Shown here: piece by piece, positions 1 to 64,000 of the stretch
How the letters are laid out: the number at the start of each line of letters is the position of its first letter
How positions within the stretch are numbered: the first letter of the stretch is position 1
From: Rhodamnia argentea
Lineage: Eukaryota; Streptophyta; Magnoliopsida; Myrtales; Myrtaceae
Reading direction: 5' to 3'
Assembly (NCBI RefSeq): GCF_020921035.1
Contig: NC_063153.1
Span: 9,486,001-9,550,000 of the forward strand
Length of the DNA stretch: 64,000 bases
The notes under the pieces: generated by a model
The model's database searches: none
The model's input: the letters and a program-made list of their open reading frames with translations, nothing else
What the model was told of the DNA's origin: nothing
Program-made: the position numbers and the translations under genes

Positions 1-3000
1 GGTTACAAATTTCTAGTTATAGAGGTTTATGAACACACCATTAGCTTCCTAGTTTTATGAAATAGTTTGAGAGAAAATTTATTTCAAATTTGAAACTTAA
101 AATGCAATCTAATTATCTAGCATATTTTAACTTTTGTGGATGATTTTTCAAAATAAATTCGTAGGTTTCTAAAGTTATATATCTTTGATTCGTGCTTTCT
201 TGTGAACTTTTAGCATTTTAATATGAATGGCAAGATGGGCTGAAATGTATTTACACATTTAGCACCTTCAAACTCGTGTCAAAATCTTTTAAGGGAAAAA
301 TTTAAGCATATTTTAAAGTTTTGATCCAGTTGCTATGAGATTAAATTTACAATCGATATTAATTACTCTTTTTTAAAAGATCCTTTAGATATGTATAAAT
401 ATGTTTGACATTTGATAATGCTTTTAACAAATTAACCTCTTTCATATTTTGATATGTTAGAAAGTCCAACCCAACTGATAGGTAAAGAGGGCCTACATGA
501 ATATAAAGAGCATTGCCAAGCAATGTGGGATAATCCAAGCGACACATGAAAATTTGACTAGGCACATTTACGTGGAATTTTGACCATGCACATTTGCGAA
601 AGGATAAGTACTTGTTCTGATCCCATGTTAGAAAGTCTAACTCAATTGCTTAAGTTGATAGGTGGAGGGGGACAACATAAATATAAAGAGCATTTAAAAT
701 CCATTGTCAAACAATGTGAGATAATACTTTCACATGATCAATTTTAATTTTCGATTTTTTTTTTATCAAGATCAGCTGAATAATTAAATGAAATTTAATT
801 TCGACTTTGAAATATAGTTTCACTCATACTATGCGACAAAAAAAAAAAAAAATTAATTGTGTGTTCATAAGATGTCATAAACAGAATTTTCTTGTAAAAT
901 AAAAGATGAGACAAGACATTAGAATCGACAACATTCTTTAGGCAAAATGATAATAAGATATGGTAAACTGATGTGTAGATGGGTGTGATGGAGCATAAAG
1001 ATTGTGATTAATGAAAAAGATAATAGAAATAAAGGCAGTTTCATAGATTAGCCTAATAAAAAAGAAAAAAAACAAATTTGAGAGAGAGAGAGAGAGAGTA
1101 TTTTGGTAAGTTAACAAGAAAAAACGAGTATCTTAGCCAAAATAAGGGTGAAAATAGCACCATCCTATAAAAATGATACAAATAATTTCTAAACTTTGGT
1201 CCAATGTGCAACGATCTGCTGACATGGCTGTCGCGTGGCTGCAACCTCAGCACCACGTAGGCGTTGACCAGATCAATTCGCGTTGACCGGTCAACGTCTC
1301 GTTGGGGAAGATTGATGGACGGCTGAGAGCTTTCCGGCGACGATCAACGGTAAGATCTTGTCCGATTTGAGCGATCTAGGTACCGTTGGAATCGTCTCGA
1401 CGGTAGCTATCACATATCCAAAAATCAGTGCAATCTAACGGCGAAAACTATATGAAAACAGCAAGAATAGGTTCGGTCGTGGTGACGACCGAGTGCACGT
1501 TTTCCACGATATCAATCCAAACCAAAGCTACGACTCGCATCCATGGGGTCCGGGATACTCACCTCACGTCCCAATCGGCTCGAGGATGTCTAAAATGAGC
1601 CAAATAGCTTAAGGTATGTTCGGGTGGGTTCGAGACTCAATTATGGATTTTTATGTAAAAACATGACCAAACAAGGATAACAACACAATTAGAGATGTCC
1701 AAGGAGTAGTTTAAACCAAAGATCTTGTGAAATGGTTGAGCGAAGCAAAATTGCTATTAACGGACCTCCGAAAGCTTGAAAATGCACTTACGTTTCCGGG
1801 TAAACGAGATGGTTCGTCGCACTCCTTGAGATCACCCGAAACTTGTGGACTTTGTCTTGAAGGCTTGCTGGCGTTTGGTTACCGTCGATGAAGCTCGGGA
1901 GATCTCCCACCGAAGCTCTTCAATCACCGTTTGTGAGCTCGTGGAGGATTTTTCTTTCTTTCCTCTTTATTCCTTCAATGGTGGTCGACCCTGTTGCCGA
2001 GAGTATCCTCCCTCCCATTTTTTATCACCTAGGCTGGCCAAGCCTTCATGCGGAGGAAACATCACCTCCCTCTTTCTCACGCACTCCTGTGTCACTCAAG
2101 TGCATTCGAGTGGGTTCAAAAATGCTCCCCTCCCCTTTTAGTCGAAGAGTACAACTTAAAGCTTCTTGGATGCCCCTTTTTTGATATAATCAAAGCTTCC
2201 TTTCGACCGAGAGAGGAGACAACGATGGTAATGGTGGAGGTTGGGGGATGGCCTTCAGGAATTCAGCAATTGTTTTCCCCCAACGTGGCTGAAATACGCT
2301 CTTATCATCAAGGTCCAATGGCTTGTCATTTTAACTCGTACCGCCTGTCTAATTAAAATGCAAATGTCATATATGTTAAAAAAAAAGGAGAGATGATTTT
2401 TGTTTAGAACTAAAGTTAATTCTAATTTTTTATGCGGAAATGACTAACCAAAGTTAGTCAAAATTTAGGTGTTAACACTCACAGCCGTTGACTTCCCTTG
2501 AACCTGGTAAGCTTCGACTTTCTTGTTTTCGCTTTGTCTCAATCAGTCACTGCAGAAGACATCGCCATTGAGGGGCAGTTGGAATTCCTTCTTGAGGGAT
2601 CTCTCAAGCAGCAAAAGAAAACAAAGGGAGAGTTTTGGGGAGTGCGAGACAGATCGGGAAAGAGAGTAGGAAGAGGAATGAGGATGGAGAGTTCGGTTTT
2701 GGGGTTCTCTGGGGAAGTAAAAAAGAAGGGGACCGCTCCTTTTGGACTCACAGACGTCCACCAAGAAAGGAGGGAAGCCACAAATCCTTTTCCCCTTAAA
2801 TTCTTTTTACCTCAACCTCAGCATCGTCCACCTATCCACGACCAGCCTCTTTCACCTGCGCCCTCCAACAATCTCCTCTACCCTGATGCCCATGTTCAGC
2901 CATGACTAGTCGGCAGAATGTGGTATTTAACCGGTTCCATTGAACCTACTGGGAACCAGATCGGATTGGTAGTCCGGTTCTCGGTTCTCGACTCTTGAAG

Positions 3001-3050
3001 GGAACCGGACCGGACCGGACCGGATCGGGAACTGCTCACCCTTAATATTT
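1..3050. other. Intergenic, repeat-derived, no gene seen
   Basis: No open frame here resembles a known protein. There is a short GA tract near 1080-1098. The stretch 2920-3050 carries repeated ACCGG units (3003-3024) of the kind common in degraded transposons. The 1200-2350 part is less AT-rich than its surroundings and may be an old element. I cannot name a family. Confidence 0.5.
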
Positions 3051-3070
3051 GTGATCGATCAAGCTTTTTA

Positions 3071-3325
3071 TGTGCGCTCCAATGATGTACAGTGGATCAA
3101 TGTGTAGTGCCACAAATGGTAACAATTACTCCGTTTATATTACCAAAGTTTTATGTGGTCCAGGCCATGCTATAAGTTAAACTACGGTCCTTGCTACATT
3201 ACTTATCATCGCCAATTTTTACTATCAAAACCCAACTCCGTCCAGCTCTTTCGTTGCGCGATATCGCGCGGGACCTTAGGGGAACATGGAGCCCATGAAA
3301 TAAGTTTAAAGCTTAGGGATACAAA
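3071..3325 (+). pseudogene. Polygalacturonase relic A (C-terminal half fragment)
   Basis: This is a decayed piece of a glycoside hydrolase family 28 polygalacturonase gene. About 3107-3177 reads, in one frame, a degraded version of the segment after the GDD motif and ends in CGPGHAIS, the family's catalytic-His region (GxGHGISIGS). About 3270-3300 reads LGEHGAHE, matching the next conserved block (SLGxxGAHxTVEEV) of the fuller gene at 22-26 kb. Stops and frame changes lie between the blocks, no acidic catalytic motif survives, and no other exons are visible. It shares the wording GEHGAHE with relic B near 20.8 kb, whereas the fuller gene reads GAHGAHD. Assignment to the family is secure; function is excluded. 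Confidence 0.75.
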
Positions 3326-4544
3326 TATCATATTCGAACAAAAGCACGATACAAATGCTATGCATGAAATTTTGGAGAACTTAATGGTTCACATTTCACG
3401 CAAGGATAGCGTACGTCACGTCCATTTTGGAGAAATTTGGATAGCACGGTTTGTTTCAGAAAAAAATGAACGATTTGAAAACTATTTTGTTAAAAATAAT
3501 TGCTTCTATCGTTTCATATAATTAGTCAATACATAATGTTTTTCATTATCGACAACATTGGTTATTTTTTTTAAGCAATAAAAGCGATTTTTTTTAGGAA
3601 AATATTTTTCAAATCATTAATTTTTTGCGAAACAAATGAATCCTTAAAACGAGGTTATTTTGGTTAACAAAACATATTTTCAAAATGGGTGAACCTTCAG
3701 TGTCAGCTTCCGACGGAGGGTCTAATTCGGAACCTAATCAATTCGAATTCAAAACCAAATTCAAATATAGGTCCATTTCTTTTGCTGAAAAAATTGTCAT
3801 TGGAAAATGTTCTCGGGAAATTCAATTACAAAGAAAGCAAACTTGGTGTTTGTTGGTGCTGAAAACAATTTTTTTTTTTTTCAAAACTGAAAACATGTAG
3901 AATTTGATCATAAGTGAATCCATGAAAGACAGCTTGTATTGTTGTAATGACTAACAAACTGGAATCGACGTCTTCTCTTTTAATTTGTAATCCATCAAAA
4001 TAACAAATTGCAATAGTTACCAAAAAAAAAAATAAATAAGGAAAGAATAACGGAATCATATTTATGAAATATTATGTATGATGGTGCTTTTGGGATTGTA
4101 AAACAACACGAGCGTTAACGAAGTATATTCAGGAGATAGTAAACAGAATTTATGAAAAAATTGTACGAGACTTCCAAAAAAAAACTTATGACAGATAGGA
4201 AATAGACACGGAGGGACCTGTTCTTCTCCCATAGATGCGCAGCAAACATCAATTAGTAAGGCTTGCCAGAAAGCAAAGTTGTCTTCCCCAACCTAAACTT
4301 GTTGGTTTTAGTATGTGGAAAACGATTTCCATGATCGACTAGTTTTTAGTCATTCCAACTTTGGAAATTCTGAAATCAATATCCTTGTAAATAGTTTTTC
4401 ATAAAAAAAATTGATCCTAAAGGTCAAAATCCAATCATAATTGATCTGTTTCTTGTGATCTTCTCATCGTTATATGTTAAGAGTCAAAATCTGATGTGCT
4501 GTTCTAATTTGTAAAGTCTTGATTGCCGATGATTCTCCTCCTTT
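3326..4544. other. Intergenic, nothing recognised
   Basis: AT-rich sequence with poly-A and poly-T runs. I see no gene, no terminal repeats and no RNA gene. Confidence 0.5.
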
Positions 4545-4995
4545 CTTTGAAAAAATTACCAAAAAAATCCTAAACATATTACAATTATGCCAATTCAATT
4601 CTAAACCTTTTAGTTTTTTACCGATTCAGTCCTAAGCTTTTGCGATTGTGTCATTTCGGTGGATCCGGCTAATTTTGGCTGGCCGGTGTTGACGTGGAAG
4701 CCGGCCGATTGGTGAATTTTGTTATGATTTTGTTATTATATTATATTATATTATTTCTTTTTATTTTTCCTTTTTTTCCTTCCCCCTCCCCTCCCCACCT
4801 CCAGCCGGTTGCCGAATATTTTCTTTTATAATTTTTAATAAAAAATTTGATTTTTTATGAAATTATTAAAATTTGTTCACATCAGCCAACATCCATGTCA
4901 TGATTTTCGAAGAATATGACTAAATAAGCAAACTTAAAAGATTCAAGATTGAATTAGCAAAAATGTGAAAGATTTTGGCTTTTTTGACAATTTGC
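4545..4995. mobile_element. Short inverted-repeat element (MULE/MITE-like)
   Basis: The left end (about 4545-4640) is an array of short phrases of the type AATTACC-AAAAA, CCAATTCAATTCTAAACC and GATTCAGTCCTAAGC. The right end (about 4925-4995) carries the same phrases in reverse complement (GATTGAATTAGCAAAA, GACAATTTGCCC). The middle holds GCCGGC-rich sequence followed by an AT-rich stretch. There is no coding sequence. Similar right ends occur near 21.55-21.66 and 26.56-26.68 kb, so this is a repeated family. Boundaries are approximate and no clean target duplication was found. Confidence 0.5.
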
Positions 4996-6690
4996 CCAGT
5001 TTAACGTGTCTTGAACTTTCTATTCATATTCAATCAAGTCCCTCAACTATATGAAAAATTTTAATATTATCCTTGAACTTGAATTAATGGAATGATAACA
5101 TTAAATATTCTCACATGGTCTAAGGAATAACATGAACGTATGAATCAAATTTAACAAATTGAAAGTTCAAAAAATAGCATTGCATATCGAGTTAAAGTTT
5201 AGAAACTATATTAAATAAATTAAAATTTTATTAATTATATTATATATTGAGCCAAAATTTAAGAATTATTTGTATCTCTTACCCTCCAAACATTATGCCA
5301 TATTTTTTTCGCGTTGTGACACCCCAGCAAATGTCATAATACCGTTGGTCGGGTTGGTTGGGGAGACATGAATTTCCTCTTGATGACGTGAGCAGTGACA
5401 TCACATAAACTCTTGTGATGACGCAAGAATGTTACATCCGTGTGGTGAGGAACGCTTTGGCAGATGTCTTGACTTCGATGACATCTTAGTCGTCCAACGT
5501 CGGGCCAAAAAAGTGTTGTACAAAAGTTAAATGGCGTGACAAGTGTACGATTCGACAATGAGTGCTCAATAAATTCGTAGAAATTTCAAACTTTCAGACA
5601 TGTCTTCATCCCGTGGTGCGCATGAAAAACGTTCCATCCTTATTTATTTTTCTTAAAATATGAGCTAATTTCATTGTTTAGCTTTCCATCTAAAATTTTG
5701 ATCCTCCCCATTTTCCTTACTCTTTCAATGATAAAATGGATTCCATATTCAGATAACTATTTTTTTTTCTTAGAAAAAAGTTCTGATATTGAGCTTTTGA
5801 GAATTACCCAAAGCTAATTTTGTATAAAAACTTAAGTGATGACTGTGATTTCCCCTCGTTTTACAAGGTAAAGTTAAAGATGTTGGATCACTCTTATGAG
5901 AAGGACACGCTAGCGCAACACAAACTCGAAATATGTTTGGAAGATTTTTTGAATCAACGATGAAAATAAAAATAAAGAAAAAAGAGGCGAAGAGATCAAT
6001 TTTCTCCCCATGATTTTCATAGAGTACGGATCTGACTGCAGTAAATCAAAATGTTATGGTATATACGCACATTCATCGTCATCGTGAAATCTATTTTACA
6101 CAAGCAGTCTAACCTAAACATGTTTATTCATTAAATTTACATTTATACCGGCACTCTCGAAATGCAAACATAAACTTGTTTATTGCATGCCGCGTCATTC
6201 TATAAAAGTAAAAGCTACTTATGTAAAGAAATCTTTATTTTCGTTGGTGCACCAAATACAAATCTATTGAAATATTTCGTTTGCAAAGTAAATGGTGGAA
6301 GAGAGGGGAAAATAATTAACTACGTGAAAATATGCTTTTTCGTATTTTTTTAGTGAATTATATTAGGTTTCAGTGCACAATCACAACGAAGTGAAACATA
6401 AAAATAGAAAAAGAAATATCACGATGCAAGATTTTATCCTAATTCAGTAAAGGATTTTACTATAATTAACACCTCACACATCTCGTTACATCATTTAAGT
6501 ACAAGCTAAGAAAAGTATATATAGTAATAAATATTCATGAGTACAAGCCTAAACTATCAATGAAAAATATGGGCTCAAATTATAAAAAATTCTCCATCGG
6601 CTCGGGGCATTGCCTTTCTGTTGATAGGCAGTATGAATCCCATCTCAATAAATTATCCAATATACAGGAGATTGATTTTTTTTTATTTTT
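4996..6690. other. Intergenic, nothing recognised
   Basis: AT-rich non-coding sequence. A less AT-rich patch with GATGACG/GATGTC-like motifs lies at 5330-5560. No gene or terminal repeat was identified. Confidence 0.5.
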
Positions 6691-6772
6691 TCAATTTTTA
6701 TGGTTGACAGCTACAATGGCGATGAGTGGTATATCATCTACAGCATGAACTTTGGCTCCATCCACAAGTTGC

Positions 6773-6780
6773 ATATAAAA
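6773..6780 (+). promoter_or_regulatory. Probable TATA box of the ankyrin/PGG gene
   Basis: ATATAAAA lies about 112 bases upstream of the first in-frame ATG at 6892. That spacing fits a start of transcription near 6805 and a leader of roughly 85 bases. Confidence 0.45.
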
Positions 6781-6891
6781 GGAGAAGACCCAAGAGAACA
6801 GAAGGCAAACTTCCACTTCAACCTCGTAAATTTCACATCTCTGCTTCAGATTTTTCACATGCTCCCGAGACGGCACGACGAGGGATCCTCC

Positions 6892-9800
6892 ATGGATAGC
6901 CAAATGAGTTGGACTTGGAAACCATTGGCCCCATTGCCAGGTAAGTTCCCTTCTTTGTTGTTCTCGTTTGATCCCATAAGTGAGATGCGAAAACTGGAAA
7001 AGTTTCGTTTTTTTTTTTTTTTCTTTTTGGATAATTCTCTTGGGACCTGGATAGGTTCTCACCGATTTATTTCTTCAGTTCCCAATTCTATCTTAGAATC
7101 ATGCTCATAGTTAAGAAAAAGGAGAGTGTTATCTCTAATAGAAAGCGTGAGAAAGAAGAATAATTTTCACAGATGCTCGCATCTGAGGCTGTGTTTTGTA
7201 CGAGGAAATTTCCCAATTTCCTGATTTCATCTCCAAAATTCACAATGAAAGTAGAGTTGGGTAGAAATTTTGGTTGCCCGGTTTTCAAAATTGAACTTTA
7301 AAACCGAAAACGATCAAACTTGCCATTGTTTTGCACCAAGATCGCTTCAAAAGCTACACCAAGCATGCTCCTACAATTGTCGCTCCTGTTTTTTCTTTTT
7401 TCTTTTTGGGTCAAAAGAATTTTCGTTCCTGTTGAAAACGCTTATTTTTTACTTGCCGAACATATTTTCCAAGAAATGGAAGGTGAAAAAGAAAAAAAAA
7501 TATTATATCGCATTACTTTATGAATGGTATGACAGATAATATCAATGGCAATATGAAATAAAAACTCACTAAAAACACATGGTCAAAAATAATTGATGAT
7601 ACAATACCTATCTTGAAGAGAACTCACGATCTCCGTTCAGGTTAACATAAATCTGTTTGTTTAAAAGTTTGCCATCTAAGTTTAAATACAGAAAATTTCA
7701 TGTTGTGAATGAGCGTGATACCAGTCATTTATAGATGATCCAAAGCATACAGAGTGTAATTAATTTTTCTAATGTTATTTATGTTATCTCTCTTTTTGAC
7801 AATAAAGAGTTTCACGTTAACATGAGTTCTGAAGGCACGACAAATGATGTAGATTCCCAAAACGGCGGCGGAACAACTGAAGGTTTGTTACTTTAAACTT
7901 TTAATTTTCATTTTTCTAAAATCTTGCGTTTCTTGCATTTTGGCCTTTTCAAATTAAAAAAAAATAATAAATTTCACTGCATATAAATGCTGACAATTTC
8001 AGATAAAATCTTTCATAATTTTTGAAATTTGAATTACATCTTGAATAATAATTGAGAAAACCCGACAAAAAAAATACTTTTTTACTTCCAAAGAGCTAAC
8101 CGAGGCGCTCATAATAGAAAGGTACGTGGAGGACTTTTAATGTGCAATTTTTGCAGCCATGCCAACAGTGGTGGTCTCCGACCAAAAAAAAAAAAAAACA
8201 GTGGTGGTCAAAGAAGAGTATCGACGATTGTTTGAAGCCGCAGTGAAAGGTGATTGGAAATCTGCCGAGAAAATCCTCGATCAAGATCCCGAAGCAATGA
8301 CGGCCGAATGTATGACCGTAAAAGGTATATCCATCACTGTGCTGCATGTTGCGGTTAAGGCCGCACAAGATCAGTTCGTTGAGAACCTAGTCAAGCGCTT
8401 GGCTCCAACATATAAAGTTCCTAGTAGTGCCCTCCACGATGCTGCCCGGGAAGGAAGAATAAGGATGGTGAAGGCATTAGTAGACAGAGTTGATGCTAAA
8501 GATGAAAATGCCAAAGATGAAATTTTATGCTTTGCCCTTGCGTATGCTATTTCATGGGCTCCTATGCAGAAGGAGGTTATCTGGTATCTGGCTAGGCGTG
8601 TAAAACAATCCGCCCCATCTTATGGGGCCATGAGCAGCCTAATTATGGCCGGCCATATGGGTAGGATTTCACGCTGACTTAGCTTATCTCATTCCTTTAC
8701 TGTTCACTTGAATTAACTTTTTTGGTTCTTGTGTCGCAAAAGACGTATTGTTGCATTTAGCTGAACGATTCCCCGACTTGGTCAAATGCCAACATACCGA
8801 CGATGATAGCCTGTTGGGAGACTTGGCGAAGATGAAGTCTCATTTCCGTAGTGGAGCGAGACTTAACTTTTGGGAAAATTTTATTTACAAATGTAGGTAC
8901 CTCTTCTTGCGCTTCTTTTGTTAGACATGTACAATTCGAACAACTCCATCCACTTGGCGTTCACTCCGTGTGTTCTTATTTTTAGGTATCCCTCTATGCT
9001 TGGTCGATACATACAACTCCAAAGACATGAAGATGGATCGAGGTAACTTTGTTAATCTGCTCAATGGATGGACTAACATGACAAAAAGCATATCATTTAG
9101 GGATCCTATTGACAAAAAAAGTTAAGGGACAAAGAGTACCTCTATTTATACCAATTAATATCTAACATAACATTTTGTAAAGTTAGTCAAGAAGTGTTAC
9201 TCAATGTCAAATTGCCAAGTATAATTATTGAGAACTGTAGATGTGGATTTCAGGCCACTGAGGTTGATTGGTCAACATTGTTTTCTAACATATTCAAGCA
9301 TTGTTAAATTTAATTAAATGTGCAATTTCCATTTCCTTAGTGCGATGGGTATCTTTTTGCTCATCATTAATTCCCAGTTTACTGACATGATTGTTTTCTC
9401 CTCTTCGTGGTGGAAGCACGTGAGCGGTTCAAGATATCACTCTGGAATCTTGCCATAAAAATAGGTACGCAAAACTGCCATGTTATTTATAGATTAAGGA
9501 TTTATTTCATCCATGGGAGAGATCTCTAATTGTTAGAGATAATTAGTGATTCTCTAGGATAATTTCTTATTTAGAGATGTTTTCTGTTGATTTTCTGTAT
9601 CTTTCAAGATTGCGCGTATATCTTTGATTGTGTGTATCTTGATTGATATATATTACTTTAGATAGTTAGATAGTGATATATTACAAAGCGTATAAACAGG
9701 CTAACGTAATGTTTATTGTGAAATATCGAATCGCGCACAAATTCCTCATTTTTTCTTCCGCCACTACAAAAAAAAAAGGATTTAGCCATGGATTTTGCCA

Positions 9801-12800
9801 CGAAAATTGACCAAAATTCGTCGCTAAACCGATTTGCGACGAAAATTAGCGACAAAAAAATATTCGTCGCCAATTCGGAGTCGCAAAATTTAGCGACGAA
9901 AAAATAAAGTTCGTCGCTAATTAGCGACGAATTTTGCGACGACTATTTATCCGTGGCTAATTAGCGACGAATAAGTTTCGTCGCAAATTAGCCACGAATT
10001 TTGCGACTAATTACTCTCCGTGGCAAATTAGCGACGAAACTTATTCGTCGCTAATTAGCCACAAAAAAAAATGTCGTCACTAAATTTAGTGACGAATTTT
10101 ATGTTCGTCGCTAAATTTAGCGACGAAAAAAGAATTTTTCTTTGCTAAATTTTGCGACGCCGGATTAGCCACGAATTTTTTTTCGTGGAAAAATTCATCG
10201 CAAAACCCAATTAGCGACGAATTTTACCGAATTTTTCGTGGCAAAATTTGCTACGAATTTTTATTGGTCGCAAAATTCGTCACAAATTTGTTACGAATTT
10301 TTATTCGTTGCAAATGTTTATCGCAAAAGGCGTGTTTCTTTTTTTAGTGTTCCTTTTTATTCAATGGCATAGGGGGTGAGGGAGTCTTGGATGGCAACGG
10401 GTCGAGGGAGTCCCCGGGCTGAGGTGGATGGCGACGGGGCTGGCGAGCTGGACGGTGGCGGAGGGGGTGGGTCTCAGCTAGAGTAGGGAGCGTCGCGGGC
10501 AGAGGAGGAGCAAAGCAGGGGGGTAGTCGGGGTGCCGGGACAAGGAGAGGGAGAGAGACCGAGAGATGGAGATCGAGGTCGAGGGCTCGGGCTCGGGCTC
10601 GGGCTCGGGGGGGACGGCTAGAGGGACGGCTGCAGGCTGTGGGTGTCGCGGCCTGAGTTGTGGGGAACAGAGAGGCGGTGGGGTGGAGGTTGACGACGGC
10701 TACGCGGGGCTGGCGGGTGAGCGGCGATGGTCGCAACCGCGGGGTGACGACGAAGGCAGGTGGTGGTCAGCTGGAGGCTGGCGTTGGCTGGGGAGGCTGC
10801 CGAATGAAGAAGAAGAAGAAGAAGAAGAAGAAGAAGACGAAGAAGAAGATGATGAATAGGGGGGAAGGGGGGTCTGTTCGCACCAAGAGGAGGAAGAGAG
10901 AAGGTGAGTGGGGGGAAGAGAGAGAAGGACGAAGAGAGAGAAGGTGAGGGGGAGGCTGCCGAATGAAGAAGAAGAAGAAGAAGAAGAAGAAGAAGAAGAT
11001 GATGAACAGGGGGGAGGGGGGGTCTGTTCGCACCAAGAGGACGAAGAGAGAGAAGGTGAGTGGGGGGAATAGAGAGAAGGATGAAGAGAGAGAAGGTGAG
11101 TGAGGTTCGGTGGGGGAAATTGAATGCTGTGGAGAGTAGAATGATAGAAAGGGGGCGGGAGAGTTTATAAAATGGGATTAGACGGGAGGAGAGAGTGGGA
11201 ATCGCAAAATTTCAAAAGTTCTCTAAAAAATTTAGCGACGAAATAAAGTCCTTCGTCGCTAATTAGCAACGAAACACATAATTTCGTCGCTAATTTTAAA
11301 AAAAAATTTTGCGACGAAAGATGAAATTCATCGCAAAATTTGCGACAAATTCTCATTTCGTCGCAAAATGCTGATATAAATTAAATAAAAAAGAAAAAAT
11401 AATAATTAGCGACGAAAAAATAATTTCGTCACTAATTTCCAGAATAAATTAAATAAATTTGCGACGAAATGTATTATTTCGTTGCAAATTTAGCGATGAA
11501 CACTGTTTTTTCGTCGCAAATTAAATAAATTGAACATTTTCTTTTCTTTTTTTTTTCCTTCATATTAGCGACGAATAATACATTTCGTCGCTAAATTGGC
11601 GACGAAAATAATGAATCATCGCTAATTTTAATATTTTCTTTGTTATTTTTATTCATAGTGCTAATTTTGCGACGAAAAGAAAAGTTCGTCGCTAATTAGC
11701 GACTAACGTCGATTTTCGTCGCTAACTTTTAATAAAAGAATTTGTGACGAAAAAGGACGTTCGTCGCTAATTGGCGACGAAGCCCATTTTCGTCGCAAAG
11801 GAGATAGCGACGAATTAGCGACGAATAATTATTTCATGGCCATTTTCGTCGCAAATTAGCCACGAAAAATTTTTCGTGGCTATTTTCATCGCTAATTAGC
11901 CACGAAAAAGTTTTCGTGGCTATTTTCGTCGCTAATTAGCCACGAAAAATTTTTCGTGGCTATTTTTGTCGCAAATTAGCGACGAATTATTTTTCATCGC
12001 TATAGTCGTCACTAATGGGCGACGAATGTTTTTGTCGCTTATTTCGTCGCAAATAGCGACGAATATTTATTTTGTCACTATTTTCATCGGAAATTAGCGA
12101 CGAATTTTTTTCGTGGCTAAATCCGTGTTTTTTTTGTAGTGCGCATTATTGTTTTCAACTTGGTACCAAAGCTACTGATCATTTGGAAACGGGTGCACAT
12201 CGCACCCGGTGCACCTTGAGAATCCCGATACACACCCAAATAAATCCATCCCCGTGCCGAGAATCCCAATACACACCCAACAGAATCCATCCCCGCAGCT
12301 CGCTTAATAGTGTTCACTCCGTGTGCGCGAGTCCTTTCCATGATAGGAGTCCTTTCTATGATGGTAATGTTTCAACGCCAACTACAATGGTTTTCATAGA
12401 GTGGCTTTTCTTTCGATGCCAGCCATACAGACCACATCACTTAATAACTATTTTCCAAGCCAGCCGTATAGACTGCTTGATACTACGATGCCAGCCATAT
12501 AGGCCGCGTAATTCAGATTCTGCTTTGCAAGCCAGCCGCATCGGCTGCTTGCTGTTTTCCCTCCGGCTTGCGACTTTTCGTGAGTCATTTGAAGAAGTCG
12601 ATACATCATTAGACTCGCTGATCTCGGACCAGCTAAATCTAGAAGTTTCACCCCAAATAGTTGGAAGCCACCTCACGCATAGCCACATGTCTCCTTGCCA
12701 AGGATCCACCAAGCCCGCCATTAAGTGCTGATTTCGTGGAGAAACAACTTTTCGTGGCACTATTACATTTATTTCAAACTCAAGTTTGACTTAGTAATCA

Positions 12801-14647
12801 TCTTAAGTTTAAGGGGGAATGTTAGAGATAATTAGTGATTCTCTAGGATAATTTCTTATTTAGAGATATTTCTATTGATTTTTTGTTTCTCTCGAGATTG
12901 CACATATCTTTTGATTGTGTGTATCTTGATTGATATATATTGCCTTAGATAGTCATATATTATAAAGCCTATAAATAGGCTGATGTACTGTTCATTGTGA
13001 AATATCAAATCACACACAAATTACTCATTTCTTCTTCCGCATTATTGTTTTCAACTTTTAAAGTGTAAATTGATATTTTCGGTATATGACTTTGGAATCA
13101 TAGTTTTTAGTAAGAATCGGCTCATCATAGTTTTCAGTATGGATCGACTCCCCGTCTGTGTATTACAATACGATTAGGTTCAATCAATTGAAAGTCTAAA
13201 GGACATGTACGCGTTAAGTTAAACTATCTAAATACTCAATCGAAAACAAATATATTGACCAATCGCTCAATCTACTCATTTTTCATATATGAAAAAAAAT
13301 AACTCTTTTTTGTCTGATGAAATTGTGTATGTTTATCGATAGGTCCATTTGTTCTATTTGATGCATGCATTTTGATTTTCAAGCTAGGTGAAGTTTGCTT
13401 TCTCCTTTTAAATCCATTGTTTTCTTCTCAATACCATACACGTACGCACGCACGCACGCACGCACGCACATGAGAATGGGGCTCAAATTTGAGAGACCCT
13501 TTGACCTTTGATTCTTTGTTATTGAAATGTTACGTGCAGCACCTATCATCAAAAGAATTGGAGAATCTAAGTTGAAGCACAAATACACGCATGACTTTGC
13601 AGAACTAGTTCTTACAAAGATGAAGGATCCTACGAATCCCGAAATGGTCGAGTTTTTATTGACTTCAGACATTGTGCTTAAGGCTGCATCTCATGGAATC
13701 TCTGAAATTGTCAAGTTATCTCTTGAGCATTTTCCGGAGTTAAAATGGGAAGAAAATTTCACAAAAGAGCTGATAAAAGAAGTTGTAAAGGGACGCAATG
13801 TTGAGTTGTTTAGACTAGTCAACACACACAACACAATTCCACGTTTGACTGACGATATGTGGATGAAAGACGGCCTGAAGGAGGCAGTAGTGGAATGGTC
13901 ACCAAGACGTGCACCGACAGATGTTTCAGGAGCAGCTTTTCTTATGCAGAGAGAAATTCAGTGGTTTAAGGTCAGTTCGCCTAATTTGTTTGCCAACCTT
14001 CTGTGTTTTTTAGTTTACATTCACCATAGTAGCCACCCTTTATTTTTCTGAAGGTACTGGAAAATAGGAGCGATCCTTCTTTTAAAAGTCAGGAATCACG
14101 AGAAGAAAAAACATGCTGGGAAGTTTTTGTAGAAGAACGTAAAAATTTGCTTAAAGAGGCAGCGCAATGGATGAAGGACACATCGTCGTCATGTAGTGTT
14201 GTTGCAACTCTCATCACTACGGTAGCTTTCGCTGCGGTTTTTACAGTACCTGGAGGCAACAACAGCATTACAGGGATCCCAATCAGTATAAGCAAGGGCT
14301 CATTCATGGTATTCGCGGTTGCAGACGCTCTCGCTCTCTTCTCCTCTGTCACGGCCACCTTGATGTTCTTGGGTATCCTAACTTCACGCTACGAAATCGA
14401 AGATTTCCTCCACTCACTACCGAGAAAAATGTTATGGGGCCTCACTTCTCTCTTCGTCTCTTTGGCCTGTATGCTGGTGGCATTTGGCTTTGCTCTGGCG
14501 ATCGTCCTGAGCGAACGATTCAAATGGATATACATCCCAATCACTTTGTTGGCTGCCTTTCCTGTCATATGGTTCACAATCCTACAGCTTCCCTTGTGTG
14601 TTCAAATGGTCAAATCCACCAATGTGCCTCACCTCTACCTCCTCTGA
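6892..14647 (+). CDS. Ankyrin-repeat / PGG-domain membrane protein (ITN1/ACD6-like)
   Basis: Exons read as 6892-6940, 7808-7882, 8157-8660, 8743-8892, 8986-9042, 9417-9464, 13540-13970 and 14054-14647. Together they make an intact 635-residue frame with GT-AG sites throughout. The N-terminal half carries degenerate ankyrin repeats (LFEAAVKGDW, LHVAVKAAQ, ALHDAAREGR and AGHMDVLLHLAERFPDLV). The C-terminal exon has the PGG domain: WMKDTSSSCSVVATLITTVAF, VPGG near residue 504, then four hydrophobic spans. Family members (ITN1, ACD6) are membrane proteins linked to salt, ABA and defence signalling; the role here is inferred. The start is less certain: ATG 6892 gives a short first coding exon, and ATG 7822 is in the same frame and could be used instead. 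The exon 4 donor is taken at 8893 (GTAGGT). The next GT four bases on would shift the frame into a stop. Intron 6 is 4075 bases long because of nested transposons. Confidence 0.85.
9762..12141. mobile_element. Non-autonomous CACTA (En/Spm-type) DNA transposon
   Basis: The element starts CACTACAAAAAAAA and its right end is the exact reverse complement of those 14 bases. Both ends then continue with related GGATTTAGCCA sequence. It is flanked by the 3-bp duplication CGC (9759-9761 and 12142-12144). Removing the element and one CGC restores the LTR sequence seen intact in the 3' LTR at 13036-13053. Its flanks are packed with dozens of copies of TTCGTCGC/GCGACGAA in both orientations, the subterminal repeats expected for transposase binding. 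The core (about 10360-11110) is GC-rich and purine-rich and has no recognisable transposase. It inserted after the LTR element. Length is 2380 bases. Confidence 0.95.
10792..11109. repeat. Tandem duplication (period about 159) with GAA arrays in the CACTA core
   Basis: The segment beginning GGAGGCTGCCGAATGAAG at 10792 recurs at 10951. Each copy has a (GAA)n run, then GATGATGAA, a GGGGG tract and GGTCTGTTCGCACCAAGAGG. The copies differ slightly in GAA count and in a few bases. This is low-complexity sequence, and the acidic or Phe-rich frames across it are not genes. Confidence 0.8.
12161..12172 (+). other. tRNA primer-binding site of the LTR element
   Basis: TGGTACCAAAGC sits three bases after the end of the 5' LTR. 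It differs at two positions from the tRNA-Met-complementary site common in plant copia and TRIM elements. Confidence 0.7.
12820..13053 (+). repeat. 3' LTR of the intronic retrotransposon
   Basis: This 234-base copy is uninterrupted. It runs from TGTTAGAGAT to TTTTCA and includes CTATAAATAGGC (near 12970), a likely LTR promoter TATA box. It serves as the reference for the pre-insertion sequence of the CACTA target site. Confidence 0.85.
13441..13469. repeat. (ACGC)n microsatellite
   Basis: About seven ACGC units in intron 6 of the ankyrin/PGG gene, upstream of the exon 7 acceptor at 13538-13539. Confidence 0.9.
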
Positions 14648-14779
14648 ACCCGAGGAAGATTTGGAGAGAGAGTGTGTGTGTGATGTGAATGAAAAGTTGG
14701 ATGGTGAAAGTGAAGAAATGGGAGAAACTTCTGAACTTAAGCGCCTCCCTCCTCGTATTAAAGTATAGGAGAATCGAAT

Positions 14780-14780
<1 letters not shown>

Positions 14781-14821
<41 letters not shown>
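14781..14821. repeat. (GA)n microsatellite in the ankyrin gene 3' region
   Basis: About 20 GA units roughly 135 bases after the stop codon, probably within the 3' untranslated region. Confidence 0.9.
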
Positions 14822-14823
<2 letters not shown>

Positions 14824-14919
14824 ATAATGTTGCAAGCTGATAACAAACTGTTTTGAGCTACATTTTGCATTTCACCTGACAATGAAAGGTATGACTTTAT
14901 TTTCATCAAAAGTCTCTCT

Positions 14920-15630
14920 CCCTCCCTTCTCCCTTCTCATCTTTTTCCCTTCTCATTTTGTTTTTCTTTTTTTCTCTATCTTTTAGATTTTTTCGTTGTT
15001 TTCGTAAATGATGCGATCGACATTCTTGAGCTCTGAAAATCAAAGAACAAGTGTCTCCGAAGAATCTATCTTCTCCATATCTGTTCGCTTGCTCCGGCTT
15101 TGACCGCTTATTCTAGATTGTCGAGTGCTAGTTTTCGAGACTCCTTTGCTGCTGCCTTCAACAGTCAATATTTCTGAAAGTGATTTCGTATTCAACTATA
15201 TCTCTCTTGGAGTTTTTCTCTCCCGATTTAGATTTGGGGGCTCTTTTATCCTGATCTAGGGATTCACAAGGTATTTTTTGTGTTCTTTCAACCTTTTGGT
15301 GTTGTTGTGTTCTCTATATGATGATGGTCCTGGGATGTTGAACCTAGACGCACATCGCTTTTGGCAAAATCGTAGTTACTAAAGAGAGATTTATCGGCAT
15401 GTGCTCATCATGATGTTGATCCGAGATTCAATGATGCGTCGCCGTTTGTACTTCGATACCTCAACGGATCCATCTTTGTGGAATGGGCGAATGTCTGCGG
15501 GGTGTACCAAGTTGATTTACTTTTCAGATTTCTTTGTTTTAGTTGCTTTGTGGGATTTGCATTTTTATCTTGAAGTTATGTATCCCTCTCATATGAAATG
15601 AAGATATACGTTTCGATAAATAAAAAAAAA
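14920..15630 (+). mobile_element. Retroposon copy (L1-type 3' end, poly-A tail)
   Basis: The sequence aligns by eye over some 600 bases with 26900-27585. Shared phrases include GATCGACATT, TTTTATCC-GATCTAG, TTTTGGTGTTGTT, CAAAATCGTA, a TTCGATAC/TTTGATGC...GGATCC segment and the 3' end CATATGAAATGAA. It ends in a poly-A run at 15622-15630. The poly-A tail and the CATATGAAATGAA end resemble plant L1-type LINEs or a non-autonomous relative moved by them. The 5' boundary is approximate and I could not find a target duplication. Neither copy encodes a recognisable protein. Confidence 0.6.
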
Positions 15631-15764
15631 GTTGATTAAATAAACAAGGCTAAAACAATGGACACTCTATGATCCGCTGGGAAGTACGTTCCTAGTAATT
15701 TCACTGGCATATGCCAGAACCATAAAACAAACACAAAAAGGCTATAAGTACCACAAAAATCACA

Positions 15765-16412
15765 ACCAAATTCCTTTAAAAACCTCAAACTTTAAGTCAA
15801 GTTCCAAATCTATCCCGAACTTTTTTTTATCTTAGAAAAACCCCAACTTTAGGTTCAATCCCAAATCTACCCGAATTTTTTTTTATCTCAGAAAAAAACC
15901 CTAAATTTTAGTTCTAGTCCCAAATCTACCCCCGAACTTTCTTGTCTAAGAAAAAATCATCAATTTTTACTCTAATCTCAAATTTGCTCCATTATCCCTC
16001 TATCCAAAAATCGCCATTAATCATCTATAATTTTCATATTTTAGAACGGTTTCATTTTAGAGAATTTTTTTATTGGGATGGATTTAATATCCAAGTGAAA
16101 ATGCCACGTCGATCGGAACTTATCACCCAATTACTTTGCTAATGTGGGTTTTTTAATCAACGTAAAAATGTCTCGTCAAGTTGGAACCGGACCATAGGGT
16201 AGATTTGAAAATATATTGAAAAATTTTGATTTTTTAAGACAACAAAATTCATGGCAGATTTGGGACTATATCTACAGTTTGGGGTTTCTTTCGAGGCACA
16301 AAAAGTTCATGGTAGATTTAAAACTGGACCTAAACTTGAGGGTGACAAAAAAAGGTTTGGGATAGATTTGGGAATCGAACTAAAGTTGGGGGTTTTTAGG
16401 GAAGGAATATGC
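15765..16412. mobile_element. Inverted-repeat element with arrayed ends
   Basis: The left end contains four tandem units of about 50-60 bases with the phrase AAATCTACCCGAA...AGAAAAACCCCAAACTTTA. The right end has the same units in reverse complement (GGTTTGGGATAGATTTGGGA, AAAGTTGGGGGTTTTTAGGG). The middle has CCACGTCGATCGGAAC and its degenerate inverse. No protein is encoded. The structure fits a Mutator-like miniature element; ends are approximate. Confidence 0.55.
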
Positions 16413-18394
16413 TTACATGACAGTTTGACAGTATTGTAAGTTATTTTTTACCGTAGATTTACACGTTATCACCGCATATTTTGCATAAAGCAGTTATTCA
16501 TTAGAAATCGTGGGGCTAGAAATAATGACTGTCTTGTTAGACTGTCAAATCAGCAACTCTCTTTAGGGAATTAGGCCAAGAAATCACATGCTATTGCATA
16601 GCATTTTGAAAATAGAGAACTGATTGCACAATTGCATGATCGAAGTCATGTGCGAAATGCGCATGGACATCGCTTGATAGGATGCAACGACACCATGCCT
16701 AATCACTGTTCCAAATCATCCTTGACATGAATAAATCTGCCGGACAATTATTGGATTTTCGTCCCTATAGATATATCTCATAGATGACCAAATATTTTTA
16801 GTAGATGTAGAGAAAGGGAATGGATGTAAAAAGTGAAGAACAAAAGCAACTTATGAAACAAATTTGCAGATAGTTTACCCCTACAATGCCTCAAAAACTC
16901 GTTCTCTCTTGCTTCTCCAGCTAAATGCGAAATCCAAGCGAACAGTTTATGCTGCAATCAAGTGTAAATATTAAATGCATGCTAAGAAAAAGACTCGAAC
17001 CATCGAGGCATTCCCATCTCCGATCTGTATGCAGAAGAATATGCCCAAATCCATGACCCAGAAAAAATCGAAAACCTAAAAGTTGTATAAATCACGTTAC
17101 GAAATGGGTAAAAGATCATTTCAAAGGCACGATAAGTAATGCCCAGTCGATAACACATCACCCATGCATGGGAACAACGACAATTTTAGGCCCCACTACC
17201 TGAGAATAAGCAACTCAGGAGGCCAACATGAAGTCCCAGAAGGAGAGCAATTTTTCACTTAGCCATGTTCGAAAGTTTCTGGACGAACCATGGTCTCGAG
17301 CACACCAGGCGCCAGCAGTTCCCGGTTTCAATGCAGTACAGAGGAGCCAACCAATGAACGTGCCATCTCTTCACCAACGTCCGCTAAACAGTATCTGGAT
17401 AGCTCAAAATGGCCTCCACTCTATCAAGGGATGCTTGCAACCGTCCAGAGTTCATGTCGAATAATGGCTCATCAGTGCCAAGGCTCCCGTTAAACGAAAC
17501 ATGCGACTGGAACCTCGGACCTTGTTGATACTTGAGATATATTCAGCCACGTTAGCACGCAACGAGAGGTCAGAGATCAAAGGAGCCTCGGACCTGGAGA
17601 TTTAAGAATTTCGTCACAGGAATGTCTTTCGAGATGATGCACTCAGTCTCGAGGTACAGGCTCCCTAGATAAACTTCCGCCGACAACTTCGTTTGAAGAT
17701 CATTCCTTGGAGCCAGGAAAAAGCTAATCAAAATGTTAAATCGAGAATGTCGTGATGAGGCTATGCTTCATAACCGCATCAACTGAACAAGCAGAGTTGA
17801 CCCAGGCCTTCAAGGCCCCGGCAAAGTGTCGAGAACCATGAATCATAACGAGTCTGCAAAAAAGCAATGGATTAATATCATAATGGTTTAACGCTCTCCG
17901 GATCTCCTTGACTGACATATTGACTTGACACAGAGCTCTAAAAATGGACTTCTACACACGGGGACAAATGAGAGGGCCTCGACATGTAATGACTCCCGAA
18001 GTTGCCATATCATTATTCTTTAGCCCATAATCACCATTCGTTAATCCTACGTGGCTCGAATTTTTTTGCCAAACTTACCAATAAATCTTCAAAATTAGGA
18101 AACAACAAGTTTCATGGACGACGAGATTTGAGATCATTCATCCCAATAATCAAATTTCCACGTCTAGCCATTCTTTGAGTAGTTGAGAGCCAGAGAGAAT
18201 TCGAAACGCACCATCTTAAGTGGCTCTGTATCTCTTAGCAATGTGTAGGGAAAGTAGACAACGGAAAAGAAGCTGGGGGTTTTCTCATGTCAACTTTGCT
18301 TAAATGTAATTCATTAAGAACTTGGAAATGCCATGTAGGACTAACTAACGGCGATTGTGGACGAAAGTCTAACGGTGGTAGAATTGAGACAAAA
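16413..18394. other. Intergenic, with an unassigned possibly decayed gene fragment
   Basis: Most of this is non-coding. Between about 17200 and 17930 the composition is less AT-rich, and the minus strand can be read in short open pieces interrupted by stops (for example around 17736-17918 and 17560-17700). That would fit a degraded gene. I do not recognise the family and would not call a gene from it. Confidence 0.35.
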
Positions 18395-18650
18395 GTATTG
18401 AGAGTTTTTTATGAGACAAAAAAAGTTTTGGATATAATTGAGACAAATACTAAAGTTGTGGTTTTTTTGGGTATTATGCCAATAAAATTGGGCCAAAAGT
18501 AAAAGTTGGATTTTTTTATTGTATTAAGTTGGTAAAATTGGGATAAAAGTAAAAATTGGAGGTTTTTTATGAGACAAAAAAAATTTGGATATATTTGGAC
18601 CAAATGCTAAAGTCGTGGGTTTTTTTTTGGGTATTGGCACTATATTATTA
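18395..18650. repeat. Direct tandem units, probably half of an inverted-repeat element
   Basis: Units of the type GAGACAAA...GTTTTTTATGAGACAAAAAAA and AAAATTGGGNNAAAAGTAAAA-TTGGA repeat two to four times with small changes. They resemble the arrayed ends of the elements near 15.8 and 63.3 kb, but only one orientation is present here. Confidence 0.5.
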
Positions 18651-20223
<1,573 letters not shown>

Positions 20224-20599
20224 ATTTCGGCGCACATCTTTACACGAGGTGATATTAGATTTCAGGCTCCAAACACAACTTTAGCCCCTAATCGCGGAAG
20301 ATTTATCATTGTAAGGCACATGTGACCGAGTTACATGGGTAGCTAGTGTGACATATCCTTTAGTTGGGTAATTGTTATCTAATGTTAGACCATTTTGCAG
20401 CTCCAGTCTCATCCACATTTTCCGTTTGAATTCGATAATGATTCTAGCACATGACAATAAACTTCAAACCACCCTTGTGTTAATTTTCATAAACTTATAT
20501 AACTACATTCACCTAAGAGCCTACAACTATATCCATTCGATAGTCTATGTACATAATCTACATTGTTTCTTCCTAATGTTTATTGTCCTTGTGTAATCC

Positions 20600-21330
20600 T
20601 TGTCGAATGCGCCTGTCATGTGTGCTACAATGATATGTTGGAGATGATTGTATCTCCATAAATGGCAACACTTCTTCCTATCAATGTTACCAGCTTTTTC
20701 ATGTGGTCCTGGCCATAAGGTAAACTATGAATCTTGCGACACGACTGGGGTGCGCCAATTCTACTATTGAACCGTAACTCGATCTGCCTCTTACATTTCC
20801 CGATGTAGTGTTCGAAGCTTAGGAGAACATGGAGCCCATGAAACCGTTGAAGATGTACATGCACGGTGGTACGTTTACTAGCGTAGGATCAAGACTTGAC
20901 AGGTAAAAGAGGTTATCACGACACAATACTGAGTTCTTGATATCCATTTTGATAAGGGTTGTACATCTCATCCTTTCCCGCTGATTTTCTATCCTCTTCT
21001 TTATAGGGCGGTTCCGAGTACATCAAGAACATCATTTTCGAGTAGATCATGCTCGTGCAAGCCGCGAATTCCATCATCACAAACCAGTTTTACAGTGATT
21101 CACCATATCACCAAACTTCGGTAAGACATGTGAGATGCTTACCTTGATCACGCATAGTCTGTTAAGTGTCAAGAACACAAACAAATTCCACTCACTCACA
21201 AATTCGTGCAGTAACATTTTGCTGAACCACATCTCCATAACATCATCTTCTGGAAAGCCACTCTCCAATTTCTGCAAGATTGCCCAAGGATCAGCTGCCT
21301 TCACTGTACCTCGAGTGCCATGCTTATAAC
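20600..21330 (+). pseudogene. Polygalacturonase pseudogene (relic B)
   Basis: Four consecutive pieces of a family 28 polygalacturonase lie in order. The motif GDDCISINGNTS begins near 20640 and keeps the catalytic Asp pair and Cys. CGPGHK follows near 20700 in another frame. A SLGEHGAHETVEDVH block lies near 20815-20860. A GGSEYIKNIIFE block near 21008-21040 is followed at once by a stop codon. The tail ILLNHISITSSSGKP...VPCL matches the last exon. The N-terminal exons are missing. Frame changes and the in-frame stop make it non-functional. It lies about 1 kb upstream of the fuller gene and is probably an old tandem copy. Confidence 0.8.
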
Positions 21331-21339
21331 GATGTTAGA

Positions 21340-21660
21340 AAAATATCCAACTCATGTGTGGCATAGTCGGCGTTAACGTGGATAATTCTTTAATTTTTTT
21401 ATATATTTTTCTTGTTCTTTCTCGCCTGCCACTAGAAAAAAAATTAATAAAAAATAAAAGAAAATATAAAATAAAAAAAAATTGACTTCACTGAGAGAAT
21501 GATTTCTAGCCGTGGCACGTAGGACACAATCGTCCTTAGCGATTTCCTACCAAATTTAGCCTGAAGGATTACATTGGCAAATCGTTAATAGGTTTAGGAC
21601 TGAATTGGCATATGTACAATAGGTTTAATACTTTTTGGGTAATTTTTTCAATTTGCTCCT
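21340..21660. mobile_element. Partial inverted-repeat element (right end)
   Basis: The right end has the reversed phrases GGACTGAATTGGCATATGTACAATAGG and GGGTAATTTTTTC that also mark the elements ending near 4995 and 26680. The left arm is absent or too decayed to see. AT-rich filler occupies the middle. Confidence 0.45.
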
Positions 21661-22122
21661 TTCCAGATGGAAAGTAATCTGAAAATCTTGATCTTTTGAC
21701 AGTGATGAATAATCACTATTAATGTGGTAACCTATTTCACTATCCTTGCACTTGTAACGAGCGACATTCTTGTATGTTTTGAAAGGACAATTGGAATTTG
21801 GAAGGCACATAACAGGATGATCACAAAATCAACGGCTCAGATCAACCTATGGAACTAATTGATGCAAACTACATAAGAAATTAAGACATATCTCGTTTTA
21901 TCACGATGCAATGGGATTTGGAGAATGCCACTAAGGTAATTCAAGATATGGTGTCATATCCATACTCATTCGGACAATGTGCTGTTTCGGCGGGGAAACC
22001 ACTTAAGCTTTCTCCTTTGGTGCCTGCGTTGGATAGCAAATGAGGATTAGATTTTTTTCTTGTTATAAGTGTAATAACAAATGCTGGGATTTTAACTACC
22101 TAAATAATTTTACAATCCCACC
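21661..22122. other. Upstream region of the polygalacturonase gene
   Basis: Non-coding. I see no repeat or RNA gene. It leads into the TATA box at 22123. Confidence 0.5.
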
Positions 22123-22130
22123 TATAAATA
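22123..22130 (+). promoter_or_regulatory. Probable TATA box of the polygalacturonase gene
   Basis: TATAAATA lies about 120 bases before the proposed ATG at 22246, leaving a leader of about 90 bases that contains no other ATG downstream of the expected start point (near 22155). Confidence 0.55.
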
Positions 22131-22245
22131 AAAACCTTAGGAAGATGTTTAGGACAACACCCGAACATCTCTCCATCACCCATTTCATTTGTTCTTGTCT
22201 TTTTTTTGTTGGCCAAGAAGGTCGCTTCTCATCTTAGTGTGAAAG

Positions 22246-25200
22246 ATGGTGAGTGTCATAAATCAATTTTTTTTGGGTATTTTCGGTTGGTATAGTCTCT
22301 ACGACCGCTGCAATTCAATCAGTCGCAAAAATTCGATACAAAGAGAAAGTAAACTCTTAATTGTTTTTACTCCTACAGTTTCGTTGATTTTACATCTACA
22401 ACTCCATTCATTGTTAAGCCCAGATTGGACATTGTCTCAAATGAGGTTCAAATAGGCCCTGAACTCACCGATCGGCCAAATCTTCGCTAGTTAGGAAGCA
22501 CTTTTGTGAAATGCAAGCGACATGCACGTTATGGCTAGACAACGAGGATTTTTGCCGGCCGTTGAGGTCGAACCCTTATTTGAGACTAGGTTGGACACTT
22601 TGGGGTTCCATTTGAAATAAGTCGATTTTAACTCTCTTTTAAAGAAAACAACCACAATTCAGACCCTTTTTCGAAACTTTTCCCTGGTGACAGTAATTTG
22701 TTTGTCATGCCACTTAACAAAATAAAATCTGGTGACACTTTTGAGTGTATTTAGCGTTTCTCTTCCCAATATCTAAGTCAAGTCGCGACTCCTCCCGATA
22801 CCCTTTGAATCATGCCAATTTTTCTAATTTATTAGTCACTTCCTCAGCCAAACTTCAAAAGCTGTTTTGGTCACGCAGGGATTCGCAGCTGCGATATACT
22901 TGGTCCTCTTCACTGCTTTGTCAACTTTGCTAAGCCATGGAATTGTTGCAGCATCGCCCACTTACAATGTGGCAAACTATGGTGCAACAGGAAGTGGAGT
23001 CAATGATGATACTCAAGTACAAAATTTTTTTCTCTCCTATTGAAAAAAAAATGTGTTTTTGTTCTCATCATTTCATTGTTATTTAAATTGATTTGTTCTT
23101 GTCTATTTTATGATTTCCTTGTCGCATTTCTTAGGCGTTTGTGAAAGCTTGGGAAGATACATGTGGAGACAGTGGAGCACAAGGCACACCAACTTTGGTT
23201 GTTCCTGGTGGGAAGAAGTTTCAACTGTCTCCTGTCTCTTTCAAAGGGCCGTGCAAGTCTACAAGCATTATCGTTCAGGTAAGACACGAAATCACTAGGA
23301 AATTGTTAGGCGAACTCGTTCGACAGTCGACAATGTTATAGTCGAAATCAAGAGCAAACGTGTGAGGTTCTCCATTGTTTTTTGTCGTGTCATCACATGC
23401 GTCAAATTGCTTCTCAAACTATTCGGCTAGATCTATTTCGTACGACGAATTCACAAGATATGAGTCCGATCCAAAGAGGATGGCTTGGTTGAGTACATCG
23501 AAAAGAGCTTACTTTCCACATATTACTTTCCTCATTTTAGGGTAAAAGAACTTCATTTCTCGTCAATTTTTTTTAAACACTAAATTACGTATTTATCTAA
23601 CAGTTTGAATCTATTACATTTCTAAGTTTGAGTAATCAATCATCACTAATAGTCTTTTCCCTATGACCACCACTTCCTTGCTCCAAAGTCTTTTCCCTAT
23701 TGCCACCACTTCCTTGCTCCAAAGCATACCATGATGTACATGATTATCTTTTCTTGGAGAACAGATTGATGGAACTTTGGTTGCTCCTAGTTCACTAAGC
23801 GGATGGAAAGGCTGCCCGGATAGCTGGTTGGTTTTCCAAGACGTGGCCAATCTCAATGTCCACGGATCGGGACAAGTCGACGGCCGTGGCTCACTTTGGT
23901 GGGGTAGAGCTCAGGTCAGTCACCACACATCATCCCATATACATAAGTGTGATGTCAATACATAAATAGGCATAAGTTCAAGGGCTAATTACATAAATAG
24001 TCCCAGAACTTTGATCCAATATGCAATATGGTTCTTGAATTTTTAATTTATTCAATGTGGGCCTTGAACTTTAGCTTAATGTGCAATATGGTCTTTCAAC
24101 TTTTAATTTGTATAATGTGATCCTCCAACTTTTGGTAAATATTCAATATAGTCCTCGAATTTTGTGAAAATATCCAAGGTTATTTGTCCATTAATTCAAG
24201 TTCGAGGACAATATTGAATATTTTTATATAATTCATTGATTAAATTGAACATGTACCGAAAGTTCGGGGATCATATTGAGCAAATTAAAAGTTCGGGGAT
24301 GACATTACACATCGGATCAAAGTTCGGGGACTATTTGTGTAATTTTCCCTAAGTTTGACATTGCTTTTCACCGTCAATTATTTATACAATCTAAATAGAG
24401 TTATGATTTTTCATCTGCAGGAATCGACGGGCTGCAAGACTAGACCAATCGTAAGACAGACATTATCTAATGCTTCAAAGCAATTCGAGATTCTTTTTTT
24501 CTAATTAGCCAATATAATGGTGGATATGGGAACATGATGACTTCAACGATGTTCTATATCTCCACGGATCTAGGAACTTTTATTTGCATCGTGCTATTCG
24601 GCCATATCTTTTCAAATTCGTTCTGTGGATGACAATAACAAGAGAAAGTATGTTTGCAGGCCTTGTTCTTTCAGCATTGCATCAATCTAGTGCTAAGTGG
24701 ACTGCATCACATCAACAGCCCTAGGAACCACATCGCCATCAGCGGTTGTGATGGTGGTACCATCTCCAATCTCCAAATAACTGCACCCGAAACTAGCACC
24801 AACACAGATGGAATCGACATTGCTAACACCAAACACCTCGACATCCACGACCTTAATATTCAAACAGGTAAATAAAGCTCTAACTATATTACGGTAAGTG
24901 TTTCTTCGAACACGGTGATGATCTGTCGCGTCAATGCTATGCGATACGGGGGATGACCGTATCGCTATAAATGGACAAACCAGTTACATCAATATCACCA
25001 GAGTATCATGCGGGCCCGGCCACGGCATCAGGTCGGTTATCATGTTACCAGTATAGTCGAGATGCGCCTAGTGGGATCTGAACTAATAGTTAGGATACAT
25101 ACATTTCAAAAGCTGATGCATTGTTCTCTATGCATGTATAGCATCGGAAGCTTAGGCGCACACGGAGCCCACGACACGGTCGAAGAGGTACAAGTGCGGA

Positions 25201-25869
25201 ATTGCAACTTCAAGGGATCTACGAATGGAGCGAGGATTAAAACTTGGCAGGTGATCATGGGCTCTACCTTAACCGAGAATGATGATAGATCTCAAGGAAG
25301 AACCAACCCGATTACATAGACCTCTTACGCTTCTTCTTTTGGCTCCCCGCTAACCTATTCATGCAGGGAGGTTCGGGATATGCCAAGAGCATTGTTTTCG
25401 ATAACATCACGCTCAACGCGGTGGACAATCCGATCATCATCGACCAATTTTATAGCATCAAAGCAGCTCAAGAGAATACGGTAATCTTCGCGAGGAAACT
25501 ACAAACGCCGTTGACTGTAACACAGCAAGCTAAAGAAAGAACAGTATACAATGTTCTTCGTTATTTACCGAGGCAGGAGCGCCTCTCGAGTAAAAGCTTC
25601 CACGACCCCGTTAACCATACGTGAGATTTCTGTTTATGCAGGCATCGAGCGTAGTGGTGAGCGACGTGACGTACACCAACTTTCAAGGGACTAGTGCTTC
25701 GGATCAAGCCATCATACTCAACTGTTCCGGCGTAGGTTGCTCGAAGATCACATTGGAAAACATTGACATCACATCGTCGACACCCGGAAAGACAGTCACC
25801 GCCTCATGCGAGAACGCCCATGGATCGGCTACATCGACCACACCTCCTATCCCTTGCTTGCTTAGGTAG
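22246..25869 (+). CDS. Polygalacturonase (GH28, exo-PG/pollen-type), probably damaged
   Basis: Exons read as 22246-22248 (ATG only), 22879-23016, 23135-23278, 23765-23914, 24421-24450, 24660-24867, about 24950-25031, 25142-25250, 25367-25480 and 25642-25869, about 401 residues in total. A signal-like N terminus (IYLVLFTALSTLLSHGIVAA) is followed by YNVANYGATGSG, then IDGTLVAP, NTDGIDI, a GDD motif, GPGHGISIGSLG and ARIKTW. These are the family's pectin-cleaving active-site blocks. The enzyme would be secreted and act on wall homogalacturonan. Several faults stand out. No AG acceptor precedes the GDD exon. A second, garbled GGTGATGAT copy lies 35 bases upstream. The usual GDDC reads GDDR, and the Cys pair expected after DQxY is missing (DQFYSIKAAQE). 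The catalytic Asp and His residues remain. It may be a recent pseudogene or use a non-canonical splice site. Confidence 0.7.
23651..23722. repeat. 36-bp tandem duplication in a polygalacturonase intron
   Basis: AGTCTTTTCCCTAT-GCCACC-type sequence of 36 bases occurs twice in a row with two differences, shortly before the acceptor at 23763-23764. Confidence 0.9.
23982..24349. mobile_element. Mutator-like miniature inverted-repeat element in a polygalacturonase intron
   Basis: The left end GGGCTAATTACATAAATAG and the reverse complement of the right end (GGGAAAATTACACAAATAG) match closely. Similarity continues inward through AACTTTGATCCAATATGCAATATG-type sequence, and each arm is built of about three short tandem units. 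The flanks are TAAGTTCAA (23973-23981) and TAAGTTTGA (24350-24358), a 9-base duplication with two mismatches, which is the length expected of Mutator-type elements. It has no coding capacity. Relatives lie near 29.4-29.7 and 33.7-34.0 kb. Confidence 0.75.
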
Positions 25870-26340
25870 TTGCCAAAGCACTTGAGCAAGTTGCGGTTTG
25901 CAAACACATGTAGACTTACGTCTTCATTAGTTTATGATGGTTCCGCCGATGTCTCCCCATTTTCTCAAGCAAATTTTCAGATTGAAATATTTATGAGAAT
26001 TCGAATCAGTTGATATAAGATGATGATGATGTTTATTTTCATGTCATTTTTAATAAATAAAAAAAAGGAAGGCTTTTGTCGATAAATCAAATTGACATAA
26101 ATGAGTCATAAGTAGTCTTGACGATTTGCGCGTATAATACGAAGTCTTGATACAGTATGTGGTGTGTACATAAGAGAAATTCACGTGGTCGATAACATTT
26201 CTACACCATTCAATTTGAAACATGTTATCTATAAACTTTGACGAAATTTTCGTTATAAACTCGCTTAATTCGTCGAATTCGTTATTTTCGCCACGAAGGA
26301 ATGAAATGTATGGCATATAGTCTGCCTCTTTCTTTTCAAA
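25870..26340. other. Downstream region of the polygalacturonase gene
   Basis: This is probably 3' untranslated and flanking sequence. AATAAATAAAAAAAA near 26050 could be a poly-A signal region. No other feature was seen. Confidence 0.4.
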
Positions 26341-26677
26341 CCAACCCTCGTCAGCCGTACTAAAAAAAGGGTAGCCGGCAAGTGGGACTTTGGCCGGCTA
26401 CTTTAAGGAAAACAAAACAAATATGTATACAAGGAAAAAAAGAAAAGAATAAATAAATAAATTCGAAAGGCATTAAAATTGTTAACGTTAGTGCCGGTCG
26501 TGCCACGAAGAAGATCCCTTCCACGTCAGCGGTTTCAGGCCAAAATTGGCGGAATGAACTCAATTGGCAAGACGTGAAAAAGGTTTAGGCGCTCAATTGG
26601 CCATATTAAAAAGTTTATGACCGAATTGGTAAAAGTGTAATAAATCTACGAATTTTTCGATAATTTTCCCCATTTGC
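26341..26677. mobile_element. Inverted-repeat element, related to the 4.5-kb copy
   Basis: The right end holds reversed phrases (GCTCAATTGGCCATATTAAAAAG, GACCGAATTGGTAAAAGTG, GATAATTTTCCCC) matching the arm type seen at 4545-4640. GCCGGC-rich sequence lies at 26370-26400. The left arm is poor. A retroposon has inserted directly beside it. Confidence 0.45.
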
Positions 26678-26690
26678 AATGGCCTAATGA

Positions 26691-27585
26691 ACAAACCTCC
26701 CCCCCCCCGCGGCAAAAAAAAAAAAAAGCTCTCCCCTAGGGTTTCTTTGCCTCTTCTGCCACCGTCGCCACCCTACTGAATGAGACCTCCTTGAGGGAGA
26801 GAGGGCACGCTCCCCTCCCCCCCAGCCTCTTCCGACGGCGCTCCTGTCCAACTCCCGTTTCGTCCCCCTCCCCCATCTTCAATTCTTATTTGTTTGTTTT
26901 TGTTCTTCTCTTTCTTCTCTATTTTTCAGGTTTCTTTGTCGATTTAGTGGATGACGCAATCGACATTTTCCAAGGAAGTGAGTTTTGAAGATCGAAGCGT
27001 GAGTATTTCGGAAGAACCTGCTCTTTCCGACTTTGGGTGCTTGCTCTAGATGGTCGAGCACTCCACAAGTAGTTAAGGTTTGTTTGTTGCTGTCTTGAGC
27101 AATTAGCTTATCTCAAATTGATTTTGTGATCAACTGCTATCTATTTTGTGGCCCTTCTATCCCAATCTAGAGCTAGATCTAGATCCGGGTATTCTTTTAT
27201 CCCGATCTAGAGATAGATTTGGGATTTACAAGACGTTTTTTGTGTTCCTTCGACATTTTGGTGTTGTTATGATCTTTATATGGTGATGGTGCTAGGACAT
27301 CGAACCTAAGCACGCACCGTCTCTTAGCAAAATCGTATTTACTGAAGAGGAATTTCTTGACGTGTGTTCATCACTGATGATGATGCGAGATTTGGTAATC
27401 AGCCTCCATATGGATTTTGATGCTACAACAGATCCGTCGAATGGGCCAGTCTCAACAAGCAAGTCGATTCACTTTTCAGATTTTTCTCGTTTTACTTGCT
27501 TTGTCAGATTCGGATTTTGTCTTGGGTTCATGTACTCCTTTTATCATATGAAATGAAAATTTTCATTTTGACCCAAAAAAAAAAA
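26691..27585 (+). mobile_element. Retroposon with poly-A tail and 13-bp target duplication
   Basis: The flanks AATGGCCTAATGA (26678-26690) and AATGGCCTAGTGA (27586-27598) agree at 12 of 13 positions. The insert begins in a C-rich and A-rich stretch, contains CCCTAGGGTTTC near 26740, and ends CATATGAAATGAAAAT...CCC plus about 12 A. That is the signature of target-primed reverse transcription, as used by L1-type LINEs. It shares some 600 bases with the copy at 14920-15630. Neither copy encodes a recognisable reverse transcriptase, so it is either 5'-truncated or a non-autonomous family. Confidence 0.75.
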
Positions 27586-27598
27586 AATGGCCTAGTGA

Positions 27599-28572
27599 TG
27601 GGTGGACTGCATATGACTAAAGTTCAAGGGTTACGGTGCTATGACTTTTAGCAAAAGTGGGATAAGTTTAAGGATAATTTGTGTCATTTTTACATATATG
27701 TATGGCAGTTAATTTTACAATTAACCACCACTTTCCAAAAGTCACCACTTAGTAGAAAGTACATTCAAGAGCACGTCAAGTGATTATAGATATGATTATA
27801 ATACTACACTTAGATAAGAATATATGCTCATAATTGAATTGGAGATCTCTACATATGTTTTAACAAAACATGTATAAACTTATGTAAATGTATCAGGGTG
27901 TAGGAAAGATTCAGGTCCATCCACATGCTTTTCCTCATGATTACAACATTTTGGGAAAAGGAAAATTGTTGAGTCTGATTCATCAGTTTGACTGGTGAAT
28001 TAAGTTCAATCAACTACAACAAAGAGAGCTTTCTTTCGCGCGCCGCTTATTCTTAAGCTCTTGATTGGCTACTCAGTCTTAAACACATTGAGATCCCGTC
28101 GCTCGACCACCATTGAAAGAAAATAGACAAACAGTTTGTGTTTGCACCGAGCGCGCGGCTATACTAAGTCACCAGACGGCACGAAATGAATGTGGCAAAG
28201 ATTTGCTTCGGCGCTTTCGCAAAGGCGCGATCGGAAGATACTCGTAAAAGGGAAGAGTTGGAGTTGCCGAGTTTTCTTGCTCGACTGAAATGCACTTGCC
28301 TGACCAAAGAATAATAATAGTTTTCGAAAAGGAAGGACTACGATTATCATCTTATGAAATGGGATTAGCTTTAGTGGAAATTTAGGCATGCCCTACGAAC
28401 AAAGTCTTGAATGTTCACCTACTAAGCTTTGGGAGCCAAAACCGAACACGACCTCCACCTACTGAACCTTCGACCCGGCATTCTACCCTTGTCGAATCAA
28501 AACGTGCAAAAGGAGAAGAAGTCACTAAATGCATGGGGACAAAAAGAAGAATAGAAGAAACAAAAGGAAGCA
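27599..28572. other. Intergenic, nothing recognised
   Basis: AT-rich to about 28000, then more balanced sequence up to the tRNA gene. No gene could be supported. Confidence 0.5.
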
Positions 28573-28644
28573 TGCGTCTGCCGGGAGTCGAACCCGGGTC
28601 TATTGCTTGGAAGGCAATTATCCTAACCGTTGGACTACAAACGC
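28573..28644 (-). tRNA. tRNA-Gly (UCC anticodon)
   Basis: On the minus strand the 72 bases run from GCGTTTGTAGTCCAACGG to CCGGCAGACGCA. The ends pair as a 7-bp acceptor stem, the D arm reads TAGTCCAACGGTTAGGATA, and the anticodon loop is CTTCCAA with anticodon TCC. The T arm GGGTTCGACTC contains the B box. There is no intron, and CCA is not encoded, as usual for nuclear tRNAs. A T-rich stretch does not follow closely, so the terminator is not obvious. Confidence 0.96.
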
Positions 28645-29370
28645 CCGTTGTTGGCGGCAAAATGCAGAAAAATTAACTTAACATGACTATGACAGAAGTT
28701 AGTTGCCGACATGCACATGCAGGGAATATGCCTGCAAAAGATACGTTGCCTTTGTGCAATTATTATTGTCCTTTCTTGTGTTTCAAAAGACTTGCCGACC
28801 GGTCAGCGCAACTTAGGTTTTTGCTTTATTTGAGAGTAGCACCAGCCAATCAACCATCATCTCTCCTTCCTAGGTTGCTTCATTCAGGAGTGGTGTATTC
28901 TTTCTCAAGATCTATAGTTGAACTCCGAACCTAGTATCACTATGACTCCGTTTGTTTTACGAAAAATGGATTAGCTGAAAAATATTCTCTTAAAAATGAT
29001 GACCCATATCGCCAGAAATAATTAGTTAATGAAAGAAAGTTTCATTGTGGACAATAATTTATGTCTAAATATGTTAGTGAACGATGAAAAAATTTTCCAT
29101 TCGTTCATTTTTCTAAGCGATATGAACGATCATTTTTTTAAATTTTTTTTTAAATCGTTCATATTCCGCAAGACAACAAAGCTTAAATTAAAATTTCTCC
29201 CTCTTTTTGAAAGCCCCAAATTTTAAAAAAAAAATTGCCAATAATAATTTTCTGTGCATAAAATGTACTAACCTGTGGTTCTCAAGGGGAAAACGAAGCA
29301 AGATATGTGATTTAGTCATGACTCGGGCCTACAAGCGAAAAGATCATATGCATTGCCAAAATACAAAAGC
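28645..29370. other. Intergenic, nothing recognised
   Basis: AT-rich non-coding sequence with poly-A and poly-T runs. Confidence 0.5.
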
Positions 29371-29690
29371 AACTTTTACAATTGTGAAAATGGCACATAT
29401 AATTCTTAAACTTTTAATTTATTAAGTGTGATTCATGAATTTTTGGAACATTTTTATTGTGGTCCCTAAACTAGTAAATCTAATGACTAGATTGAATAGA
29501 AGGACATGATAGTCCAAGATCCAGATTGAACATTTACTACATGTTCGGAGACAACATTGAACAAAATTACAAATTCATAAACGAACATTGCACATCGAGC
29601 AAATGCTCTCAGAGACGACGTCGAATAAATTAAAAGTTTGGAGAGTAAAATCAAAATTCCGAGACCATTTTCATAACTATCCCCGTTTGT
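29371..29690. mobile_element. Decayed miniature inverted-repeat element
   Basis: The left part has AATTCTTAAACTTTTAATTTATTAAGTGTGATTC, and the right part has the inverse (CGAATAAATTAAAAGTTTGGAGAG). Both match the unit wording of the element at 23982-24349. It is more diverged and its boundaries are uncertain. Confidence 0.5.
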
Positions 29691-30100
29691 GATTCCCACC
29701 AAAAACTCAACTAAACTCCCCGTGATTGGCACCAACTGCAGACAAACAGAGAACCTGGGAAAAGCAATTCGAAACCACACGCATGGGCCGTAGGGCCCCA
29801 AACATCGCCATCCTTAAACAAACCTCTGTCTGAAAAGCCCAATTCCTCCAGACACACACCTTTTCATATTCCCAAAAAATAAATCAAAAAGGAAAAAAAA
29901 AAAAAAAGGAAAATTGTTTCATCGTCTTCTCTCTTTCTCTCCGAAAACTCTCAGATCTCCACTTCCCCCATTTCGACAGCTGAATCTGGTTCTGACCCTT
30001 TCCTCTCAAACCTACGCCCCGGCCCCCTGCTTATCCTGCGCACACCCCCCAACCTCCCCCTCCTCCTCCTCTACCAAGTCCTCCTCCTTCGCTAGCCGAG
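29691..30100 (+). promoter_or_regulatory. Promoter and 5' leader of the nucleotide-sugar transporter gene
   Basis: Sequence becomes CT-rich from about 29920 to 30090 (TCTCTCTTTCTCTCC and CCCTCCTCCTCCTC runs), typical of a plant 5' untranslated region. The ATG context AGCCGAGATGGGC supports the start at 30101. No clear TATA box was found. Confidence 0.45.
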
Positions 30101-31162
30101 ATGGGCAAGGGCGGTTCTGGTTCGGGGTCGCTGAGCGACGGCGTGGTGAAGAAGATCCTGCTCTCCTACACCTACGTGGCCATCTGGATCTTCCTCTCCT
30201 TCACCGTCATCGTCTACAACAAGTACATCCTCGACCGGAAGCTCTACAACTGGCCCTTCCCGATCTCCCTCACCATGATCCACATGTCCTTCTGCGCCAC
30301 CCTCGCCTTCCTCCTCGTCAATGTCTTCAAGCTCGTCGAGCCCGTCACCATGTCCCGCGAGCTCTACCTCTCCTCCGTCGTCCCGATCGGAGCCTTGTAC
30401 TCTATCTCTCTCTGGCTCTCTAATTCCGCCTACATTTACCTGTCCGTGTCTTTCATTCAAATGTTGAAGGCCCTCATGCCTGTCGCCGTGTACTCGATCG
30501 GGGTCTTGCTTAAAAAAGAGAACTTCAAGACCGACACTATGGTGAACATGCTGTCGATCTCGTTCGGGGTGGCCATCGCGGCCTACGGGGAGGCCAAGTT
30601 CGATACCTGGGGCGTGATTCTCCAACTGGGTGCTGTCGCGTTCGAGGCCACGAGACTGGTCATGATCCAAATCTTGCTCACTTCGAAGGGAATCCAGCTG
30701 AATCCGATCACCTCGCTGTATTACGTCGCGCCCTGCTGCTTGGCGTTCCTGTTCGTGCCGTGGATCTTCGTGGAGTACCCCGTCCTGAAGGAGACCTCGA
30801 GCTTCCACTTCGATTTCGTGATCTTTGGGACCAACTCGTTGTGCGCTTTTGCTTTGAATCTGGCTGTGTTCTTGCTTGTCGGGAAGACCTCGGCCTTGAC
30901 GATGAATGTGGCAGGGGTCGTGAAGGATTGGTTGCTGATCGCCTTCTCTTGGTCAGTCATTAAGGACACCGTGACGCCCGTGAATCTGTTTGGTTACGGG
31001 CTGGCATTCTTGGGCGTGGGGTATTATAATCATGCGAAACTGCAGGCTTTAAAGGCGAAGGAAGCACAGAAGAAGGCTTCGCAAGCGGATGAGGAGGCGG
31101 GAAGGTTGCTGGAGCAGAGGGATGGAGATGGAATGAGGGAGAAAAGAGATTCGCAAGCCTAA
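30101..31162 (+). CDS. Nucleotide-sugar / triose-phosphate translocator family transporter (At2g25520/At4g32390 type)
   Basis: A single uninterrupted frame of 353 residues with no intron. It starts [18 protein letters not shown] and has about ten hydrophobic spans. Strong landmarks are [11 protein letters not shown] near residue 37, [62 protein letters not shown] near residue 270 and a Lys/Ala-rich cytosolic tail. These mark the KVAG-type plant group. Arabidopsis relatives include Golgi carriers of UDP-arabinofuranose (UAfT group), so import of a UDP-sugar for glycan synthesis is likely but not proven here. Codons are strongly GC-rich at third positions in the 5' half. Together with the AFG1-like gene downstream it repeats the At2g25520-At2g25530 gene pair. 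Confidence 0.93.
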
Positions 31163-33180
31163 TTTTTGATCGAATTTAGAGGATAGTTGAATATTGAGTC
31201 GAGTATGGAAATAAGTTATCAGGGAGTCTTGGAGGATACAATTGGTTAGGAGGAAGGGCAAGTGAATTGAGTGTCATGTCTCTCAATTTCCATTTGCACC
31301 ATTTGGTATGTGGCATTTACGTTGTTGTCCGTGTCATCTGCTCGTTAATGATGTCTTGTACTTGTGGCAGGGTCAAGATTCATGTCTATTGCTTTGATGT
31401 GGTTATGTGCTTTACTTGAGTTGAAGAATCTCAATGGCCTGCTAGATTTCCCAGTTTCCCCTTTTGTTCTTCATACTAGCATTGTAGCGACTTTTACTTA
31501 TTGAGTTCAGTGCTTATTGACTCTTATGAATTTTCTATGTATGCGATTTCTTTTGTTAAGTTTCTGGATTTGGGATATATATTGTGTCTTTGATTTCACT
31601 GTCCTTGACTCTTACTTGAACCCCGTGAGATATGCATATGTATGTCATTGTTGGTACTTTTTGAAGGTCAAGCCTTTACGGATTATCCGTAACTGATTGT
31701 CACTGGTTGTTGCAGACACTAACCTAGGCACACTTTTAACTCCTGGTGATGGTAGATATCATCAGTTTAACATTATGAATCCACCAGTTTTGTGACCATT
31801 CTTCCTTTGCTTTCCCTATAATTTTCATGAATAATGAGATGCATATTTTGTTAGGAGATCTGTGATCGCTACGTGGGTGAGTAGATTTCACTCATTTGCA
31901 TTGACATATGATGGAGGAAAGGAATTTGGCTATCATTTCACATTCATTCTGCACTTTCCTGTAGGTATATTGAACTAAGATATAGTATGGAGTTTAAGTT
32001 CAAAATGTGAGTGTGCGAAAATAAAAGCTGCCCCTGAGACTTGGCAAATGATTTAACTGGCACCCTTCTAGCATGTGGAGCAATGCTTGACCAGCCTGAA
32101 TTATCTGTACGTCAAGTCTCGGTTTGGCAGAATTCAACTTAGAGCAGATCATTCTCCATGAAAACTTCCTTTTTGTGTAAGTTTGTTCTATAGTTCACGT
32201 TCCTTGTCTTAGCAGGGATATGGATTCTCAAGAGGTAAATTAGCAGATCATGACCTATCATCCAAAAACTGACATTGGTTGCTGAGAAGTCGCTACTAAG
32301 ATTTTCATGTCAACGCGGATGAAGTCTCATCTAATGATCTCAAATGCATAGCGTTCTAAATTTGCAGCCTCATTGGTGGATGAGAATGAGATGTAGTAAG
32401 TAGCTTGTGCTTGTGCAATATGCATTGTTTTGATGGACTGTTGTGAGCTCCTAACTTTCGAGCTCCTAACTTTCGATCATCTGAGTAGTGCAGTTCATAT
32501 GTAGCAAAAACTAGAGGGAACTGCATCAAGCTCAATGTGGCAAATGAATCTCTGTTAAAGCATGTGTCTGCTTTTCACGACCTGCAAACTTTGTTGCCCT
32601 ACCTTGATGTTTGGATCCTTCATTTATCTGCCCTTGGTCAAACGGAATGAGTTCTTTATCGGCTCGACAGTGGATCAAATCGAAGACAATGTGAATGTTG
32701 TTGTGTTGTGTGTTGCGGTTTGTCTATTCCTTCAGGTCAGCGGCAAACTAAAGAGCAAGTCTCGAACTGGTGCAGAGTTCTCTAAACGTGATGATTCTTG
32801 CCTTCGAATCCCATCCTCAAAGAGGAGAGTGCATTTGTTGGTACCTCTTTCTACGGTGGATTATTCTCTCGTCTCAATAAATTCAACTTTTAAGACTGTT
32901 GCTGCATGGGGACATTTATAGAATTTTAATTTGGCAAAGGAATTTCTTCAAATAAGCAAAGTGAATATTTTTTTTTTTTGGTAAATAAAATGAGCATTTA
33001 TTTGTTTTATTAACTTTCCTTGTGACAAAAAAGTTACCGAGCATTGTAGAAAATAAAACTTGACAATTCACTTTGTAAAGTCGATTGATCCAACAACCTA
33101 TTATTCCTTTCCTTTGCTTGAGATCTAAATATAACGATCTATGTTGTTCTGTTAAAGTATTGTGATTAAGATTATACCTC
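31163..33180. other. Transporter 3' region and intergenic sequence
   Basis: The first few hundred bases are probably 3' untranslated sequence. Beyond that I see only short frames without family features. A 16-base direct repeat (GAGCTCCTAACTTTCG) occurs twice near 32447-32478. Confidence 0.45.
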
Positions 33181-33233
33181 AATGACACTTAAAGTTTTTA
33201 AAGTCATCACAATGGAGCATTCTATCACGGGCC

Positions 33234-33326
33234 GATACTTGAGGGTAGGGTCTATCCGAGGATCGCTAGAGTACCTAGTGATAGATACTTGAGGGTAGGG
33301 TCGATCCAAGGATCGCTAGAGTACCT
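33234..33326. repeat. 50-bp tandem repeat (about 1.9 copies)
   Basis: GATACTTGAGGGTAGGGTC...GATCGCTAGAGTACCT occurs at 33234 and again at 33284 with a few differences. The surrounding 33180-33700 stretch has no gene and could be a retrotransposon remnant. Confidence 0.85.
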
Positions 33327-33700
33327 GAGGTGTAGAGAGAGAGTTTTAGAGAGAAGCTTTGGGAGGAATGCTTTTGTATTTCTTTATAGATTCTCTCTCG
33401 AATGATCAAATAAAGGGAGGAACACCTCTTTATATGATAGTGGACCTTGCATTACAATCGTTGGTCGTATCTCGATCCAATGGCTAATATCGCATCTTCC
33501 CATCTAACTAAGAACAGTCATTAAATAGGAAAATTCTAGAATATGGGACAATTATCATATCGGCCACCCCTTGAGAATAAATAACTCTAGAAAACCAAGA
33601 TGCCTAGACACTTCAAGTCCGGAGGTTTTTCTCGGCCATATGATCGACCGGTTGCATCACAAAAACCTCGGCACATGACAATTCACTAATGTGAATGACA

Positions 33701-34020
33701 AAAATTATAAAATAATCACACAAATGGTGCATAAGGTTGGGCTCAATGTGTAATGTCGTCCTCAAAATTTTAATTTATTTAATATGATTCTCTAACTTCA
33801 ACTCAATGTACGATGTTGTTCCTGCACTTTTAATTTACTTAACGTGATCCTTCAACAATTACCAAAAAGTTCATGGATCATGTTAAATAAGTTAAAAATT
33901 TAGGGATGATATTGTGCTTTAAGTTAAAGTTCAAGGATCAAGTTAAATAAATTAAAAGTTCGGGAACGATATCGTATATTAATTCAAAATTTATGGATCA
34001 TTTGTATAATTTTTTTCAAA
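33701..34020. mobile_element. Miniature inverted-repeat element, same family as 23982-24349
   Basis: The arms are units such as GGGCTCAATGTGTAATGTCGTCC and TTTTAATTTATTTAATATGATTC on the left, and TAAATAAATTAAAAGTTCGGGAACGATATCG on the right in reverse. The inner ends meet near 33850 (TCAACAATTACCAAAAAGTTCATGG). There is no coding content. It lies about 340 bases upstream of the AFG1-like start codon, so it may border that promoter. Confidence 0.65.
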
Positions 34021-34356
34021 TATATATGAGTGTCAAATTTTTTCGTCTTAATTTAATATTATTTATTGCCAAAGGGGTGCTAAATTTGAGTACTCTTCCA
34101 GTGAAACACGGTTTCCACTCGCGAAGTCTCGTTGACGGTCAAAATCCATCCACGTCACTCTTTTCGAACTCAGTCCCAAAAAAAAAACCCACAAAAAGCC
34201 AAGGCACTTTCTGACGTGGCACGTCCAACAGGCCGCCACGTCTAACATCTCCCGCCTCCTATTCCTCCTTTCTCTGCTCTGCACTTCTCCAACTGCAGGA
34301 AAGACATCGAAACGAAGCGAAAGAGCCCTCATCGATCGTTCATCGACCGCAGAGAT

Positions 34357-37300
34357 ATGAATCACCAAGTTGTCATGAGACGAGCTCGCTCAATCGCTCC
34401 TGCTCTCTCTCCGTGGCCTCCTCGCCGTGGCGCCGTCGACGACGCTGTTCGCTTTCGCTTCTGTCGCAGCCTCTCCGGTTCCGCTCCTCCGAATCGTCCA
34501 GGTCATCCCCCCCCCCTCTCTCTCTCTCTGAATGCTTAGCCTCCGGCATTCTAGGATTCCTTGATTTCGGTTCTCTGGTGAGTGGTGACTGCCTCGGACC
34601 TCAGTCTCTGTTAACTCACCGAGCAAATGGTCGGTGCGAGGTTCATGTTTCGTTGACATCTTTCCCGGGCATTGATCAATGATGCGATAAACTCATAAGC
34701 TGAAGCTGGATTTTACGACAAATTTTGATGTGCGGACAACCGAGTGTTCTGTAATTCATAGGCGCGCCTAATGTAGGATTATATCCGTGATGCCAATTCG
34801 AGCTTTTTCTGGCGCAAGTCTAGATTTTTGACTGCGTCATTTATGTCTTGAACAGGAAGGCTACAGATAATTGATGTCATCAATTATTTCTAGCTGGTAA
34901 TTATAAGTAATAGCCACTTGAGAAATTCGACAATCAACCGAAGAAATATGATCGGATTGTGCTCCGATGGTGGACTTATTCCAGTCTTTGAGCTAGTATT
35001 TATCTTCAATGTGTGGTCCACATTGGGCAAATGTTAAGGTGAAAGATAGGTTGTCCTAAAGCACCTTCTTGTAGGTGTCCTGTCTGGCATTGTACTCAGT
35101 GAATGGTATGTGCATCTATGTTAAGTTGTTTAGAGAACCCAACTCTTGGTTCTGAAAGTAAAACCCATTTTCAGGGCCACTCAAACAATACAAGGAACTC
35201 ATCAAGCAGGGAAAGCTGCAGCATGATCCTTACCAGGAAACCGTAGCTCTTGAATTGGAAAATCTACTCGAGCGGCTGGAACAGTATGAGAAAGATATGG
35301 AAGAATATCATGTATCACATTGCATTTGCATTGTTCAATTCATTATTCAATTTGGTAATCTTCTTTAAGGAACTCAAATATGTTACTTATATTTCACTTC
35401 CTGATGGTTTATCTTTTTTCTATGCAGATGAAACTAGCTGATTGGGAGAACAAGAGGGAGGATAAACGCCGCAGGATTTTGATGGAAGAAGCAGAGATGA
35501 AGCAGCATGGAAATGTATGGTCATCAGTCAGCAAGCAGAGAAATAAGCTTGTTGAGAAATGGATGTTTCGGTAGGCCCACTCTAAATGCATTTGAAAAAA
35601 AATTCTGCACTTCAAATATGGTATTTTTTTTCCATGGTTCTTTTCTTGATATTGCTATGAATTTGTAGGCTTTGACGTGGACATAATTTTTGCAATTATT
35701 TATTGATATGAAGCAGGTTACTTTATAGGGATCTTTCTTCTTATTTGACAGATCTCCTATGCAGGATGTCATGGAAGTGCAACTACTCTAGACGTACTTA
35801 TTTTATATATCAACGGCATATTGATCAATCACAAGATATGCTATCGGCTCACCTCATGTGTTACATTTGCTCCTAGTTCTAATTTCTTGGATGATGTCCT
35901 CCCCACTTGCTCTACATTATAAAACTATTGATATTTCTGGAAATAATGCTTCCTAACTCTCATGATAACGCTATTTCACTGGAACTTGACTTCAATTCGC
36001 ACTTCCTTATTTGTTTAATATCACAGATTTCCATAGAGAAATGCATGGATGATAAAGGTCGATGTCTGCTGGCTGCATTGATTTAAGAGGCATGTTTTCC
36101 AATCTTTTCTGCTTTATCAGGAAAGGACCTGAAAACATAGAGCCAGGAGTTGGAAAATGGGTCTCATATCTCAACAGAGAGAGGCAATTGGACTCAGTTG
36201 TTGGTCAGCGTCCTACTGCACCTCCTGCTCCAAGAGGACTTTACCTGTATGGCAATGTGGGCAGTGGTACGTTAGTAAATTTTGCCCTCACAGGAAGAGA
36301 CATGCAGCATAGTTCACTCATTTCCTTGCAGCAGTATAATCACTTAGATTGATTTTCCAATAGGGTTTAGTTGTTCATATCAGCAAAAGAAAAACTTTAC
36401 ACTGGAGTAATTGTCTTCTTACTTACTTTGTACTGCCCAGTTGTTACTTGTAGACCATTAAATTTATTGATAATTATGGTAAAATTGTAGGGAAGACAAT
36501 GCTTATGGACATGTTTTATAGCGCTACCGATGGGATTATTAAGCATAGAAGACGTTATCACTTTCATGAGGTAAATCTTTTCTTCAATGTCTTGAAACTA
36601 TCCCCTTGTTGCAAGCGGTGCTATTGTGTATTCTAAGATTTTGTGGGATCACCACCAACTGTTCTAAAAGCTTAAGCTGGTAAATGAAGGCGCAATTTAA
36701 TATTTATATATCCTAACACTCCCCCTCATGCTTAGTCTGGCTTTTTTGCCTAGTACTAAACGCGGAAATATTTAATTGGGGAGACAAATACGGACCTGGA
36801 AAGATTTGAACTCGGGACCTTATGCTCTAATATCATGTGAGATTTTGTGAGATCACTGCCAACTATTCTAAAAGTTTAAGCTGGTTTAATAGTTATATAT
36901 TCTAAGATGTACGTCTTTTTAGACATTCTTTTTCTAAGCACTTTCCTGAGCTTGTGATGTTGCCTTTCTGGTTTATGTAGGCAATGCTTGAGATTAATGC
37001 ACGCATGCATCAGATTTGGAAGAAACAAGTAGAGGACAAGTCTTTGCAGTCAAGTATCTCTAGCTGGATTATGAATCTCCCCTTTGATTCAAAAGTTAAG
37101 GAATGGTTGGCTGCAGAAGAAAGGTACAAGCAAGAGGTACAGATGAAGAACATCCTACCAGCGGTGGCAGACATGTTTCTCATAGATCAAAGAGAGGATC
37201 ATAGAGGAGCCAGTGTTCTTTGCTTCGATGAGATACAGGTAAACGCACTTGTGCTGTGTCCTAATTTGGTCATTACTCTTGTATAGATGCTACCTTGATT

Positions 37301-40300
37301 GATATATGGGTCTAAGATAACCTCCAGAGAAATCATCTTGTAGATGTTCCCCCGTGTTATATATTTATTTATTTATTTATTTATTTATTTATTTTGGTCA
37401 AAACCCCAATGTTATATGACTCCAAATGTTTTTGCTCTCTAATGCAGACTGTTGATGTATTTGCAATTGTCACCTTATCTGGAATTCTAAGCAGATTGTT
37501 GAGCAGCGGAACAGTTCTTGTGGCCACCAGTAACAGAGCACCAAATGATTTAAATCAAGTACGTCAGCCTTTTGGAAAGCTGCACAACCTTTTTCCTTGA
37601 CTAGCCACTCATTGTACTTCGGAAGCTTTATTTGCTTCTGTATTGCCATGTCGAATTTGTCGGACCTGTATAAGCCATGAGTTTTGCCAGTCGCTGAATT
37701 AGTTAGTAGGTTCGAAGAATTCTGTTCGAGTCTGGAGTATGCTTATCTAATATTAGCAAAGTATGACATTCGTACTTTCTTAATTCTGCTTGCTTCACAT
37801 AACTTCTGCCTTTTGTAAGTTGTTGTGTTACAGGATGGTATGCAGCGGGATATCTTTCTTAAATTAGTCCGGAAATTGGAGGAACACTGTCAGACCATTC
37901 TGATAGGAAGTGACATTGACTATCGACGTCTTATAGCACAAAGAAGCATAGACCAGGTGAAAGACGGTGTCCTATGTTTTATGATTCTTTTAAATGGGAA
38001 AGTGCACAAGTAGACGACCAGTATTTCATATTTCAATCGTATGGTTGTTGAGATGTCAACTATGCAAGTGCAGGCTCATTTTTTCTGGCCTCTAGATGGC
38101 AATGCTCAGAAGGAATTCCAGAGGATGTGGCATGAGATAACAAGCAAGTCAGGCGGACAAATAACTTCTATGACTCTAGGAGTGATGTTTGGAAGGTACT
38201 CCATTTGTTAAGTAGCAGCATGGCTATAGTTTGATGAAACTGCTGTAATGCATATAAATCATAACAGAACGCTGGAGGTTCCAGAAAGCTGCAATGGAGT
38301 GGCACAGTTTACATTTGAGTATCTATGCGGTCGGCCGGTATGGTACTTTCCTCTCTTTGAGATTCAGTTACTTTATGTTATTGGTCTGTCATCCAGTAAG
38401 CTTCTTATTCGAGATCTTGTTTTACATGCATGATGCACAATTGAATCTCTCTTCATGACGGGTTAACATGGGTGCAGCTCTGTTATTTAGCGGCATGATG
38501 TGAACCCTTTTGTAAGGGAGAGTATTCAAAATATACGACCTGATTGAGACAGGAAAATGGAATAAATGAGCTAAACATCAATGTATGCACTGCTGAGTAC
38601 AGTATCTTGGAAAGCTAATCGGATATGTTGCTAATTTTGCGTTCTCTTAGTAAAGGGATGAAGGTAACAAATATCCCTGGACTTTTTTAAATTGTTTAAT
38701 GAGGTCCCTGAACTTTTTTTTGTTTATGCGATTGGTTCCTTAAAGTATATGCTTTTTTGTTCCAGTTAAGGAAATGTGCTGACGTGGACAGATGCATCGG
38801 CACCACATTAATGCTGACAAGACAAATTAGTGCTTGCATATAATTTTCTTGTGTGCTGGATAACATATCCAAAAACTTGCAATAACAAAAAACCAAACCC
38901 TAAGAGAAAAAAAGAGAGAAGGGGGAGGCAGTAAGGGGCAGTGGTGGCACCCCCCATATTTAAGGGGCAGCAAGGGGCAGTGCAGCAAGGCGGCACCCTT
39001 GCCGTCTGCCGTCTGCCGTTTGCCGTCGGGGTTCGGCCAACCCAGGCCACACATGGCCAGGGTCCTGCAGGCTGGGCCAGATCTGGCCTGGGGTCGCGAG
39101 TGTGGAGCCATATCCTAGGGTGGCACAATCCACACCGCTGGTAACCAAGGTTGCCCGACCTTGGATCATATTTCCTTTTTTCTGAGAATTTTAGAATATT
39201 AAATTTTTTTTACTGTTCCATAAATGTAGTACCTTTATTTATTTATTTTCTTGAATCCCATTAAGGGTGCCTTGTCAGCATTTGACGGCAACTTAAGGGC
39301 TATGACAGCATTTCCTTGCGTAATATCAAGCGAAGGCCCAACTTGAAAAGGAAAAGCATATAGTTTAAGGACCCAATTCACACAAAAAGAAAAGGTTCGT
39401 GTACCTGATTGAATAATTTGGAAAAGTTCAGGGAACTGTTGTGCCTTTATTCCTTTAGAAAAATAGTAGTTGCTGATGTTAAAGTACTAAGAGTAAAATT
39501 TCTTCATGATTTATAGAAAAAGAAATGATTCTACATCATCTCCATTGCTTTGTTCCACATGCAAGGAAGTTAATTAATCTTGTCAATTTGATATTTTCCT
39601 GGAAGTCTAGTAATGTTCTCTTACCTTCATTTTAAGGACAATGTCTCTGAACTTTCAAGTTAAGTTTTGATAAACGACCTCTAACCTCCTTTTATCATGT
39701 CAAGGTTGTTGCTTTTGTTCAAGGTTTTTCCGTCATGCACAGGTGGGAGCTGCAGATTACATTGCAGTTGCTAGGAACTATCATACTGTCTTCATATCTG
39801 ACATTCCAAAAATGAGCATGCACATCCGTGATAAGGTACATTACCATTTTCCAAGTACTGACTATTCATTCTGGAAATACTGCTTCATGGAATCTCTTAT
39901 GTATGGAGGACAATGGTATCAAGTTCTGATAAGATGTAAGTAGAATATTTTCTGATCGGACATGCAGATGAAAATGTAACAAACTCATACATGTTGAAAA
40001 TTTTTATGTGTGTGTGGACGCATGTGCGCCCTTCGAATACTGTTTATATACGGAGTATTTAATTCTGTACCTGTCTCTCAACAAGATGGAAAGCGATTTT
40101 TGTTAATCTTACCCGCTTTTATGCAGCATTTCTCATCGATTAATTTGTTTACAAATTTTAGGCAAGGAGGTTTATCACCCTCATCGATGAGCTATACAAC
40201 CATCACTGCCGCGTAGTTTGCACTGCAGCTTCTTCTATTGATGATTTGTTTCAAGGAACTGAAGATGGTACTCTGTTTGATTTGGAGAGGTGAGTCCTTT

Positions 40301-41726
40301 TTCAGTAAGATAATTATTCCATCCATTGCAGTCCGGAGACATAAGCACAGATGCGGTCTTCAGGCTTCAAGTGTTCTGATTTTCCCATGTTGAAACTTCT
40401 TTGACTTAAACGGTTTGGTCCTGCCTCAGAATTTAACAACTCGTCTTTTTATAGCAATGGAACATCTAAATGGACCCGTTTTCCTGCAGTTTTCCCGCCA
40501 TTTTATTTTAGTAGAAGCAGCATCCTAGGCCTATATTCCTGTCCACGGAGATATATCCTATATAGTTGAGAACCTCTAAGAGAAACAATGATGGCATAGT
40601 AACATGTGTTCTTTCATCACTTTAATGATTTAAGGATTTGTATCCTATAATCTCCATTTTCATGATGCAATATGACATTTCTGAGTGGAGCTTATAGAAA
40701 TGAGAAAATTCCTGGTGCACGGAAAGAAAGAATGGGAATATCATGAATGGAAAACCCTGGTTAACATTGTTATCCATGTCCCAGAAACTTGCTATAGCAA
40801 CTATGGATATCAAAACTAGGAATTAGTAGCCACTGCAAACCCAATACTTCCTACTTTCAATGTTCTAGATTTTGTTCTACAACTGTTTTGCTTGTGTTAA
40901 GTTGATTTGTGCTGGCGCAACAGGAATTTTGCAACTATAAAATATTTCCGTGCATTAACTTTGATGCTTGGTGGCTTGATTCCACACTATGAACTTATCA
41001 CTGTTTATGTATACTTGCCTTGCCAGCTTTCAATTTGAGACTGAGATAGAAGGAAGTAAACTTCGTCGGGATGTCCTAGCAGAAGGCAGTGTGAGTTCTG
41101 GAGGTGCACCTACTGGGATCATATCCATGCTATCTGGTGAAGAAGAAATGTTTGCATTTCGCCGAGCAGTAAGTGATCCTCTTTGATCTCTCTCTCTCTC
41201 TCTCTCTCACGACTATAGCTGGATACTATGATTGTTTTTCTCTCGCTACTTGGTGAAGGGTGCAGAGCTGCATTTGTTGGGCAGAGTGCACTTTCATTGG
41301 ATGGCGCCATTGCATGAGATATCATTAAAATACTAGTGAGACAGAAACAAAATAGTGAATGAACTGTTTTAATATCGTAACTACACAGAATTGCTAGTAA
41401 ACTGAGCTCTATTTTCTTGCTTGTTTTAGTTTCTTGTGTCTTCTTTTTCTTACTATTGATGCATATTGCACTGGATGGATGATATGGATCTGATCTAATC
41501 TTGTACGGTTGTTTCTACGCTTGATCATTTTCTTCTACTTGGACTTTCCCAATAGCACCCTAACATGTAGCTGTCCTTCCTCAGTTATGGCCCAGGTCCT
41601 TTTCTGAACTTTATGAGCTTGGTGCAGGTATCGCGCTTAATTGAAATGCAGACACCTTTGTATCTGGATGGAGTTCAGAGTTTTCATCCTTCTTTTGAGA
41701 GACATCGCCAAGAATTGCAACATTAA
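34357..41726 (+). CDS. AFG1-like mitochondrial AAA+ ATPase
   Basis: Fourteen exons: 34357-34501, 35175-35311, 35428-35570, 36121-36266, 36491-36570, 36981-37238, 37448-37558, 37834-37956, 38074-38195, 38268-38337, 39743-39835, 40162-40289, 41027-41168 and 41628-41726. They give an intact 598-residue frame with GT-AG introns. The N terminus is Arg-rich and lacks acidic residues for about 27 positions, as in a mitochondrial presequence. GPLKQYKELIKQGKL opens the conserved region. The Walker A motif GNVGSGKT is near residues 185-192, split by an intron. Walker B LCFDEIQ is near 298, and the sensor-1 ATSNRAPNDL near 330. The C-terminal block RRFITLIDELYNHHCRVV is typical of AFG1/LACE1 ATPases, which assist turnover of respiratory-chain proteins at the inner membrane. 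Intron 5 carries a TRIM element and intron 10 an inverted-repeat element. Confidence 0.93.
36632..36906 (-). mobile_element. TRIM (terminal-repeat retrotransposon in miniature) in an AFG1 intron
   Basis: Two direct repeats of about 70-87 bases (36632-36718 and 36836-36906) share GATTTTGTG-GATCAC and CAACT-TTCTAAAAG-TTAAGCTGG. Read on the minus strand, the sequence after the first repeat is TGATATTAGAGCATAAGG (ends at 36835). This is a good match to the plant tRNA-Met primer site. Before the second repeat is the polypurine tract GAGGGGGAG (36719-36727). The internal part is about 115 bases and codes for nothing. It is antisense to the host gene and sits within intron 5 between clean splice sites. 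Confidence 0.8.
37363..37395. repeat. (TTTA)n microsatellite
   Basis: About eight TTTA units in intron 6 of the AFG1-like gene, 50 bases before the exon 7 acceptor. Confidence 0.9.
38654..39453. mobile_element. Inverted-repeat element with GC-rich core (in AFG1 intron 10)
   Basis: The left end GGGATGAAGGTAACAAATATCC continues as CCCTGGACTTTTTTAAATTG-TTAATGAGGTCCCTGAAC. The right end in reverse complement reads GGAATAAAGGCACAACAG, then TTCCCTGAACTTTTCCAAATTATTCAATC. Farther in, both arms share a GCTGACGTGGACAG-like segment. The core (38930-39170) is GC-rich and contains short CGTCTGC repeats. No protein is encoded. The flanks TTAGTAAA and TTTAGAAAA may be a decayed target duplication. Confidence 0.7.
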
Positions 41727-42499
41727 AAGCATAGTGAATCACAAAGTGACAAAACCATTATCTTCCAATTGTTATATCTTATGTCTATTTGATCCCCAAC
41801 AGAAATAATCTGATATATTATTCAGTTAGTAAGTGCTAGATGAAGTCCTCAATCAATTATATAAAATTTGTTCTTTAGCCAGGTCCCCCAATTATTTAGG
41901 TAGGCCCTCTTTATCAGTATATTTTCCTTTATCTTTATGAGGACCTTTACTGAGAGAAGTTACTTCATTTGTCAGATTGAATGTCTTGGCCTTGGCCTTT
42001 GCAAAGCAATAAAAAAATTCTTAGCCTTGGATTCATCATGCGTTCTGACAGAGTAATGCGATGGTGGAGCATTTACTAGAAGTACCATATTTAACATGCT
42101 GATTCTGTTAGAGCAGATTCATGCCTATTCGCTGCCTCCCTTGACATTTCTTGTAATGGAAATCTAATGTCATGGTTAAGACGATTACACACTGGGGGAC
42201 TTCATGTTGTCATGGGGCAAGTTAGACTAACATCTTGTAATGTACAGGCTACATGTGTAAAGCAGATTCCTTGGGTATTTATCACATGAAGCTACCTTCG
42301 CAACAAAATACATGAAGTTACTGGGTGTCATCAGGATGTTTATGCTTGTACAGCTTGTATGATTTAATTCCTTAGTGAAACAAACCTTCCAATTTTGGCG
42401 CGCATTCTCATCAAACCCTGCATGCAAGAGAAAGTCCTGAGAAGCATGATCGTGAATAACTTATTCTGCCTCAAGATTGAGAGAAATAGACGATATTGT
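41727..42499. other. AFG1-like gene 3' region and intergenic sequence
   Basis: No gene or repeat recognised. The first part is probably 3' untranslated sequence. Confidence 0.45.
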
Positions 42500-43211
42500 T
42501 ACTGTGTATATTCAACATTGATCTTGGCATCAGGGTATCTTGAGAGAGCATTGAAAGCCTTGTTAGTTAGATACGATCATTGTTGCAGGGCACAGCTTGC
42601 TTCGACAGAAATCAACCACTTCAACAAAGATGGTTCCTTCTCTGCAGGGCCTCTTTGTCCACTGATGCATCTCACTCGATACCATCATCAACAGGCTGTT
42701 CCATTGTCACATAAGCCATTGCTCGCTGCAATGAAATACCCTCCTTCAGGGAACTGATCCGGGTTGTGTCTCTTGCACCTCATGGCTACATATTAAGACT
42801 AGAAGAAACAACAAAGCCGAAGTAAGTTTTTCTTAGGCACCCTTTCAGATTACATGCAGGAGCTAGGATGCTAAAACTTTTACATAGCAGCCATAAGAAT
42901 TTCTTATGTTGCAGATCGTTCTAGTTGATTTCTGAGCAGCATTAACAAGTTTTGTGGGTCATAAATTCCATCAAAGAATTCTTCCTGTTTTCTTCTCTTC
43001 CCTCCATCTAGAGATTTGACTGACGATGGCCTCCATGCATTTGGTGCTGAAGGAAGGTAATATAAGAAAGATGTTGGAACAGGAATATAGAATTGACCTC
43101 GTACATACGCAAATATGGAGGATCATAAGACATGGCAGTTCCTACATGCCCTAGAACTCTCAGAATAACTAACAAGATTATTAGATGTAGACTTCGTAAG
43201 AGTGACTTCAT
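42500..43211 (-). pseudogene. EG45 / plant-natriuretic-peptide-like pseudogene
   Basis: On the minus strand, exon 1 (43109-43211) is still open and reads a signal peptide MKSLLRSLHLIILLVILRVL followed by GTAMSYDPPYL, with a GTATGT donor in the family's usual place. Exon 2 (about 42500-42775) can be followed as NPDQFPEGGYFIAASNGLCDN-GTAC, but it then hits two stop codons. After VRCISGQRG a one-base deletion shifts the frame before CREGTIFVEVVDFC, and another stop follows. It is a broken tandem copy of the intact gene at 45262-45889, on the same strand. Confidence 0.85.
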
Positions 43212-45261
43212 ATTGTTCTTGCTGGTATAGCATCACCATATAGCCTAGACAGAGGTGGGTCAGATAGAAGGCTTGTGGTTCTCAAGCAATTCTCCTCGTT
43301 TTGATCATATCTATACACACAATTGAGTCCTGTCCATGCATAAATTTAAGACTCTCCGGCAAAATGACTTTTTATTGGTTGTTGTCATTTGTGCTATCTG
43401 AAGTTCTAATCTTTTACGTTTTCATTTTCTGTTATCATGCCTGTTTAGTTCAGTTGGAACTGATGTCATCTCCACCGTCCCAATACAATACATTGGAGGC
43501 TGGCTCTGCACATGACAAAGTTTTATGGTATTAGAAGTGCAAACTGTTCACAAGGAAAATTGGATGGTTTCATCCGTTGTCAGATGTCCACAGGATGGTC
43601 CGGTCATGTATGAAATTGACTAAAACTGCAACTTCTATATGTAATTAGACCTATATGTAATTAGACTTTTCCATTCACGTGGCATAAGGCACTCCTTTTA
43701 AACTAATGCTACCGCCTTTTATCTTTGCCGTAAACTAGTGCTACCACTTGAAGATTAGTATTCGGCCACTACAGATTTGATCAGCTAGGTCCCCCCTAAA
43801 TATATTATTTTTCTGATGAACTGCTCGAATATGCATGAGGTGATGTCATGTTCCAATTAGTAGGTATTCACTGGATAGCTAGTTCAATATGTCAGTTTTC
43901 ACAAAGATAGCACGAAGTCTAACAGAGTTAATGGCATATGTGATGAGAAAATGATGAAGATCAAATCGAATTGCCTCGGCGTCGGCGGCGGCTGCTCAGT
44001 GATTGAGTGGAATACCTTTTGTTGATTGATTGATCTTGTGGATGTGAACCTAGAAGCAAAAGCTGCTTTGAATTTTCGTTAATGGGTTGATGAGTGATAT
44101 GGTGGGTGAACAAGAGTAGGTCTTGAAATGCGCATGCAACTTTCACTACTGATAGTAGAAAAAGATTTGACGGCTCTCTCATAGGAAGTCCACGTTATAG
44201 ACTGAAATATGTCAAATCATTTATTGATTAGAGAAGCGCATTCGATCCTCGACATAATTAGCATTATCAGTGAAAGCCATCGTGATTAGCAACAGTGTGT
44301 GGAGTTGGAAATTGTCATTATCCACCCTTGAGTGAGAACACAGCTGGAGGCTTTTTCGTGGACTGGTTTGCAATTCCTTTCTATTGCATTAACAATAATA
44401 TGTGTTTAACCACTCATGTACTATAAGATTTATAAGAAAGTTTTACATCGAATAATTCGTATGGAGGGAAACGGTTAATTATTATAATTGATTCATAATT
44501 CATTAGCTTAAATTTTTTAGTAAAGGTGGGTCTAAGATTGATTCAAATTTTGGATTTAATCTTGGCAATCTTTCTGGATAAGATATTGGGCGATTCTTGC
44601 GCATTTTCAAAATGTACTTTATGTCTTTTCGGATGGTGGAAGTTTTTATTTTCTCTTTATAGTGATTGAACGTACGACTTCTAATTATTCACTTTGAAAA
44701 TGCTTCAATACATTTGCCACTGAACAGTGAAGAATGTTCTTGTCATCCCTTGCTTGGTTTATCTACGGGACTAATGCCTCGTTTGTTTAGTGAAAAACGT
44801 TTCTTGAATTTGTGAGGACCGGGTCGAGGTCGAACTTCCTTGAAAGTAGAAACATGAATATGGCTAATTGCATAGCAGCCAAACATGGGACATGATTATT
44901 TCCTTCGTTTTATGGTCTTGATCTCTCGGTAAGTTCATGAACAACTACTTCAAGGGGGAATCCATGAAACATAGCTATCGCACAAGACGGAAAGTTTCAC
45001 TCGGATTCTTATTCAAGCGATCATTCTTTCACTTTAAAGATGCAAACATCTACATTCGAATATGTCAAGGATGACATATGAATTTCAATATTGTGGGACA
45101 AAGTTCTAACTAGAGCCCTCTCCCAGTATTCGTTCCTTGGACAGAAACCCGATCATATCCTGCATTCAAGAACCAAAGCGAATGATTCATCCAACGATAA
45201 ACTGTTGGAGTACCAAAGAGAGAGAGAGAAAAGAAACAAATGTGTAGAACAATTTAGAAAT
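43212..45261. other. Intergenic, nothing recognised
   Basis: Non-coding, AT-rich. It separates the broken and intact EG45-like copies. I found no repeat boundary that would explain the duplication. Confidence 0.5.
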
Positions 45262-45889
45262 TTACGGGATATATTCGAGGTTGATTTTGGCAGACGGGGA
45301 CTTGGAGATGGCGGCAAAGGCGCTCTTGGATAAGAGAATGGTGGAGGGGCATGGAGACTTGGGGCAGTAGTCCACGACGGTGACATCCACTGTGCCATCC
45401 TTGCACGGCCTGTTGCTGCCGCTCAGACACCGCAGCCGATACCGTCTCTTGCAGGCGGCTCCGTTGTCCCACAACCCTTCGCTCACTGCCACAAACAGAT
45501 TCCCCGGAGGAAACTGGTCTGCCCTATACCCATTGCATCTGGTTGCTGCCCCCAAAGGAAAAAATGAAGGTAAAAACAAGTGTAAAGGGAGATACTTGAT
45601 ATATCATATAGTGCGCTATGTCACGTATGAGTGTTCCCCATGCTTTTTGGCCGATGTGCCGAACGAAAATTCATCATAGGAATAACCCTAAAATAAGTTC
45701 CGCCGGCTGAATTAGTTTGAAGGCTGAAAAGAGGGAGAAGAAAAGGAAAGTGTATTATGTAGGTTTGTACTTACGGGTGTACGGCGGATCATAGGAAGAA
45801 GCAGTCCCAACGTCTCCAAGAACGAACGAGCCCATCTCTTTGCTCATCAAGCTCATGAATACTACCATTGCCATTGCTATCCGACCCAT
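45262..45889 (-). CDS. EG45-like domain protein / plant natriuretic peptide-like
   Basis: Two exons on the minus strand, 45889-45775 and 45545-45262, give 132 residues. A signal peptide (MGRIAMAMVVFMSLMSKEMG) precedes GTASSYDPPYTPT, which continues across the intron. Then come QFPPGNLFVAVSEGLWDNGAA, RRYRLRCLSG, CKDGTVDVTVVDYC and SPCPSTILLSK. Six cysteines in the mature part fit the barwin/expansin-like double-psi barrel fold with three disulphides. Family members such as AtPNP-A are small secreted proteins that affect water and ion balance. They resemble expansin domain I but lack the wall-loosening C-terminal domain. The first upstream ATG after the TATA box was chosen as start. Alternative name: kiwellin-distant/barwin-related, which I consider less fitting. 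Confidence 0.88.
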
Positions 45890-45957
45890 CTCTCTCGGCA
45901 GCAAGTTTTGGAAGTCAATCTTGCAAGTTTCGAAGACCAATCTTATTCACGTTTGAC

Positions 45958-45966
45958 TATTTATAG
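45958..45966 (-). promoter_or_regulatory. TATA box of the EG45-like gene
   Basis: CTATAAATA on the minus strand, about 70 bases before the ATG. A long GA tract (minus-strand reading) directly adjoins it upstream. Confidence 0.7.

Positions 45967-46042
<76 letters not shown>
45967..46042. repeat. (CT/GA)n microsatellite abutting a core promoter
   Basis: About 37 uninterrupted dinucleotide units. On the sense strand of the EG45-like gene this is GAGAGA immediately upstream of the TATA box. Confidence 0.97.
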
Positions 46043-46046
<4 letters not shown>

Positions 46047-48634
46047 ACCAAAACGCACGATAAGAGCATGTCATTTTTATGCCGTCGGGAACTAAAAGAC
46101 AGCATGCATATGTACTTATCTCTATGCACGATCCGCAGGCTCTTCTATTTTCATAGGCTCGCCGGATGCTTTTCGTTCTTTCCTTTCCCCTCTTTGCGAT
46201 GACGAGGTTATCTTCACGACTTGGAACATTTTAAGGTTAAATTAAGTGGGTCGTTTTGTTATTCGCTTCTTGCATCGCTGGAAAGTGATGAGAAGAGAAC
46301 GCAGCTTCCACTTCGCAAGGAAGGAAAGGCTAAGACGTACGTGAAGCCCACTTCGATCCATATTCGCGTGCTAATTTGGTGTTCGGTTTAGTTGAAAATG
46401 TGTTGATTTAGGCTTCTGCCACCGGATATCGCTCGCGAGGATATGAGATCGACGCCTCCCCCTCACATATTTACATGGCACATGCAAATTCGACGTATCA
46501 TGGGAGATTCCTTAAGCGAGACTTGGTAATCTCTAAATGGTATTGTGTAGAGGTAGTCGATCGTAGATACAGATTGTGTTTTGGAACCAACATCTAAGAT
46601 GAACTTGTAACTATAAAAGGGGTGGGTTACAGCTGAAGACTCAAAAATAAAATTGTAAGAGTACAAGTATTTCACATGGATTTGTTAACTGTCACGTATC
46701 ATCTAACTCAGTAATTTGATTTTAAAATTTAATGAAAACTAGTGGAGGGTATAGATATACTAGTTTGGGATTTTTTGCAGTCAAAAAATTAATTTGAGGT
46801 AAGTTTATTATAAATATACTAATTTGAAATTTTTCTTAATATTAACCCTAATATAAAACCCTTTATCAGTTGATGATTCTCTCGCAACACCCTGTGCACC
46901 CACACCCACTTTCGTGAAAACCTTTTTCGTCTGAGCACGAGTACAGAGCCCCATTGGTGGAAACTTAAGATTTAGAAACGTGGGTTTACCTCAGCTTCTT
47001 AGAACATCGTTAAATACTTTGTTAATCTTAGACTAAAGGCATGTGTTAATCTCTCTGTGCTTATCTGGACATCATTTTCCCCTCCCCACTTCCATGCAAT
47101 CGACAGGGATCCCTGCAAGTGACAATCTTTATCTGAAATTCTGTTGACCAGTAGGGGGTTCCTTTATTCACTTGGAAAACCCACATTACAAAAGAGAGAG
47201 CTTAGTTTTCAGCAAAACAAAAAAAAAAAAGCTTTGAATTGCACTATATAATGCTCCACTTGACAATATTTCCATGTATCAAGATTGGATTTGGCCATGT
47301 CTTTAAAATAATGTTGTCATTAATTTAATGCCCCGACTTGTTAATTTGGGGAGCCTAAGAACGAGCTCGTCAACATATCCAATTGGATCTACCTTCACTC
47401 AAAAAATTAAAACGATGAATCATGGGTCAATTAGAATATATTAACCGCTCCACACCACATCAATTCTTCGATGTGGGATTTTTTTTTTTTTAACACAATT
47501 CCTACGTGCATCTCAATATTTAACCGATCCATTAACATAGTTCATGGATCTTAACTCATTAGGGCTTGCTAACGAATCCAATACGTGGCCACGTTATGAA
47601 AATATTGGGCGTGGAGATCATCTGATTGAGATAAGAAGCTTTAGGTGCTCTTTTTCCCTTCTAAACTATACCTTATAAAATGTAACTTTTGGCAACATGA
47701 CTTCTTTCTTTGGCATGAGAAACTGTTGATCAATGAACAAGTGTCGATCCACAAGATGGGAACTTTGGATCCACTGCCTGCACCTGCCAACTGACAGATC
47801 TTTAGATTGGGTGCATCTGAAGTCAACCATCAATCGCCCTACTTTTCTGGTGAGGACTATCTGATTATCAATGCCATTTACCACCCTCTCTCATCTACTT
47901 TTCCAAGGCCAACTTTCCAAGTACGGTGTGTTGGTAGGAAACTAGCCCGCAATCACCACCTTACTTGGGCCATTTCTGTTGCTGGGCCTTGGAAGAAATG
48001 ATCATGGACTCCAGGTGCTGCATGAATTCTCTCCTGCTTTTAAGTTTTTCGGCCGCCCCTAACCTCCTAGCTTTCATTTTACCTCTTCGGCCAGTCGCCC
48101 TACTTAGCTTTATTTAGGATTTGACGAAGATGGAACACTTGCTCAACTATTTGCGGCAGTCCCCCAGAGGACGTCTTGAAACTTAAGAGCGTAAACACAA
48201 AGCGAGCAAGCTTTTGAGCTGTGGTGGTCAATGGTTGAGGCAACTCGCTCCGACTTCAACCAAAATAGAAATGAAATTATTATGTCTCGTTATTATATTG
48301 TGACGTGATATTGCATAACGTGATAATGTTGTATGTACATTGACAAATTCAATTCACTCTTATCAGACATGACATAAAAGATTAATCGAAAACTTTTATG
48401 CTCTGTTATTATATCCAATAAGAGTGTTGGAATAGCTTTCAAAAGTACAAAACACATCATAAAATCGAAATTGGAGAAGGTCAGAATTATTAAAACCTAT
48501 AATAAGCACTTAAATGGTACCTTTTGTTGATGAGATATCTTCCTTTCCTCTTATTGGAAGTAAAAGACCCCAAGAGATATTACGAAAAATCTTCAAAGTA
48601 TATCCTTTTATGAATAACCTCTAAATGAAAATTA
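46043..48634. other. Intergenic, nothing recognised
   Basis: Mostly AT-rich, with one poly-A run near 47220. I found no gene, RNA or clear terminal repeat. Confidence 0.5.
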
Positions 48635-49440
48635 GGGAAAATTCTAAAAAAAGGCTCAAAGTCCTCTCGTTTTTTCAAATAAAGACCATAAGTGAACCTT
48701 GTTTTAAATAAGAACCTAAAATAATATAATATGTTTTAAATAAGTGTTTATAGTGGCTATAGTGTTTCAAAAAAGAGTTTGGTCTAAAGGACATTTTCGT
48801 CATTTCTCATTTTGACTTTTTTTTTTTGCATTTTTTTGCATTTTTTCCTTTTTCTATTTTTTAAAAGTTAAAAAAAAAAAAAAGAAGAGGAAGATACAGG
48901 CCTTGTGGTCGTCGTCCCAATGCCGGCGGGGCAACGGCGATACCCGGCGGGGTCTGCGGCGCCTCGGCAAGGGCCGGCAACCCCGCTGACCAGAGGCGAG
49001 GGCCCGGTGGCCCTCGCCAAAGATGGGAGAGGGCCGCGACCCTCTCCCGGATCAGGGCAGGTCGGCGCGAGCCCGGAGACCCTGCCGGCTATCGCCGTCG
49101 CCCACCAACGTTGGGATGGTGGCCACGGGTTGGAGAAGCGTGTGTGTGTCTTCTTCTTTTTTAAAAAAAATTATTTTTGCTAATTTCTAAGGAAATAGAA
49201 AAAAAAATTCTAATAAAAAAGAAAAAAATATCAAATAAGCAAAAAAATGAAAATGCCCTTGAAATTACGTCATTTTTTGAGATTTTATGATCACTTCAAG
49301 CCCTTATTTGAAATAATATTCACTTCAAACTCTTGTTTGAGAAAATAAAGACACTTCACACCCTTATTTGAGACGGGGTTTACTTGAGACTTTTATTTGA
49401 GAAAATTAAAGAATTTTGGACCCTTATTTGAAAATTTCTC
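48635..49440. mobile_element. Inverted-repeat element with very GC-rich core
   Basis: The left arm (about 48635-48800) repeats phrases such as TTTCAAATAAAGACC and TTTTAAATAAG. The right arm (about 49250-49440) has several reversed units (CCCTTATTTGAAATAATATTCACTTC, CCCTTATTTGAGACGGGG, CCCTTATTTGAAAATTTCTC). Between them is a GC-rich block (48900-49140) rich in GGCGAGGGCC and GGCCCTCGCC, able to form hairpins. The unit structure suggests a Mutator-like element. No protein domain is recognisable in the core. Confidence 0.65.
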
Positions 49441-49489
49441 GGAAGATTATCCAGCGTGTAATCATGCCTTTATATGGCATATGCGTCAT

Positions 49490-49940
49490 CGTTTAGGGCG
49501 GATCGAGAACGGATGGCCGGGATCAAGTCTAGAAGTAATCGCGGCCGTTCGGAGTAATAAGCGGTGCGGCGTCGTTTTGAAGTCTAAGTGAACAAACGGC
49601 TTGGATTAGATCTAAACTTGAATCGCAACCGTTCATTTGATTGGTTGGGCGACGTCGTTTAACACCCCAAAACAAATGCGTCGTCATTTCGTGCGTTGAG
49701 GGGCATGAACGGCTCAAATTGAGCCTTAGGATTAATCGTGGCCGTCCGTCCAATGTCGGGTGCGACGTCGTTTAAGAGGGGTAGACAGGCGCGGCGTCGT
49801 TTTGCTTCAAGACGCGCGGACGGTTGAGATTAATTTTTAAAGTTGATCTCTGCCATTCATTCCTTTTATATATATTCAAATATTAGGAAAATGATTTTAG
49901 AAAATAAAAAAAATAGAAATGAATATATAAACGGCACCGT
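49490..49940. repeat. Cluster of GCGTCGTTT-type motifs upstream of the BT1 gene
   Basis: GGCGTCGTTTTG at 49568-49579, GACGTCGTTTAA near 49651, GCGTCGTCATTT near 49679, GACGTCGTTTAA near 49764 and GGCGTCGTTTTG near 49792 lie in degenerate repeat units of roughly 75-110 bases. Each unit also has an AACGGC or ACCGTT-like box. ACGGCACCGTTT follows near 49932. The role is unknown; it could be a decayed element or a promoter-proximal motif array. Confidence 0.6.
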
Positions 49941-49991
49941 TTAGCCTTCAGCGGATCTGAGTTTGGGTTTAGACTGGGTTGACCGGTCTGT

Positions 49992-50085
49992 AGAGAGAGA
50001 GAGAGAGAGAGAGAGAGAGGGCCTAGCTCTCCTCCTCCCACCTTTGAAGAGGGCCTAGCTCTACTCCTCCCTCCTTTGAAGAGAC
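49992..50085. repeat. (GA)n tract and short direct duplication
   Basis: About 14 GA units are followed by two copies of GGGCCTAGCTCT-CTCCTCC...CCTTTGAAGAG, in the leader region of the BT1 gene. Confidence 0.85.
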
Positions 50086-50608
50086 GACATACCCAAGCAC
50101 ACCCAATATAAAAACACGCTTGAACGGTGACACAACACTACACAGAAAGAAAAGGGGGATTCACCTACCCCTCTTCCTTCTGGCAAAGTTTTCGACCAAA
50201 ACCTCCATGCTTTGTTTTTTTTTAATATAGTTATCACCGTCTCTTCTCTCGAATTCTTCACACCAAATACCCAAGAACCGGATCTTCCAACTAGCAGCAT
50301 TTCCCTTATTCCCTATTGTGCTCTTTTTGCTTTACGCCGTCCACCACTTTCGAATCAAGTATTCAGCTTTTGCCTTTACCTGTTCGTTAAAAATCCAATC
50401 TTTCCCTTCTTATTTACTTGCAGTGGATATGCAACCATGAAACATTGCTCTGGGTGTTCGTCAAATCCCATTAGGAAGCGCTTTTATGCCGTTTTGCTTG
50501 GTGGGTAGAGGAAGAATCCCAGGTTTGTGTTACAAAAGTTGGGATTTTTTGTCTCTTCTAATTCGTGAAAAGCACTGGATTTTTAGTTTGTTGACGAGGT
50601 TTTAGTAG

Positions 50609-52987
50609 ATGGGCAAGAAAGCAGCTCACTTGTTTGACGATAATAAGGATGGGGTTTTGTCTATTAGTGGCTTGGGGTCACCATGGAGTCTCCGGGATGA
50701 TGAATTCTATCCTGGAGGTGGATTATTTGCCAGTGTTGGTCAAATGGGGAGGAATTTGGGCGTTCCGCCAAATCCCCCCAACGCTGCGGACACAGGTGGT
50801 GGGGGTGGCAGCGGCATTAAGATGCCCTGCGTTGAATTATTGGTCAAGTATGTGTCTTTTCCGAAGGGAATTGGGATACCAGGTGTTTCCGAGGAGGAAG
50901 GGACAGTAAAGAAGAAAAATATTGGGCTTAGACTGAAAATAAAGGTTAAAAATCCTTCATTGAGGAGGTTGATTAGTGGGGCGATTGCTGGGGCAGTTTC
51001 ACGAACCGCCGTGGCCCCTCTGGAGACGATTAGAACGCATTTGATGGTTGGGAGTAGTGGGCATTCCACTACTGAGGTCTTTCGTGATATTATGAAGCAT
51101 GATGGTTGGATGGGCTTGTTTAGAGGTAATTTGGTCAATGTGATTCGCGTTGCTCCTAGCAAGGCCATTGAGGTAGGCAGGAGTTCTTTTTTGCTTTTGT
51201 TTGCTTAATTTTAGTGTTTTAGCCACTTTGTGTCCATTGAGATGCTATTTCCTTGACTGGTGCTTCAGAGCGTTTAGTTGTTGACCTTGTTATCATTTTG
51301 GTAGATATGAATATTTCCAATTACTTGATCATTCAGGAGATCACCATACATTGGTTCGTATGTTACAGTATGGAAAGTCTATTGAGCATCCATGTAGTCT
51401 GAATTGTCAACTGTCATTAAGGTTTGTGCATGACTGCTAAACTGCTGTTTTCAATCTGTTATCCACTGCCTTGAATATTTGTATCTTGTAAGTGGTGTGC
51501 TGCTTGTTGTGGTTGTAGGTTTTGCTTTGTTGGGATTTTTGGAAATTAATCAATGGTCATGAGATCTTCATTGATTCCTCAAAGTTCTATGCATTGCATG
51601 ACTTGATTCAGCTTCTCTTGGCTTTTCTGGCTTGTTGAGGGAAAAGTTGATGCTGTGATGCTCATCTTGAATGTGATTTCACTGGCAAATAAGTGGCAAA
51701 AATATTTTGTTACTTGTTTGACCATGCTTTCTAGTCTTTCAGTTGCACTTTTGAGCTGCATGTGTTTCTTATTCTAGGGACAGCTCATTCGACTTATGAG
51801 CTAACTTTATTCCTGCATTTGATTATGTTTTTTAGAAGTTCTCCGCATATGCAGATATAAGTATTCAGCATATCAATATATAAGTCTTCTCTACAAGCTT
51901 TCTAGATTGATTCTCCAGTGTAACAACTTCTCTCTTTTTTCTACCTGGAAAATGTGTCTCCTTTCTGCAGTGATGCTCTCTTTCATTTAGTCACCTGTAA
52001 ACAATCTTATCATATGAATTTTTTTTTCTTCAATCTCTTTGGAGCTTCGCTGTCATTGCAGATCTATTCATGATGTGCTGTGTGGTAGGCATGTAGTTTG
52101 AAGAGATCTAGTGTTAGAAACTTAACATTTAACTAATGCCTGAGATTTCTCTGTCCTTGTATCCTTGCTCTCAGGTTTAATCTCTCCAGCTTCTACAATC
52201 CTTTAATTTATCCATTGAACTTCTGGTCCCATGTATTGCAGCTATTTGCTTATGATACGGTCAACAAACAGTTGTCGCATAAACCTGGGGAACAGCCGAA
52301 GCTTCTGCTTCCTGCCTCCTTAATTGCTGGTGCCTGTGCTGGTGTGAGCTCAACAATATGTACATATCCTCTTGAGTTGATCAAAACTCGACTCACCATC
52401 CAGGTATAGTGCCACGTCATTGCTAACATGATAATATTGAACCTTGCCATTGCTAACATGATTCGGTTTACCTTACCAAAAAAAACATGATTCGGTTTCC
52501 TTCCCTGTTGCAGAGGGGAGTTTATGATGGTATGCTTGATGCGTTCTTGAAAATAGTCAGGGATGAGGGACCTGCAGAATTATATAGAGGCCTCGCCCCT
52601 AGCCTTATCGGAGTGATTCCATATGCCGCCACCAACTATTTTGCTTACGACACGTTGAGAAAAGCGTATCGGAAGTTTTTCAAGCAAGAGAAGATTGGGA
52701 ACATCGAGACCCTTCTCATCGGATCATTAGCTGGCGCTGTTTCCAGTAGCGCTACTTTCCCGTTGGAGGTAGCTCGGAAGCATATGCAAGTGGGAGCACT
52801 CAGTGGAAGGCAGGTGTACAAAAATGTGATCCACGCACTTGCGAGTATACTTGAGCAGGAAGGGGTTGGAGGTCTATATAGAGGTTTAGGCCCTAGTTGC
52901 ATGAAGTTGGTGCCTGCTGCGGGGATATCTTTCATGTGTTACGAAGCATGCAAGAGGATACTGGTCGAGGACAATGAAGAGGCATAA
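50609..52987 (+). CDS. BT1: Brittle1-type adenine nucleotide carrier (mitochondrial carrier family)
   Basis: Three exons (50609-51172, 52242-52403 and 52514-52987) give 399 residues. A long N-terminal extension of about 115 residues, Gly-rich around GGGGGSG, precedes the carrier domain and is typical of plant BT1 proteins, which are found in plastids and mitochondria. Three repeat signatures are present: PLETIRTHLMVG, PLELIKTRLTIQ and PLEVARKHMQVG, each followed by a Gly-rich YRG-type or FRG segment (GLFRGN, ELYRGL, GLYRGL). Six membrane helices are expected. Arabidopsis BT1 (At4g32400, SHS1) exports newly made adenine nucleotides from plastids. Substrate here is by homology. It lies tail to tail with CESA1, matching At4g32400 and At4g32410. 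Confidence 0.92.
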
Positions 52988-54207
52988 TCACATATTTGAC
53001 AAGAAAAGATGCGAGGTCTTTTGCTTCAGGTCATCTACAGAAAGGGTGGAGAAGATGACTACTTCATACATTGCGGCTGAATCGGTTTTTTTTTTTTTTT
53101 TTTTCGCTCATGGGATTTCTTCGGAAGAATTCTTCAAGGAAGTTCTTGTTACCGTGGTCGGTACTACATAACACTCACAAAGATAATGAATGGGTTTACT
53201 TTTCTTTCAGAGTTCTTTGTGTGTTTTTGAAATAGGTACTGGCACGTTTGATAAGTGGAGCACCACCTTTCATGAGAAGATGAGTTGGTAAGAGTTGAAC
53301 CAAGAAAGATGGCCAGCTTGTTCAAGAATATGCTGATTGGGATGCCATGTTTTTCACAGGTGCTGGTTTGAGTGGGCATATTGAATCTCTTCATAAGGAA
53401 GTTTTCTCGTTTACCGGATTGTCGGTTTATAGGAAAAATAGTACCATGTTCGGAGTCTGATGTTCCAGTTTCAGGTATGCGTACCTTGAGCTTTCTTCAA
53501 CAGAACAAAGCTCGGTATTAGACGATCTTGTCATATGTCGATTTTGTCTCTGATGCATACCTTGGCTGGTTATGCTGCAAGACGAACTCTTGCTGCTATA
53601 CCAAACATGGCAAGCCTGCAGCTCCGAGGGCTGCTTTTAATGAGAAAACAAGAAATGGTGATAATTCTGTCAATCCCGTCGAGTCTGAAATTGAAGACAA
53701 ACAAGTGCACATCGGCTTTGCGAAATTATGAGTAGAATGGCTGGTGTTTAATTCGAAGAGCATACAAGGCTTTCCGTAGAGCCTTGCGTTGGCAAGAGAC
53801 CTGTTGACAATTTGAAAGAGAATGGCGGCAACAGCAATAAGGGCATCGGCTTAAGCTTTGACCAATGAACTCGTTCTATATTCAACCTTTTGAGTGCTGG
53901 ATTAAGTTCGAAAGTGCTGTATCATTATGATCAAACAACAAAATACTGCACAAATAAATAACAACAGACGAATCAAAGGTTCGAGGAGATGCCTATTTTG
54001 ATACTACGCCGACACCTGCAATAATGACACGACAAAAAAATGACAATCTCTGTTTTTCTGTTTTCCACCCAGCTTCTCCCCGGACGAAAGTATTGCATCA
54101 ATATTGATGATGCGAGTGACTTTGGATGGCAATGAGAATCTTGTTATATACATAAAAGAACAATAAGCACGTGAAGATGGCCACCGCCATAGGCGAGCAT
54201 GATGCTA
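52988..54207. other. Region between the BT1 and CESA1 stop codons
   Basis: This holds the two converging 3' untranslated regions. Between about 53200 and 53740 the composition is coding-like, with short open pieces interrupted by stops, but I recognise no family. Confidence 0.4.
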
Positions 54208-57200
54208 TTAGCAGTTGACGCCGCATTGACCTTTCGGAGCGGATTTCGTGGAGTCTGAGGTGAAAGGGTCAATTCGTACCCAGAGCAATGAGAATATGGA
54301 AGCAAGAAGGATAGCCCACACAATAACAATCGTCGGAGTACGATTCTGCCGACCCAACAGACCCTTCAGGAATGGGTAGAGGTGAGCAATAACCCATATG
54401 GCAAAGAACAGCTTGCCGAACAGTGGACCCCATGACTGATACCCGCTGTTAATCGCATAAGACACACCTGCTACAATGCCAACCAAGTTTACAATAAGAA
54501 CTGTGGTTGGAGGAATGAGAAGCGATGTCCATTTGAAGACATAAAGCTCAGCAAAGTCTCCGTCTTCGTCTGCTGCTTTCGACGTGACCGTAAAGTTGGT
54601 ATCAATGCCAGCAAGCACTTTGAGAAGCCCTTGGAAGACAGCAAAAAGGTGAGCAGATGTACCGCCAATGACCCAGAACTGCTCATTTCTCCACCAATCA
54701 TCAATGCTGACACCGCTCCAACGGATTTCAAGAATACCAGTTGCGAAAATTGAGACGAAGAGGAGAATGAACCACATGCTAGCGAAGTTGCTTATCTGCA
54801 ATTTTTTATAACAATGGATCAGTCATCAGATAAACGAATAGAGGAAGAAACTTTAATTACGCTGAAATTACTAGCATGTAGCTCTAGATAGTCTAGCATA
54901 GAGTCAACTACATTAAGTTTATGAATTCGCTAGTGCAGCATAGTAAAGAGAATATCTAATAAAATTGGAAACTGGCATAGCAATTGAGCAATCGTTTGTC
55001 CATGTAGAGTACTTTAAACAGATAAATGATGCAGAAGAGCCAGGACTACCTTCTAATTGGTTTGAAGGTCAAAAAGATGCAGATAATTGACCTTAAGGAT
55101 CATGATCATACTCAAAGAGTACAAAGAAGAGTCCACCTGTGAAGAGGAGGATTTTGGTAACCACACGGTAAGGACTCCTAGAATATGGTTGACTTGGGGC
55201 TTTTTACTCAACTATATCAAAAGGCCTAAGTTTACTGGCTAGCAGCTGAATATTATTCGACCACCAAAGCCGTTGTAATGATGTTTAGGCAGCTTCTTCA
55301 ACTAATGTTCCCTAATGGTTTCTCATGCATCTCCAGCTTTATTAAAACAGGATGGGGAGCCAGTTGAAAACTGAATATTAAGAGAACAATAACTCCATAC
55401 CAAAGAGGTGGGGGTGCTAGGATCAGATGACAGAAGCAAGCAAGACCCTTCTTGTTCATCTCACTTAAGTAGAGTCAACGTGGATTAAAGGACAACAAAC
55501 CAAAGCAGCACACAAGATTGAATACTCTACATTGAAGAGAGGTGTATCACTTACCTCAGGTATAATAAATTTGTTAGTGAGAAGACAAAATGCAGGAAGC
55601 GTACAATAGGCAATCAGCGGTATTGAGGTGAGGGGATACACAATTGTATTGATGTACGCCAATCTCTCCAAGAGCTTCAATTTCCCATTGTATCCATACC
55701 ATATAGGACAATGCCTGCTTAGCAAAATCTCAATTGACCCCAAGGCCCACCTGAGAACCTGGTTTAAACGATCAGAAAGATTGATGGGAGCAGACCCCTT
55801 GAATGCTGGGCGAGGAGGCATGCAATATATTGAAATCCAGCCACGAGCATGCATCTTAAATCCGGTCAAAATATCTTCTGTAACAGAACCATATATCCAT
55901 CCAATCTGTTTGCAGCAAGTACATCAAGTCAATTCCTACTATATGACATGAAATTTTACGGATGGAATAGAGATCGTATAACGTACCTCTTTGCCCCATT
56001 CAGTCTTGTCCTCATAGCCACAGCTAATAACATGGATGGCTTCTTTCAGAAGCGTTGCAGGATTGGTAGATGGTGGTAGGCCACCCTGTTCCATGAAAGT
56101 AGCTGCAATGAAAACTGGAGACTGACCGAATCTTTTCTCTAGACCTTTCTGAGACATCAGGAGGGACCTCTCATCATCATATCCTACAAAACAAATTGGT
56201 GCTGTTAACATTTATCGCACTTTGCAAAGGTTAAGTAAACAATTAAGTGACATCAAAAGAAAGCAACATTGTTCGGTTCATTCTAAAGTTTGGTGGTCCA
56301 TTAAGGGCAAGGGAAGATAGCCCAATCTAACATATATTCAGGCTAGTTTCATCGGTAATCATGGAGTAATTCCAGGCATTCAGACCATAATAGGTCTGTT
56401 CTCTTACGTCCAAATATAAGGAAGGAAACTCATAATTAAATCAAGACCTACCTTCAACACCCTCCTCAACATCTTCCATGTTGAAAATTGGAATGGTGGA
56501 TTCAGTTCTTGTCATTGCTCTTTTCTTGTCAATGTACTTCTTATTGCCGCCCTTTCCCTTCTTTCTCGAACCACAACAACTCTTTACAATAATATTTGGT
56601 TCCAGATCTTCCTCAGTCAATACAGGGTCATATCCATAAAGGGCTTGCCTGTTGAAACAACATCCAGTTCCAACATAGACAGGGCCTTGGATGCCGTCAA
56701 GCCCTTTCAAGTTAATCTGCATTCAGATTGCGAATATGAAAATCTAGCACATAAAAAAGGCAACAAATGAACATAAATAACTAGCATTTTAGAAGTAGGA
56801 AAAAAAATGAAGAGACACCTACATCAAAGAAGACAATGTTGCGGTTAGCATATCGATCATGCATGTCAATCCCATCAAAACGCTGTGGGAACTGCACATA
56901 GCACGTCTTCCTTCCATAAGCAGGATCCATCATGAAACACATTGCTTCTTTCAGTGCTTTACTGTTATTGAAGTAGTGATCACAGTCGACATTCAAAAGA
57001 TATGCTCCATTGGTTAGGACGGCAGAAACACGGATCTACATGACATAAAACAAAAAGTTACACATTCAGAAATGCCAAAAACTAACAAGCAGATCTAACC
57101 AGTATCTCCAGCAGATAAGAACAACATTCAGACAAGCAGCAACACAGCAAAATCAAACACTAACGTTTCTCAAAGAGAAATAGTGTTCTTACTATAAGCT

Positions 57201-58731
57201 AGAGACAGCACTATCAACATTATGATCCCGCATAATATACATATAGATATATCTAACTGATCCTTGAAAAAAGGAATTCGCTGTACATTTTAACTGAAAG
57301 TACAAAAAGTATAAGCTTCAGGAAGGTAGCATGAACTTGGAATGCAATTTCTCGAATCAAGAGATCCATTAATCAGGATCCTTATGCATATAGATACGCA
57401 TTTCAATGCAAGCAAGCAATGAAGAACCTAAATAAAGAAGCTAAACTGAAAAACTAAATCACAAAGACACCAAGATATACATCCATGCGTTTGCAATTAC
57501 AGCTGTCAGCCTGTCACTAAAAGAGACACATAAGAAAAGCTACATAAGATGTATAGAGATGACGAACCAAAGCATTCATGGCTCCAGCTTTTTTGTGATG
57601 TTGGAAACCAGGTCGCTTTTCACGAGAAACATAAACAAGTCGAGGTAGCTCATTTCCGTCAGTATCCAGTCCTCCACTGTGGCCCAGGAAAACCTATTAT
57701 GTTTTACAACAAAAAGAAAACATTAACCAGACACATAAGAGAGGATAGGGTTGATTACTGGATAAGAAAGTATACCTGGATCATTCCAGGATGATCCCTG
57801 GGGTTATTTCCAGGCCAGGAAGTGCCATCCTGCATTGTCCACCCTTCTTCTGGCGTCTTTTGCGCCTTTGCAACTAAAGCATTGATTCGAACCTTGAACT
57901 CCTCATATTCTCTCTATCAAGCATATATCAGACAATTTTAAATTGTATGTACAAAAACATTTCTAATAGATTATGCATCTGACTAAATGCTACATTGTCG
58001 ATAGGCAAACTACCAAATCAAATTTGTCCTTTCCCGAGAAACTGAGTCACAAAGGTAAAATAGGTTATATGTGGGCCTCCCAAATGACCTTCATTTCAGT
58101 TTTTCAAGAACTTACAAAGTAGTGCTTCTCTAGACAAGGACCACAAAGGCGAAGAAAAAAGAACAAGGACTAAAAGGTATCTGACAAAAGGAGCAAGAGA
58201 ATTGGCAAAGCATTCACAAAACTATCCAAGTCTTTTACATGTCTTTACACTATGCGTGCAGGTCACATATGACAAACATGATATGGTTACAGACAGGGAA
58301 GCATTCAGTGACTATGTCTAGGCTCCTATGACAGCATGCAAGTACCAAATACCCAATACGTCCCATAACTCACCTTCATTGCTCTGCGTTCTTTGACAAA
58401 AGAAGGTTGTATCTTGTCCTTCAAGTAATCTATTTTCTGGGCAAAGTAAAATTCAGGAGCTCGTGGCTCAATGTTGTGCTTTTTGCAGAACGGCACCCAC
58501 TTCTTTGCAAACTCGGCAGTTTCAGAGAGGGCTTCAAAAGTCAACATCGCAGATCCATCATCAGAGACATAGCACGACACTTTGTCGACAGGGTAATCCA
58601 CTGCCAGTATGGACAAGACAGTGTTCGCTGTTATGAGAGGAGGTTCTTTCAAAGGATCCACAGTACTCACAAAGACATCGACGGGAGCCAACTGTGAAGG
58701 TTCCCCTTCACGATCATATCTACAACACAAA

Positions 58732-58786
<55 letters not shown>

Positions 58787-61700
58787 ATGGTGACGATGTA
58801 TCCGGAAAGATTAGCCTTGTTCTAAAGTTTAACTCAAACAGCAGTTGAGCGAACGCAACAAAAACTGGATGAAAAACACTACCTCAAAGCAAGCCTGTCA
58901 AGGTATGTTTCCCGATTGATGGGAAACCATTTTGGGAACTGATCCAAAAGCCAGGATAATGCAAACCAAATCTCACAAATAACCGATATAAGCCACAAAG
59001 GATAAGCATCTTTCACCGGATGTGTTGTACGATACTGTAGGAAAAACCCCAAAATAATCAACCGAAGGATAATTACAACGCGGTAAGGAGTGAGGTGAGA
59101 CGACGATATAGGCACCACACGACTCAGAGGTTGACGAGCATCATCAGCCCTGCAAGAAATACACATCAATGACTATGATAAAGGCACCACAACTCAGAGG
59201 TAGACGAGCATCATCAGCCATGTACATATACAGAAACAGAAAGGGTTTATATTCCCTATTGAACTCAATGCAAAGCAGAGGTATGAATATCAACCACTTA
59301 AACATGACCTTCAGACAGATCATGTTACAGATTCACAGTTTGAGAAAGCGTCATTATATTTGCAGATCTGTTTGTTAGGTGGACTATGAGTAGGATGGAG
59401 GCTAGCAGTGTAAATTCCACAGCATTTCTAGTGTATTAATAAGTAAGCAGAAACTCATCAATCTCAAAATCTGACCAAAATCAAAAGCCCCTCCCAAAGA
59501 ATTTGCAACTTCTCCTCTTTCAAAAGAAAAAAGTTTAGCAATTGCTGGCATGGATCTTAAACACCATGACAGTCATCACCGAAACATTAAATCTGCATTT
59601 TTATCCCAACCGAAAAGGTGGCCATGCGGAAGCTAGAGGTTGCGCTAGATTTAATTTCGTCAATTAAATAAGCAAACAGAACAAACAAGCTCAAAGAATA
59701 ATGAAACTAAATAATTAAAAGTTGATAGATAATATTTCCGAAGGCACAATTTGTCAATAGTCCTCATTTCAAAAGACACTTACATTTGAAGTTCTTCTCC
59801 ATTAGAGCCAGTGCCTTCTACGTCTCCCTTCCCTTCATGATATTTGTTTGGCATCTGCGTCATATTTTTATCTTGTTTAAGTTTCCATCCTTCAACCCTT
59901 TCCTTCCAGTCAACATTTCCTAAGCCATAAGTATTCAAATCCTTTGATGGATCCACAATTCGAACAGGAACTGTTATGCCAAAGAAACAGGCAACCAACA
60001 TAAGCAACGCACATCTCTTCCAATATAAGAGCACAAAGTACAGAAGTTACTGTAAAACCTGGCTGTCTAGGATCAACATAGGGAAGCGAGTGCACATGTT
60101 TGTCAGAAGGACCCAGAGGTCCAGATGTAGTCCTTACAGATTGGTTGTCAGGTGTAGCACAGGGGATTTCACCAGACACCTGTAAATTTTAAGGCACAGT
60201 GGGAGACAATAATGTAGCTTTTTCATCTTGACTGTTCAACAACATATTAAACAAGGTGTACTGAATCCCAGAAAAGTGAACAAATGTTTGATGTGGAAGA
60301 AACAAATAACAGGAGACAATAGCGATAACTGTATTGTTTCCACACCCGATGTAAAGCTACCAGATAATACTGACAATATTTTTATACAGTAATCTCATGA
60401 GCGCAACTAGAACAAACTAGATGCCATGAGAATATACTTAATAGGAAAAGATCATATATCTCCAGAAAGTGATAAAATCCGGTAATGTAAATACTATAGT
60501 CGATATAATATCAAGAAGTTTATCATGTAAAATGTACGTAATGGAAAGGTACACGACGTTGAGAACTTATCAGACTGCAATTAGTTGCGTACCGGCTGCC
60601 CATTGGTTAGAAGAGGGATTGGATGTTGAGATTCACGTCTAGAAGAAGAAGAAAGATCTGGATCTTCTCCTTGCCATTGTCGCCTTGCAGCGCTGGTTCC
60701 CTGGGTATAATTGAACTCATTCTCCAGGTCATCGACCTCATCCTCATCATCATCTCCTTCAACTCGAGGAGTTCCTGTGTCATGAATACCACGTTGACTT
60801 TGTCACTTACTATGTTGAACAAGCAACGAAATATGACACTGCAGGAACCATATTAAAAAAAGCTGACCTTTGTGCCTCTTATACCGACACTTGCACTGAG
60901 GACATGATTGGTTACCATCTTTCCTTTCATACTCATAGCAGGGACGGCACACAGGAAATGCGCACTCATTGCAAGCAACAAATACATCCCCGTTGGCAGT
61001 AAGTCCAACAGTATCACCACATATCTGACAAATCTGGCCATTCAAATTTTTCAGGGGTTTGGGCTGCATCACAAATACAATGACCAATCATCAGACTCCA
61101 TCGTAGACAGAAACTAATGATTTATGCTTAAGGTCTTCTCCTCCCTCATATCCCGAGTTCATACGATGAGGAAATTGAGTGTAAATTGCATTGAAATATT
61201 GCGGGAATTGGTGACTGTGTGAAAGCGTAGTGAGCAAGAAAGCAGTTCAACCAATGTCATTGCACTTTCAATCATCAAAGCAAGAACAAGGACTTACTCA
61301 TACTTTGATTGTAAAACATCTAGTGAGTTAAAACAATTGGAAGAGATAAGATACGTGAAACAATCACTTTCAGTTGGATAGTTAAACAGTGATGTCCACG
61401 TCAAAGTGTCTGAACTATTCCACTCCCGAAGCAGTATTACAAAAGATGCGAATAATCTAGATCTCAGCTTCTTGCCCGAATATGCTATTGAACAGGGGAC
61501 CCGGTAATTATTTTACAGAAGAACATAAACATCATTGGAAGAAGACAATCAAACAAAACAACTAAGATCTGGCAACCCGGAGGGAGAGTTAGAACAGAGA
61601 AAAGAAAGACAACTCACATCGTTGACCAAGATAGTTTAAACATGACTCTGCCATGACCGCCATTACAAAACTAAGCATCGAAGCGCAAACAGAAGAATTA

Positions 61701-62107
61701 GATTGCCAGAATTGCTACAAATCCATGTTGACCGATCTAGGAACGAAAACACTCGACGGCACCAGAAAGTGAGCACAACCCAAGACTGGCTCCAAAACTA
61801 CCGACACTCCGATCCAAACATTGCTACCACTGGTAGTCGAAGGTTCAGCATATAAGAGCCACAATTAGGAAGCTGACGGCCACCAAGAGCAGAGTTAGAG
61901 CTCACAAGCCAGCCTTGGGCGAGCAACACTCAGATCAACACACCCAGAACTCAACTCGATTTCGCAGGATTCATTAAAAGAAAAAACCGGCAAATACAAG
62001 GAAGATGAATCGAGCAAAACACTCACTCCACCGTCCGAGTCGTGACGAATCCGGACCAGCTCGTTCCTCTTGTACGATCCAGCGACCATACCGCCTTTAG
62101 CCTCCAT
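54208..62107 (-). CDS. CESA1: Cellulose synthase catalytic subunit, CESA1 type
   Basis: Fourteen exons on the minus strand: 62107-62027, 61063-60868, 60774-60593, 60179-60059, 59970-59784, 59149-58883, 58719-58374, 57913-57776, 57693-57568, 57035-56823, 56716-56452, 56183-55987, 55905-55555 and 54795-54208. They give 1085 residues, close to Arabidopsis CESA1 (1081). The start [20 protein letters not shown] is the CESA1 signature. A Cys-rich RING-type zinc domain lies near residues 38-85, followed by an acidic variable region. Two membrane helices come next, then the glycosyltransferase family 2 core with VSDDGS near 398, NVDCDHYF near 565, VTED near 783 and QVLRW near 822-826. Six more helices follow, and it ends GQCGVNC. 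The protein makes beta-1,4-glucan at the plasma membrane in rosette complexes of primary walls, with CESA3- and CESA6-like partners. All active-site residues are present. Confidence 0.96.
58735..58782. repeat. (AT)n microsatellite at a CESA1 intron 3' end
   Basis: About 24 AT units. On the gene strand it ends only about 15 bases before the acceptor AG at 58721-58720, so it fills the region where the branch point would lie. Confidence 0.95.
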
Positions 62108-63259
62108 CCTCGCTCAGACACACCGATCGAATTCTCTCCCTTTCTCAATGGAGCAAGAGATCTGGCGAAGGGAGGGACTGAATTCCTTCGCCTTCTCAAC
62201 ACGCCATGCCTCTGTCTCTGCAACACACACACTCTCCCTCTCTCTCTCGGCTTCTCAATCTCTAGCTTTCAGTCCAGCTGCATCCGTCGATGGTTGTCGT
62301 TTTATCGCTTGGGCCTTCGTTTCCTATAATTGAATTCGTTTTGTTTATTCTGCGACGTTGAGGAGTCTCTTCACCGGATGAGCGAGTAGCCGGTGGCTCG
62401 GCTCGGCCTATGGCTTGGCTCGAGACGGCGCGGAGTGAGTCGAATGGATCCATCAGCCCGTGGGAAATTTCGGATTTTCCTAAATTAGGAATTTTTAAGA
62501 AAAAACTTGTTGTGATCGCTCTTTATTTACTTTTAGGCTATATTTGGGAATGCAAGGAAAATGGGAGGAATGATAATTTGGATGGAAAGTTGAGAAGAAT
62601 ATCAAATTTCTGTGAGAATATTGTGGAGGAAAAATTTTATAATTTGTGGCAATTTCATGCAATTTTCTCTTTCCGTAGCATTTCCGCGCATGGCATTAGG
62701 AACAGTCCAAACGCAAAAAAAAATAAAAAATAAAAAAATTGAGATCTATTTTACCATTCAGCGCACCCTAGATCGCAACATTAAATTAGTAAATAAACGA
62801 TTCACAGTAGTTGGCGATTCGTAATTTGGTTTGATTACTATACATGGTACATATTCGAGATACTTTAAAAACAACGGTGTTTTCTTTTTGTTCATGTGTA
62901 AAGACCCAAAAATATAACATCTTAGTGGTAGATTATTGCACATGAAGTAGAAGATGAGTTTGAGTTATTGAGACATAAAAATGTATGTATTTATGATATG
63001 CACGTGCTAAAAAAAATTACGAGTTGTATCTCCTTTTCTTGTTCGGAATACTTGATGGTGTTATTTGTTGAATATGAAATAATGATATTTACCAAATCAA
63101 GTCGGATTTATCTTTATTTATGAAAAGTTCGTATCACCAAAAAAATCTAAATTTGCTAGTTGTTAGACGAAGGTAAACTAATAAATGGTGGAATTTGAGC
63201 CGTTCCTCTGATGTCTAAAAATTTGAATTATTTTATTTATGTATTTATTTATGTTTGTT
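62108..63259. other. CESA1 promoter and leader, then AT-rich flank
   Basis: The first 230 bases are GA-rich on the gene strand (CT-rich on plus near 62220-62250), as in many CESA leaders. Beyond about 62500 the sequence is AT-rich with no gene. No firm TATA box was identified. Confidence 0.45.
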
Positions 63260-63800
63260 AGGGCTATTATCACAAAAAAAAAATCAAATTAACACACATG
63301 TCTTAAACTAATTTTTGTGTCACAAAAACTCTCGACCGATACACTCGTGCCACATTTACCCTAAAATAATTTTTCTCACAAAAAATCTCAAATATGTATA
63401 TCTGCGTCACATTTATCTCAAACTAAATTTTACCTCACAAAAAATCATAAACTAGCATACCCATGCTATATTTATCAAAACTATTCTTTGTGTCACAAAA
63501 AAATCTCAAATCGGTACACACATGCAATATTTACCCAAAATCATGGTAAATCTGAAATTTTTTGGGGTAAATACAGAGCGGGTACCTGAGTTTTTTTTTT
63601 TTGTCAAAGGGTGCACCAGTTTGGAGAATAAATGTGGTACTAAGCATCTTGGTTTGAAAATTTTGTGATATAAAAAAATAATTTGAAATAAATATATCAT
63701 GTGGGTATCAATTAAAAAAAATTCGAGATGTGAAAATTAATTTAAAATGAATATGACACGAATGTATCAATGAGGAATTTTTGGTGATATTAGCACTTTT
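63260..63800. mobile_element. Inverted-repeat element with arrayed ends
   Basis: The left arm has four to five tandem units of about 55-60 bases built on TCACAAAAA-TCTCAAA...CATGCCACATTTACCC. The right arm has them reversed (GGGTAAATACAGAG, GAATAAATGTGGTAC, GAATATGACACGAATGTATCAATGAGGAATTTTTGGTGATA). No coding sequence. Architecture matches the elements at 15.8 and 48.6 kb although the sequence differs. Confidence 0.65.
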
Positions 63801-64000
63801 TGTTATTGCTTGCATATTCTGATTTTAGTATGAATTACACAGTCACGGCTGAGCTCGAAAGCGATGGGCCTTGATTGCTCGACAGTTGGTAAGGCAGCTG
63901 TCCGGCTCACTCTCTACGACACGACAGTGAGCCGAAATCCGCGGTCGTTCAGCCATCACTGTCTCGACTCTTAACAAACCGATGCAACCGAACCACGTTG
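63801..64000. other. Window edge, nothing recognised
   Basis: A more GC-balanced segment begins near 63840 and runs off the window. No frame could be assigned. Confidence 0.4.

Follow-up and report, generated by a model that had tools for sequence, protein, structure and literature searches.

The closest described counterparts of the gene row reported here are found in Arabidopsis and strawberry. In Arabidopsis, UAfT3 (At4g32390), SHS1 (At4g32400) and CESA1 (At4g32410) have consecutive locus numbers on chromosome 4, and on chromosome 2 the numbers of UAfT4 (At2g25520) and CESA10 (At2g25540) enclose At2g25530, which we take to be an AFG1-like gene. These six loci were named in a preliminary description of the region; five of them carry the expected names in print. 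A further set is located on Arabidopsis chromosome 5 and consists of two UAP56 genes (At5g11170 and At5g11200), UAfT2 (At5g11230), HY5, OCP3 and At5g11280. Beyond Arabidopsis, a CESA gene adjoins a HY5-type gene by locus number in poplar, tomato and rice (CESA11/HY5L2). A published study of poplar bZIP genes reports collinearity of its two HY5-type genes with pineapple but with none of the five other species compared, a point against one old shared neighbourhood. A possible location of rice BT1 beside a rice HY5 gene found no support in the literature searched by BT1 numbers. Fosmid 01I13 from Fragaria vesca [accession EU024823] includes an At5g11280-like gene, OCP3, HY5, CESA1 and SHS1 (PMC2890015, Table 3). 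CESA1 is gene site 7 in that table and 8 in the figure legend, and the table omits one gene site that lies between these two, CESA1 and SHS1 (PMC2890015). All comparisons with Arabidopsis, poplar, tomato, rice and strawberry were made through published locus numbers and tables.

The window, the whole stretch of 64,000 nucleotides of Rhodamnia argentea DNA that was analysed, contains from left to right a nucleotide-sugar transporter gene (NST), an AFG1-like ATPase gene, a BT1/SHS1-type carrier gene and CESA1, all intact in the spliced models. The preliminary description had given this order, and it is borne out by complete open models and Pfam matches. The end coordinates that it gave for the row, 30101 and 62107, are exactly the start codons of NST and, on the minus strand, of CESA1. 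NST (30101-31162, plus strand) is a single exon with a complete open model of 353 aa, and the product belongs to the TPT family [PF03151, 7.7e-23, over the curated cut-off]. It is UAfT-like, a label that the Arabidopsis neighbours, rather than a tree, suggest. The AFG1-like gene (34357-41723, plus strand, with the stop codon next at 41724) has 14 exons, with exon joins of the GT/AG type, and predicts a protein of 598 aa [PF03969, AFG1_ATPase, 3.3e-72, over the curated cut-off] in which the Walker motifs A (GNVGSGKT) and B (VLCFDE) can both be read. Used as a query, this protein matches a single locus in the genome at E≤0.001, with 14 exon matches, and the Pfam model detects one more AFG1-family locus at C4:7.05 Mb.

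The BT1 gene consists of three exons on the plus strand (50609-51172, 52242-52403 and 52514-52987) and predicts a protein of 399 aa of the mitochondrial-carrier family. Mito_carr matches it in three stretches (2.5e-77, over the curated cut-off), and the three mitochondrial-carrier repeats expected of a BT1/SHS1 carrier are therefore present. The SHS1-type name is our assumption, drawn from the neighbouring genes. CESA1 (62107-54208, minus strand) has 14 exons, the coding exons covering 62107-54211 followed by the stop, and predicts 1085 aa with matches to PF03552 (Cellulose_synt, E = 0) and PF14569 (zf-UDP, 1.1e-43), both over the curated cut-off. Among solved chains the best match is 8vhz, presumably soybean CesA1, at 2392 bits, with the runner-up 567 bits less at 1825. 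By its domains and closest match, the gene is a member of the CESA1 class of cellulose synthases.

The four-gene row is part of a longer block that continues on both sides just outside the window. On the left is UAP56, with PDB matches to UAP56/DDX39B (279 bits) and SUB2 (234 bits), the best match outside the UAP56/SUB2 group being 90 bits. On the right are HY5, an OCP3-like gene and an At5g11280-like gene, and these three were predicted from the published strawberry fosmid before the flank was read, and then found. The HY5 gene matches bZIP_1 [PF00170, 5.6e-14] and is the sole full-length match in the genome; a search for HY5 inside the window found nothing (best E 0.63). We take it to be HY5 instead of HYH on the basis of its core sequence. 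For the OCP3-like gene Pfam yields nothing over cut-off, and its identity is presumed from a motif, KWFEDKR, and from map position. The gene order of fosmid 01I13 agrees with that of the window and its right flank, over a table that spans At5g11280 to SHS1 and has AFG1 and NST outside its rows (PMC2890015).

Each of the three Arabidopsis segments is an ordered subset of the row in the window and its flanks. No better guide to the ancestral order is therefore available than this row. In At4g32390-At4g32410, NST, BT1 and CESA1 are ordered as in the window, but the consecutive numbers leave no place for AFG1, and chromosome 5 carries HY5 and OCP3. In At2g25520-At2g25540, NST, the presumed AFG1 gene and CESA10 follow the order of the window, but BT1 is missing. 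In At5g11170-At5g11280, the UAP56 pair, UAfT2, HY5, OCP3 and At5g11280 are ordered as are NST and the outer genes here, whereas CESA1 and SHS1, whose published loci are on chromosome 4, are not included. This third segment did not figure in the preliminary description.

A second, inverted collinear segment is located at a distance of 17.6 Mb, likewise on chromosome C4 (C4:27162217-27222526). It carries UAP56, NST, BT1 and CESA1, providing four collinear anchors, and the relative strands in that order are + + + - on the window side and - - - + in the second block, where the order of NST, BT1 and CESA1 is again that of Arabidopsis chromosome 4. NST of the second block (C4:27180780-27181832, minus strand) is 87% identical to NST of the window, BT1 (C4:27171634-27174930, minus strand) is a collinear copy of its window counterpart, and the CESA1-class gene (C4:27162217-27170627, plus strand) is 94.0% identical to the CESA1 in the window (1016/1081 aligned residues). 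Of 14 CESA-type loci taken from the genome (including 2 short fragments and 1 partial), the block comparison used the closest only; among further cellulose-synthase-like loci, L001 and L002 were compared. The second block was read over a 49.9 kb stretch, and its UAP56 lies 29 kb beyond the end of the stretch read. A crude estimate that assumes uniform placement puts chance co-location at 1.8e-9 when the other near-full-length NST loci, three in number, are counted, and at 8.2e-9 when 14 NST-related loci are. Because a second UAP56-NST-BT1-CESA1 segment has the same order and relative strands, the order in the window exceeds chance. Between BT1 and NST of the second block is a long open frame that, judged by eye, reads as a PPR gene.

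Four of the eight genes in the extended row are missing from the second block. No trace of AFG1 was found in the 49.9 kb (tblastn, E≤0.5), and HY5, the OCP3-like gene and the At5g11280-like gene were found only beside the block in the window.

The interval between AFG1 and BT1 in the window was previously thought to contain an EG45-like pair that is extra or lineage-specific. One member (45265-45889, minus strand) is a double-psi beta-barrel gene of two exons that reads as open, with an approximate splice junction, and matches PF03330 at 5.1e-10 when the exon joint of 45889-45265 is made by hand. The other (about 42508-43151, minus strand), detected by tblastn with the window's own EG45, is a pseudogene with 3 stops within the tblastn-aligned stretch, and 3 TGA and 1 TAA by genome search. 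Two working EG45 genes are ruled out, as one copy is interrupted by in-frame stops. Over the 49.9 kb read in the second block there is no EG45 match, and the pair looks local to the lineage of Rhodamnia argentea, as had been suggested.

The window is thus very probably a near-complete member of a fractionated duplicate pair that descends from one old gene neighbourhood. The ancestral row would have been UAP56 - NST (UAfT) - AFG1 - BT1/SHS1 - CESA1 - HY5 - OCP3 - At5g11280-like. A large segmental duplication or, as we infer, a whole-genome duplication would have produced two copies of this row, from which genes would then have been lost one by one (fractionation). In Arabidopsis the row would persist as three partial segments, with NST, BT1 and CESA1 kept on chromosome 4, NST, AFG1 and CESA10 on chromosome 2, and UAP56, NST, HY5, OCP3 and At5g11280 on chromosome 5. 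Genes missing from a segment would have been lost from it, as opposed to never having been there, and the number of doubling rounds in Arabidopsis is likewise something that we infer.

The preliminary description had regarded the block as undivided, its order predating a single doubling in Arabidopsis, after which each copy there, and there alone, would have dropped one gene. The order of the four genes does hold, and the subsets on chromosomes 4 and 2 complement each other as that account would have it. However, a fractionated copy with UAP56, NST, BT1 and CESA1 and lacking AFG1 is present in the same genome, contradicting an unduplicated state, and the block is longer and has a third Arabidopsis segment, At5g11170-At5g11280. 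One doubling with two losses is too simple, and we regard this account as highly improbable. Assembly of the row at a later time, with AFG1 (or BT1) moving in separately here and in Arabidopsis, would fit the lack of AFG1 in the second block and, by locus numbers, in the chromosome 4 segment. However, two separate insertions of AFG1 between NST and CESA would be needed, loss is the more frequent kind of event, and strawberry too has CESA1 and SHS1 as neighbours. We regard such an origin as very improbable.

The two blocks could also derive from a segmental duplication within C4 and not from genome doubling. Both are on C4, 17.6 Mb apart and inverted, and all four of the NST loci that reach ≥74% identity across ≥315 residues map to C4. 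Against this, strong divergence (Ks 0.68-1.57) and the absence of 4 of the 8 listed genes indicate an old event, and a purely segmental origin is considered rather unlikely. Nei-Gojobori Ks values between the window and the second block are 0.68 for NST, 1.57 for BT1 and 1.25 for CESA1, and because they are uneven a single date shared by the three pairs is unsupported. The CESA1 copies are 92.7% and 91.8% identical to chain 8vhz, and at 94.0% are barely closer to one another. Rooted site patterns in CESA1 are near-even, with 6 sites for duplication after the soybean split versus 5 and 2. As 8vhz is nearly as close and the site patterns hardly differ, the pair may come from an older event such as the gamma triplication or from a lineage-specific doubling.

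Co-regulation might instead hold these genes together, given that the light regulator HY5 is beside CESA1 and a wall-precursor transporter is near. The adjacent CESA and HY5-type locus numbers in poplar, tomato and rice (CESA11/HY5L2), and the presence of CESA1 and HY5 on one strawberry fosmid, are in keeping with this, but CESA1 and HY5 are on separate chromosomes in Arabidopsis and the second block retains CESA1 without HY5. We therefore consider co-regulation very improbable. It is less probable still that CESA-HY5 adjacency predates the monocot/eudicot split and that shared cis-regulation couples a master regulator of light signalling to a primary-wall cellulose synthase; if that were true, the neighbourhood would be a functional domain and not a product of inertia.

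The locus offers a small, clean test case of uneven gene loss after duplication. Such decay is ordinary and well known, and the window is an unusually clear instance of it, with NST, BT1, CESA1 and UAP56 still doubled and AFG1, HY5 and the OCP3-like gene single at this locus. For the CESA1 and CESA10 regions of Arabidopsis, three segments rather than two need a joint explanation. The genes of the row are ready markers with which to date the duplication in the Rhodamnia argentea lineage.

The stretch, C4:9486001-9550000 in a genome of 346.7 Mb and 74 contigs, is nuclear DNA of a plant and carries spliced genes; rebuilt models of all four genes of the block outlined in the preliminary description gave exactly the end coordinates assigned to it. 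The nucleotide-sugar transporter gene (NST) is a single-exon open reading frame from 30101, the AFG1-like ATPase gene (AFG1) was joined from 14 exons at 34357-41723 with GT/AG at the internal junctions, the BT1/SHS1-type carrier gene (BT1) has three exons at 50609-52987, and the 14 exons of CESA1 span 62107 to 54211, followed by the stop codon. Of the EG45-like pair reported between AFG1 and BT1, one member is an open gene (45889-45265) but the other (about 43151-42508) is a pseudogene with in-frame stops. NST, AFG1, BT1, CESA1 and the EG45-like gene each exceed the Pfam cut-off, and CESA1 scores 2392 bits against the solved-structure chain 8vhz, which we take to be soybean CesA1, with the next chain at 1825. 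Intron 5 of CESA1 (minus strand) carries at 59219-59171 a partial tandem copy of the start of exon 6 (59149-59099), a short way upstream of it, a 51-base near-repeat (88%). Upstream of CESA1, AT-rich units at 63260-63800, read by eye as imperfectly repeated, are possibly a decayed mobile element.

A strawberry fosmid carries, in the order of Table 3 of its description, homologues of At5g11280, OCP3 (At5g11270), HY5 (At5g11260), CESA1 (At4g32410) and SHS1 (At4g32400) (PMC2890015). Were the window to follow this order, which was noted before the flank was examined, HY5 would be expected past the 5′ end of CESA1. A search for HY5 inside the window found nothing; the gene is located outside, 6.7 kb past the CESA1 start, at about 69283-68855 on the minus strand (bZIP domain, Pfam 5.6e-14). 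An OCP3-like gene (about 75642-73720) is next, followed by an At5g11280-like gene (about 81563-82510). Since Pfam found no domain above cut-off in either, these two names rest on position and on motifs that we take to be those of the families.

On the left, UAP56 was found without prior prediction at about -6217 to -4721; among solved structures it is closest to human UAP56/DDX39B (279 bits), the best outside the UAP56/SUB2 group reaching 90. Polygalacturonase-like exons lie left of NST at 22861-25854; one of them, at 25618-25854, was verified as GH28. Pectin-lyase-like genes presumably adjoin At4g32390 in Arabidopsis, and polygalacturonase-like genes beside NST might lengthen the block. Also on this side are a tRNA-Gly (TCC) on the minus strand at 28573-28644 (ARAGORN and Rfam), ankyrin-repeat and PGG-domain exons at 8141-14647 with repeat-rich DNA between them (about 9.5-12.1 kb), and a long minus-strand open frame (C4:9466003-9468828) that, judging by a motif, we take to resemble RNA-dependent RNA polymerases of the RDR type.

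Among 14 CESA-type loci, the one at C4:27.16-27.17 Mb is set apart as being of the CESA1 class, with a mean tblastn identity of 87.6% as against 71.7% for the next locus. With a spliced model, the two copies are 94.0% identical (1016 of 1081 aligned residues). Copies of BT1 and NST adjoin the second CESA1, and the distance from NST to a UAP56 copy is 39 kb, compared with 35 kb in the window's block. Reversed, this block reads UAP56, NST, BT1, CESA1 in the window's order and relative strands, and co-location by chance was put at 1.8e-9 to 8.2e-9, a crude estimate from uniform placement. A tblastn search of 49.9 kb from the second block gave no trace of AFG1, HY5 or EG45 at E<=0.5, and an OCP3 match (E 0.29) scores 23.5 bits, which marks it as noise; with window 30.0-53.5 kb as blastn query, the same stretch yielded matches to NST and BT1 and otherwise only short repeat-like sequences. 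The 29 kb from the end of this stretch to the UAP56 copy was covered by genome-wide searches only. Genome-wide, the AFG1 protein had no match beyond the window's own gene (one locus, 14 exon matches), and a Pfam family search added one different AFG1-family locus at C4:7.05 Mb. The flank gene is the only full-length HY5 match, with weaker bZIP matches on C6 (73% over 52 residues, and 46%), C10 (48%) and C7 (40%); OCP3-like matched in the flank only, and At5g11280-like in the flank and in a 48-57% relative on C2. Nine of the 11 EG45 matches outside the window are on C4, so this family looks locally expanded; three more EG45-like loci lie at C4:9656253-9686731, 124-155 kb from the window's EG45. 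Two further NST loci, one stretch each, were seen at C4:16150851-16171570, one open (78%) and one with an in-frame TAG (74%).

The gene order is real and old; the genome is duplicated at this place, and of the two copies the window holds the fuller. To call it an undivided ancestor, as first proposed, is too simple given a second UAP56-NST-BT1-CESA1 block in the same genome. Nei-Gojobori Ks between the copies is 0.68 for NST, 1.57 for BT1 and 1.25 for CESA1. The window and second copies of CESA1 are 92.7% and 91.8% identical to 8vhz, compared with 94.0% to each other. When chain 8vht serves as outgroup, the two copies are grouped by 6 sites, while 5 sites join the window copy to 8vhz and 2 join the second copy to 8vhz; this pattern leans weakly towards a duplication that postdates divergence from the soybean lineage, but the duplication may also be older. 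An origin of the second block by segmental duplication is improbable, though conceivable because both segments are on one chromosome.

In the parts of the sources cited here, UAfT1-4 of Arabidopsis are At5g25400, At5g11230, At4g32390 and At2g25520 (PMC5773217), UAP56 is the adjacent loci At5g11170 and At5g11200 (PMC3608606), and CESA1 and CESA10 are At4g32410 and At2g25540 (PMC6309453). Close locus numbers were taken throughout as closeness on the chromosome. By these published numbers, and those of HY5, OCP3 and At5g11280, a third piece, At5g11170-At5g11280 (UAP56, UAfT2, HY5, OCP3, At5g11280), joins the two pieces recognised previously, on chromosomes 4 and 2; CESA1 and SHS1 lie outside it by locus number. 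We know of no AFG1 in this third piece, and take At2g25530 to be AFG1-like. Each of the three pieces is an ordered subset of the window's row. The original comparison with chromosomes 4 and 2 was sound, but the history of one doubling and two losses drawn from it is too simple for three pieces.

Locus numbers for poplar, tomato and rice were selected in advance as examples, and their names were then confirmed in print. In the passages cited, poplar CesA Potri.018G029400 (PMC8869787) is next by number to HY5a Potri.018G029500 (PMC11924409), CesA Potri.006G251900 (PMC8869787) adjoins bZIP Potri.006G251800 (PMC7919096), SlCesA1 is Solyc08g061100 (PMC12794220) and SlHY5 Solyc08g061130 (PMC8012583), and OsCESA11 is Os06g39970 (PMC4062502) and OsHY5L2 Os06g39960 (PMC12473966). 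The reading of a wide CESA-HY5 neighbourhood is weakened because, in the comparison cited (PMC7919096), poplar's two HY5-type genes show collinearity with pineapple but with none of the five other species, and because, unlike the window's copy, CESA1 has no neighbouring HY5 in Arabidopsis or in the second block.

The window is very probably best explained as the near-complete member of a duplicated, fractionated segment pair derived from one old gene neighbourhood. That genes are lost once a segment has been duplicated is well established, and the present block is a tidy new instance of such loss.
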